Shown piece after piece: positions 1 to 64,000 of a stretch of DNA of 64,000 bases. The translations under genes were made by a program, and so were the position numbers. Source of the DNA: Thuidium tamariscinum (Eukaryota; Streptophyta; Bryopsida; Hypnales; Thuidiaceae); assembly GCA_947034885.2 (NCBI GenBank), contig OX344749.2, positions 11,795,501 to 11,859,500 of the forward strand, given 5' to 3'. The notes under the pieces were generated by a model. That model saw only the letters and a program-made list of their open reading frames with translations. It searched no databases and had not been told where the DNA came from. How positions within the stretch are numbered: position 1 is the stretch's first letter; every line of letters begins with the position of its first letter.

Positions 1-45
1 CAAAAATCAACCAAAAATTGGTCAACCAGTCACTAAAGGGTTAAG
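1..45. mobile_element. Right end of a TTAA-flanked (piggyBac-like) MITE, cut by window start
   Basis: The sequence GTCACTAAAGGGTTAA at about 30-45 matches the right ends of the complete TTAA-flanked elements seen later (for example at 41721-41950, which ends GTCATTCAAGGGTTAA). Only the terminal bases are inside the window, so this is a partial copy recognised by its end alone. Confidence 0.45.
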
Positions 46-1085
46 TAGAAATTAAAGTGCTAACACTTAGGTGAAACCTTTTTGAAGGCTTGAATCTATT
101 AGACTCCAATAATTTATTTTTATCAAATCAAAATGAACCTCTGAAATCTAAATGCTTAAGCCATGGAACATTTTCATTAGGATTTCTTGTTACATTTTAT
201 TGTCAACAAAATATTAATGAAATTTCTTTAAATTACAAATATTTTATTTTCAAAAATATTTAGATGAATTATTACTTGCTTGTGTTTTCAAAATCAATTA
301 ATTATTTTTTAAACTATTGGTTCAAGTTTGTGTTCTAGTGGTCAATTACAAAATTTGATTATAAAGATTTAAGAAATGTGGGAAATGAGCTTCAAATTCA
401 CTTGAACTTGAAGGAAATCACATTGTCATTCATGAATAAAAATAACTTAAATTGATGACATTTAGACAAGCTATTGTGTAGTCACTATTTGTTGCAAATT
501 ATCTACTTATTTTGTGAAGATTTCATACTATATGAACTTTAGGGTTAAACAATTTGGACAACTTTTGGACAACTACACAATTTATAATTTATAGTTTGGA
601 ATGCAATTTGTTTTGTAGAAATCACGGACTTCTATTTTTAGGATATGCTCATATATTTTTATTGTTAGATAGGTAAGAAATATGAAGTTTTTTATTTTTT
701 AGGCAACTAGATGAATCTTTTCTTTTCTTTTATTGTAAAAAATAGACTTTAATAATAAATCATTTATTAATTTGCAAACAGTTCATCTTATCTACTACAT
801 TAAAGAAAAAATTAGTTATCTTAAGTAGATACAATTTTAACTTAAAAAATTATGAAGCAAATCTATACACAAATCTAAAAACCAAAATGGATATAGAGTT
901 TCATTTTAGGCCATAAAGCCTAAAATTGATAAAGTGTTGGAATTCTTTATTTTAACAAAGTTGATATTCTACAATATTTTCATCATTATGAATGACTAAT
1001 ATTCTAATTTCATATTTGATTTGTTCGCAATTCAATTTTTTTTAAAATTCAAGTACTTCATTGCATTTGAAGGGTTTTTTTCTTC
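46..1085. other. AT-rich intergenic DNA
   Basis: Very AT-rich sequence with stops in all frames. I see no gene, RNA or clear repeat boundary in it. Confidence 0.7.
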
Positions 1086-1396
1086 CATTAGGAGGGATTT
1101 GAGGGCTGCAAAGGGCCGTTTCGGGACTGTTCCCGAAACAAGGTGTGGGAATGGCTGGCCGCTGGTCAGCATTTTAAATAAAAAATTAAAAAATTAAAAA
1201 ATTAAAAAAAAATTGGGGGGTCCTGAAATATGAAAAAAAGTCCAAAATTTTATTTTTTTTTCGGGAAAAAAAATCAATGATGTGGCAGTCGCTCGACCAC
1301 GTCGAATTCTTGCAGAACTGCGTTCCCGCGGATGTTTTTGCGATTTCGGGCTGTGGGAACTCACAAGCTCCCAGAGCCCTCAAATCCCTCCTAATG
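1086..1396. mobile_element. MITE family A, copy 1 (311 bp)
   Basis: A 22-bp perfect terminal inverted repeat starts CATTAGGAGGGATTTGAGG at 1086-1107 and is repeated in reverse at 1375-1396. The centre is A/T-rich. Next to the right arm is a near-palindromic block (GATGTGGC...GACCACGTC, about 1279-1305). Similar ends and the same GTGG...CCAC block occur in copies at 3120, 25526 and 47030. A TA dinucleotide lies at each boundary, so a Tc1/mariner-like origin is possible but unproven. It has no coding capacity. Confidence 0.8.
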
Positions 1397-3119
1397 CAAA
1401 AATGACAATCACCTTTAAAATAGTGTTTTTAGTAAGAATATAAATTTTTGAATGTCAATTGTTCTAGCTTAATACAAAATAAATTAGACTAAATTCAACT
1501 ATTTATATGATCTCATACATGGCTAATATTTAGACCTTGATAATTGTGAGGAAATAGCTAAAGATACATTTAAATACACATAAGTGAAAATTTGGATTGT
1601 CTAGAGGACCACTTTCTTCTAGACAAATGTTCAAATTAAAAAAAAATAGATATCTTGAATTCCAAAAATTGTACACTTCATGATTGCTTCAAGTGCTCAT
1701 TAGATTTTTATTTTTATTTTATAAAGATTAATTTTAATTTTAAAAATAAAATCCAAATTATTTTGCATACAAGTACAACTAGTCAAGAGAAAATTACCTT
1801 CTATAGTATATAAATCTTTCTAATGAATGTATTACTAAAATAAACACTTTTTGATTTTGATGCATTTTGATTAGTATTCACGATTTTCTTGGAGTATTTT
1901 AAAAGTTTTAAGAATAATTTCATTTTTACTTCTTAAAATATGTCTAGTTTATACACCTTTAAGGTAAATGTAGCCCACTCAAAGAAAAGCATAGAAAAAT
2001 TCTCTAAGGAGAACTTAAAAAGTGTCAAATCTCAAGAAAATAGATAGTTTGATGTTTTAATCATTAAAAAAAATTAACATACTAAAATTAAAAATGAGAT
2101 ATTTATAGCAATCCTAGGAAATTGTTCATTTACTACAAGACCATCAAAATTATATTGTATATATTTTGAAATGTATACAGAAAGGATTTCTCTTTGTAGG
2201 CTTCTAGACCACATGATACAATAAATTATTTTTAGAATTCCTTTGGGAAGTAGCATCAAGTCTTGTAGAAGAATATTTTTTCCAAAATTTAAGTTAAAAA
2301 TTTGTTTTTTGGGGTATGAAATAATATTTAAAATCCCCAATTTGACAAATGTGATATAAAATTGGAGGCTATTTCTTAAACAATAATTTTTTCTTAAACT
2401 TCAAAAAAATTAAACAAAGTATACTAATATTCGTCATGAGCACCTCATTTATTAATCTTTGGTCATTTGGAACCAAATCACAAAAATTATCCCCAAAAAC
2501 CAAATCACTATGTATAGTATAATGCAAAAGAGGACAAATGTTTTTTACAATGACCCTAATGACATTTTATAATTAGCCCTTTAAGGATTAAAGATATTTG
2601 TAAATCCAAAAATTGTGGCGATGGATTATAAAAGATAATTTAGAATGAAAAATCAATGATGACTACTAAATAAAAGTTGTAAAACATTATCAATATATTA
2701 TATTCATATAATTAAATCAATTGTAATATAACCAATTATTTTTAACTAAAATTCAAACCAAAAATTGAAAATACCTTCTAAAATTGATTTTGAATTTAAT
2801 ATGAATAATATTTACAAGATTTTTATTCCCTTAAGCTTAAAATCTTAAGTTCTCATTACAATAATGTTTTATGATTTTATTTTGCTTATTCAATTTTTGA
2901 ACGCCTAAATAGAAAGGAATCTTTTTAAAATTGATTGTGATATGAATACTGAATAAGAAATATTAGTTGATTGATAATGTTTGTTTTTTTAAATTTGTTT
3001 TGTTACACTTAAAATGTTGAATTCTATTGCTTAGAATATCTATTTTCCTTATTTATCAATCAACTATAATTTGAAAGGACGTTTTTCCAATCATAAATTA
3101 ACAGTATTTTAATATTTTT
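1397..3119. other. AT-rich intergenic DNA with a dispersed-repeat segment
   Basis: No coding capacity seen. The stretch 1930-2557 resembles the repeat that hosts the hAT element at 44-45 kb and is listed separately. The rest is featureless A/T-rich sequence. Confidence 0.6.
1930..2557. repeat. Repeat R, diverged copy 1
   Basis: The segment around 1985-2070 (AAAGCATAGAAAAATTCTC... then a run ending in TTTTAAT) aligns by eye with 44115-44200. The end at about 2532-2557 (ending ACAATGACCCTA) matches the right terminus of the copy at 45757-45778 (GCAATGACCCTG). The left boundary is uncertain. It is a non-coding, probably non-autonomous transposon. Confidence 0.45.
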
Positions 3120-3474
3120 CATAAGAGGATTTTTGGGCCCCAGAAGACCGTTTCAAGGGTGTTCCCTGAAACTGTTCCCAATGCTGCAAATCAGAGACCC
3201 TGCTGTTCTGAATTTTTGAATTTTGAAAAAAAAAATTAAAATTTTTTTTTCCAAAAAACTTCAGAATGTATTAAAAAGAAAAAAAATGATTTTAAAAAAA
3301 AATTTCAAAAAAAAAATTCAAAAAATTTAATATTTAATTAAAATTAATAAATAATTAGTATTTTTTGACGTGGCAGTTGCTTGACCACATCAGCATCGCG
3401 TTCCTTGCATTCCCAATGCGTTCCCGGCATTTGGGAACTTGCAATCTTGTAAACCAACTAGAAATCCTCTTATG
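3120..3474. mobile_element. MITE family A, copy 2 (355 bp)
   Basis: The terminal inverted repeat CATAAGAGGATTT at 3120-3132 is mirrored by AAATCCTCTTATG at 3462-3474. Inside are runs of A and T and the family block GACGTGGCAG...GACCACATC at about 3368-3392. GTTTC/GAAAC fold-back motifs lie near both ends, as in copy 1. Confidence 0.75.
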
Positions 3475-4062
3475 ATAGAAGACGTATTTATTCTTTGAGC
3501 CAACCAATTTTTTTCTTGCAACTTGGCAACCATTTGTACCAAAGTAACAACCCTACCACCTATGCTTTTGTAGATATAATTACAAATAGTCTAAAGGGGT
3601 GGCAAATTGCCAAAAGATTTGAAATTTTTCTTAAAAATTCTTGGATGAATCACCACATGTGGATGAAAATGTAATTATTGATATGTGATATGTGATAATG
3701 AGATATTTCCATCGAATATTTGCATAAATGTTGAAATTTAGAGCACGTCTATTAATATTCCCTCTAATCTTGAAAAAGACTTATGTTTCCTTTATAGTGT
3801 TCTACAAAGGAACAAACAATTACATGTTTTATAGAAACAAGAGGTAGAGTAACATTTAATATTGCCACTTCGGCACTTCATTTTTGTTTTTCAATAATTT
3901 TTTCTTAATTATGAAATATTTGTAAGAATTTTTAAAAAAAATAACACTAGATGAATGTTAGAGTACAAGCATTTGATGAAATGTGTTTAAAATACTTGTT
4001 ATTTCTTTTTTACCTTTAACCTTCATTGCTAAAGGGGGCCAAAAGTATCCTCACATATTCTA
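3475..4062. other. AT-rich intergenic DNA
   Basis: I see no gene or repeat boundary here. Confidence 0.6.
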
Positions 4063-4302
4063 GCACAGTTGCTAGTATGTGAGCATAGAAAGTGTGAGCC
4101 TATGAGCCTAAAATTCTATACACCTATAGTATAGGTGTCTATATTATAAACACCTCAATGGTTATAGTGTATCTATGTTCTAAACACCTCTATTATAGGT
4201 ATTTATGTTATAAATACCTTCAATGAGTGTAGGATATTTACTTATACTTAGGCTCAAGGCTTATAGGCTCACACTTCTATACTCATATACTAGTGTTGTT
4301 GT
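4063..4302. mobile_element. Fold-back element (about 240 bp)
   Basis: The left arm 4063-4110 (containing AGTGTGAGCCTATGAGCC) is repeated in reverse, with several mismatches, at 4249-4302 (GGCTTATAGGCTCACACTT). The arms are about 45-50 bases. The loop is built from short permutations of TATAGGTGT and AACACCT that would form smaller hairpins. No target duplication could be fixed, so the superfamily is not assigned. Confidence 0.6.
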
Positions 4303-5258
4303 ACGCCTTCTCTTCTTGTTTATATAGTTAAATTTTTTAAACAATAGAAGATGAACTAATTGTTTGAAATAAATTTGAAGTACACAAGTTCAATTTGAAT
4401 TCACCAAACTGCTTTGTAATGGCTACAACATTAGGGGCTTGTATCTTTTTCATTCAATGTTTGTTTTCAATAAAAATTAGTTGGTTGTATTTTCCTTAAA
4501 GTCTAATTATTGAGATAAAATTTTCATGTCAATCTAAGTTATTTTGAATGATTTTTTGGGGGAAATTCAAAGTTCAAAATCCAAATATTTTTGGATTACA
4601 ATGAACTTTGACAGCCTATTTTTTCTTTGTACAGAATCTCTTTACAAAAATTGCATATACTAGTCTACTTTGTGTGGTTAAAATTTCATATCAATCTAAG
4701 AAGTTGTGAATAATTGAGAAACATTTTAATAGAAGAACGTTGAATCACATATGCATGTAATTCCTTTTTTCTTTTACATTTTAAAACAATTTTGCAAACA
4801 CAATGAATAAGCTAAATGATGTTTTTCTTTCACTAATGCATTTGTACACTCATTGGTTTTCAATCACTTCCTAGTTTAATTTTTTTTTCATTTGAGTAGG
4901 TTTAGAAATCAAATTTCACCTCCAAATGTGTTTTTAGGAAAATTGCAACATCTTTTTTTCAATCCTAAAACATTGTAATCTTGCAATCTATGTGGCTTCA
5001 TGACTCCAATTTTTTTTTCTTAATGGTGACTTCAAATTAGATTCTCATTAACTACAACACATACACACTACAAGATTGTATGGTTGAGATTATCATACAC
5101 TAATGATATCACAAAAGGAGTTGGCTACTACATAAATTGACCTTATAAATTAAAATTTTAGGATTATGAAGTGAAATTTGAACATGTTGCACAATACAAA
5201 AAAGAATCTACCATATTGTATAATTTCATTTAGAATGGACAATATTTAAGCCATATAC

Positions 5259-5276
5259 ATATATATATATATATAT
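5259..5276. repeat. (AT)n microsatellite
   Basis: Nine uninterrupted AT units lie in intergenic DNA. Confidence 0.9.
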
Positions 5277-5941
5277 AATTTACAATTTATCAAGTGAAAA
5301 ATAAAATGCTCAAAATTTTGAGGTCAATTTCAATCAATAGGTTTTCAACAAATAAAAATCTAAAATTCAAAAAACTTGTAACATGTGCTTCTTGTCACGA
5401 TGTACATTCTTCCCATAAAAAGAAATGAGACATTTTGAATTTTCACAAAAAATTTATTTTCACATTGAAATTCATTAAAATAATAATAGGTCTAAATATT
5501 GTGTATTCTAACTGAAATAATACATGATGATAGATTCCTTTTTATATTGCACAATATGTCCAAAATTCACTTTATAATTCTAAAATCTCAATTTATAAGA
5601 TTAATTTATATAGTAGCTTGCTACTTTTGTGAATCACTATATAACACTTGAAAAGTAAGGATTCTTTTGAATACAATAGGCCTTAGGTGTTGAGAGATTA
5701 ATGATCTTAAAAGTTCAACTATAGACACAACATGGTCTTTTTCTATATTTGACATATACAATGCATCAATTAAGGTATGTAGTAATTTCAAAAGTTTATA
5801 TTGATGCTAAGCTAAATCCAATGACACATGGCACTTCCAATTTGCATCATTATTATACCTTCTATACATCTCCAAAACGGGCTCCGAAAGTACCAAATGG
5901 TTACATTTTCTATGTAGATTTACCATTCATTGAACACTTCT

Positions 5942-6065
5942 AAATACCGGATAGTACAACTGGTAAAGACCAGATACCCACCGCACAGTTCTCCAACTTT
6001 GTGAGCGCCACAATGGAATTGAGAAATATAACTACCACGTAGTCACTGCTTAGTATGCAAGAGGA
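5942..6065 (+). repeat. Possible tRNA-derived SINE fragment
   Basis: The stretch is less AT-rich than its surroundings. It carries TAGTACAACTGG at about 5952, which fits an RNA polymerase III A-box. About 38 bases downstream is GTTCTCCAAC, a weak B-box candidate. No poly-A tail or target duplication was found, so this is a tentative call. Confidence 0.25.
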
Positions 6066-6391
6066 ACCCTTTCTGCAAATTCATTATTGGAAGTGAATCT
6101 TGACATGGCATTGAATAATTGTGTCAAAGTTGAGGGCTTGCAAGTTCCTTTTGTACTGTGGAGATGGATTTGAATTTCCTCTAAGCGGTGATTGGCAACG
6201 TTACTCTATATGTTGCCATATTTGAAAATGATAAGGGTACATGTCAAATTAAAGCTACTAATTGTTATTGTTAATTCATCAATCCAATGGTCTTTCTATA
6301 TTTTAGTATCTAATTTGTATTTGAAGAGTCAAATATTGTTAGATAATCTTGTGAGAACTAACTTCACATTTGTACATGTATGTTGGTGATT

Positions 6392-6589
6392 CACAACAAG
6401 AGAAAGAGGTGTTTTAAGTATAGTCCTAGAGATAAGATTTCAAGGAATGACCTTTCTAGGAGAATTTCAATTAGTAATTACTAGAAATATGTGTCTTTTC
6501 AATAAAAATTTACTATTAAGACATGCATTTCTAAGACTTAAAATCTTATCTCTAGGACTATACTTAAAACACCCTTTTTTCTTGTAGTC
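6392..6589. mobile_element. CACTA-type (CMC/EnSpm) MITE, 198 bp
   Basis: The left end CACAACAAGAGAAAG resembles the canonical CACTACAAGAAAA terminus. The right end reads TTTTTTCTTGTAGTC. A perfect 33-bp inverted repeat (GGTGTTTTAAGTATAGTCCT... at 6408-6440, mirrored at 6541-6573) lies just inside. The element is flanked by a 3-bp direct repeat ATT (6389-6391 and 6590-6592), as expected for CACTA elements. There is no coding capacity, so it is non-autonomous. Confidence 0.8.
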
Positions 6590-7828
6590 ATTTAAAATAG
6601 AATTGATTGTTAAATAAGAATTTCAAATTTTGCACTTATTTATTCCATAGTCCATTTGTGGCAACATTTTATTAATTTTATTAATTTATTTGTAATGCAC
6701 AAATCTTTTAGTTTAAGTCTTAATGTTACAATTTTAAAATTGTTTAAAGTTTTAAAATTTTGATATTGCATTTTTTCCAAAAAAAATCTCCCAAAGCAAC
6801 AATATGCACTATTTTCTTCAATCCATTCAAGAGATGCTATTTTGTGTTACATTATTTCAATTTGAATATGCTTTTTTACAATAGCTTTGTCAAATAAAAA
6901 AGATATTCAGTTGAAAACTATTTTCTTTTAAAATTTCTCTCTATATATATCATATTTTACAAACTAAAATTATAAAAATTTAGTAAAATATTAAATGCAT
7001 GAATCTATTAATTGAAAAATTATACTAAATCAAGACATGTAGAAAAAATTATTTGATCATCTTTGAGGGTTAACAAAACTCTTTTTATATCCTTCCACAC
7101 AACTCAACCTTTTATAAGTTGGGGCCCTTTATTGTGGCTTGGATGTGGGCCAATAATCAATATTTTATCAAATTTCAATAACAAGATTAATTTTAGAATT
7201 TAGAAATTGAATCAATTGGGTAAGAAATGAATTCAAAGATTTAAATTTAAAATACAAATTTCACTTGGATGAATTCAAACAATTTTATTTTGTTATAATA
7301 AAAAAACCTTTCAATTGTGAAAAGTCATCATATTAATAGAAACGCTATGATCAATAGTCACCTAAATGAAAAAGAATCTCTTTCAAGATTATACATAATA
7401 ATTTAAATACATTTGCATTTAAATATATTTGCTTTACATAACAATGGATATTTGAAATAATGACTACATAGTGAACTATATATTTTTAAATATACAATGC
7501 ATTTTCACATGTTGAACATGAATAGTGAAACTTATAGTATAATAAATATTGTAAATATAAATGCAAACCTTTGTTTAAATTTAAAACAAAAATAGAATAG
7601 TAGTTGTTTAACAAACACTAAAAACTAATATTATTGAATTGGAAGAAATGAAATGAAAAGCATTGAAATAATTTTATAATGTAGAATGTAACATAATGCA
7701 ATAAAAATTTGTCTTTTCAATAAAATCTACTATAGTTCAATCTTTAAGATTACATATTGCTTTCTCATTATTTTCTCATTCATGATTTTTTGAATATTTA
7801 AAAATTTAGAGTATGGAAGAAGATTGTC
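6590..7828. other. AT-rich intergenic DNA upstream of the protamine-like gene
   Basis: No gene or repeat boundary seen. The last few hundred bases are presumably promoter sequence for the gene at 7878. Confidence 0.55.
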
Positions 7829-7836
7829 TATATATT
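7829..7836 (+). promoter_or_regulatory. Candidate TATA box of the protamine-like gene
   Basis: TATATATT lies 42 bases upstream of the chosen ATG (7878), which would give a very short leader. Because the whole region is AT-rich, chance occurrence is possible. Confidence 0.35.
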
Positions 7837-7877
7837 TGGAAAATTGATTTCTAGAAAGTTTAAAGAGCCTATTGAAA

Positions 7878-8706
7878 ATGGCTAAAAAAAGACAACAACG
7901 TAGGCGACAGCATCATCGACGACGACCATTATATAAATGCATGGTAAAAATGGCCATGGCTTGCCTCAAACTTAAGCCTGGAACAACTCGCGAAGAGATT
8001 GAACGTAAAATTATGAATATTTACAAAAAACGAGGTCTAGACAATTCTAAACACCCCAAAGCTGTCAAACGTGCAATTTGTAGCCTTATGAAGGCCCGTT
8101 GTGTTCACAAGAGAGGAACTCGATATCGAATTGTACCTCAATGTGCAAGGTGCTTGTATAACTAGAATTGCAAAATTATATCATTCAATGTCAATTTTTA
8201 ATTAGGAATTTAATTAAGTTTAATAATTATAATTTATATTATATTCTAATGCACATATGTACGTCATTTTTTATATAAACCACTTTAATGATTATAGAGA
8301 TGCATTAAAAGTACACAAAAGGAGAAGAAGAAAAAGAAAAAGAAAAAGAAGGCAAGGTAGAAGTCGAAGGAGGAGTCAAAGCCAAAGTCATAGTCATAGC
8401 CAAAGTGGGAGTAGAAGCAAAAGTCATGGACCTCATGTACAAAGAAAACCACGGAAAAAATATCGTTGTAGAAAGAAACGACATGAACACCAAAATGGTC
8501 AATCCATCCCTACAATTTGTCACTTACGTGTTCGTCCACAAGTTCCTCAAAACGATTCATGTCCAACAAATCCAGTTTATAGATTTCCACTTCGAGATGC
8601 AATGATTGTTGCAATGACTATTTTCTTTTCATATTGGATGCAACGAACAGCTTCTCATATGCAATTTACTACACTGGAGGTACCAAATGTACCAATACAT
8701 TTTTAA
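7878..8706 (+). CDS. Protamine-like protein with linker-histone (H1/H5) globular domain and basic RS/RK tail
   Basis: Two exons are inferred: 7878-8149 and 8298-8706, joined over a 148-bp GT-AG intron in phase 2, giving about 226 residues. Residues 1-16 are almost all K, R, Q and H. Residues about 18-87 form a winged-helix H1 domain: a start like PLYKCMVKMA, the GTTREEIERKI turn, a VKRAI helix, and a G-x-YR end. Exon 2 begins with an RK run (RRRRKRKRKRR), then a Ser/Arg/His/Gln stretch, then more basic sequence. Cysteines are scattered (about seven), as in protamines that form disulfides. Bryophyte sperm protamines are known to include H1-related, proteolytically processed precursors. That makes sperm chromatin packing the likely role, which is inference here. 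The last ~55 residues are hydrophobic and may instead be an intron or UTR. A divergent somatic H1 is less likely given the arginine-rich tail. Confidence 0.75.
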
Positions 8707-11700
8707 CTAAGAAGTCATTTAGTTTAAGAAAAACATTTTCTTCCATACCTTCATATTATGAGGAAGAAAATCAAAATGTGTGATCTAAAATATGTTTTTC
8801 ATCAATGAATGAACCATCATTTGATTTTATACAAAGACATGAAGAAAACATGTTTTCTCTTTGGACATTTTTTGCAAATTCCAATAATACAATTACTATG
8901 AATGCCAAAGAAGTGTTCAATAAGTATATTGCATTCATATTATTACAATGTAGTATACCATGTTAATTTTAATTTTACTTTAGTTGTTAAAAAATTCAAT
9001 TGTGAAATAAAACATGTTGAATCTTTCTATAAAAAATACTAGTCTAGAAAAATCTTGAGAAGAACAACCCACCCAAATATAATGTCTATTCATGAAAAGA
9101 TTGAATCATTTTGTGTTATAAAAAACAAAAGAATCTAGAGTTGAATAATCTAGTTTAAAAAAAATTCAATCAAGTTTGTGTGAATATTGATTTCAACAAA
9201 ACAATTGTCTATTATTTTCACTACTTGATTGATAACAATTAATGGATGAAATTTCAATGTATTTATTAATAAATGGTGTGGTCTTTATTATAAATAAATA
9301 AATATAATATTTAGATTTATTGTGTAGTTTTTTAATTGAGTTGAACTAAGATTATTGATATGACATTACATTTTCTATCTTACATTCTTTGTCTTCTTCA
9401 AAAAGGATTGTCACGCAAGCATCCCGCCAGTTTTTTCTAATGAATTTTTCATATTGTATTTGGATATTAGTATTGGAACTTTGGAAGTGACCATATGGTC
9501 TCTTAATTTGTAAAGCACATTTCATATTTTCATGTCTTGGTGTGGTCAAATTTCAGTAAATTTCTATATGAGATCATAAACTTAAAAAATTTGATATTTT
9601 TCACTTGTGATAATATATTTCTAAAATTTAATCTTATTTTTTCATGATTGAAAACATAAAATTGAATTTTATATTTTTTTCAAGAATTTTTCTATAAAAT
9701 CATACTTTGTAGCAATTACAAAAATACTTAAAACAATATGAAATTTTACAAAAAAAATAGAAATGATAGTGACAAATACCATGGTATAATCAATGCATTT
9801 TTTGAGCTCATACAAAAAAAACTAAGTTCAAAAGTGGTGTATTTTGAGCTTTCAAGATACTATTTTCAAAGCATTACAAAATTTGCAGTTTAAATTTTTT
9901 TGAAGAAAATCAAAATGAAATAAAAGGTAGATTTTTGAAGTTAAATTTTCTTTGTTGAGTTTAAAATCATTGAAAATCACAAATTATATGAAAAATTCAA
10001 ATTTGACTTTCAAAATGTCCGTTGGGTTTGTAATTTCCTTTAAAGATAAACTGGAATTGCTACCGAAGTATCCGCCAAAGCATCCATGTATCCTTCTTGA
10101 GATAATAGGTGGGCTATGAAGTCCCAAATTAAGAATGTTATAAAGTAACTATGCCTAATTTTAATTGCTTTATAAACCAATCACTCTCAATTCTTGCTTG
10201 AAACGTACTTTGACTATTCATAAAAGTCTATAATTGGTTTAAATAAAACCTATTTTTAGCACTTGAAAAGTTGTAATTTATTCATAGGGTATCAAAAAAA
10301 TGCACTCTAAGAGAATCTAGAATCTCCTTTTAACTACCAGAAGACTCACCAAAAAGCGTTCCAATATAATAATGGAAACCATATTGAATTGCTTATTACT
10401 ATGATTTTAGGTGTAGTTATCTTAAACATTTTGAAAACAAAATTCTTTTGATATCTAAAAAGAAAAAATTATCTTCCTAGGATAGTATAAAATTGTCAAG
10501 TTTAACTATATACAAGTGTCCTAGAGTTATTGAATGTTGGTTATTAATGTTGTGACTTTTTAGCTCAAAATGAATCATTATCTTGTTTCATTTTATATTG
10601 GTTCCTCTAGCAAAGATTGACTTAATTTTGAAGTGCTTCAACATCTAATTTTTGGACAAAGAATAGATTCAACATCAATTTTCTTTCTCATTATCACTTG
10701 GATGAAAGTCATCCAAATTTGTGGACATACTTTATCAAGTTATTGTCCTATCTAATAGTTGAATTTGGTGTTGCTAGTGTATATATTTCTAGTAATTCAA
10801 ATGCAGATACATGTCAAGGAATTGACAATGCCAAAATTGCATTAACTCTAGTTCAAATTCCCGTTCAAATTAGATTTGCAATTGTAAGGTCATAGATTTG
10901 AAGAATAGAAAAAACTCTAGAAAATTGTCACATCAAGAGAACCTCATTTAAAATCCATTCCAACAAAATTTACTCCAAAAATGACAATATTTTGCTTATA
11001 ATTGAATTGAGAAAAAAATTTGATATTTTTCTTTCAAAATTTATTGAAAATAATGGTGTTGGCATAGGTAAATCTAACCACAAAAATGGAATCAACAACT
11101 CAAAGTCAACAACTTTTCTGTGTATGTCATTTTCAAAATATTCTTCCAAATAGTAATTTACAATAATTTTTCTGAAATTGTCATCTTGGGAGAAGCCTTT
11201 GAATACTTGGGGATTAAAGTGAAAAACGGACTGAAAATTGATACGAAAAATGATGAGAAAAAACCTCTAGAATACAAGCCGGTAGGTCCAAAGGTCAATA
11301 AATCATTCAAATTCAAAAGCATCTACCTTGTGTAATGTATCCTGTTAGAACATTTTGTTTTTTCATTGCACTAGCAATGTAAGAATAATATATAATTTAG
11401 GAGGTCAGTACTTTCAGAGACCAATGCCCTTCAAATTAAAAATTCATAACTAATTTCACTTCTGTCTAAAGAATATGAAACAACTTAAGTTAGAGGTAAA
11501 TGAGATGAAATTTAGATGACATTTAGATAAAAATGAATTGAATATATATTACGGGAGTGAGATGTCAACAATGTTGTTTGAAATAGTAAAGATTGCATTG
11601 TATTGATTCAATCTAAAATACTACCAACTACCATATTAATGAACCTTGCAAATTTATGTACTTTAAAAAATAGTACAAAGTAGTGTTAATTTCATTCATG

Positions 11701-11807
11701 CCGCACTCATCAAATGAACTTAAGTGTGTTGGTTTATTCTTGGATTTATCCTCATACTATCACCTATAAAATCAATGCTACTTCAAAAAAAATTCCAAAA
11801 CTAACCA
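8707..11807. other. AT-rich intergenic DNA
   Basis: About 3.1 kb with no supported gene. Around 11420-11510 is a short repeat (CATAACTAATTTC... AATATGAAACAACTT) that recurs near 15265-15340 and 58390-58460. Confidence 0.6.
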
Positions 11808-11957
11808 TTAACCCATTAAGGACCAGGTTGATGACTGCAAATGAATATCTGGTTGAAAATGACATGTTTTCATTAACAGCTGAAGTGACTACTAATGAAC
11901 TAGCCATTTTCACTTGGAGTCATCAACTAGCCATTGACCTGGTCCTTAATGGGTTAA
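11808..11957. mobile_element. TTAA-flanked (piggyBac-like) MITE, 142 bp plus TTAA
   Basis: TTAA at 11808-11811 and 11954-11957 bracket an element with ends CCCATTAAGGACCAGGT and, in reverse, ACCTGGTCCTTAATGGG. The arms stay similar for a further ~10 bases. TTAA duplication with CCC/GGG ends is the piggyBac signature. The element is too short to encode anything. Confidence 0.7.
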
Positions 11958-12867
11958 AGGATGCACTTGTGATCACTGATTTTAAGCCTCGTTGTTCATC
12001 AATTAGTTTGTTGTCATTTTGGAACTAGATATGTATGAAAAGTTTTAATTTTCTTAAAGTTGAAATTACATGTCCTCTATACTTCACAAAAAATTTATAT
12101 ATTTTTGAGAAAAATTGATTTTATGAGAATTTTTGAAGAATAAGTGAAAAAAATAATAGAAAATAGAAAATAATCTCAAAAAATCAAAAGAATTCACAAT
12201 GTGTGTACATTACAATGAAAAGCATCATGGTGTAAACTCAATTTTTGTGTCCTATAATTAGAATGCAGGACATTGAAAGTACATCCAAAGTTCAAACTAC
12301 ATTAAAGTATTCAATGATACAAATTTTTAGAGAACTTCAATTGGAATAGAAACTATAATAGAAGACCTTTATTTCGTTAGTTGGCATCAAATTCAAAAAA
12401 TTTCATTTTTATAGAGAAATTTGGATTTACACAATTTCTCAAAATACACTAAAATGGCATATTTTGCCATCCATTTTATTTTTATACTTTTCAACTACAT
12501 GAAAACAAACATTAGTTAGACTAAAAAGTCAATTGGATATTCTTTGTAACTCAATATGAAAGGTTATAAAAAAGTTGATGAAAAAGTATTTCTAACCTCT
12601 TCTAAATTATGATCCTAGATAATCATCCCAACACCACAGAATGGTAGCAACGGTAGTCTAAGGTTAATAAAAATATATTAATATTTCACTATATTTATAT
12701 TTTATAAAGTATAAGTTTGAGCATTGCCCATCTAAATACTTGAAATTTTGGTGTCTCTTTACTTAAGAAATCTTATGTTTTGAATGACGCTTTATGAATG
12801 GGCATGTATTTTAATATAAAACACTTGTTAAAGTGGATGTCCATTAGACAAGGTGCTCCTTCTGAAC
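11958..12867. other. AT-rich intergenic DNA
   Basis: I see no gene or repeat boundary here. Confidence 0.6.
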
Positions 12868-14058
12868 CCCTTAAGGACTAACACGGTTTTGACAATGTAG
12901 GTTTTCAATGAATTCTAGTACTTTGATATTTTTTTGCACATAGATGTGAATAAATTTTTAAAATTTTAATTGTACAAAAGTATAGTTTACTTTATCTAGT
13001 ATGCATGGAATGAATTTTAGGAAATTTGGATTGTTAGATCTTTAGATTATATCAATTTTGGATGATTAACTTCATAGGCCTGAACTGTAGTTTTTTGAGA
13101 AAAAAATTAATAAAAAGATGAATAAATATTTTTTAACCTCCTCCAAAAAATTATTTGGAATCTAAAGCAAATTAATTATGTATGTTTTTATTTGAAAATT
13201 TGAAGGAAAAAAAGTCTCTCAAATTTGTACATATTTTCAAACATAAAGACTAGAAAGTCAATTCCAAGCAAATTGGATCCTACAAAATTCTCAAAAACTT
13301 ATATATGGATAAATTTCTGAAATTTGACAATATATATTATTATCTTATTTTTTGGAATACCTTAAAAAAATTTAAATCATTTTATTTATAATTTGTCATT
13401 AATTACACTTGATTGAACCTTTTATTAAAAAATTGTTAAAAACAAGAATTTCAAATTTTTTTTCAAATTTTTTTTGTTTGAGTGGATTATAGAATAGAAT
13501 TGTGTAAAAAAATGTTTTTTTTTCCATCTCTACTATTCTTTTTATGAAAAAACATTATACTTGCTCTCTTTTCCTACTAGACTAAATTCTCGATTACATT
13601 TCATAAATGAATTTTTAACTACTTCTAACATTCAAAATTAGAGAATCGAAAAATGAAAAAAGTATGTAAACTTCTTTTTGTACAAGATCTTAGTTTCCAA
13701 AATATTGAGATTTGTTTCACCCTTCCAAGAAATTACTAAGGTGGGTACACCTAAAATTGCACCTCACCTAAAAGTGCCATCTATAGTTGCTGTACATTTC
13801 TGAATTCCATTATGTACCTATTTGGCTGGAGCGCTTTTAGAAACAGACTTTGAACCTTAATAACTTTTGCATACTGTATCCAAATGCTGCGTTTTTTGGT
13901 GCATTGGAATGTGCTTTCACTTGCCAAAAAGACTGTATGAAAATTTGATTAGACGAGTAATAGTTATTAGGCACAGTACCAAAAAGTGGCACTTTTAGGT
14001 GTACCCACCTTATTGAAACTTTGGAGAGGACACATTGTGTCTGCTTAGTCCTTGAGGG
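12868..14058. mobile_element. TTAA-type element of about 1.2 kb carrying a nested MITE
   Basis: The left end CCCCTTAAGGACTAA at about 12868 pairs with TTAGTCCTTGAGGGG ending at 14058, followed by TTAA. The left flank reads TGAA instead of TTAA, so one flank has probably mutated. No open frame of useful length lies within. The MITE at 13737-14012 sits inside its right part. Confidence 0.5.
13737..14012. mobile_element. Nested MITE with AGGTGGGTACACC ends
   Basis: AGGTGGGTACACCTAAAA (from 13739) is mirrored by TTTTAGGTGTACCCACCT (to 14010), with TA on both sides. The similarity continues a little further inside (TGCACC against GTGCCA). TA flanks suggest Tc1/mariner (Stowaway-like) ancestry. 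It is non-coding. Confidence 0.7.
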
Positions 14059-14684
14059 GTTAAGCCTTTTTCTAAATAAGGGATCCTCTACCTTTTAAGC
14101 TTGAGACACCTTATTTTGCAATATTAGACATTGTCATTTACTTTGTAGAGCACCTTGCACTATAAGACAAAAATTGTAGTGCTTAACATTGTGAGCAATA
14201 GAAACAATATTAAAAGAAACAAGTTGTAGATGACATTTTAAATCTCTATGACTTGAAAACATCAAATTCAATACAAATTTGATATTTTCACATCACAATA
14301 AATACAAATATTACCCTAAACTTATTTCTCTCAACATGTTTTTCAACTCGAGAGTATAAAAAAGATGTTGTTTTTTATATTTAATAAAGAAAAATGTTCA
14401 ATATTACTAAATTGTCCCAACTCTAATATTGTACTTGATTGTAAAGATTAACGCTTCATTCCAAATATTTAACATAAAGCTTGAAGAAATAAATAAGATA
14501 AATGCTATGAATAGGGATATTTCTTCAAAATTATCATTTTTTCAAGTATTTTCTTTAGAAACTTTTAACATCTATTTTAGAATTATTTTTTGTCACTCCT
14601 AGTATCTTGGCTAATTTTGTACCTTCACTAAGAGGATAAATGAAGTTTATTAATGAAAAACATCAAAACAACTAGATGTTTAGT

Positions 14685-14874
14685 GTTGAATGGATGACAA
14701 GGTATCTTTTTGTGTGGGATAGAAGTGCAACCATTCGTATGCAGAATTTTGTATAGAAAGAGGAGATCTTCTACAATAGTTTAACTTCCAATGAACGGAT
14801 TTAGATTTTTGTATACCAATGATTTCCAAAGTACCAAAATGCATGATACTAAGGTTGCTACTTTGTCCTCTAAC
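14685..14874 (+). mobile_element. TTAA-type MITE family B, truncated copy
   Basis: This segment parallels the complete copy immediately downstream. Both carry a GAGATCTTCTACAAT block, then TTAACTTCCAA(T/C)GA, an ACCAATGATT block, an AAAATGCATGAT-like block and TTTGTCCTCTAAC before TTAA. The left terminus is not recognisable. It shares the TTAA at 14875 with its neighbour. Confidence 0.55.
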
Positions 14875-15103
14875 TTAACCCCTAAACGATGTGCAGGCTT
14901 TATTCTGATCGATGAATAAGACAAAATCTTTTGGTATAGGACAGAAATGTAGTTATTCATCCTCAGAATTAAGGGTGGAAAGAGAAGATCTTCTACAATG
15001 CTTTAACTTCCAACGAGAGCTTTTGAATTTTTTGGAACCAATGATTCCCACGGTATCAAAATTCATGATTTCCATGGCCACTAACTCGTCCTTTAGGGGT
15101 TAA
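14875..15103 (+). mobile_element. TTAA-type MITE family B, complete copy
   Basis: TTAA at 14875-14878 and 15100-15103 bracket ends CCCCTAAACGATG and CGTCCTTTAGGGG. The interior contains GAAGATCTTCTACAAT and TTCATGATTTCC, both shared with the copies at 14685, 28518 and 41721. The short open frame inside is not a gene. Confidence 0.7.
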
Positions 15104-15133
15104 GGGCTAAAGTAGAAGGCTCTTAAATGGAGC

Positions 15134-15249
15134 GGGTTCTAAAATAGTGCCCTATCTTAAATGTACAATACTTGTACATGCTTCTTTTTCATAGCCTTCC
15201 GCAATGTATTGACAATGTACATTTTAGCTAGGGCACCATTTTAGAGCCC
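15134..15249. mobile_element. Short fold-back MITE (116 bp)
   Basis: GGGTTCTAAAATAGTGCCCT at 15134 is mirrored with few mismatches by the segment ending at 15249 (AGGGCACCATTTTAGAGCCC). The arms extend about 36 bases, to ATGTAC on each side. No target duplication is clear. Confidence 0.6.
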
Positions 15250-15660
15250 TATGTCCTTTCAACTTCAAAATTTGATAACTAATTCAAAAAAGCTCAGAAA
15301 AATATGAAACGACTTGGGTTACATGTCAATTCTACTTGCCTTTCAAGGAAAATTTACTGAAAAATATTTCTAGAAGTTTTACCTCCTTGAAAATTTGTTT
15401 CAGCCCTTAGATGGTTCATTATAGGACCTCTTACCATAATGTGAGCATCATGGTTGTTTTTTTCTGGTGAAATTTCGCCAATTTGTCAGAATTCTGACAT
15501 CTGCTGATTCATCCCTCCAAAATCTGGCCTTTGTAGTGAGGGCAACAAGGGGAGAGCATGCTGGGGGTCAACTGAAGGAAAATCAATGCTGATGGCGACC
15601 ACACTCAAAGGAATAACTTGAGCCACCATCTTGAGGAAGGGACGCGGTTGCACATGGCTT
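15250..15660. other. Intergenic DNA upstream of profilin, with a dispersed repeat fragment
   Basis: 15255-15340 resembles 11420-11510 and 58390-58460 (AACTAATTC... AATATGAAACGACTTG). Base composition then shifts to GC-rich toward the profilin promoter. Confidence 0.5.
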
Positions 15661-16559
15661 GAAATGTAAGCAACACGGCTTGGGCCGGGCCCCCTCCCTC
15701 TGGGAACGCGCCCACCCCGGGGAACGGAAGTGGTGCACATGGGCGCCACCTGGTCACCGGAGCCCCCGGTCAGATCCGACGATCCATGGCCCCGTCACCA
15801 TCTTCTAGACGGCTCGATCCATCACCAGCGCTCCGAGCCTCCCTTCCCGTCCTCACCTGCCACTCTCGTTGCCAACCCTAATTGCTCTGTTCTCGGTCTC
15901 TTGCTATTTCAGACCCCGCTCTGCTCTCCGTCCCCGATCACACATCGCATCTCTCATCTGGTGAGTGAGTGCCTCGCCATACCCTGCTCTGGCTTGTTCT
16001 CTTCCCACTCGCCTTTTCTTTTTCGTCATTTCGTGTTCGACTTGGGTTATGTGCTGTTGACTTTCGTCGTGGGGGCGCTTGGGCTTGGCCAAGTGTCGAG
16101 GTGCGTTTCGGTTGCTTGCCGGTAGGTTTTCACGAGTGTGCGGGCTCCGTGTCGGATTTCTGTTATCTGGGAAATTGTTTTCGGTGGGATCTGTTCGATT
16201 GTTGGTTGGTGTGCGTTTTCCGGGTTTTGCTGTTGGAGTCTGTTTGGGTGGGGAGTCTGATTTTGGATCGAGCGTTTTGGGGGTGTTGATGTTTGAGCTC
16301 GATATGGCTTGATGAGCATGGAGCTGGAATGGACGTGGTTTTTGCTCGGATTGGAGAGTTTGGGAATGGTGTGGTGGATTCTTGTTGTTTGTTACCTTTC
16401 GTTTTGTTGACGTCTATGTCGATTTTTTTTCGCGATTTTGGATTTGGGCGGTGCTGTAGTGGTTGTTTGGTGGAAATGTTCTTACGAATTTTATTGGATA
16501 CAGTTGTTGCGAGCAGAAGCTTGGACGTGTTTAGCGGGGGGTGAAGGAGAGCAGCAGCC
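15661..16559 (+). promoter_or_regulatory. Profilin promoter and 5' leader with probable leader intron
   Basis: A sharp GC- and CpG-rich island follows AT-rich DNA. A strong donor, CATCTG/GTGAGTGAGT, lies at 15961. Downstream the sequence is T/G-rich like an intron, with acceptor candidates GCGAGCAG (ends 16516) and GAGCAGCAG (ends 16557) just before the ATG. Leader introns are common in plant actin-cytoskeleton genes. The transcription start was not located. The overlapping open frames on both strands here are by-products of high GC. Confidence 0.5.
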
Positions 16560-17868
16560 ATGTCTTGGCAGTCGTATGTTGATGACCACTTGATGTATGA
16601 GATTTCGTCAGGTCACTCCCTGACATCTGCTGCCATTATTGGCCTTGACGGAAATGTTTGGGCTCAGAGCGCGACCTTCCCTACGGTACGGACACTTTTC
16701 TGAGAACTTTGTATCTTCTGAATCGGCTGAGATCTTTAGGTGTGGATTTGTTAAATGCTTACTAGAGGGTTTATGAGCCTTGATCAATGAGATGATATGA
16801 AGTTGACTGCCGATCCAAGCGTCACTGGTTTTGGCAATCCCTTATCATAGTGAAGGTGAAAGTACTTTGGTTGTTATCCAATTCTTTGTATCCGATTGCC
16901 TTTATTATGTACCACTATCAGCAATGGAAGCTGAAACGGAAAGCATCGTTCTATATCTTACACTCGCCAGTACTTTCAGCAATTAAAACTAATACATGCA
17001 TATTAATTACCTAATGAAGGCAGCTTATTAGCTTTCTCTTGTCAAGAAATGAAGCGTGGCCGTCAACGTTTTTCTAGATTCAAGCAACTAACCATTTATT
17101 CATTTCGTAATTTTCCACTGAACGTAAATCACTAAACCTGGATGTCTATTTGTATCTGGTTACACAGTGTAAGTGCTTACGTTTAATTGCTCTGATCGTG
17201 AGTGCGGGTGATATATTTGCTCCCGAATTTCTCTGCTGTAATGCAACCTGTATCTGGTGATCTCTGTCATTACGCGCATTGCCTTTTCTCACCAAGAGCG
17301 TTGTCAGTTTGTGGGTCTTCTCTAGAGATCATTAGGTTTTCCTGCTCATATCTTATTCCAGCGAGTTGTACCTGCAGTTGAGCGTGCAGGAGATCGAGAA
17401 ACTAAACAATGGTTTTGAAGAGAACAGTGTGCTGCCCCAGAACGGGTTGTTTCTGGGAGGACAGAAATACATGGTCGTGCAAGGAGACCCAGGCATAGTT
17501 GTTCGTGGAAAAAAGGTATGCTGCGCTCGGATTATTAGTATGGACTTTTTCTAGAGAGGAATAGAAAAGCATTTAAATGGCTGCATGGATATTCTCTCCG
17601 TGAAATATCCGATGTTAATCAAAAGACCGAATGATCATTTTCAAATTTAGGTGGATCGACGAGGTCAGCATCTTCTTTCTTTTAGCACCTGCTAACTTTC
17701 ATTTGACATAGAATGCTACTTTCGTTTTGATAGGGTCCAGGAGGCACCTGCGTGAGGAAGACCAATAGCGCATTTGTCATCGGTATTTACGATGAGCCCG
17801 TCCAGCCCGGCGAATGCAACGTTGTTGTGGAGAAGCTTGGCGATTACCTGTTTGAGCAGGGGATTTAA
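16560..17868 (+). CDS. PRF: Profilin, actin-monomer-binding protein
   Basis: Three exons, 16560-16685, 17378-17515 and 17734-17868, all in phase 0, encode 132 residues, the usual plant profilin length (131-134). The N-terminus [12 protein letters not shown] is the plant profilin signature. [14 protein letters not shown] and the C-terminal [18 protein letters not shown] are equally diagnostic. The acceptor for exon 2 is taken at CTGCAG/TTG (17378): it restores the normal spacing between the FP motif and the following helix. An upstream AG (ending 17365) would add four residues. Profilin binds G-actin, poly-proline (formins) and phosphoinositides in the cytosol and controls actin assembly. [13 protein letters not shown] and the RGKKGPGG loop of the actin/PIP2-binding face are present. 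The gene looks intact. The first intron is long (692 bp). Confidence 0.95.
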
Positions 17869-18643
17869 ACCGGGAATTCAGATAGTCATGGATTCCAGAC
17901 TCTTGAGCTTTTACTTCTATCCTCTGAAATTGTTTGTCGATGTTCATCAGTGCAATCCGAGACTTTCTAGTTCAACGAAAGAAAACTAGAGTAATAGTGG
18001 GTTGGAGCTGTATCGAGATGTTGTGTTGGGGATAAAATGTCACGGTCCTGCTCGAGGAACAGTGGAATGGTGTTTCACTGGATGTCGATTAGATGAATAG
18101 CGCCTAGGGTGCTGCTAGGCTTGCCTTGTTTTGACATGTTAGTCCTGTTCGGAAACCTACGATGAGAGGTGACGTTTGTGTTATTGAATACCCTTTTGGT
18201 AGGTTGGCTTTCGTGAAGCTTCTTTTGATCCGTCAGAAAATATGCGAGGGTGTGTGTACTCTTTGCCAAGGACACTAGTTTTTATATAACTTTGCTCTTC
18301 TAGTGTAAAAAACTTCTGCTGCTTGGTTTTCTGCGGTGCATACAGCAGGTTCAGTACAAGAAAAAAAGCTGAAAAAAAGAATTGTAACAAATTGGAAATT
18401 TTTGCACCGGAAGGTTGAAAGAAATGCAATAGCAAGTAGACCAAGTACAGTCACTGAGGTACGAGAACACAGTAGCAGGGCGTTTCAGTTACGATGTTGG
18501 TTCGAATACTCTAGAATCATGTTCTCTAGATTGTAAACGACTCGTATAAGACTGTTGCCATCACTCCCGTGAGGGATAGTTGTGAAATGTGTTCTGCTAA
18601 CTAAACTCCTGTATCGACAATGAATTGGGTGAGCAATCAACAC
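17869..18643. other. 3' flank of profilin
   Basis: Presumed 3' UTR and intergenic sequence. No further gene is supported, and the short open frames on either strand have no recognisable content. Confidence 0.5.
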
Positions 18644-19056
18644 TAAGAGCATCCCCATGCCTGTGCTTTAAAGGGCTCCAAATTGATTATATGGAGTGTT
18701 TGCCTTGTGAAACTGCCCCATGCCAGGCACTTCAAACCAAATATTTACCCAGCAAAAACTTCAAAGTAACAACCACACTCTGTTGTTGTGTTTCTTCAAT
18801 GTGGCTCACTAAATCTCGATTTCCTCAATCTAGCACACCTTTAGAGAATTTTCAGCCATTGGGAGTTTGGAGGCCCAACACTCAGCTTGACACCTTGCAT
18901 TGGCTTGATAAAGGTAGTTTTTTTACTTGGGGGATGTGTTTAGTGAGTCTATTTGGAGTGTTGGCATGGGGCATGAAGCACTTCCACCAACCATGAACCC
19001 ATGTCAAAACTCATTTGATGCCCCTGTTTGAAAGTTGTGACATGGGGATGCTCTAA
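18644..19056. mobile_element. PIF/Harbinger-type (Tourist-like) MITE, 407 bp
   Basis: GAGCATCCCCATG starts at 18647 and its reverse CATGGGGATGCTC ends at 19053. The 3-bp direct repeat TAA flanks both sides (18644-18646 and 19054-19056). The TWA target and GAGCATC-type ends fit Tourist-like elements. The 123-codon open frame that overlaps it reads through the terminal repeat and is not a gene. Confidence 0.75.
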
Positions 19057-19309
19057 GATAGTAGCGACTATTTAAGCCTACCTTACTTATCATAGACATT
19101 AGTACATATTTCAAACAATATGTTAGTTCCTAGATAGTAGTTGCATTTAGAACATAGTAGCTATTAGAGCTGACTACTTTAAGATAGCTGACCTATATTG
19201 AATCACTAAAGCAATTATGCATAGTTAGAGTGTAGTTTTTTTTATTGCAAAATTTTTCCCATATATAGGAATAGAATTTGGACATTGAAATGTAGTATAG
19301 AAAATACAT

Positions 19310-19822
19310 GCATTGACGTTTTAATTTATAAAAAATAGGAAAAGAAATTTTAAACAAAACAAAAAATTGTCCATTTGAGAAGACTTCTTGGTGATGAGGT
19401 TCAACAAAAAAAATGAGTTCAAAAACACTTTTAATGATTAGAAGTGTGTGCATGAGGGACACCTGTTTGCACTAATGTAGTGGTCATAAAATTATGTTTT
19501 TTTAGATTTCCTTTGGCAGGGATATGTCTACCTACTATGAAAACATACCATAAAAATTTCAACTAAAAATCATTAATTTCAACTACTCAATAGTATTAAA
19601 AATCTCTAATTTTGAAAGTATGACAAATTAACAAAAATAACTTATAAATATAAAATGATTTTTAAATTTTTTTGAAAAATATAGAATATAAATGCAATAA
19701 AAAATTATAGAAATAATTTTTTGTTTTGGGCATTGGATTCATCAATCAAAAGTTATGGCTTTAGACAAGAGTCAAGTTTGCAAAGTGTTACAGAAGTGGA
19801 TGCCCTTTCTTGCAATGATCCT
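19310..19822. repeat. Repeat R, copy 2 (lacks the hAT insertion)
   Basis: 19313-19379 aligns with 44183-44249. The site CATTTGAG at 19372-19379 occurs once and is followed by AAGACTTCTTGGTGATGAGG. In the 44-45 kb copy the related sequence GAAAGTTGATTTTGATGAG follows the second CATTTGAG. The right end at about 19807-19822 (TTTCTTGCAATGATCCTA) matches the terminus at 45778. The left boundary is unclear. Confidence 0.6.
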
Positions 19823-21130
19823 AAGACCTATTGGTTGTAGTTTAAAGTGCTTGTAGAACTCCCAAAATCTGCAACCACAAGAAACTACGTATTGTTAGTC
19901 CTCCAAGTAAACCCTAGAAACATTCCCACTCAACTTTCAGTGACTAAAACTACAGAATCCAAATCGTAAGCAAAGAACATGAATGCAACATAGAGAACTG
20001 AATGTGCCCTCCATCCACAACTGAAAATCCTACATTGAAACAAAAGAGCTAGATTCAAGAAGAATTCACCAACATCTTGGTTGATGTACTTGAGAGATCC
20101 AAGTTTGTTGGGTTGTTTCACAATTCTCCAAGTCCGGCCTTGAGATGCATATAGCCATAGGCAACTCCAGAATTTCACTCAACTTTGTAAGGTGGACATC
20201 GCTTAAACATTCGAGCGGTGCTAAGCGAATCTCCTCATTCAACAATAGTTGAGGGAGCAACCAAGAATTGCCAATTTTGTCCCAACTACTCCATTGATGG
20301 TGCAATCTTTTTACAATTTCTGAGAGCATTAGATCTCACAATGAAACCTCCATAGCCAACCATGGCTAAAAACAACTTAGAGTGCAAGCCTATAACATGG
20401 AGCAACACATACATTGCTTTAGATTATGAAGCATGTGACACTCAAGTCAAAATCACTTTCAAAAACCTGAAATGGCTGTGGCCATGGAGAAGGTTGACAA
20501 AAAATATGGCAAACTACATTCAAAGCAGTAGTACATGGGACACAATAGAAGAAAATCTATCTTGAACTTTGAAGATCATATACTGAAGACTTTAGGTGTT
20601 AGAAACTCACCAATACAGACTTAGCTGCTGTGTTGCAAAAATAGCATTGCAATTGACTCCCCTACCATGTTAGAATATTGCAATGATAGAAGACATAGTA
20701 CAATACAGTACATCCACACAAGCCAAAATCCACTCCAAAATCTGAAAATATTTCATCAAACACGAGCTTTACAAACTACTATCACAACCAACCCTTTGTA
20801 ATGGAAGAAATGACACATTGAAATTTTCTCGCCTCTGAATCTTGATTTCAAAATATAGTGGCACATGCAGTACTAAAAAACTCAAATACAAACAAAGTCA
20901 CTTCTACCTGAGCCCATCACAAAGCCTTAAATACAAAAAATTGTACAACCCATTTTGAACTGAGAGGCTCATTGTATAGCCAAGCTCTCCCTCAGGTTTT
21001 TTTAAACATTGCAATCTATCACAAGCCCACAAAAAACTCAATCTCTAGATTTTCTCACCTGACTTCATATTGAATTCATAGAAATTGTGAAATGACTCCA
21101 AATGCATAATCAATCATAGCAAGGACAAAC
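19823..21130. other. Intergenic DNA 3' of the degenerate minus-strand gene
   Basis: No coding frame is supported. It may contain an intron and 3' end of the element on the minus strand: the exon ending at 21131 stops at AG/GTAAGTTT, a good donor. Confidence 0.4.
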
Positions 21131-24100
21131 TTACCTTTGGTTTTGGACAAATTCAGCTAAAGAATTAGCGTCCACCTCATCTAAAGTGAAAAGTTTAGTA
21201 CTTGCTAAATAATCCAAAGAAACCGTAGAAATAATTGAATCAATGTCAATCCAAACACAATCACTTTCCACATACCTATACTTGTGATGCCCGGAATGTT
21301 TTTGGAACCAATGCATGTATACCATTGTAGTTGGCAATGTTGTTTCTTTGCCACCATTTTGAATAGCCCTTTTCATTAAATCAATCGGCTGCCTACAAAT
21401 GCCCTACTTGGTACCCACCTTGATCCTCATTTTCCGGCCCCTTCCAATACAAAACGTGCCATTTGTTAATCCATAATTTATAGCAGCTGGTTTACCTTTA
21501 GTTCTTTTCCTAGCTGTCCTCACTGTTGATCCAATACCTCTCATATCTTTGAAATACACACCTATGTCACATTCTAAACCTAGGAGCATGGAGGTGGTGG
21601 ATGAATAGACAGTAAGGTAATTATTTGAGTTATTAAAGTAAATTGAATTTTTCATGCGAGTTAGTCTATCTTTGGATAGATACGGATTTCCATTCAACTA
21701 ACTGATAAGAGTAGATTTGTAAATAGAGCGACCTTGAAATGTAACAAATGAAACAACTTTTTTTGATAGGGATGAGGAAGATATTTGTTGTTTCTGGTCG
21801 TTGAATAATTTTTGGAACACATATTGAGTCTCTTCTTCTAACGTAGGCAAGGAAGTCAAGTCCTCTCCATCAATGTCATCTTCAAAAACATCATTAGGGT
21901 TAGAATTAGTCCCTGATCTTTTCAAATCGCTGGAGTTTTCCAATCTGGCAGTTCACATTCTGCATCTCCATCCAAGCTTAGTTGTGGAACTAGTGGCAGT
22001 TGATAAGCCAAATTTGAAGGATCCTCCTTCTCAAGCTTCCAAGGTATCAAGAACCACAACTTGTTGGGAGCGGAAGCTTGATTGGAGGGCGCCATATTTA
22101 GAACTCAAAGCATGGATTATGCCTCTTTCAATCCTTCTTTCAAAGCTACCTCAATTTCTACATTTGATGCAACCAAAAAATAGTCTCCTAAATTAGCCTC
22201 AACTTCACCTTCACGTAGGAGATGTAGATTAGACTAGATGTTTTCCACTTTATTGTGAACTTGACTAGATTTCAAGCCATTGTCCCCATACTCCACGCTG
22301 GACAGACAATTCAAAGTATTAGCAGTATTCACAAGCTCATGAAAATCGTAAAAACACTCTATGCCGTTTATACCTCTGATTTTTGAGAAGAAGATTTCAC
22401 AGCAGTCGCTATGGCTCACAAAGTTTTGGGAGGCATTGAATTTGACAGAGTTGTTTCCTATGGCATGATTTCCATGTATAAACCACAGCTTCCATAGTCT
22501 GAAGAAAAATGAAACCGTAGTTGCTAGCACAATTCTAATGTGAATGTCAAGAACTTTGGAAGCAAAAATATCAATGTAATCACCATAGATCTGCAAGTAC
22601 ATCTCTGTACCAACTACCAAGGATACGCTCACAGTGTGCCTCTGCAGAATTTTGCATTGCTGCCAAATATTTTTGAATTTTTCTTTGGCACATGCATTGC
22701 GCTAACGCCCAATTCTGCCGGTCCTTCCACTGAACATCTTTAAGTTTCAGGCTATACTGATCAAATGTATACTAGTTGTAAAGCATTCCTAAATGAATAT
22801 GGAAAACTCCATCTTCTCCAAGTTACAAAGTTTTTATAGGAGAGTCTAGCGGATTTATCAACTTCTTTCCATTGTGAATCCAATCTTGGTTGTTAAGTTT
22901 GGTGCACCTTCCTTGCTCACCAATTGACATTGTGAGCAACCAACCCTCCCACGCATGCTCTGAAACACTTCGGTAGTCGTTCAACATCAATTGGCATCTT
23001 CTATTGTCCCCATCACTTACATGTCCGATGATTGGATCTACTACAGTCTTGCACTCTTTCTGCCACATTTTTTTGATTTTCTTCCATTGCTACTTCACCC
23101 ATGAAGCATCAAAGCAGTTGCAAGTACAAGTCACCATAAGTACAAGTCTAGGTAAACTACAATCAAGGGAATTTACCATTATGATCCTTACAAAAGCTCT
23201 CTTGTAATTACAACGAAAGCCATCCAAAATGTTATTGTATCCAGAGTCCATAATGCCCCCTACCAACTTGTAGTTAGATACACAAACGTGATCCTCGTTG
23301 GGACCACATAATCCAATTAATGCATCAAGACGATGATCCCAAGCAATCTTGCCTTTCACCTTAGCTTTGTCCTTAGCAAAGATAACTAACACCGGACCAA
23401 CAATTCCATGAGCCTCTTTAGCATGTGCATAGATTTGAGCGACACTTTTGAAAATGTTCGCATATTCTCTCAGAATGAATTGGACACCCTTCTGGTTCAA
23501 CCTTTTAGTCGTATTGTAATTTGGACCACAAAAATTTAGAGAAAACAAGTCATACATGCACCTACCTCCATACATTTTTATAGCATGTGAGAAAGCTATA
23601 GAGTTATTGGACCAATGAATTCCTTGTTTCTTTCAGTTTAGGTTGCTAGTCACATCTCTCAAAAAATCCAACAGAGCTGGTTTTCCCCTCATCGCCCCTA
23701 TCCTATGATCCGTGATTATATTTGTGCAAAATTTGTGAACTTTGTGTTGGTCAGATGCTCGTTGAGCAGATTCTTTCAATGTCGGCCAACTTACGCAATT
23801 CTAGCCCTTACCGCTAAATGACGCATGTGTTCATGTCTATGCGTTTTCACTAATAGATGGGAGTGGGCACTCAATTCTAGAACAGATAAGTAACCAGCTT
23901 GCCTACGTGCACTAGTACCCCTCAACCTCCATTTTTCTACAGTATGCTCTTCCCGGACTACTTGTAATCTAAAATCAAATTTAGAGACAATAGATTCACA
24001 CATTGAGCAAATGAAGTTAGGAAAGGGCTCACTAGAGCAAGAGAACCTTTTTGCATGACTTATGCTTGCAATCCCCCTTCACGGAAATCAAATCCCCTTC

Positions 24101-25530
24101 TACATTAAAAGAAGCTTCTAAATGAGGCTCATAGTACCAAGATTTTCTAAGATGAGGGTCAAGCAACAATGCATCAATTCCATAAATATTTTCAACATAA
24201 AGACAATGCGGGCCTCTCAAATCCCAACAAGTACGTTCAGATGTTGTGTTAAACTGCTCAAATGGTTGAATTTCACCTTCAGCATGCTTGAAAAAAATAT
24301 GCAATCATATCTGTGAAGATTGGCTGCTAGATACTGAAGACTTTGCACTTGGCCGCCCTCTCTTACCACTTAATAACGGTTCCCCATTCTTTCGGTGCTG
24401 CAGATGCTCCAAGCTCTTGCAGTGCACCACTCTATGCACGTGATTCATCAAGTTCGCTTCCAAATCGTACTTCAAGGGGCACAGCTAAAGAATCTCATTT
24501 GGACAAATTTGGCATTTAGCCTTGTACAAGTAAAACATCAACAAAGGATACTTGGGATCACACATTAATTCAAAAGTAGACTTATGAAGGTCAATGAAAT
24601 CATTGACAATGGCAAAAATTTGAATGCCTTCTTCAATCATCCTCTTGTGGTCTATTGCGGTGATTTCCATGGGACTACTTTTCGTGCTGCCAGATTGAGG
24701 GTGGTCTTCAAGCTTCAAACCCTTTTGATGGTAGTAGCTTCGAATGTGGCATGCACTGATCAAATGGCTCTTTTTGAAATTCGAAAACAAATTTGAGATG
24801 GTGTTCCTAGTATGTCTACTGGAATTGCTACCAACATAATTTCTACATTTGTCACACCAAATTCTCACTACTGCATCTCCATCTTGATCCTAAGTACGCA
24901 AGGTCCACTCGTGATCTTCCATTGCCTGTACTTGCAAATCTCCATGAAGTTTCTCCTCTGCCTTTTGGTACCATTGTAGAACATCTTTTGGCAGCAAATT
25001 CAATTTCAGTACTACTCCATTTGTCTAGGGGACTTCCTCAACTGCAGGGACTGGATTTGGGACTAAGGGATCTTAGGATTGAAGGTCTTTTGTAGTAGTT
25101 TCCACATACACACTATTTCCAATGACATTATCCATAGTGTCTACAAATTCTTTTACATTGCCCACCCTAGCACATTTGGGCCAATTAATTTCGGAGGTGT
25201 CTTCTATTGAAATCAGGTGGATGTAGTCCCGTATAGAGTTTAAGACTTCAAAATTTTTGTCAATCCTGTAGCAATCCTTTGCGTCCCAAAATTGAAATGG
25301 ACCAAGCCGCTTGAAGATATATAGAGTTTGTAGCTGTTCTCTCAAAGTGAGCAAAGATGTATTTTTCCCAATATCCAAGGGACTCAAGAGTTTTGGAGGA
25401 TCTCCTCTACATTCTCGAAAGTAAATTTTCACCCTCATGGCACCCAATTGTATGCAACTTGCAATCATGTACAAAAATTTTAAACCAAAATTCATTGATT
25501 GAACTGAAATCAAAAATCTGAAATGCATTA
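21131..25530 (-). pseudogene. Degenerate long coding region, probably a transposon-derived protein gene
   Basis: Read on the minus strand, about 1,450 codons of protein-like sequence run in essentially one frame, broken mainly by point stops. In-frame stops fall at 25073 (TAA), 25025, 24890, 24485 (TAG), 24305 (TGA), 23090 (TAG), 22823 (TAA), 21698 and 21404 (TAG). Translation continues with sensible composition after each one. Two segments shift frame: about 24060-23790 and about 22640-22234. Visible features, in order: Cys/His-rich stretches (WCDKCRNYVG, KAKCQICPNEIL, CPLKYDLEANLMNHV), a central conserved-looking domain (IFKSVAQIYAHAKEAHG, KGKIAWDHRLDALIGLCG, IIGHVSDGDNRR), then FFFRLWKLWFIHG and CEIFFSKIRG, an acidic linker, and LTRMKNSIYFNN. 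I cannot name the family with certainty. The zinc-finger-like start, large size, decay and MITE-rich setting suggest a transposon-encoded protein. The true 5' end is unknown and is disrupted by the MITE at 25526. Confidence 0.6.
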
Positions 25531-25813
25531 GAGGAGATTCGAGGGCAACGGGAGACTGTGAATTCCCGAAGTTGTCAACGCTGGAATCTGCCGCAGGAAT
25601 GCGGAACTGGCCTGCGCTGACGTGGTCGAGAGTGTGCCACGTCACCAATTTCTTTTTGAAAAAAAAAATTTTTTTTTGGACTTTTTTTTGCATTTTAGGA
25701 CGAAATTTTTTTCTTTTTTTTTTGAAAAAAATTAATTAATTAATTACTGATCGGGAACAATTCGGAGAACAGGGCTTTCGCAGTCTCCTGTTGCCCTCGA
25801 ATCTCCTCTAATG
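25526..25813. mobile_element. MITE family A, copy 3 (288 bp), inserted at the 5' side of the degenerate gene
   Basis: A 33-bp terminal inverted repeat with one mismatch (CATTAGAGGAGATTCGAGGG... at 25526, mirrored to 25813). The family block GACGTGGTCG...GTGCCACGTC lies at 25619-25645. The core is A/T homopolymer runs. The long, well-matched arms make it the youngest-looking copy. Confidence 0.85.
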
Positions 25814-28517
25814 ACTGAATTACCTTTTATATGTGACCTACCTCTTCTTGAAGGTCAATGTGTACTAACTTACAAACTACAAAATTTTAGTGAACAAACT
25901 TGGTTGTACACACTTGTGAAACCCAAATGAACTTCAAAATTGACTATATAGTTTCAAAAAATTGAAGTGGTTTCGATAGTGCAATTGGATCTTCCAGAGC
26001 ATAGGACTAAAACCAAGCATGTTCAGAGTTCATGTAGCTAGTGCACCAATGCAGCTATCTTCACAGAGCACGCACTTCGAGATGTGTTATACCACAATTA
26101 AGGTGAAAAATTTGAATGTCATGAATTATATTGGTTGAAATTACAGGTAGATTAAGTGTTTTTGTTTAGTTTTTCTCAATAGAGGATGAAGTGGATTAGA
26201 GGGATTTTTATTTAGACTCCAATCTTACTCTTCCTAATTCTCTATGTACTCATCAGACTACTAGCAGTGAAATGAATAAAAGAATTTGTTATTCCAGAAT
26301 TAGGGCCTTTTGGTATAAGCTTGGTTGTAAGACAAAGTAATATAGAGTTTGAACGCAAAGCATTTTGCAACAAAGATTCTCTTATAAATTTTTGGCAACA
26401 ACTAAAGAATGGTTGCAATAATGTTGCTGGAATGCTCATAGGGATCCTTTCTAAAAAAACATTTGTAAATCCTACTCGCTTAGGAGGATTCTCCTGAGAA
26501 AAAAATGGAAACCCTAGTAGCCTCACTAGTAGCTCACAAAAATCCTTCAAAGAGAAAAACATCTAAACCCTATTAGTTCATACGGTAGTCTGAAGAACTA
26601 CCCTAAACCCTAATCCAATCCACATGGTTCCCCTAATCCTAAGTGAATGAAGTAAATAGGTTGGGAGAGATGTAATCCAAAAAAATTCAAGAAATCGGGA
26701 AAACATAATGACAAGAAAAATGAAGCTAGAACTCACCACCGAGGATCCTGAATGATGCCTAACCTTGACAATTTAGAATTTGATTTTGCCTTCGTCTTCC
26801 ACTGTGTTACCAATCTTGAATCAGAATCCTTCAACCACAATGCAAAACCCCCTAAACCCTATTTTTCAAAACAAGCAATCGGCGATGTGTAAAGAAGAGG
26901 GAAACTTCATTCAAAAACATGCGCCTGAACATTGCATTCTAGCTCAAAGACGTTAGATACCTCAGATATTGTCAATTTTTTGTTTACAATTTTCTATTTA
27001 TAGTTCTTCAATTTCCATTATTGTACTTTCAAACATTCATCCAAGAGTTCCCAATGACAATTTGTGATTTTTCATCCATTATAGAATTTGTAAGAAGCTG
27101 TACTACTTAAGTCTACTAATCTACCTTTCTACCCCTTCTAAACTATGCTATTTTACATCTACCAATTTCATAAAACTCAAGATTATATAGTATGGTATAT
27201 TACTTATAATGGTGTTTCATGATTATATGGCAGTGTATATTATATATAAAATTTTTACAAATTTTATTTGGAGTGAATATATTATATCCTATTTTTTATT
27301 GCACATTGTTTCTATGATTTTCACTAGTGAACCCCCCGAGTCTCTACCATAGGCATTGCTAGTTAAACACCTAAAATCCATGTAGAAAGTATCATAATCA
27401 AGTATAGTTTGTAAATATTGTAGCTCTGTCATTCTAGATGATGTAAAGGTTGGTGGCAACTATGGAATTCTAAAAATATGTTTTCCAACCTAATATCAAC
27501 AATAAGGAAACTTGGCCCATTTTATGAACAAATCTCTATAGCTTGCAAGTGGTTAGTGCATAAACCCATCGTCAACATTGTTGTTTGAAGAAGCAATAAG
27601 TACAAAGTGCCTCATATGGGCAAGGCCAAGCTTGCTAGGCCAAATAATGACTCCCTAATCATTTCATTTGCCTCTACAAGATCATTCAACCATGCATTCA
27701 ATGTAGCAAATACTTACTCAATGGTTGAAATAAAAAACAAAGCCTTTTAGTGAGATAAAAATTGTGCGTGATTTGTAGTTTTTAGGTGGGACAAAAGGAA
27801 TATTTTGTTATTGATATTAGTTTTTTTATTTTTTCTTAAAACCATTTGTGGTAATTTCAAATTTTCATAGAAAAATTTCAAAATTTCAAAACTTTTAGAA
27901 GATGTGGAATTTCATCTTCAAAATCTTTTTAAATAAAATTTCATCTATATATTGTGGCAAAATGGCACCAAATAGAAAGAAGGATTGTAAAGCTTTGAAT
28001 TTGTAGGCATAAGCTTGTCTTTCTAGGGTTAAATGATCATTAGGCTCAAAAAAATGGATACAATAACAAAATATAGACAAGCCCAATAATATTTGATGCC
28101 TAATGCCATCATCCTACCTTTGGCCCTAATATCATCTAAAACATTATCCGATTCTACTCATTTTGTAGAAAATATCATTGTAGTGATTATGTGACTAACA
28201 TAGGATAGTAGCAAAACAGTTTTACACTTGGAAAAAGGTGGTAATAGAGATTTAGGTGGTTGTTTTAGATGCACTAGATTTGGAAACAATGACAACATTG
28301 CATTTTGATGGATTTAGGAGGGGGGGGGGAGTTTGAAGAGAAGACCATCTACCTCATCAAGTAATGTTATGTACCATTAGATATGCGGGAGAATGGTTAT
28401 GGGTCATTTTTAGCTAATGTTCATGATTCCATTCTTTATAATACTTTTTAAACTTTTATTCAAAACCTTCAATTTTACGAGGGTTTGATTTATGAAATGA
28501 GACTACACTTTTAAACC
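25814..28517. other. Intergenic DNA
   Basis: AT-rich with no supported gene. Short minus-strand frames near 26242-26562 have no recognisable content. On the minus strand a good donor (CTCGGTG/GTGAGTTC) occurs near 26730, so 5' exons of the degenerate gene could lie here, but I cannot show it. Confidence 0.4.
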
Positions 28518-28738
28518 TTAAACAATGGACTTGTGACCATGAAAATGATCAAATTTCATACTGTGCGAATCATTGGTTTAAAAAAAATTGAAAAGCACAC
28601 ATTGAAAGTCAAATTATTGTAGAAGATCTCCCTTTCCACAGCTAATTTCAAGGATGGACAGTTGCTCTTGTATCCTAGACAACAAGATGCTCTCTCATTC
28701 ATTGATAGAAAATGGTCATGGAGTTGCTTATAGGTTAA
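28518..28738 (-). mobile_element. TTAA-type MITE family B, diverged copy
   Basis: TTAA at 28518-28521 and 28735-28738. The interior carries AAAGTCAAATTATTGTAGAAGATCTCC and AAGGATGGACAGTTG, which parallel the copies at 41721 (same orientation) and 14875 (opposite orientation). The terminal CCC/GGG has decayed. Confidence 0.6.
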
Positions 28739-30640
28739 CATATTGTAGCCTTAGGGGTAGGATTGGTTGGAAAATAATTATTTTTTAGAGTGCCAAAAAA
28801 AAATGAAAACTGAAAATTGCTGAATTTTGCAAAAATTATTTGACCAAAATATTGTGAAAGAAAAAAATGTCCATTTTTAGGCTTAGGAAGTCCATCATAA
28901 AGTCAAAAAACAAACTACCTTCAAAAAATATTGATGGCAAAGTGGAGAATTTTCAATGTCAACATTCAATAAGAATTAAGCATGGAGAGGCCATTTATAC
29001 ATTGAATCTATTGTCTTTCATGAACCCTTAAAGGATATTGGATAATTTGAAGATGAGAGCTTGACCACTCATTGTAGAAACATAGGAATTGTATTTAATG
29101 TAGAATTTTAGACCCTATTTTGGATAATTTTTTCAAAATAATTTGAACTAAGGAAAGTTGAGAAATCAATCTAACTTTCATCTTCAAAAATTCATTTGTG
29201 ATTTTGATTCTTCACAAGAAAGTTATGGAAAAAATTTAAAGGATGTTTGAAAATGTCAAAAAAAAATCCCTTCTATCCTTCTTTGAAATTTGCTCATAAC
29301 TTTTGAATGGTCTGTTGAAATCTCAAATGTTTTTTTGGAGATGAAATTTAACTATAAACACAATTCTTGCTTTTGATGTAACTATGAGAAATTGAGCTTC
29401 TACTAATCCTAACCATATACAAATCCCACATGGTTTGTTCTACCTACCACTACTCCATTTGTATAAAGAGCTTATCTTACACCTCTCACACATTCATTCA
29501 CTTGGCATTTGAAGCTATGAATTGAAAATTTTGAAATCCATCTAAAATAATGATGAGTTTAAAAAATTTGAATTTGAAAGTGCGGAAGCTACTTTGGGAA
29601 CTTTCATTAAATATCGGCAACAATGAATAGACCTTGCCCTATGGATACTATATATGTGTCTTAGCTTGCATTTTGCTCCAAAATATTGAAATTGCTATTG
29701 TATAGTAGAAGTACTCATTTTTGACACATGCCCCATCAATAATAAATAGGGTATCCTATTCCAACCAAGATTGGAATAGATTTATGTTTTCTCTTTGGAA
29801 TATGTGTGTGTAATTTTTTAAGGTTGGACCAATACGTTAGTGACATATAATTAAGCATGAAAGTCGGAAGTAATTAGCGGGAAAGTAGTTCTTGAATGAT
29901 TCGAATTGGATGACCTTAGATCTTGGTCATTGGTCCAGCCCAACTTTTGCCTTTCAAAATTCATAGTAATTTCAATTTAAGAGATGAAATTACCAAATTT
30001 TTTGCAATCCCTATTATTTCTATCAATGCACCTCTAAATTTTTTTTATTTTGCCTTGCACTATCCTAAATCATGTCCAAATGTGCATATTTGATTGGTTA
30101 TCGGTATCTCTCCTATAGTTTTCATAGAAATAGGCTTACTTACTTTATTCCAACCTATTGCAAATGTTCCTCTCAGCCAGGGGTTCTTTACTACGGAATT
30201 TAAATGCCCAATTTCCTCAAAAAAAATGGGCAACTTCAAGCCTGTAGAAAAAAATGAGGGTAAATGTATAAAAAAAATGCCAGGCTATAATCATGGCCCT
30301 CTACACCATTGCCAAAATGATTCCAAAGCCTCATTTCATCCATGAGTACATACAAAAACTACATATTCAAAATTGTATATTCAAAATTAACCTCCTTTAC
30401 TTGAAGGCCCCCAAAAGAAGGAGCAAAATAACTTAAAACCTTCTTGAAAAGAAGGCCACATAAACATTTGTCCAAAAACCAAAAAAAACCCATGCTCTCA
30501 ACCTCTTGCGGGATGTTAAAGCTGTCCTGAGAAGTGGGACTAGCAGGTTGGATTTACCCTACGGATAAATGCTGAATTTTTTAATTTTCTTGGATAAAAA
30601 GTTTTTTAGAAAATTCTGAATTCATATTTGCAATCAGAGC
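28739..30640. other. AT-rich intergenic DNA
   Basis: No gene is supported. Composition becomes mixed toward 30.6 kb as the CELF promoter region begins. Confidence 0.55.
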
Positions 30641-31340
30641 CCCCATACAGTATTTGCTAGGGACAGCCTACAACTTCCCCCAAAACACGGCACAAAACAG
30701 GGGGCTCCTTTACTTTTACTCCTGGGTAACACGAGTTTTACCCTGCTGGACCCACTTCGTGGGACAGAGTTAACGCCCTGCTCAGCCTCACAAGGTCCCA
30801 CCAAGTTGCTCTTTCCACCAAAACAAGGAAAAGGATTCCACACGGCAGTCCAGAGCTGCAAATTCTGCAACCCACTAGACTGTTGGATAACGGGACCCCA
30901 GCAGCAGGACCTGCAGGTGGCGCTGCAAGCTGGGCACTGGACAGTGGGCACATTCTGCCGTACCAACATACTGGGGAGCCAGGCAGCCAGCTCAACAAAC
31001 TGACCCCGCCACGGAGGCCCAACTGAACGTCGGCGATCCGGGCTCCCCCTCGCGTTCTCCGTCGGGAACGCCGTCTTTTACTGCAGACAGTGAGAGCAGA
31101 GAGAGACGAAGTCAGCCTAGCCCTAGCGTAAACTCGCTGTCCGAGGACACGGCTTGCCGTGCTCACTCACAGTGAGCTTATACTGGAGTACTGTACTGCT
31201 TCCCGGAGGGGCCGTCTTCGGCGTTGTCTCACTTCCCTGGAGCGTTTCGCGAGGTATCATGGATCCTCATTCATTGCCGCTGCGACTGTAGGCAGTCGGG
31301 ATCCTTTTCTGTTTTTCTGTTTCTACTTTTAACCTCCCTG
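30641..31340 (+). promoter_or_regulatory. 5' flank/promoter of CELF copy A, diverged homologue of the flank at 55.88-56.3 kb
   Basis: A GC-rich region just outside the identical palindrome arm. From about 30830 to 31340 it is recognisably homologous, in inverse orientation, to 55879-56360. Shared blocks include CACATTCTGCCGT, CAACAAACTGACCCCGCC, ACTCGCTGTCCGAGG, GGCGTTGTCTC and ATGGATCCTCATTCATTGC, with many substitutions and small indels between them. The transcription start was not located. Open frames here differ between the two copies and are not genes. Confidence 0.55.
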
Positions 31341-31634
31341 TGCTCCCTGCTCCGACCACCAGTGGTTGAGCCGCGCCATCCCTCCGCGCCACTCTTCTGG
31401 TGCGAATCCCGCTTCCAGCCCGGCATCACGTGCTCCCTCCTCTCCCCTGCAGGTCGGTTGCTTGCTGCTGCGTGTCCTGGATTCCATTCATTAACCTAAC
31501 TTATCTGCCTGCCTCTCTTCTTCTTGTCCCCGACCTGCCGTGAATCTTACTCGTTGGAATTTTGGTTTTGGATTGTTCGTTGTTTCGTGTCGATGGCGGG
31601 CCATTTCTGAGTTCTTGCTGTCGCCTTGTTATTC

Positions 31635-31659
31635 GGAGAGGAGAGGAGAGGAGAGGAGA
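31635..31659 (+). repeat. (GGAGA)n microsatellite in the CELF leader
   Basis: Five GGAGA units lie in the transcribed leader or leader intron. They are mirrored as (TCTCC)n at 55560-55584 in the other arm with the same unit count, which supports very recent identity of the arms. Confidence 0.85.
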
Positions 31660-32177
31660 TTGGAGAGGAGTGTGTTGAGATTTGCTGTGGCATTTTGCTC
31701 CAGTTGCTTATTTTTGTGAGGTGAAAAGGAACAGCGAATCGGTGGAATATTTCTGAGTTCCGTTGTGTGTTTTGTTTTCTTTTGCTTGTGTTCGAATCCG
31801 GTGGATGTGAATGCGGAGTTGGATTTTTGTTTGGTTTTTGGATTGGTCCCTTTCTTGTTTCGCGTCGACGATTGTCTGAATCTCCTACTCCAAGAAATTC
31901 AAGAATCGAGGAGTTTTTTTTGCGGATTGCTTATACCTGGAGACTGCATCTGTCTCTGGCAGAAGTGTCTTCCTGATGTTTCGACTCTGAACTTCTCACT
32001 CTAGATGGATATCCAGTACCTGGAGTGACAATTTGGTTTGTGATGGATTGGAGCTGTGGATTCGCTCAGTGTATTGGAACTCCGAAGCTTTGAGGCCAGG
32101 TTCAAGAGTCTCACCGTCAGTGCTCTGCAATTTCATGACTTCGCGTAATTGAGCCTTCTGTTGATTTTTCCGCAGTC

Positions 32178-35100
32178 ATGGAGGGCGTGATTGAAAATGG
32201 AGTCAATCGGGCCTTGGATTCTGTGAAACTGTTCGTCGGTCAGCTGCCCAAGCAGATGTCTGAACAGCAGTTAGTGGAAGTTTTCTCCGAAGCAGGAACT
32301 GTGTACGAGATTAACATCATCAAGGACAAGCTCACTAAGCAATCCCGTGGTATGTGCACTTTGTGGATCATCTCCAGGATAACGTGTTGAGACGAGATTG
32401 TAACCATTTGAGACTAGGGTGGTGATGCCCTGGCTAGTGGCTGGATTAAGTGCAGATTAGAAGCGTTCGGTGTTTTAAGTTCCTTCGTAAGAAGCCTTTT
32501 TGATCATGTCTCAACCTCAGCTTAGTGTCATCATTTCCATGCTTAGGACAAGTATTTTAGCATCAACGTAAAGCTCAATCTGGCTCAATCCGGTGTTCCG
32601 GTGTAGACCTTTACCTGTTCCAACTTCCAACCAAGAATTTTGTGGCACGAGTGGAATTCTTTCGTCATGCCGGGATAGGACCAGCAGTCCTTTTGCGTTA
32701 AATTTTTTTTTTATGTTGTACCTCCGACGTGGAATGAAATGTGCGTTCCTCAATTGCGGTGCTTTATCTATGTGAAATTTTTCGAAGCATGTGCGCTTAG
32801 TGAATACGTGAGTTGTTCTTCTAGGGTGCTGTTTCCTGACTTACACTACAAGGCAAGAGGCTGATAAAGCCATCGAGATCTTCCACAATAAGCGCACTCT
32901 TCAGCCAGTTAAGCTTCTTTCTTGATGGCTTGTTTGCAAGTTTCTTTGAGCTCTATGATTCGTTTTTGTGAGTGTAGCTTTGATGTGAGGATGAAGCATC
33001 CAATGCTTGTAATTGTCTATGTAGTCATTCGATGTCTGCGGATGTTGCTCGCTCGACACTGGTCCACGAGACATTCGGGTGCTGGGAGACACAGCGCAAT
33101 TCAACAGTTGCATTGTTGACGCTTCCAGGGTATTCTGAGTGTTTTCTGCACCATTTCGTTGTTTCCATAATCCTGAGGACATATCTTGGTACTTGTGTTT
33201 GGACAGGTTGCCAGCGCCTTGCAAGTGAAATACGCAGATGGCGAGATGGAACGATTAGGTGTGCCTCTTTTCTCTATCCCAACATTTACTCTGTATGTTG
33301 ACAGTATATTGAACCCATTGATGTGTATTCATGGGGTCATATGTTTGATGTCGCTGAAACAAGGGCTCGACTTTGTGAATTCTTCATGCAGTCCGTTCTT
33401 TTATTACATTTTGAAACTCAATGTCGAAACGATCTATTCACGAATTATGTTTTTTTTTCTTTTTGGTACCGGTGGAAGCTGAATGAATCCGGAAAGAGTT
33501 AAAGTCAGAATTAGACCATCTTGGTTGTGCTCTCTAACCTTTTGCGTGTTCCTCTGGTCAGAGCACAAGCTTTTTATCGGCATGCTGCCTAAGGGGGCAT
33601 CGAAAGCAGACGTGATGTCTGTTTTTTCGCCATATGGGGTTGTGAAGGAATTGTCTGTCATCAAAGGCTCTCAGCCCACTAGCAAAGGTGAACTTCCTCT
33701 CCTTACTCTGATCACCCGCAGTTATGGCTTCGACCTTGCCTCGATCCCATTTACTACGAGAAATGAGCCCTCTGTGGCGTTTTTTATTTCAAGTATTGCT
33801 GCGAAACCGGGGTTGGCTGTTTTCTTGCCAAGCGACGTTGTTGTTTTCTTGTGTTCTCTCGGGTGTCCTGCATCATTCCTGTACTGCAAATTGTTTGTTA
33901 CGATTGACGTTTAGATTCTGTGGGTTCAGCATGAAGTTCTATCGTTTCAATCTGATGTGCCACGCCGTCAAGTGTGAACTACCTTCCTGAATGTTCTGAG
34001 AAGTTTAGGTTACAATTAGTTTTCAAAGATACAGGCATTTACATGAGAGGCAATCTACATTCTTTCATAAACAACGGTGGGAGGATTTTATGACAGTAGA
34101 CATTTGCATATTCTTTTGTATCTTGATGCTGTGATTTGAAGTTGTGCCTGCAGGGTGCGCCTTCCTTAAATATGAGACGAAGGAACAAGCTATTGCTGCT
34201 ATCGAGGCTTTGAATGGTGTTCACAAGATGGAGGTAAATTTTTTTTGTGTGTGTGTGTGTGTTTGTGTGTACCTGGTTCGTGATTCTGTTAGTTTTGGAC
34301 TTGTGACAGGGCAATGATAGACTGGGTTGTACTTCTGAGTAATACGGAGTTCCTCACCCTTGCGAATCTCGGAGTGTTTCTGTCGTTCCAGATCAAAGAT
34401 TCAGGCAGCACCTGACATTGTCAAGTCCGTGTTTGTGTTTTAGGGCTCGCTATCTGCGCTGGTGGTCAAGTGGGCTGACACCGAGAAAGAAAGGCAGGCG
34501 CGTAAAGTGCAGAAAGCTCAAGTTGTTTCTCCCCCCATTCCCGGTCAGCAGCCCTCCCTATTTGGCGCTGTACCCATGGGCTATGTAACGGGTCCACCTC
34601 CTTATAATGGCTACCCTTACCAGGTGACATTTCACATCCAGTTCTCTGCGACACTTGTTGGTTTCTTTTTGATGTTTGCCAGGCTGCACGTGAACTTCTA
34701 TATTTTTAGAGTCTGGTGTTCGCGTGGAACGTTTTTGTCACTCCTAGCAGGGTTTCTGTGTTTCTGTTGTGCATGGTTTGATTTGCATAGCCAAATACTG
34801 ATGGAGCAAGGTTTGTTGCAGCCCATGGGTAACTACGCTCTTCCGTACCCGCCGCAGTCTGGCATGGTGGGCTTACCAAGCGCTATTCCTGGAACTCAAC
34901 CTGATCTCACCGCTTATGCACCTATGCAACCAGCGCCTTATGGCTTCGGAGCGCAGCCTTACTCGGTTCCTTATCAAGGCCAGATGATGGGGCATCAAGG
35001 GCAGTCTTATCCCTCTCCACTGTCTCCTTCTCTGATTGGAATGAACACGGCGCAAGCGGCAGCTGCTGCTGTTCGGACTAGTGTGGGTCCTCAGACAGAA

Positions 35101-36843
35101 GGTATCGTAATTTCCTTCCATCACAGCTTTTCTTCGCCTTACTCGAGGTTGTTAGTCCTTGGCAACGTTATTTTTTTCGGACTGTAGTACTTCTCAAACC
35201 GCTTCCCGCTGCTTCTTTCGAGTGCCTTCCTGGGGTCCCAAACTAATGACTGAGACGTCGTTGGAATGGGTGAGCAGTGTGGTGCAGTGAACGATAGAGT
35301 GGCAAGTGTGCAGGATATTGCCGAGTGTCATTTTAGAGGGTGATGCGATATTTGGAGTGGAATCAGATTGTACAACAGTTTATGCAATACCTGAAACGTA
35401 GTACTAGAATGAGTTGGCCCATATTGCTCAAGAGAGATAGACGAGCTGATTTGTTGGTTTCTGCACTACGAATCTTCTCTTGAGTGGATGCTCTGATTGA
35501 CTGAATGTCGTGGAGGATTGAGGGAAACGAGCTCGGTGGTTTTGGTTTTGATTGCAGGTCCGGCCGGCGCGAATCTTTTTATTTATCACATCCCCCCTGA
35601 GTTTGGTGATCAGGAACTATCTACAGCCTTTTCATCTTTTGGAAATGTTATTAGTGCGAAGGTCTTTGTCGACAAGACAACTGGAGCCAGCAAGTGCTTT
35701 GGTATGTTGTTGTGCAGTTGTTATCTCTCATAATTTTCTGAGCATAATTTGCTTCCCTGGATTTGTCTGATGCCTTGTTTTGCTTCCTTCGTAGACTTTG
35801 CATATGTTATTTTCGATTATCTTTTAAGCATCGTTTTTGTTTCCAGTTTGCCCCGAGCCCTACAGCATACGTTCTGACTTCTTTGCTTAAAAATCATAAT
35901 GTTCTGGAGCAGTGGGGATGCTGAACCCTCCCCGCTGTTCACATTGAGTTTTTTAAATTTTCGTGAGGTCAAACTGGTTATGACTGCCGTCTTTTTTGTT
36001 TGCGTTGTAAACCTGCTGACAGTAGCACTATAGGTGAAATTCCACCTCCGGTGTTTCTGTAGATGGGTCGCCTGTCTTCAATCTCATGATTTGAATGCGG
36101 GCCCAACCATCCATTTTCTGGTCACTTTGCGTGGCAATCTTGGGTGGCATGGTTTGTACATTTTTCGATCACAAGTTGTTTACTGCATTCTGGACTACTA
36201 TACGTTTATATAGTTATAAAGTAAGAGATTGTCGGGATCCGCTTATTACTCTCAAGAGAAAAGAATGGTGTTTAGATCGTGAGATTGTTTCCCTCTTCTA
36301 ATTAATCGTTGAAAGATAGAATCCTTGCTAATATAATCTTCATATGCTACCGGTGACGATTGTCCTTTTCGTGAACTTCTAGAACCCCATACTTCAGTAT
36401 GAATCTGGCAAAGTTTTATAAATACTTTCCAAGTATGGATACTTTTGAGTTCCGATTCTTTACATTCTTATTCCATCTTAATAGAACGTTGTGGTTTCTT
36501 GCACATGTAGTTTTCGTTTTAAGAGCCCCGAGGCCTTCGTTAGGGTTTCATCTTTTTGTGTTGATCTTCATTCCACGGAGAAGTTTCAACGTTTTGTGCC
36601 ATTGTATTGTGTTGCTTAGATCTTTTCCGCGTCCGTGTCATTGCCCTTCGCGTTCGTGTTTTACAACTGGGTTGTGTTTCAGAGGAGGCTGATGTGACTT
36701 TGGTGGATGGTGCAGGTTTCGTGAGTTATGACAGTCCTGAAGCAGCCCAAGCCGCTATCAACGTAATGAACGGATTCCAGTTGAGTGGGAAAAGGTTGAA
36801 GGTTCAGCTGAAGCGGGATACGAAACAAAGTAAACCCTACTGA
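32178..36843 (+). CDS. CELF/Bruno-like RNA-binding protein, copy A (three RRMs)
   Basis: Nine exons: 32178-32349, 32825-32907, 33207-33258, 33562-33687, 34154-34233, 34444-34623, 34822-35101, 35558-35701, 36716-36843. All introns are GT-AG, and the exons sum to 1245 nt, or 414 residues in frame. RRM1 (about 17-100) has RNP2 LFVGQL and RNP1 GCCFLTY. RRM2 (about 103-183) has LFIGML and GCAFLKY. After a Gly/Pro/Gln/Tyr-rich linker, RRM3 (about 328-406) has LFIYHI and GFVSYD. This two-plus-one arrangement and length fit plant Bruno-like proteins (Arabidopsis BRN1/BRN2 are of similar size). These bind 3' UTR elements and control mRNA stability and translation in the cytoplasm. A strong acceptor (TTTTTCCGCAG, ends 32175) two bases before the ATG implies a leader intron. 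The copy is intact and appears identical to copy B. Confidence 0.93.
34246..34270 (+). repeat. (TG)n microsatellite in CELF intron 5
   Basis: A TG run with one TTT interruption follows the exon 5 donor. The same repeat number and interruption occur in the other arm at 52949-52973. Such hypervariable tracts rarely stay identical between old duplicates. Confidence 0.85.
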
Positions 36844-39590
36844 AACCCGTTGGGACCAGGGTTCTCCTGTCACCAAGAGTAGAGACGCACATTAGAGTGT
36901 CCGTGCGGGGAAGTAATTGAACTGGCCCTGTAATTGATCCGCTGATCGGGCGCCAACACCAATCACACTGCAGGTGGGGAAAACTGCTTTTTCCTAGTCT
37001 AGCAAGCTTGTTTGCTTCATTGTTCTCTGGTGGTCGCTGGCGCCCCGGTGACATGTACCATTTATGGCGAATTTAGGAAGTTGAATGTGGAGTATCTCCT
37101 TTTCAGTTGTTCACGTCTCTCTCCTGTGTTGTGTGCAAAAGTTCCAAGCGGCAGTCTGTCGTCGGTTTGTTCCGAGTTTTTTTACGTCCATGTTCGTATG
37201 GGCCTGAAGTTCGTCGTTGTGGTGCCGTGTTGGTCAGCATTGTTTCGTGGACATGTGATCCATTGGCCTTGTCCTGTAGTCACTGTTGCTGTGATCTTTA
37301 TTCTCGGTTTATTCTTGACGGTCCCGCTATGCGTACAGGCATGAGTGAGAGGGATTGAGTGCATACGTTTGCTTTACTCTGAAGGGGTTTTACTTGTGAC
37401 TATTCCCAGTAACTTTTTTTTCCCCGGATCACCCTATCGTTAAGATTTCTTTGTCGCCTGTTCCTGTTACCCCCCACGTTGTGACTCGTGTGGATTTTGA
37501 AGCTATTCCGTGGTGTTTTCGAACGTCCGACGATGGGTTGCATTCATCCGTGTGTAGTTCTGTTTCTTACTGTTACAGTACTCCATGTAAGAGAGAACTT
37601 GTTCGTAGCATCCGCTGCAACCAGCGGGTTATGGGTTCACTTGTTGGTGTAAGTAGCCTGCATCTTCGTCCCTGTTTCCTGTTTATTGTTCTTCTGACTC
37701 CAAGTTTGAAGTTTCTTCTGTATCCTACAGATTCACCTGGTGTGATGTTGCGTGAACATGTGTGTTGTTGTAGCCTGTGGGAATGGGCAGTGGTCCATGA
37801 TGTGCGTGTGTTTTTCCTCAGCCCAAGTTTTACAGGTTTTTTTCCGCTGTAATCATGGTGTTCCCGTATCGTTCGGTTTTTTCCGTGTGTTGTGGAGACT
37901 CGTTTTTGCGTGGCCGTTCGGGTGTTGCCATTAGTTTCCAGGTACTGAATGCATTGTACCTGCAGTGGGATGTGTGCATCATCCACCCGCACGAGCTGTT
38001 TATTTTTAGTTATTAAGGCCTTGTTTGACTTGGGGCCATGGGTTCGTATTTTTTCATGTTTCGCGTCCATTTATTTTCCAGGACTGTAAGATGCCCTGTT
38101 CTGTGTCTGATTTTCCAGGATTTCCAGGACGAAGGAGGAAGTCTTTTTTGGGACCAAGTTTGAAGAGCGTAGAGCCCTGCATTGACGAGAAGATGGCATG
38201 TCCGATGCACGGGAGGACGCGACGTCGGCTCGAAGCTCTTCGTTCTGCTCGTCTTTTTCTCCGCAGTTATTTCTGCAGCACGGTGTCTGGGGCCCTCTCC
38301 GTGAGTATCCTGTCTGTTTGTAAGTTTTTTTCTAAGTGGACGGTGCATTGCTTCAGATTGCATTTCGGAGTCTGAGGTGCTTGGCTTCGTCAGATACAAC
38401 TGTGTGACCTCTTTGCCGTCGGCATTCGTCGAGGACCCGGAAATCCTGGAATTTTGTTCCTGGCCGAGTGGGCCTGTCCGAAACGTCCATCTCCCATTCC
38501 TCGAGCATGTGGAAATTTCGAACGTTGTTGTGGGTCTATGTTTTCGTGCTACGAGTTCGTTGTACTTCAGGTTTCAGTCCTGGCTTGCGTGTGAATGTCG
38601 TAGTTGTATGTTCTTGCACGGCGCCGATTGCCTTACTTTCGTTTGAATGGTGCAGCTGGGAGCACTCATGCACAACGGCCGCTGCCCTTGGAGCTTGGCG
38701 TCGAAGAATGGTAGACGGTGTTGATTCTGCTTCATTCCTTTGAGAGCTGAGCCGCTGGATTGAGGATCATTTTTTGGTTGTGCTTGTTCTTCGTTCTTGT
38801 TTTGATTTTCTTTGCGTTTTTCAGGGAAATAACCACTGCATCGTGCACTGAGTTGGGAGTCGTTGGTGTAGGATAGGAAGTGCAGTTATGGCCCTGTGCT
38901 CAAGTGTGGCGCAGTCGTCCGGGATCTCCGTGCAGCAGCGTGTAAGGCGTTTGCGAACATGTCAAGGTAAGGAATTTTATCAATGACCGTTAGGGTTGTT
39001 TTTGTGCGAGTAGAACGACTTGATTTTCGAACCACGTAGTTTGAGGTATTTTGTTGGGCTTCTGTTTTACATTGATGTTCGACGTTTCTAAATATATGTG
39101 CGTGCATTTTTTTATTCGATTAGACCTTCTTGAAGGTTTTGTTCCATATTGGTGCCATTGGTATGAACTGGAGCCAAATATGTGTGCTGATGGTGGGACT
39201 GGAAGCTCGAAGCCATGCTTTGCTTGCTTCTGTGTAATAAGTGTAGAGTCGCTTCAGCACATCATGTTGCAGCCCAGAGTATGATAGCATGCGACTGTGC
39301 TGTGTTCGGTAGGCAGATTCTCTTCTGAAATACTTAGATTTCAGTGTACTCTAATTTCCGGTGTTTCCGGGCTTGTAATGAAGGCTACTAGGACTCCTGT
39401 GCGTGTCCCTCTCTATTGAACCTGGCACTGAATTCTGTGTCGTGAGCTTGTTATGGAGTATGCATGCGTCAAAATGCCAGCCTTTATTATGGTTGGTGGA
39501 GTCCATCACACATGTTGATTCCCGCCGATTGATCTTTGAGGGTGCGCTGGAATACATTTGTGCTACAACATCGGGAAACTGGCGGTGTTA
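36844..39590. other. Region downstream of CELF copy A inside the arm, no gene recognised
   Basis: About 2.7 kb of balanced-GC, T- and G-rich plus-strand sequence that looks like 3' UTR or intron material (for example a donor CATGTCAAG/GTAAGG near 38968). The open frames up to 165 codons on either strand lack domains and overlap each other, so none is annotated. It may be a long or spliced 3' UTR or a non-coding transcript. Its mirror lies at 47629-50375. Confidence 0.45.
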
Positions 39591-40453
39591 GGTCTGGCTT
39601 GCAGTAGAAGACAGTTTCAGAACCGCATTCCAAAATTCTACGAGGGGACTTGAAGCGATGTGAGTTGTGTTTCGTTCGTATGTTGTAACTTGCGAGTTTG
39701 GAAGTCGGGAATCGCTATGTTTGACAATTCCCATTGCAGGCTGCTTTACAGCTCATCACACATGACATGCGGACATGTACAGCAAGTCATCATTTGTTTG
39801 GTTTAAAATCTGTACGATTGTACTGATGAGATGCTTATTTTCTTGAATCGGTTGTGAAATAGTTTTTCTTGGATCTCCTGGGCTCACGCAGACTTTAGGG
39901 TATTTTGGAGGTTCAGTCAGTTCGCAAACCCTGACCCCTATTTGACTTGGTGATCAAGGCAAGATAAAGGTTATAAATCAGCTGCTGCCGGGGCACTGTT
40001 GAACACGGTGGGGGAAGGCGACGAGGAGCTTTTTAACTTGCAGAGAGGGCGAGGTGTGCTTCTTTATCGCAGTGGTTGAGGATGTGCCACGACTTGGGAA
40101 ACGGAACTGAGTCACGGTATTCACTCTGAGCTGCCTGCCGGCGGTCATTGAGGGCGGGGCGGGTTGGAATTGCGAGTGTTTTCCTTGAATGCTTACGTCC
40201 CAGCAGTGAGAAAGTTATTAGGGCAGATTTGCGAATCAATCTGCTAGAGGCGACGTCGTTTCCGAGTAGCCGCCTAGGTATTCGTTTGCGGAAAATTTGG
40301 GATCTGATGGGGAATTGTTATGGCAAGAATTAGGGTTTAACGCGCGAAAGGCAATTTGGTGACAAACGAGGAATTCAATCTCTGCGCGTGGGAGAATCCT
40401 CTTAGATCTTGAATTTTGAGAAAAGTGCGGCAGGTTTGAAAAGATTGCCCTCA
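39591..40453 (+). promoter_or_regulatory. Palindrome spacer start and promoter region of the SDR gene
   Basis: Unique sequence begins here. It is moderately GC-rich with no supported frame on either strand, and it presumably holds the promoter and leader of the gene at 40454. No TATA box stands out. Confidence 0.4.
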
Positions 40454-41302
40454 ATGGCGATTCGGGGTGGGAAGCAAGCGCTCCATCATTTGCGCAATCT
40501 CCGCAACGTGGCCATTCCACGAGCACATTACTCTGTCTCCACTGCAGTCGGTGTACAGTCCCCGAAGCCCGTGGAAGCCGCGGAGCCCTTGGAATCGAAG
40601 TCCGTGGAGCGGAAGAAGGTTTTGGTTCTCGGCGGGAACGGCTATGTGGGCACGCACGTCTGCAAGGAAGCCCTTGCTCGTAGTATTCCCGTGGCGAGCT
40701 TGAGCCGCTCAGGTCGTCCCAGTGGAGTCCTGGACCCTTGGACTTCTGAGGTGGAGTGGGTGAAAGGCGATCTCTTCCATCCTTCGCAGTGGCGCCACAC
40801 CTTAGACGACATCTCCGCCGTGATCTCCTGCGTGGGCGGATTCGGCTCCAACGACCAAATGCAGCGGATCAACGGCGCGGCGAATGTCCAAGCGATCCGC
40901 GCAGCCTCCCAAGCCGGCGTGGACCGCTTCGTCTTCATCTCCGCGCACGACTTCGGCCTGCCGTCGTTCTTTCTGCGAGGCTACTACGCGGGCAAACGGG
41001 CGGCGGAGGACGAGCTTCTGACCAAGTTCCCCTACAGCGGCGTCATTCTGCGCCCCGGCTTCATCCACGGCGTGCGGCAAGTGGGTAAGGTGAAGCTCCC
41101 TCTCAATGCCATTGGCTCCCCTCTGGAAATTTTGCTCAAGCACAAGGCCATCTCTCAGGTTCCCGTGCTGGGGAAACTGCTGGTGCCGCCGGTCAAGGTC
41201 GCCACTGTGGCCAAAGTTGCCGTCCGATCCGCCACCGACAATGCCATCCCGCCAGGAGTCATGGATGTGTGGAGCATCCTCCACTATGGGGAAGCGCACT
41301 AA
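40454..41302 (+). CDS. Atypical short-chain dehydrogenase/reductase, COQ11-like, probably mitochondrial
   Basis: A single uninterrupted exon of 282 codons. The first ATG in frame (40454) gives MAIRGGKQALHHLRNLRN, a basic amphipathic start typical of a mitochondrial presequence. The NAD(P)-binding Rossmann motif GGNGYVG lies at residues 60-66 after a hydrophobic strand (KKVLVLG). The YxxxK active-site-like motif is Y177-YAG-K181, and RPGFIHG (about 200-206) fits the substrate region. This is the atypical SDR family related to NDUFA9 and yeast Coq11, with several plant members annotated as NAD(P)-binding Rossmann proteins. Coq11 is tied to coenzyme Q synthesis, but the plant role is inferred. 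Lack of introns and high third-position GC contrast with neighbouring genes, so a retrocopy origin is possible. It is the only intact gene in the palindrome spacer. Confidence 0.85.
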   Translation: MAIRGGKQALHHLRNLRNVAIPRAHYSVSTAVGVQSPKPVEAAEPLESKSVERKKVLVLGGNGYVGTHVCKEALARSIPVASLSRSGRPSGVLDPWTSEVEWVKGDLFHPSQWRHTLDDISAVISCVGGFGSNDQMQRINGAANVQAIRAASQAGVDRFVFISAHDFGLPSFFLRGYYAGKRAAEDELLTKFPYSGVILRPGFIHGVRQVGKVKLPLNAIGSPLEILLKHKAISQVPVLGKLLVPPVKVATVAKVAVRSATDNAIPPGVMDVWSILHYGEAH

Positions 41303-41720
41303 TGAAGGGCCCAAGGATTGTCTGAGTGCCCACTGCCCAGCTCTTGTATAAGTTACATGATGTATCGGCGTCTCGCTGAGCATGTCCTTCTGTTCTTAGA
41401 AGCTGCTTGCTGCTTGCTTTGATGAATTTTTGTAGCTTAGGATTTGACGAATAATCGAGTTTCCGATCAATTCTACTTGTGAGTGATAGCAGTTTCTGAA
41501 TGAATAGAGCAAAAGCCTTTTCTAGGGTTTAGGGTAACTCACAGCCTAATCACTGTCTCATTTCTCTGCTACTTTACGTATGATCGTAACATTCTTGAAG
41601 CCTGCACGTGATTCTTCCGGAAGGATGGTCTGCCAACTAGTTCAGGAATGTTGTCATGTACTCTAGGGCACAATTTCTTACGACCTGCCGATTTTGTCAT
41701 TCAAAGAATGTTGCAATTTG
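41303..41720. other. 3' flank of the SDR gene
   Basis: Presumed 3' UTR followed by intergenic DNA; no further gene seen. Confidence 0.5.
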
Positions 41721-41950
41721 TTAACCCTTGAAGGACGGACTGGTGGCCGCGGAAACCATGCATTTTGATACCGTGTGACATCACCTACTTTGAAAAAGTC
41801 AAATATATGCATTGGAAGTCAAAGTATTGTAGAAGATCTTTCCTTTCCACCCCCAATACCGAGGATGAAAAGTTGCATTTTTGTCCTGGAAGGAAAGATT
41901 CTTTGTCATTCAACAGATGCCAAATGTCCATGGCGTCATTCAAGGGTTAA
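41721..41950 (-). mobile_element. TTAA-type (piggyBac-like) MITE family B, complete copy
   Basis: TTAA at 41721-41724 and 41947-41950. The ends are CCCTTGAAGGAC and GTCATTCAAGGG (one mismatch across the inverted repeat). Interior blocks (GTAGAAGATCTTTCC, ACCGAGGATGAAAAG) are the reverse complement of blocks in the 14875 copy. Confidence 0.75.
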
Positions 41951-43958
41951 GCTTGTCAAATATTAACTTCAAAATACCCAAACTCCATTTGGGAGAATTT
42001 TTCTTTTAATTGACATTGTTTTACATGATAAATGATTTTCAAAACTGCCATTGTGTCTCCATAGTATTAAGGTAGGATGATCCATCGTCATACCTTCAAT
42101 CATTGCACATAATTAGATATAAGCTTACTAGAGCCATAGTTTATTTTTGGCAAAGTAATGACAAATTGAAGAATAGTTTGCATATATTATATCCAACATT
42201 TCATAGAAAATACTTTATATAATAGGATGATCAAAGTAAAAACATATAGCTTCCAATTGTTAGTCCTAGGGGGATTATTTATTCATGTCCTTTTAAAAGC
42301 TATTATAACTCCAATAAAATTTTAAATGACTCCAATAATCCAAAAGCACCCCTATAAATTATGAAGTAATGAAATGAATGTGCTTTGCCATTTTTATGAA
42401 CTGGCTCCAAAGTTGAACAAGCCAAGGTATTGAATTGTTGTCTTTAGAATCCAAGTACTAGGAGAGGTTCAACTTGTTTATCTAAGGTAAAATAGCCCTT
42501 TGTGTTTAGATGACCCATAGTAGTCACATAGAAAGTGAATAGACATCATGGATTTTTTTTAGTATGTGAGATTTTGGCAACAATCAATGTCTTACGTGAT
42601 AGTAGTGGAGTGATGAGTGACCTTAACAAGAACTTCCTACTTATTGATGTAAAATTCATTGTGAAAATTGATGTTTTAGGCCTTACATGTTAAAAAATAT
42701 TATGACTTCATTAGATAGAATGATAAGCATTATGGATTCAGATTTTGTTGGTGGTGGGGTAGTGTACAAACTCTTTTGGGCCATGATGTAATGAACACTT
42801 CAAAAATTCCTAGCAAATTCATACTTTGTTGAAAAATAATAATTTCAATTACCCTTGCTATTTCTCACACTTGTCTTTATGTAGGAAAAATATTAAAAAA
42901 TTTCAATAATAGTGTGATGCCAAACTCCAAATTTTTGACCACAATGGGCTATTTTCCCTTCTATAGCCATTGTTCAAATGAGAAAGTTTATATGGCCAAA
43001 TGGAAATCTAGAGTTGGCCAAAAGTACCCTCATGTAGAGATGCCATCCTAATGGTCTTTTATTCATTAAAGACAAATCTAATAGTAGTTATGATTGTAGA
43101 AAGAGCAAGACAAAACAACTTCACGAAGAGTAGGAGTATATTTCTAAAAACATGGATTAGAGAGGTGCAAGAATGGGAAAATGGCATTGTTCATGATTAT
43201 TTAGAATTTTGGGTTTCCATTGCTTGCCATGTGCACCACCTCGCAAGCAATTAGTCCTTGAATAGTTTGTTTTTTTTAAAAGTGTTTTAATTTGGCATGC
43301 TGAAAGAAGTTATTTGTTCTATTTACAATTTGGAGTTCAACGCCAATGTTGCAATGCCTTCAAATAATTTGTACCCATTCTTTTTAAACAAGACTCACCA
43401 AATGAACAACACAAGGCTTTGTCTCTGTTGATTTGGAGGCTTTTGGCTACACTCCAAATATTGCACTTAACATTTGTCCTTCAAACCAATGTGCTTAGGT
43501 CATAAGTTATGTTGGCCTTTGTTGATTGATGTAGATTCTAAATCCTAGTAGTTTGGATCATCTCTCTACCTTTCACACAATGCAATATTTAAGTAAAGAT
43601 TGGAAGTAAACCATTGCGATTCTTTGCATATTTTGTTACAATTGATATATTGATGCTATAGATGAGTATTGCTAAATGAGTGCATGCACAACTTTAATGT
43701 ATCTCAATAATTTTGTTTAGCCATGAAAGTTGAGTTTGAAGCCTATCACCTTAAGCAATCAACCCAAGTAGATTTTGAAAAGCAACTATCTACCATTATT
43801 TGCATCATTGGACTAAATGTATTATTAATGGAAGAGTTGCCTTCTTGTTTGGCATAAACTTTGTTGGGATCAAAAGACAAGAAAGTTCAATATTTAGGAG
43901 ACCATTGCAAATTAAGATTATATGCATGGCACATTTTGGGGGGGCTACAACTTCAATG
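41951..43958. other. AT-rich spacer DNA
   Basis: No gene is supported. The upstream part of the PIF/Harbinger transposase remnant at 45.8 kb may lie in the last several hundred bases, decayed beyond recognition. Confidence 0.45.
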
Positions 43959-44552
43959 TAGGGTCGTTGCAAGAAACACCTACCAAAAAGCGTAGCGTTT
44001 TGCAACGTAGTCTTTTTTTTTTCGGGAGTACTTTAAAATTAGAAAAACAAGTTTTAAAAAAAGTGAAAAATATGTTTCATGTATAAACCTTTAAGAAGAA
44101 TATACCCTAGAAAGGAAAAGCATAGGAAAAATCTCTAAGTAGGAAATCCAAAAAAGTGCAAAATCTCATGAAAATTAGTACTTCGACATTTTAATTTGTA
44201 AAAAATAGGAAAATCAATTTTAAGAAAAACTAAAAATTGGCCATTTGAGCAGGGCTGTGCGGACGTCCGGGCGTCCGCGTCCGCGTCCGGACGTCTAGCG
44301 TCCAACGTCCGGCACCCCGCGGACGTCCTGTGACATTTGATCTTCATAATTTACTGCGCCCGGTAAAAACTAAGGCGGACGACCTCCTGTTCATTGGCCG
44401 TCCGCCCTGACCGCCCGTCCGCCCTGACCGCCGGCATCGGAGGTCCTGTTCGACCGCCCCTCTGCCCCAACTGCCAACATTGGACCTTTCGTCCGCCCTG
44501 TCCGCCCGCCGTCTGCCCGCCGTCCGCCAGCCGTCCGCCAGGGTTGTCATAT

Positions 44553-44753
44553 CGGACGGAAAAGGGTTGACCGGCTGCGAACTTCGAACAGCTGTAACTT
44601 TTGCAAAAAAACTTCAAATTGGGTCAATAAGATGTTTTTTGGCATCTACAGTTTCTGTAGATGCCAAAAAACATCTTATTTACCCAATTTGAAGACTTTT
44701 TGCAAAAGTTACAACCGTTCGAAGTTCGCAGCCGGTCAACTCTATTCCGTCCG
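44553..44753. repeat. Palindromic hairpin module 1 inside the hAT element
   Basis: Arms of about 95 bases pair around a centre near 44653 (GGCATCTACAG / CTGTAGATGCC). They begin and end with CGGACGG/CCGTCCG. Pairing has a few mismatches and one short gap. Confidence 0.85.
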
Positions 44754-44829
44754 CCATGAAACCGCCTGTCCGCCAGCCGTCCGCCCCGTCCGCCGGCCAT
44801 CTGCCGGCCGTCCGCCAGGGTTGTCATAT

Positions 44830-45013
44830 CGGACGGAAAAGGGTTGAACGGCTGTAACTTTTGCAAAAAGTCTTCAAATTGGGTAAATAAGATGTTTTTT
44901 GGCATCTACAGAAACTGTAAATGCCAAAAAACATCTTATTTACCCAATTTGAAGTTTTTTTGCAAAAGTTACAGCCGTTCGAAGTTCGCAGCCGATCAAC
45001 TCTATTCCGTCCG
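44830..45013. repeat. Palindromic hairpin module 2 inside the hAT element
   Basis: A second copy of the module with the same outer CGGACGG/CCGTCCG and centre (TGGCATCTACAG / CTGTAAATGCCA). The left arm lacks the CTGCGAACTTCGAA block found in module 1. The two modules are separated by CCGTCCGCC-type repeats. Confidence 0.85.
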
Positions 45014-45799
45014 CCATGAAACCGCCTGTCCGCTAGCCGGCCGCCCCGTCCGCCGGCCGTCCGTCCGCTGGCCGCCATGAAATCGCCTGTCCGCCAGCTG
45101 TCCGCCATAAAACTGCCTGTCTGCCAGCCGTCCACCAACTGTCCGCCATTCAACTGCCTGTCCGCCAGCCGTCCGCTAGTAAAAGCCGTCCGAAATTTTT
45201 TACCGAGCCTTTTACCGAGCGTTTTACCCAGCGTCCGCTACGTCCGCCAGCGTCTAGACGTCTGAACGTCCGGACGTCCGATTTTTGGACGCATTTTTGG
45301 AAAAATGCGGACGTCCGCACAACCCTACATTTGAGGAAAGTTGATTTTGATGAGATTTGACCAAAAGTTCGATCTTAGAACCATTACCATTGTTCAAAAA
45401 TTGCGTGCCAAAAAAAAAAAATTGTACTCATGTGGAGGACATAAAAAAACATATTTTTAATTTTTTTTTGGAATTTGTAGGTTTTACACCTATGCAAATA
45501 GACCATGAAAGTTTCGTCATCAAATCATTAAATTTAGACACTGTGAACGTAATGATAACCATAAACGTAATTTTGTGACGCTCAACGAAAATGTTTTTAA
45601 ATATAAAATGATTTTTTTTAATTTCTGAAAAATAAGGGATCTAATAAACTTCAAGTTAGGTATGTTCAATAAAAATTTCATTTTCATTGGACTTAATCTC
45701 CAAAAGTTATTGTAGACAACAAAAAAGTGGTTCAAATTGTGACATGAAATAGGACAGGTGTTTCTTGCAATGACCCTGTATTGGATTGCACTCCCTTGG

Positions 45800-46170
45800 T
45801 ACACAATATGTTTCCAAGGATATGTTGTGAGTTGAGGCTCATGACCTACATTTCAAGGTGAATAGGTGTGACTATGGTCAACACTATTTTGCTAGCAAAC
45901 GATTGAATATGTTTTGTAAAGACTAGCCACCTACCCTTAGACAAGAAATGGAGTTATATTGCATCACCAAGGAGATGTACAGTACATAAGGATATTGAAT
46001 GGTGCTATCGGAATTCTCCAAGCATGCTTTGCAATTATTCAAAGTCCTTACCACCATTGGAGCTTGGAGGCAATTTCTAACATTAGACTCACATATTGCA
46101 TATTACACAATATGATCCTTGAAGATGAGCAAGAATTAGGACTAGAAGACATCATTTCTAGTTAGAAGAA
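45800..46170 (+). pseudogene. PIF/Harbinger transposase remnant (C-terminal part)
   Basis: Translation near 45988-46165 gives KDIEWCYRILQACFAI-like sequence when small frameshifts are allowed, then WSLEAISNIRLTYCILHNMI and LEDEQ. The C-terminal CILHNMILEDE block with an upstream ILQ-x-RFAII-like block is typical of plant PIF/Harbinger DDE transposases. The frame is interrupted upstream and the catalytic N-terminal part is not recognisable. Repeat R with its hAT insertion lies just upstream and may have split the gene. Confidence 0.65.
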
Positions 46171-47029
46171 GAATCATTGACAAGAATGTTGACACTCATT
46201 CAGCATTTGTAGGCACTTGATGGGGCCAATTTGGCAAAGCTATTCATATATGTGACTTGCAATTTAATCAATTTTAAGTGCATGGTGCCAATTTGGTGCC
46301 GATTATGTATATTCATATTTCCTTTCCAATACAATTAATAATAAAAAGATTGGCTTTGCAAACCCAATCCTCTATTCACTAAGCTTCTATTGTCTAAATT
46401 GTTGAACTGCCCTAATATACGGTATCAAGCATGCTTAAGAGGATTGACCTAGACAATGTTATTCCAATCACTACCATGGGATTTACTGATAGCTAGCAAT
46501 AAAATTGATGTAATCATGTAGACCTAGCTTGACTAACCTAGCCCAAATTCATAGTAGTCGCTATTGATCCATCCATCTATAATATTGATCTATCCAACTT
46601 TTACAATACAAAAACAAAGCTACGTGAAAAGTCTTCCAAATCCTTACTATGGAGGCCTTTAGACATTTTTCATTGTTTGAGTATTGCCCATCACCTAGGC
46701 TAAAGTCATTGTTGCTAATGGAGACCTAATTGCCCTACATTCCTCTATGGCAAGATCCAATAGCATTGCAATACTAAAAATATAAATTATCACCGAGATC
46801 ATTGTCTACAACAACAAAATTTGGCACCAAATTGCCAAGATTTGCAAAAAGGTTAGAAGAGTTTTGGAATGCAGTTCTGAAACTGTCTTGTACTGCAAGC
46901 CAAACTTAAGGTAGAACCACCTATAACCAATAGGCTCCCCATAGACAACCTTTTGATGGACGTATTTCCAACCAAGGCTAGAATGAGTTTTTTTCTCATT
47001 TCTAAAGTCGGGACTAAAAGTTCATGGCA
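46171..47029. other. AT-rich spacer DNA
   Basis: I see no gene or clear repeat boundary here. Confidence 0.55.
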
Positions 47030-47349
47030 CATAAGAGGTTTTCTTCCATAGTTGAGAGACTGCGAGTTCCCGGATTGTGGGAACTCGCTGCAGCAGCTGA
47101 TCTACAGTGATCTCATGTGGCACAGAGACTGCGACATCAGATAATAATATTTTATTAAATTAAAAATATATTTTATTATTATTATTTTATTAATATTTTT
47201 ATTTTATTATTAATATTTTTTCATTTTTTCATTTTTTCACTTTTTTAATATTTTTTTAATATTTTTTTATTCTGATCAGCAGGGCTGGTTCACAGAAATG
47301 GGGAACGAGGCTGAAACAATCTCTCAACACCCCCGAAAAACCTCTTATG
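47030..47349. mobile_element. MITE family A, copy 4 (320 bp)
   Basis: CATAAGAGGTTTT at 47030 is mirrored by AAAACCTCTTATG ending at 47349. A second paired block (GTTGAGAG/CTCTCAAC) lies just inside. The core is TTATTATT-rich. The family GTGG...CCAC block is present in weakened form (CATGTGGCAC...GCGACATCA, about 47113-47138). It lies 280 bp from the inner end of the right palindrome arm. Confidence 0.75.
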
Positions 47350-47628
47350 CATGTTCCAATGTAGTGTGCAAGAAAGTAGAAAAGAGTGAGTAAAAATGTA
47401 GTTTTCTGCGTGCTCGAAATTAGAAGACTCCACAGATTGGTATTTGGTCAAGCACACTTTATGCCTTCTAAAATTCATAGTAATTTCAATTCATGTGATA
47501 AAATTACCAAAGTTTTTGAAATCCCCATCATTTTTATCTTTACACCTCTGAAAATATTTGCTTTGCTTTGCACTAAAGTAGATCATGCCTAAAATACCGT
47601 AAATGATCGATTACGGGTGGATCTACCT

Positions 47629-50600
47629 TAACACCGCCAGTTTCCCGATGTTGTAGCACAAATGTATTCCAGCGCACCCTCAAAGATCAATCGGCGGGAA
47701 TCAACATGTGTGATGGACTCCACCAACCATAATAAAGGCTGGCATTTTGACGCATGCATACTCCATAACAAGCTCACGACACAGAATTCAGTGCCAGGTT
47801 CAATAGAGAGGGACACGCACAGGAGTCCTAGTAGCCTTCATTACAAGCCCGGAAACACCGGAAATTAGAGTACACTGAAATCTAAGTATTTCAGAAGAGA
47901 ATCTGCCTACCGAACACAGCACAGTCGCATGCTATCATACTCTGGGCTGCAACATGATGTGCTGAAGCGACTCTACACTTATTACACAGAAGCAAGCAAA
48001 GCATGGCTTCGAGCTTCCAGTCCCACCATCAGCACACATATTTGGCTCCAGTTCATACCAATGGCACCAATATGGAACAAAACCTTCAAGAAGGTCTAAT
48101 CGAATAAAAAAATGCACGCACATATATTTAGAAACGTCGAACATCAATGTAAAACAGAAGCCCAACAAAATACCTCAAACTACGTGGTTCGAAAATCAAG
48201 TCGTTCTACTCGCACAAAAACAACCCTAACGGTCATTGATAAAATTCCTTACCTTGACATGTTCGCAAACGCCTTACACGCTGCTGCACGGAGATCCCGG
48301 ACGACTGCGCCACACTTGAGCACAGGGCCATAACTGCACTTCCTATCCTACACCAACGACTCCCAACTCAGTGCACGATGCAGTGGTTATTTCCCTGAAA
48401 AACGCAAAGAAAATCAAAACAAGAACGAAGAACAAGCACAACCAAAAAATGATCCTCAATCCAGCGGCTCAGCTCTCAAAGGAATGAAGCAGAATCAACA
48501 CCGTCTACCATTCTTCGACGCCAAGCTCCAAGGGCAGCGGCCGTTGTGCATGAGTGCTCCCAGCTGCACCATTCAAACGAAAGTAAGGCAATCGGCGCCG
48601 TGCAAGAACATACAACTACGACATTCACACGCAAGCCAGGACTGAAACCTGAAGTACAACGAACTCGTAGCACGAAAACATAGACCCACAACAACGTTCG
48701 AAATTTCCACATGCTCGAGGAATGGGAGATGGACGTTTCGGACAGGCCCACTCGGCCAGGAACAAAATTCCAGGATTTCCGGGTCCTCGACGAATGCCGA
48801 CGGCAAAGAGGTCACACAGTTGTATCTGACGAAGCCAAGCACCTCAGACTCCGAAATGCAATCTGAAGCAATGCACCGTCCACTTAGAAAAAAACTTACA
48901 AACAGACAGGATACTCACGGAGAGGGCCCCAGACACCGTGCTGCAGAAATAACTGCGGAGAAAAAGACGAGCAGAACGAAGAGCTTCGAGCCGACGTCGC
49001 GTCCTCCCGTGCATCGGACATGCCATCTTCTCGTCAATGCAGGGCTCTACGCTCTTCAAACTTGGTCCCAAAAAAGACTTCCTCCTTCGTCCTGGAAATC
49101 CTGGAAAATCAGACACAGAACAGGGCATCTTACAGTCCTGGAAAATAAATGGACGCGAAACATGAAAAAATACGAACCCATGGCCCCAAGTCAAACAAGG
49201 CCTTAATAACTAAAAATAAACAGCTCGTGCGGGTGGATGATGCACACATCCCACTGCAGGTACAATGCATTCAGTACCTGGAAACTAATGGCAACACCCG
49301 AACGGCCACGCAAAAACGAGTCTCCACAACACACGGAAAAAACCGAACGATACGGGAACACCATGATTACAGCGGAAAAAAACCTGTAAAACTTGGGCTG
49401 AGGAAAAACACACGCACATCATGGACCACTGCCCATTCCCACAGGCTACAACAACACACATGTTCACGCAACATCACACCAGGTGAATCTGTAGGATACA
49501 GAAGAAACTTCAAACTTGGAGTCAGAAGAACAATAAACAGGAAACAGGGACGAAGATGCAGGCTACTTACACCAACAAGTGAACCCATAACCCGCTGGTT
49601 GCAGCGGATGCTACGAACAAGTTCTCTCTTACATGGAGTACTGTAACAGTAAGAAACAGAACTACACACGGATGAATGCAACCCATCGTCGGACGTTCGA
49701 AAACACCACGGAATAGCTTCAAAATCCACACGAGTCACAACGTGGGGGGTAACAGGAACAGGCGACAAAGAAATCTTAACGATAGGGTGATCCGGGGAAA
49801 AAAAAGTTACTGGGAATAGTCACAAGTAAAACCCCTTCAGAGTAAAGCAAACGTATGCACTCAATCCCTCTCACTCATGCCTGTACGCATAGCGGGACCG
49901 TCAAGAATAAACCGAGAATAAAGATCACAGCAACAGTGACTACAGGACAAGGCCAATGGATCACATGTCCACGAAACAATGCTGACCAACACGGCACCAC
50001 AACGACGAACTTCAGGCCCATACGAACATGGACGTAAAAAAACTCGGAACAAACCGACGACAGACTGCCGCTTGGAACTTTTGCACACAACACAGGAGAG
50101 AGACGTGAACAACTGAAAAGGAGATACTCCACATTCAACTTCCTAAATTCGCCATAAATGGTACATGTCACCGGGGCGCCAGCGACCACCAGAGAACAAT
50201 GAAGCAAACAAGCTTGCTAGACTAGGAAAAAGCAGTTTTCCCCACCTGCAGTGTGATTGGTGTTGGCGCCCGATCAGCGGATCAATTACAGGGCCAGTTC
50301 AATTACTTCCCCGCACGGACACTCTAATGTGCGTCTCTACTCTTGGTGACAGGAGAACCCTGGTCCCAACGGGTTTCAGTAGGGTTTACTTTGTTTCGTA
50401 TCCCGCTTCAGCTGAACCTTCAACCTTTTCCCACTCAACTGGAATCCGTTCATTACGTTGATAGCGGCTTGGGCTGCTTCAGGACTGTCATAACTCACGA
50501 AACCTGCACCATCCACCAAAGTCACATCAGCCTCCTCTGAAACACAACCCAGTTGTAAAACACGAACGCGAAGGGCAATGACACGGACGCGGAAAAGATC

Positions 50601-53600
50601 TAAGCAACACAATACAATGGCACAAAACGTTGAAACTTCTCCGTGGAATGAAGATCAACACAAAAAGATGAAACCCTAACGAAGGCCTCGGGGCTCTTAA
50701 AACGAAAACTACATGTGCAAGAAACCACAACGTTCTATTAAGATGGAATAAGAATGTAAAGAATCGGAACTCAAAAGTATCCATACTTGGAAAGTATTTA
50801 TAAAACTTTGCCAGATTCATACTGAAGTATGGGGTTCTAGAAGTTCACGAAAAGGACAATCGTCACCGGTAGCATATGAAGATTATATTAGCAAGGATTC
50901 TATCTTTCAACGATTAATTAGAAGAGGGAAACAATCTCACGATCTAAACACCATTCTTTTCTCTTGAGAGTAATAAGCGGATCCCGACAATCTCTTACTT
51001 TATAACTATATAAACGTATAGTAGTCCAGAATGCAGTAAACAACTTGTGATCGAAAAATGTACAAACCATGCCACCCAAGATTGCCACGCAAAGTGACCA
51101 GAAAATGGATGGTTGGGCCCGCATTCAAATCATGAGATTGAAGACAGGCGACCCATCTACAGAAACACCGGAGGTGGAATTTCACCTATAGTGCTACTGT
51201 CAGCAGGTTTACAACGCAAACAAAAAAGACGGCAGTCATAACCAGTTTGACCTCACGAAAATTTAAAAAACTCAATGTGAACAGCGGGGAGGGTTCAGCA
51301 TCCCCACTGCTCCAGAACATTATGATTTTTAAGCAAAGAAGTCAGAACGTATGCTGTAGGGCTCGGGGCAAACTGGAAACAAAAACGATGCTTAAAAGAT
51401 AATCGAAAATAACATATGCAAAGTCTACGAAGGAAGCAAAACAAGGCATCAGACAAATCCAGGGAAGCAAATTATGCTCAGAAAATTATGAGAGATAACA
51501 ACTGCACAACAACATACCAAAGCACTTGCTGGCTCCAGTTGTCTTGTCGACAAAGACCTTCGCACTAATAACATTTCCAAAAGATGAAAAGGCTGTAGAT
51601 AGTTCCTGATCACCAAACTCAGGGGGGATGTGATAAATAAAAAGATTCGCGCCGGCCGGACCTGCAATCAAAACCAAAACCACCGAGCTCGTTTCCCTCA
51701 ATCCTCCACGACATTCAGTCAATCAGAGCATCCACTCAAGAGAAGATTCGTAGTGCAGAAACCAACAAATCAGCTCGTCTATCTCTCTTGAGCAATATGG
51801 GCCAACTCATTCTAGTACTACGTTTCAGGTATTGCATAAACTGTTGTACAATCTGATTCCACTCCAAATATCGCATCACCCTCTAAAATGACACTCGGCA
51901 ATATCCTGCACACTTGCCACTCTATCGTTCACTGCACCACACTGCTCACCCATTCCAACGACGTCTCAGTCATTAGTTTGGGACCCCAGGAAGGCACTCG
52001 AAAGAAGCAGCGGGAAGCGGTTTGAGAAGTACTACAGTCCGAAAAAAATAACGTTGCCAAGGACTAACAACCTCGAGTAAGGCGAAGAAAAGCTGTGATG
52101 GAAGGAAATTACGATACCTTCTGTCTGAGGACCCACACTAGTCCGAACAGCAGCAGCTGCCGCTTGCGCCGTGTTCATTCCAATCAGAGAAGGAGACAGT
52201 GGAGAGGGATAAGACTGCCCTTGATGCCCCATCATCTGGCCTTGATAAGGAACCGAGTAAGGCTGCGCTCCGAAGCCATAAGGCGCTGGTTGCATAGGTG
52301 CATAAGCGGTGAGATCAGGTTGAGTTCCAGGAATAGCGCTTGGTAAGCCCACCATGCCAGACTGCGGCGGGTACGGAAGAGCGTAGTTACCCATGGGCTG
52401 CAACAAACCTTGCTCCATCAGTATTTGGCTATGCAAATCAAACCATGCACAACAGAAACACAGAAACCCTGCTAGGAGTGACAAAAACGTTCCACGCGAA
52501 CACCAGACTCTAAAAATATAGAAGTTCACGTGCAGCCTGGCAAACATCAAAAAGAAACCAACAAGTGTCGCAGAGAACTGGATGTGAAATGTCACCTGGT
52601 AAGGGTAGCCATTATAAGGAGGTGGACCCGTTACATAGCCCATGGGTACAGCGCCAAATAGGGAGGGCTGCTGACCGGGAATGGGGGGAGAAACAACTTG
52701 AGCTTTCTGCACTTTACGCGCCTGCCTTTCTTTCTCGGTGTCAGCCCACTTGACCACCAGCGCAGATAGCGAGCCCTAAAACACAAACACGGACTTGACA
52801 ATGTCAGGTGCTGCCTGAATCTTTGATCTGGAACGACAGAAACACTCCGAGATTCGCAAGGGTGAGGAACTCCGTATTACTCAGAAGTACAACCCAGTCT
52901 ATCATTGCCCTGTCACAAGTCCAAAACTAACAGAATCACGAACCAGGTACACACAAACACACACACACACACAAAAAAAATTTACCTCCATCTTGTGAAC
53001 ACCATTCAAAGCCTCGATAGCAGCAATAGCTTGTTCCTTCGTCTCATATTTAAGGAAGGCGCACCCTGCAGGCACAACTTCAAATCACAGCATCAAGATA
53101 CAAAAGAATATGCAAATGTCTACTGTCATAAAATCCTCCCACCGTTGTTTATGAAAGAATGTAGATTGCCTCTCATGTAAATGCCTGTATCTTTGAAAAC
53201 TAATTGTAACCTAAACTTCTGAGAACATTCAGGAAGGTAGTTCACACTTGACGGCGTGGCACATCAGATTGAAACGATAGAACTTCATGCTGAACCCACA
53301 GAATCTAAACGTCAATCGTAACAAACAATTTGCAGTACAGGAATGATGCAGGACACCCGAGAGAACACAAGAAAACAACAACGTCGCTTGGCAAGAAAAC
53401 AGCCAACCCCGGTTTCGCAGCAATACTTGAAATAAAAAACGCCACAGAGGGCTCATTTCTCGTAGTAAATGGGATCGAGGCAAGGTCGAAGCCATAACTG
53501 CGGGTGATCAGAGTAAGGAGAGGAAGTTCACCTTTGCTAGTGGGCTGAGAGCCTTTGATGACAGACAATTCCTTCACAACCCCATATGGCGAAAAAACAG

Positions 53601-55878
53601 ACATCACGTCTGCTTTCGATGCCCCCTTAGGCAGCATGCCGATAAAAAGCTTGTGCTCTGACCAGAGGAACACGCAAAAGGTTAGAGAGCACAACCAAGA
53701 TGGTCTAATTCTGACTTTAACTCTTTCCGGATTCATTCAGCTTCCACCGGTACCAAAAAGAAAAAAAAACATAATTCGTGAATAGATCGTTTCGACATTG
53801 AGTTTCAAAATGTAATAAAAGAACGGACTGCATGAAGAATTCACAAAGTCGAGCCCTTGTTTCAGCGACATCAAACATATGACCCCATGAATACACATCA
53901 ATGGGTTCAATATACTGTCAACATACAGAGTAAATGTTGGGATAGAGAAAAGAGGCACACCTAATCGTTCCATCTCGCCATCTGCGTATTTCACTTGCAA
54001 GGCGCTGGCAACCTGTCCAAACACAAGTACCAAGATATGTCCTCAGGATTATGGAAACAACGAAATGGTGCAGAAAACACTCAGAATACCCTGGAAGCGT
54101 CAACAATGCAACTGTTGAATTGCGCTGTGTCTCCCAGCACCCGAATGTCTCGTGGACCAGTGTCGAGCGAGCAACATCCGCAGACATCGAATGACTACAT
54201 AGACAATTACAAGCATTGGATGCTTCATCCTCACATCAAAGCTACACTCACAAAAACGAATCATAGAGCTCAAAGAAACTTGCAAACAAGCCATCAAGAA
54301 AGAAGCTTAACTGGCTGAAGAGTGCGCTTATTGTGGAAGATCTCGATGGCTTTATCAGCCTCTTGCCTTGTAGTGTAAGTCAGGAAACAGCACCCTAGAA
54401 GAACAACTCACGTATTCACTAAGCGCACATGCTTCGAAAAATTTCACATAGATAAAGCACCGCAATTGAGGAACGCACATTTCATTCCACGTCGGAGGTA
54501 CAACATAAAAAAAAAATTTAACGCAAAAGGACTGCTGGTCCTATCCCGGCATGACGAAAGAATTCCACTCGTGCCACAAAATTCTTGGTTGGAAGTTGGA
54601 ACAGGTAAAGGTCTACACCGGAACACCGGATTGAGCCAGATTGAGCTTTACGTTGATGCTAAAATACTTGTCCTAAGCATGGAAATGATGACACTAAGCT
54701 GAGGTTGAGACATGATCAAAAAGGCTTCTTACGAAGGAACTTAAAACACCGAACGCTTCTAATCTGCACTTAATCCAGCCACTAGCCAGGGCATCACCAC
54801 CCTAGTCTCAAATGGTTACAATCTCGTCTCAACACGTTATCCTGGAGATGATCCACAAAGTGCACATACCACGGGATTGCTTAGTGAGCTTGTCCTTGAT
54901 GATGTTAATCTCGTACACAGTTCCTGCTTCGGAGAAAACTTCCACTAACTGCTGTTCAGACATCTGCTTGGGCAGCTGACCGACGAACAGTTTCACAGAA
55001 TCCAAGGCCCGATTGACTCCATTTTCAATCACGCCCTCCATGACTGCGGAAAAATCAACAGAAGGCTCAATTACGCGAAGTCATGAAATTGCAGAGCACT
55101 GACGGTGAGACTCTTGAACCTGGCCTCAAAGCTTCGGAGTTCCAATACACTGAGCGAATCCACAGCTCCAATCCATCACAAACCAAATTGTCACTCCAGG
55201 TACTGGATATCCATCTAGAGTGAGAAGTTCAGAGTCGAAACATCAGGAAGACACTTCTGCCAGAGACAGATGCAGTCTCCAGGTATAAGCAATCCGCAAA
55301 AAAAACTCCTCGATTCTTGAATTTCTTGGAGTAGGAGATTCAGACAATCGTCGACGCGAAACAAGAAAGGGACCAATCCAAAAACCAAACAAAAATCCAA
55401 CTCCGCATTCACATCCACCGGATTCGAACACAAGCAAAAGAAAACAAAACACACAACGGAACTCAGAAATATTCCACCGATTCGCTGTTCCTTTTCACCT
55501 CACAAAAATAAGCAACTGGAGCAAAATGCCACAGCAAATCTCAACACACTCCTCTCCAATCTCCTCTCCTCTCCTCTCCTCTCCGAATAACAAGGCGACA
55601 GCAAGAACTCAGAAATGGCCCGCCATCGACACGAAACAACGAACAATCCAAAACCAAAATTCCAACGAGTAAGATTCACGGCAGGTCGGGGACAAGAAGA
55701 AGAGAGGCAGGCAGATAAGTTAGGTTAATGAATGGAATCCAGGACACGCAGCAGCAAGCAACCGACCTGCAGGGGAGAGGAGGGAGCACGTGATGCCGGG
55801 CTGGAAGCGGGATTCGCACCAGAAGAGTGGCGCGGAGGGATGGCGCGGCTCAACCACTGGTGGTCGGAGCAGGGAGCA
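47629..55878 (-). repeat. Right arm of the large palindrome (8250 bp)
   Basis: Reverse complement of 31341-39590 with constant coordinate sum 87219. The inner 47629-50375 is the mirror of the gene-free region 36844-39590. 50376-55041 carries CELF copy B, and 55042-55878 its leader. The spacer between the arms is 8038 bp. Confidence 0.95.
50376..55041 (-). CDS. CELF/Bruno-like RNA-binding protein, copy B (three RRMs)
   Basis: Exons on the minus strand, 5' to 3': 54870-55041, 54312-54394, 53961-54012, 53532-53657, 52986-53065, 52596-52775, 52118-52397, 51518-51661, 50376-50503. Splice sites, introns and the predicted 414-residue product match copy A exactly, so the RRM and linker description given for copy A applies. 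The stop codon faces the stop of copy A across 13.5 kb, so the two genes converge. The difference between copies lies upstream: the identical arm ends about 840 bases before the ATG, and beyond it the promoter sequences have diverged. The two genes could therefore differ in expression while making the same protein. Confidence 0.93.
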
Positions 55879-56400
55879 AGGAAGAGGAAAGGGAGACCAA
55901 AAGCACGACCGGGAAAGCAGGAATGGATCCGATTGCCTACAATTGCAGCTGCAATGAATGAGGATCCATGGATCCCGCACCAACGTTTTCCAGCGAAGAG
56001 ACAACGCCAAAGACGGGCCCTCCGAGACACTAACTTACTGTTCAGTACTTTGCCCTCGGACAGCGAGTTTCCATTAGGGCTAGGCTTGACTTCGTCGCTC
56101 TTGTGATGGAATGCGAAGTTCTCCGAGGGGGAACGCCAGTGGGAGCGTGGATCTTTGAACATGTACCCCTGTTGAAGTCGATGTTCCCACTGATATCGGA
56201 TGTGGGAGCGGCGCCTGTGCCGTGGCGGGGTCAGTTTGTTGTGCTGGATCTTCAGTTGGACGGCAGAATGTACCCAGGTCCTGCGCCAGGGGTAGCGTGG
56301 TGTGTGACAGGAGCATACCGGTACTGCATTCGGAGCTCTGGACCTTTTTGTTGCTGGGGATGGGGGGTACGTTGTTAACTTTGCTTTAAAGGGACTTTTC
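55879..56400 (-). promoter_or_regulatory. 5' flank/promoter of CELF copy B, diverged homologue of the flank at 30.8-31.34 kb
   Basis: Outside the identical arm, homology to the other flank continues for about 400-500 bases with many differences (examples: ATGGATCCTCATTCATTGC, GGCGTTGTCTC, CATTCTGCCGT on the minus strand). A 243-codon minus-strand frame across here has no counterpart in the other flank and is rejected as a gene. Confidence 0.55.
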
Positions 56401-57493
56401 CTACTAACAGTGATTTTGGGGAAAAAATCCGATTTTCTTGCATAAGGGAGAAACACCCATTTCCGTCCCTGTACCTATTCTTGGACCCTAGAGTACCACT
56501 AAATCTGTCCATAAGCATTCATTAAAGCATCCAACAAATGTTTAATTCTAATTTGTTGACGCAGTTGTAAGACACATGTATAGTTTTCATTCACTAACAG
56601 CTAATTTCAACAGGTGTTCAGTTAAAGGTACACCTACATGATGGTTCCAATGGTCTAGGGAGCCAACACTTTGGAAATTTATAGAAATTACATACTGATT
56701 CCAAAAATTAAATTTTTTTTTTTGAATATTCATGATTTTCACTCGCTAATACTAGAAAAATATCATTTTTAGAAAAAGATGCCTCCAACTATGCTGAATT
56801 CCTTATTTGGACGGTTTTGGATGTTTCCACCGTAGTAGATGTTTCTAAATTCTCCATCACAAAAAAATCAAAGTAAGATGTTACAAGAGAACTTCTCTAA
56901 AGCAGTAGCCCTTGAACCAAGCTCAAGTCCCAATGTTCAAGAATCTTGAAAAAACTTCATTGATGTACATCAAATTATATCAACTATATTATAATTTTGA
57001 AATATCTATCTAAAATGAAGTTGAGAATGAAAAACAATGTTTTTGACATAATTCAAATGAACAATCTTAAAGAAAATGATACAAATGAAACAAACATTGA
57101 AGTAGAAGTATCTACTTTAGAAACCCCCCCTTTAATGGCTTTATAGGCTGACCTATTGTGGACAACACTTGGATGCACTATTTATTGAAAAAAATTCTTT
57201 GTTTGCATCTTCTCATCCAATCATCTCTCTTCCTTTATTGCTTAGGGAGAAGTGCAAATGCTAACTATAATACGGGTGAGAGTATGAAACTAGAATGGAT
57301 CCTAATGAAAAATTTGTATTTATATTGAATAAAATATTGATTTTTGAAGAAATTGTTTTGTTTTGTTTTGCATTGTTCCTCATCTTTATGTTGGCCAGTA
57401 AATTTCCCACATCTTATATGCTGAAATGCTTAAGCTATCCATTATAGGTACTTTTAGATTTCAAAAAATTACCTATGACAAAAAAATCTTGTT
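56401..57493. other. AT-rich intergenic DNA
   Basis: I see no gene or repeat boundary here. Confidence 0.55.
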
Positions 57494-57722
57494 TTAACCT
57501 TGAAGCGCTTCGACGTCCATATTCTGAATGATGAACAGAGGCCTTCAAGGCACTGTTTCATCCAATTAACTTCTCATTTATCAAATGTAACACTTGAATA
57601 TAGAGAAGACAACCTTCTTTAATGACCAAATTCATTAAATTCTGGAAAATGATATTTCTGTACAGAGCTATAAGCAAAAATGTGCAAAAATTCAAAAAAG
57701 GATTGAAACGTTTCAGGGTTAA
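57494..57722. mobile_element. TTAA-type MITE family C, complete copy
   Basis: TTAA at 57494-57497 and 57719-57722. The ends are CCTTGAAGCGCTTCGACG and, in reverse, CCCTGAAACGTTTCAATCC, an imperfect inverted repeat. The interior matches the truncated copy at 63743 closely (GACGTCCATATT, TTAACTTCTCATTTATCAAA). Confidence 0.7.
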
Positions 57723-58560
57723 ATACATCAAAGTATCTAAATGCAACGCCTACTTTGAAAATTCAAGTAACATAATTGACATGCACAATCAATTTCAGTT
57801 TTTTGCCAGTGGAACAACTTGCACTATGGAATGAATGCATGTAAAGAAAAATGGAGAAAAACACTCAAACATGTTCAATCATCCATAGAATTAATTGTTT
57901 TTATTTACTTTCATCCAAGTATTGACAAAACTAACATTTTTTCCAAAAGGACTGAACTATTTCAGTTATTTTTTCACCCATTTCTTGTATAGGAGAGGGC
58001 TCTGAAATCGTTCAGGCTTTTGCAACCATCCAATAGGAGGCTATGAAATGGAACTTGATTGTGGGTAAATGAATTTCCAATTACATTGGAGCATGATAAG
58101 AATTTGTTTTTTCCTTCTTCAATGGATGGTTTCAGAGCCACAGTGGCTTCATTCTCAACTAAGTGAATAAAATAAGACTTGATTGTTGAACTCCCTTCTT
58201 ACAAGTGTTACAAAATCTGAAATTATGATGAATTCAAGCATTTAGGAAGGAATGCATTTAAAAACCACCTTGATTACTTTTTCCATGTTGCAATGCTAGT
58301 TTTTGAATAAAGCCAGATTTATTTCCAAACTGTGCACATATGAGTTTGTGAGGCCTACTGATCACAAATAGGGCCCTATGCCAGACTGTGTTTGAAAATT
58401 CATAACTAATTTAGTAATGCTTCAAAAAATATGAAACAACTTGTGTTGAATTCCTAGAATATTTTTCTTTGAAAAAAAATAAGTTCAAAATATTTGCATC
58501 AAAAGAAATACATGAAAAAGGGAGATCAGCTCTTAAATGAGCGGTTTCTGAGCCTCCTCC
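57723..58560. other. Intergenic DNA with a dispersed repeat fragment
   Basis: 58390-58460 (AATTCATAACTAATTTAG... AATATGAAACAACTTG) resembles 11420-11510 and 15255-15340. No gene seen. Confidence 0.5.
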
Positions 58561-58820
58561 CTTAGAGTCGAACTGGGTTGTGGGCACGGCAGTGTCTAAC
58601 TGGGATAAGATTCTGGCGAAAATTCGCCATGGCTGGATGTGCACGGGAGGCATGTCTGCGAAGCTTCGGGAATCGTCGTGTGAAGTCGGGTTTCCTCGTC
58701 ATCCCAAATCCCACTTTCCTCACCAGTTGCGAAGTGTTCGATTGGATTCGATCCTCGAAGGTTCGTGCCCCTCCTTTCTCTCCTCTTTCCAAGCTTCTTC
58801 TTTGGAAAATCTAACAAGTG
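58561..58820. other. Isolated GC-rich segment of unknown nature
   Basis: About 260 bases with gene-like composition lie between AT-rich sequences. Overlapping frames on both strands are open but lack recognisable domains. It could be an exon of an unrecognised gene, a gene fragment captured by a transposon, or a distal promoter element. Confidence 0.35.
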
Positions 58821-59509
58821 GCTAGGACTCTAGGAGTAATCCATTGTGAAAATGGAATCAAAAGATACGAACTAATTAAGTAAATTACTCTAACAAAATT
58901 TACATCCTGAGGAGCCGCCTTGCTCTGGGCAGAAGTGCTAAGCGTGCTTGATCGTCCTTGTGCATTTCGAGATCACTTGAGCTGAATTGTGGTCCAATCA
59001 TCGCATCTGTCTCCGCATCATCCCAATCACGATGTCAGATTTGCCAAGTAGTCAACTTCCCACATTGATGCGATCAAGGGGTTTAAAATTCCTTGCAGTC
59101 GGGGTTTCTAGTTTCTACCGACAGATTCCCCTCGTGTGCGTTGAAATCTGCTGGTGTGGTTTTTCTGGAGACTGTGATCGTGCACAATGTCAAATTGGGA
59201 CGCATGCTAGTTAGGAGACACCAAGCCGTCCTACGTGGTGTGTATCGAAATTTTTTATTCAATTTATATCAATGTGTTTCTACGGTTCCAGAAGGCGTTC
59301 AGCGGCAAATTCCTAGTAGATTTTTATCGTCGTTGCGATGGAATCATCGGATTCAGCGTGAAAGGATTCCCCAGTTTTGAGTGTCGGAGATTGGAATTGA
59401 GTTTATTCTCATTTTCACGAGTTCGATTTCGGTGTACACAAGTTGAGAGGTGGTTTAGGGTGACGGTACTGGTACGTGAGGTACGTGTGCTTGAGTTAAA
59501 GCCCTAACG
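58821..59509 (+). promoter_or_regulatory. Promoter and leader region of the prolyl 4-hydroxylase gene
   Basis: The region becomes less AT-rich toward 59510. Short frames have no recognisable content. Transcription start and any leader intron were not resolved. Confidence 0.4.
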
Positions 59510-62500
59510 ATGGTGATGCTGAGTAGAGGCCAAAGGTCAGGCGCGGGAAGTAAAGTGATCCTGGCGCTGGCTTTATTTTCTGGGATGTTGCTGATGCTTT
59601 TGGTGCTGCGCTTGATGGCCACGCCCTCGATTTTCCGTAGCAGAGCCGACGACGACGACGGGGCCGTCGTGGAATTGAAGCCGCCCTCCCTGAGGTGGGT
59701 TCAATTTGGGGTTTTGCGAGTTTTCATTTGCGAAGTTGATGACTGTATTAGGCTGTTGCTGTTCATCTGATTTGGTCGGTTACGGGAAGAGATTTTCAAG
59801 TTTAAATCATCCGCCTAATCTTAATTATCGTTTACTTACTGTGATCATTTGTGTGTGGGGTGCTCAAATGGCCCTATATTGCTCCTCGATTGTTGATCCG
59901 GTTACTTTGGAATTTGGGTTTCGATTTTGTAGTCTATGTTGTACTATGGGCTCGTTTGTACTAGAAAGGATCCCGTAGAAGGAAACCCAGCATACTATCG
60001 GTATAAGCTTGATGCTTTGGAGACCCTAGATCCCGACTACAGGTTGCTCTTCGTAGACTTCCATGAATCACTAACCCTACAAAGTGGAGAAAATAGGTTT
60101 TGTGATTAGCTTGCTAGGGCTTGCAGGACAGCCTGCCTTGGGTCTAATATTCTCTTTTACGAGAATGGGGTCTTAAGGTTGATGTCATTGATCTGTGTTT
60201 TTTATAAATAAATTAGGATCCTTCCTACAGGGAATACGACTTCTTGGCCTTTGATGCCCTATCGAACGTCGGGTTTATACAACAGATCCTTTACACTACT
60301 CTTGTCCCTGCTGTATGACCGGAAATGCCATACAGCAGAAGATTGTATGTTCTTATTTTGAGGCAATGATTTTTTATCACAGGCATGGGGATGACGACCC
60401 ATTGGCACCTTGGGTGGAAATCCTTTCTTGGGAACCCAGAGCTTTTCTGTATCACCACTTTCTGGTGAGTTTCCAATGATAGCTCTTTCTATGGTGCTAC
60501 CCCATCCTGCTATTTTGAAACCCAAACTTTTGTTGCTGGCGTTCACATTCTTTAGATTAGGTACCGATTGAGCTTTCTTGGTCTGAGTTTTTTAGGCACA
60601 AGTTATAAGTCTCCTTCTCAACAAGAGCTAGAGTGCAAACTTTTACTTGATTAGCATCGGCGTTGTAACTGCTATGGGCTGCCTGGGGATACTATTCCAG
60701 AGATGCAAAGAACAAAACATGTGTCAATCTATCTTATTTGAGAGTGTTGTATTGTGAACAGACAGAAGAGGAATGCAAGCATCTCATTAAGGTAGCTAAG
60801 CCAAGTCTAAAGAAGTCAACAGTTGTGGACAGCGTTACTGGAAAGAGCAAAGACAGTAGGTGTGTGGAGATGTGGCTCTTTCTTACTCTTGACACTCTCT
60901 CTCTCTCTGTTGATGTATTCAGCTAGCTATTTTCGATGGCATTCTATCTTTGGTCCTCCGTGGTTCAATTACTAGGAATTCACGTCTGTATTCTGAATTG
61001 CCTAAATTGTGTGAAATGAATGATGCTTCATTTTCGTCTCAATTTACGTAGCCTTGGACTGACACAAAAAGTGTGTTTTTCTGAGCTTTTTCAGAGTGCG
61101 CACAAGTTCAGGAACTTTCTTATCGCGGGGACAAGACCATATAATCCAAAGAATCGAAAAGCGAATAGCTGACTTCACTTTCCTACCGTCTGGTATACAT
61201 AATACGCCCTTCGGATTTTCCTTGCTTTTTTTTGTTTTGAAACAAATGAAACGGAATTTCATTGCAATGGGCAAAATACATGACCGGCAGCCACAATTGG
61301 CCTGCCGGGAATTTTCCTTGCTCTTGTAGTTCGTCTTGTGGTACTATGTTCCTCCATTCTGGAAATGCGACAATGGTTGTTCAGGAGTTGCCAGTGAAAA
61401 GTTCTGCTTCTCAGCAATGCGTTAAAGACGGGTTGCGATTGTTGTTGTCTGTAGAACAAGGTGAAGGCTTGCAAGTTTTGAAGTACCAAGAAAGTGAAAA
61501 ATATGAGCCTCACTATGACTACTTCCACGATGCTTTCAATTCCAAGAACGGTGGCCAACGGATTGCTACTGTGCTAATGTATCTGTGAGTTTCCCTGCTG
61601 GTCCTGTTTACGTATTCCTTGCAGCTAGTACACCCTTCTCCAGTACGTCAAATAGAGTGGGCACACTGCAATTTTTGTAACCCGCCCCTATAGTTGGGTT
61701 TGGTTGAAGTCCTGCCGATTCTTCGTCCGCTCATACGATTTCTGTTCAAGTAGCGGTGATGATGTATGACATATATTGACTGCTAAAACTGGCCAAATGA
61801 CATAGGCTACGTGTTTTATTCATTAGATTTTGAGTAAGCCAACTTTCTTAACCTGATTGAAAGCCAACTTTCATACCCTGAAGAAAATGAGATGGATGTC
61901 TACAACTGTATCTTACTCTCAAGATGTGTTGGACACGTCTATTATGCCTTGACATGTTAGCCATTCGGTTGCATGCGGCTTCTTTTGGTAGTCACTATAT
62001 TTCTTCCATCATCTACACTTTTGAGTAAAGGATTAAGCGTAGACATGGAGATCTTTGAGTTGAGCCAAGTTTCGTGTGCGATCTCATGGACCCAGTTGAT
62101 GCTCGGCATTTGCATGATGGGGCCAGATCAAATGTGGAGGAAGGAGGAGAAACCGTTTTCCCAGCTGCGAAGGTGAATGCCAGTGAGGTTCTCGATTGGG
62201 ATAAGTTATCAGAATGTGCGAAGGCTGGCATCTCTGTCCGGCCACGCATGGGAGATGCCTTGCTTTTCTGGAGTATGAAACCGGATGCGACCCTTGATCC
62301 TACTAGCTTACACGGTATTAAGCTTCTCTTTTTGAACTTAATATTCTCATTAAGTTATTGGCTATAACTCGAAAGAGAGGAGGCTTCGGCATTGACAGAA
62401 CCTACCTTGCATGTAAGGAAGTTTGAGTAGGACCTAACCCCCAAAACGAGCCAGTGCTACAGGGACAGAATCTCTTGTTGCGTAGCTGCTTGTTACTTCC

Positions 62501-62885
62501 AAGCCATTATTCAATGTCGGGCTGGTTCACGAGTGTAGGTTTAGGGTTTAGGTTTAAAGTTCTTCCTCGTCAAGACTGTTGAGGAAATCCATTCGTCTGG
62601 GCCAAGCTTCAGTTGACTTCACTTTAAGTTACTCTTGGAAAATTGCAAGAGCCCTTAACTTTTCTAGGAAGAAAGTCAGTTCTTCCATCTCTTGTATTAG
62701 TGCTGGTGCTCACCAAGATACTCATATGTTTGTCTATCTGGGATGGAGCTAAAAATTTGAAGCCGATGACTGCCTCTGAGCTTTATGATTTATGTTTCTG
62801 TGTGACAGGTGGTTGCCCTGTGATCAAGGGCACGAAGTGGTCTGCGACGAAGTGGTTGCATGTTGAGAAATATTCCGTGTGGTGA
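59510..62885 (+). CDS. P4H: Prolyl 4-hydroxylase, membrane-anchored, plant type
   Basis: Seven exons: 59510-59694, 60383-60464, 60762-60859, 61095-61192, 61455-61584, 62127-62314, 62809-62885. They sum to 858 nt, 285 residues, with consistent GT-AG phases. Residues about 16-33 are a single hydrophobic segment, so this is a type II protein of the ER/Golgi. The catalytic domain starts near residue 75 (ILSWEPRAFLYHHFL) and includes TSSGTFLSRGQD. Iron ligands are H174 and D176 in PHYDYFHD and H260 in SLHGG. A 2-oxoglutarate-binding lysine is likely K270 in GTKWSATKW. VEEGGETVFPAA and MGDALLFWSMKPDATLDP are family hallmarks. The enzyme hydroxylates proline in cell-wall proteins (extensins, arabinogalactan proteins) before O-glycosylation, using Fe(II), 2-oxoglutarate and O2. 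Length matches the short Arabidopsis P4Hs without a C-terminal ShK domain. The gene appears intact. Confidence 0.93.
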
Positions 62886-63742
62886 ACTTGCTTCAAGGAC
62901 GTTCTCTCTGCAGACGTTCCTTTCCCCTCGTCTTGTTTGCTCATTTATTCTTTTAAGTTTCACATATCCCTCACATGGAGCTTCTGTCAATGGAGCTGGA
63001 CTGGATAACTGAGTGGTGGAGAACTGGAGACTCCTCAACAGGAAGCTAGACTATGCCATGTAATCTTCTCCTACGTACAAGCAAACCAGAAAGTCACTCA
63101 TCTGCTGAGCACACAGCACAACCGGTAATGGCTTTGAACTTGTAGTGAGGAGAGATTTTTATTGGTTTGTTTGTTTGTTTTGTCATCATGGACAAATAGA
63201 GTCTCTAATGAAAAAATTTGGTTTCTGAGGAGAATTGCTTAAAAGCTTAGTGAAGCGTGAAACATGTATCGTAGAGGGATTGCACTAGATTGCTGAGAAG
63301 TGATTGCATAATACAAGCCGCATTGACAGGAGTTTTCCTCAATGCAGGACAATTCATGGTCCGGGATTGTTGAAATCAAATGAAGCAATCTTCTGGCGTG
63401 ACAAAGGCGGAATGCTCAAGGGGCTATTGGGAAGGACTAGAGTGTTTGTTTGCCTGGTCTCTGCATCTTGAAGAAATGGCAAGGGGTGTGTGTAAGGTAA
63501 CTGTACCTCATTACAACCCTTTTTAAAATGGGCTCATATACATTTTTGCCTTAAATGTATTGCCTCTATTCAAAGGGTTGCTTTTTAGGACACCTATTTT
63601 TAGGATTTCAAAAATTTCAGTGTTGTAGTGTTCTTATACTAGTGAAATTTTTTTTGGCGAATTATTGCCACAACCATACTTGATTTTTGAGTTGCCTCCC
63701 TTTGCACTAGAAAAAAAGTGGATGAAACTATCAAAATTATCT
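62886..63742. other. 3' flank of the prolyl 4-hydroxylase gene
   Basis: Presumed 3' UTR then intergenic DNA. No further gene seen. Confidence 0.5.
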
Positions 63743-64000
63743 TTAACTTTGAAGTGCCCTGACGTCCATATTTTGGATGATGAACAAAGGGCTTCAAGGC
63801 ACTATTTTTTTTTTTTTTTTTGAACAAAAGGGGCAAGCCCTCTGCATTAAGAATCAAGGCACTATTTCATCTAATTAACTTCTCATTTATCAAATGTAAC
63901 ACTTGAGTCTAGAAAAGACAACCTTCCTTAATGACCAAATTCATTTCATTCCTATAGATGATATATTTGTACAAAGCTATAAACGAAAATGACCAAAAAT
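63743..64000. mobile_element. TTAA-type MITE family C, copy cut by window end
   Basis: TTAA at 63743-63746, then a segment closely matching 57494-57680 (GACGTCCATATT, TTAACTTCTCATTTATCAAA). The right end lies beyond the window. It is interrupted by the 47-bp insertion at 63807. Confidence 0.65.
63807..63853 (-). mobile_element. Very short retroposed insertion: LINE/SINE 3' tail with poly-A
   Basis: A 13-bp direct repeat TCAAGGCACTATT (63794-63806 and 63854-63866) brackets 47 bases. On the minus strand these read as unique sequence with a small hairpin GGGCTTGCCC, then CTTTTGTTC and a run of A. Target duplication plus poly-A is the signature of target-primed reverse transcription. The related MITE at 57494 lacks the insert and shows one TCAAGGCACTGTT. 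A hairpin followed by poly-A resembles plant LINE/SINE 3' ends. Confidence 0.8.

What the first reader, a model, noticed from the sequence alone, without database searches (positions are those of the whole stretch)
31341..55878. A 24.5-kb palindrome with apparently identical 8250-bp arms and an 8038-bp spacer
Positions in the two arms sum to 87219 throughout. All translated frames match between arms, including in introns and microsatellites. Nuclear genes rarely sit in such perfect inverted repeats. Known cases are mostly ampliconic palindromes on sex chromosomes kept identical by arm-to-arm gene conversion, or very recent duplications. A bryophyte UV sex chromosome or another low-recombination region would be a natural setting, but that is speculation.
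Basis: partly seen in the sequence, partly recalled or inferred. Interest (0 to 1): 0.88.

Follow-up and report, generated by a model that had tools for sequence, protein, structure and literature searches.

The report
Near-identical mirror-image moss gene pair
A moss chromosome carries two mirror-image copies of a gene for an RNA-binding protein that look like an old duplication recently copied over one by the other, and the same genome holds more such pairs on other chromosomes.

Summary
The palindrome is real: 31341-39590 against the reverse complement of 47629-55878 gives 8250 bp with one difference (33998 against 53221), not zero. Each arm holds one complete nine-exon gene for a three-RRM BRN/CELF-like RNA-binding protein; the protein search finds BRN exons only in these two arms. 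It is not a simple recent duplication. Arm homology continues past both edges, at 297/348 aligned bases outside and 44/49 inside, and these flanks match only each other in the genome. A 720-bp TA-flanked transposon sits exactly at the inner edge of the core. This fits an old inverted duplication whose core was recently overwritten by arm-to-arm gene conversion. A sex chromosome is not supported: the window lies on the largest contig, both local orthologues carry Ceratodon chromosome-11 gene names, and 10 inverted pairs with equal domain scores, this one included, lie on 7 contigs. Of the nine others, three were checked as DNA: blocks of 3292, 1250 and 1000 bp without a mismatch. Reads and sister species were not available.

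The parts
31341..39590 (+). left arm, core almost without divergence (8250 bp)
   Evidence: 1 mismatch in 8250 to the right arm
47629..55878 (-). right arm, core almost without divergence (8250 bp)
32178..36843 (+). BRN/CELF-like RNA-binding protein gene, copy 1: 9 coding exons (32178-32349, 32825-32907, 33207-33258, 33562-33687, 34154-34233, 34444-34623, 34822-35101, 35558-35701, 36716-36843), 414 aa
   Evidence: all introns GT-AG, one open frame; 3 RRM_1 stretches, E 1.3e-54; collinear with moss homologues, 99% to unnamed P0001, 93% Ceratodon
50376..55041 (-). BRN/CELF-like gene, copy 2, mirror of copy 1, identical coding sequence
   Evidence: the only arm difference is intronic; exon matches in both arms
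33998..33998 (.). only arm-to-arm difference (G here, C at the mate 53221 read in arm orientation), intron 4
36844..39590 (+). 3' part of the arm with T>A and G>C strand skew; inferred long 3' UTR or downstream part of the same transcription unit
   Evidence: composition; the skew weakens near the inner edge but goes on to about 40340, so it does not mark the edge; inference, no transcripts seen
30930..31340 (+). outer left flank, diverged homologue of the outer right flank
   Evidence: 297/348 aligned bases identical; no other place in the genome than the mirror flank
55879..56289 (-). outer right flank, diverged homologue of the outer left flank
   Evidence: its own genome-wide search did not complete
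39591..39639 (+). inner left flank, diverged homologue of 46858-46906
   Evidence: 44/49; the only second place in the genome is the mirror position
46858..46906 (-). inner right flank, homologue of 39591-39639
46909..47628 (.). 720-bp DNA transposon with 13-bp terminal inverted repeats (AGGTAGAWCCACC, 12/13), TA on both sides; ends exactly at the inner edge of the core, absent from the left side
   Evidence: a second element with such ends and TA flanks lies at L003:1647-2286
39591..47628 (.). 8038-bp spacer between the arms
40454..41302 (+). NAD(P)-binding epimerase-like gene in the spacer (282 aa, At1g32220-like names among homologues)
   Evidence: PF13460 E 8.6e-19; 76% to Ceratodon M758_11G094500

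Best explanation
An old inverted duplication of one gene, the BRN/CELF-like RNA-binding protein gene, left two convergent copies about 8 kb apart around an epimerase-like gene. The copies then diverged. Later, ectopic gene conversion between the arms (homologous recombination or break-induced repair using the other arm as template) overwrote nearly the whole arm, up to the first heterologies: a transposon on the inner side and a diverged, indel-bearing stretch on the outer side. Shown: the arms, the intact reading frames, the diverged flanks found only at this locus, the transposon at the edge, and three further inverted gene pairs with mismatch-free blocks on C10 and C2. Inferred: that conversion rather than another copying process did it, its direction, whether it was one event or recurrent, and that both genes are expressed. 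By the usual logic of such pairs, conversion keeps both copies in step (fixed double dosage) and crossing-over between the arms can invert the spacer; neither was tested.
For: Core 1/8250 different against 49 of 307 aligned flank positions (JC about 0.00012 against 0.18; Fisher p 1.5e-71; the inner flank was recounted as 5 differences in 49, so 308 positions). The inner flank matches only itself and its mirror position genome-wide; the outer left flank likewise, so neither is a dispersed repeat at that sensitivity. The core stops at the insertion point of a TA-flanked transposon present on one side only, and homology resumes at 90% behind it. The C10 RRM pair shows the same mosaic: 3292 bp without a mismatch, 0.5-2.5% divergence per 200-column bin over most of the next 1.2 kb outward and 9% in the outermost bin, a steep fall inward with 74-90% islands. 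Two carrier-gene pairs are 1250/1250 and 1000/1000 identical, letters outside the domain matches included.
Against: No outgroup: the paralogous-variant test against a sister species used for willow (PMC7023750, passages read) could not be run. The diverged flanks are short (about 400 bp and 49 bp). No clear sign of GC-biased conversion (arm mean 45.8% in 1-kb windows; 10.8% of 489 non-arm windows are as rich). The pairs outside the window were picked because their scores were equal, so their identity is partly by selection.
Confidence: 0.84

Rival explanations
1. A very recent inverted segmental duplication (template switching, break-induced replication) created the second arm within roughly the last tens of thousands of years; the similarity of the flanks is coincidental or part of a repeat family.
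For: 1 difference in 8250 alone would fit; sharp edges; an arm query has only two places in the genome.
Against: Collinear diverged homology beyond both edges that was found nowhere else in the genome; the inner edge coincides with a transposon insertion behind which homology resumes; similar mosaic at a second locus.
Confidence: 0.08
2. Assembly artefact: a false inverted duplicate or a fold-back read built the second arm.
For: Near-zero divergence; no reads could be examined here.
Against: An artefact would not create 10-15% diverged homologous flanks outside both edges, a transposon on one side only, a single-base difference, or a spacer gene of its own. Spacer orientation could still be wrong if no read spans an arm.
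Confidence: 0.04
3. Ampliconic palindrome of a U or V sex chromosome, kept identical because there is no partner chromosome.
For: Same architecture as mammalian and willow sex-chromosome palindromes (PMC7023750, abstract and passages); a moss genome.
Against: C1 is the largest of 11 chromosome-size contigs; in the Hypnales moss Climacium the likely sex chromosome is not among the three largest (PMC11503002, passages); the two local genes have orthologues named M758_11G in Ceratodon (that chromosome 11 is an autosome there is recalled); equal-score inverted pairs lie on C1, C2, C3, C5, C6, C8 and C10. The sex chromosome of this genome was not identified.
Confidence: 0.03
4. Strong selection, not conversion, keeps the two copies alike.
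For: The protein is conserved among mosses (93% Ceratodon).
Against: About 7 kb of non-coding DNA in the arm is equally identical, while about 1118 differences would be expected there at the flank rate.
Confidence: 0.01

Closest known systems
Palindromes of the Salix purpurea W chromosome (PMC7023750; abstract and passages read)
   Same: Large inverted repeats in a plant nuclear genome, with highly conserved stretches and evidence of gene conversion.
   Different: Sex-determination region, two palindromes with four arms over 200 kb, conversion in limited stretches; here one pair of 8.25-kb arms on a contig that looks autosomal, alike nearly end to end.
Mammalian X/Y palindromes and the human FLNA-EMD inverted repeats (recalled; GC-biased conversion in X palindromes, PMC8981503, seen only in a search listing)
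   Same: Inverted arms over 99% alike around a spacer, kept alike by conversion; spacer inversion expected.
   Different: Animal sex chromosomes; conservation across species shown there, not here.
Tandemly arrayed genes of Physcomitrella patens (statement in PMC3045890 citing Lang et al. 2008; passages read; the cited paper was not read)
   Same: Neighbouring moss paralogues strikingly alike, attributed to concerted evolution by gene conversion; high rate of homologous-recombination repair in P. patens (PMC3729371, passages).
   Different: Here the arrangement is inverted with a spacer gene, and tract edges with diverged flanks are resolved.
Drosophila hsp70 inverted pairs (recalled; PMC3071340 on hsp70 clusters of other flies seen only in a listing)
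   Same: Autosomal inverted gene pair under concerted evolution.
   Different: Shorter arms, stress genes, animal.
Arabidopsis PAI1-PAI4 inverted repeat (recalled)
   Same: Near-identical plant gene copies in inverted repeat, able to trigger silencing.
   Different: No silencing or small-RNA data here; long spacer.

Membership tests
Inverted gene pair homogenised by ectopic gene conversion | Two inverted paralogues with a near-identical core | tested here: met
   8249/8250
Inverted gene pair homogenised by ectopic gene conversion | Mosaic divergence: core far more alike than homologous flanks found only at this locus | tested here: met
   297/348 and 44/49 in the flanks
Inverted gene pair homogenised by ectopic gene conversion | Arms alike within species but different between species | not testable with these tools
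   no relatives held for this genome (statement)
Inverted gene pair homogenised by ectopic gene conversion | Conversion in progress or spacer inversion polymorphism in populations | not testable with these tools
   no reads or second individual
Sex-chromosome ampliconic palindrome | Lies on a sex chromosome or non-recombining region | tested here: inconclusive
   leans against: C1 largest contig, Ceratodon chromosome-11 gene names, equal-score inverted pairs on 7 contigs; sex chromosome not identified
Sex-chromosome ampliconic palindrome | Arms over 99% identical | tested here: met
Sex-chromosome ampliconic palindrome | Reproductive, sex-biased genes in the arms | not tested
   BRN-like gene; no expression data
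Recent segmental duplication | No older homology outside the duplicated block | tested here: not met
BRN/CELF-like RNA-binding protein | Three RRM domains, full-length collinearity with named BRN1 proteins | tested here: met
   3 stretches of PF00076; 90-91% to Physcomitrium BRN1
TA-flanked TIR transposon (Tc1/mariner- or Stowaway-like, names recalled) | Terminal inverted repeats plus TA target duplication | tested here: met
   12/13 TIR, TA both sides; second element with such ends
TA-flanked TIR transposon (Tc1/mariner- or Stowaway-like, names recalled) | Transposase family | not tested
   720-bp element; its coding capacity was not searched in any call

The most novel reading that the evidence does not exclude
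This moss carries a genome-wide set of autosomal gene palindromes, inverted pairs on most chromosomes, whose arms are kept identical by frequent arm-to-arm conversion. In a haploid-dominant plant the mirrored copy would act as the built-in repair template that diploids get from a homologous chromosome, and the pairs would persist as a distinct architecture rather than as leftovers of recent duplication.
Probability: 0.3. Interest if true: 0.8.

Novelty: new member of a known kind. Interest (0 to 1): 0.55.

Why it matters
Conversion-maintained palindromes are usually discussed as a sex-chromosome answer to lost recombination. A moss with such pairs on several ordinary chromosomes, with a resolved converted core and diverged edges, would separate the mechanism from sex linkage. 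It would offer a haploid plant group in which conversion rate, tract length and the barrier effect of a transposon can be measured directly, and would warn that near-identical moss paralogues are not necessarily young.

Tried and rejected
Simple recent duplication: rejected because of diverged flanks found only at this locus. Flanks as a dispersed repeat: not supported, only the mirror position matches. Sex-chromosome palindrome: not supported (see rivals). The insert as PIF/Harbinger with a TTA duplication was one reading in my note; searches show TA on both sides, so I use TA. GC-biased conversion: inconclusive. The idea that strand skew marks the arm as exactly one transcription unit: not borne out, since the skew runs about 700 bp past the inner edge. 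No Rfam match at gathering score and no ARAGORN tRNA (bacterial code) in the window. The first exon model failed and was replaced. A WD40 gene nearby gave no Ceratodon row among the best 120 and did not help synteny.

Paper searches for palindromes or gene conversion in mosses (lists shown were 15 of 143 papers, 12 of 3060 and 15 of 72) showed me no title on autosomal conversion-homogenised gene palindromes in mosses; this is a view of an open-licence library only, and two papers I wanted were not held.

Against a universal pattern: the p450 scan (92 of 547 candidates scored) gave no same-contig pair with equal scores and mostly same-strand arrays; PP2C gave no equal pair, only one same-strand pair on C7 with equal bits but unequal E-values.

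Corrections to my notes: the inner flank is 44/49, not 43/48; the C10 RRM pair has 5 equal match pairs, not 6.
Full report
WHAT IS THERE. The window is G000:C1:11795501-11859500 of a 363.2-Mb genome in 19 contigs. Eleven contigs are chromosome-sized: 54.2, 47.9, 47.4 and then 32.5 to 17.5 Mb. Three large chromosomes followed by eight smaller ones resemble two Hypnales mosses whose chromosome tables I saw in passages, Climacium dendroides and Straminergon stramineum, each with 11 pseudomolecules (PMC11503002 and PMC11992514). The best named protein matches are Ceratodon 93%, Physcomitrium 90%, Sphagnum 80%; an unnamed metagenome protein is 99%.

THE PALINDROME. 31341-39590 against the reverse complement of 47629-55878 differs at 1 of 8250 positions. 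A 1001-bp arm query has two places in the genome, the two arms. In 264 kb around the window nothing else comes near it.

THE GENES. Each arm carries one intact nine-exon gene, all introns GT-AG, 414 aa, three RRM domains, collinear with BRN1-named proteins. The copies are convergent. In the protein search of the whole genome, 16 of 41 matches are BRN exons, 8 in each arm; the other 25 are RRM stretches of 30-56% identity elsewhere. The single arm difference is intronic, so both copies encode the same protein. T and G excess on the sense strand runs through the arm; it weakens near the inner edge but continues about 700 bp beyond it, so transcript ends cannot be read from it. The spacer holds an epimerase-like gene.

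WHY NOT A RECENT DUPLICATION. Homology does not stop at the core. Outside, 30930-31339 aligns with 56289-55890 at 297/348 aligned bases with many gaps; inside, 39591-39639 aligns with 46906-46858 at 44/49. Searched against the whole genome, the inner flank finds itself and its mirror position and nothing else, and the outer left flank finds itself and two pieces of its mirror flank and nothing else. They look like the older remains of the same inverted duplication. The inner edge of the core coincides with a 720-bp transposon with 12/13 terminal inverted repeats and TA on both sides, present in the right half only; a second element with such ends lies about 55 kb away. A core that stops exactly at a one-sided insertion, with divergence behind it, is what a conversion tract halted at a heterology looks like. 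Core and flanks differ about 1500-fold in Jukes-Cantor distance. With assumed rates of 2.5e-9 to 9e-9 per site and year (the lower from PMC7023750, the others recalled) this gives about 7,000-24,000 years for the core and about 10-36 million years for the flanks; the absolute figures are loose, the contrast is not.

IT IS NOT ALONE. The BRN search also listed other RRM genes in mirror order. I then read six family scans for same-contig pairs with equal bits and equal E-value, counting by eye from the tables: p450, 95 matches, 92 of 547 candidates scored; Mito_carr, 150 matches, 150 of 211 scored; RRM_1, 120 matches, 150 of 247 scored; Ras, 88; PP2C, 43; Proteasome, 26. Pairs in which every listed match is equal: 10 inverted, including the window's own (C10 RRM, C5, C1 30.18 Mb, C8, the window, C3, C10 carrier, C2 carrier, C6 Ras, C1 24.25 Mb proteasome; on 7 contigs), and 3 direct (C1 12.08 Mb, C5 11.28 Mb, C10 Ras). 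Of the 10 inverted, 6 rest on two or more matches and 4 on one; of the 3 direct, 1 rests on more than one. Four further direct pairs are equal in some matches only (two carrier pairs, one Ras, one proteasome). In the C8 pair the open frames around the match differ (270 and 221 aa), so that pair is not alike throughout. Ten of 13 inverted is a modest excess (my arithmetic, one-sided binomial 0.046); p450 and PP2C gave no equal pair. In the five multi-match inverted pairs outside the window the mirrored coordinates sum to one constant each (27601937, 5135359, 60372054, 13495673, 57273830), so there is no net indel between their matches. Inverted pairs with unequal scores also occur (for instance C2, C4 and C6 RRM).

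DNA CHECK OF OTHER PAIRS. Of the nine inverted equal pairs outside the window, three were fetched. C10 RRM: 4706 columns at 98.4% with 3292 bp exact; outward 0.5-2.5% divergence per 200-column bin, 9% in the outermost bin; inward a steep fall, then islands at 74-90%. C10 carrier: 1250/1250. C2 carrier: 1000/1000. How far the two carrier blocks extend was not seen. An RRM pair with unequal scores on C2 is 92.8% over 1166 columns.

SEX CHROMOSOME. BRN and epimerase orthologues are Ceratodon M758_11G056200 and M758_11G094500; from memory, chromosome 11 is an autosome there. In Climacium the authors suspect chromosome 4 as U or V. With equal-score inverted pairs on 7 contigs the architecture is hardly a sex-chromosome feature. 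The sex chromosome of this genome itself was not identified.

MECHANISM AND LIMITS. Shown: an inverted gene pair with a near-identical core, older homologous flanks found only there, and a heterology at the edge. Inferred: ectopic conversion, its recurrence and any benefit. Moss biology fits: a paper whose passages I read cites high similarity of tandemly arrayed genes in Physcomitrella as a sign of gene conversion (PMC3045890). Not tested: reads, populations, sister species, expression, small RNAs. The assembly's spacer orientation could be arbitrary if no read spans an arm.

Noticed in passing
G000:C10:13777761-13782460 and 13824180-13819484 (L053, L054): A second gene palindrome (RRM gene) with a 3292-bp exact block, diverged edges, and a spacer of about 37 kb.
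   Followed up: yes
G000:C10:6742181-6753492 and G000:C2:28633289-28640541 (L057-L060): Two inverted pairs of mitochondrial carrier genes, 1250/1250 and 1000/1000 identical in the stretches fetched.
   Followed up: partly
G000:C5:2551779-2583580, C1:30176591-30195463, C8:9756625-9791316, C3:43348324-43422961, C6:6131185-6138778, C1:24253518-24267019: Further inverted same-contig gene pairs with equal domain scores, not checked as DNA.
   Followed up: no
window 44542-45023: A compact foldback element (nested inverted repeats, 82-93% arms) next to CCGTCCGCC-type tandem repeats in the spacer.
   Followed up: no
C1:11742381-11743465 (window coordinates -53119 to -52035) and C1:11899440-11900183 (window +103940 to +104683): Other long self-complementary foldbacks, 1.1 kb and 0.75 kb, both at 86%, in the neighbourhood.
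   Followed up: no
L003:1647-2286: A 640-bp element with nearly the same terminal inverted repeats and TA flanks as the insert at the palindrome's inner edge, so this is probably a transposon family.
   Followed up: partly
window 1-12000: Strongly AT-rich stretch (26-28% G+C) with one open frame of 120 aa or more (8233-8706), against about 36% mean G+C in non-arm 1-kb windows nearby.
   Followed up: no
G000:C2:44300886-44508058, C6:3436518-3560375, C10:17436205-17556041: P450 genes listed in same-strand arrays, the opposite arrangement to the mirror pairs.
   Followed up: no
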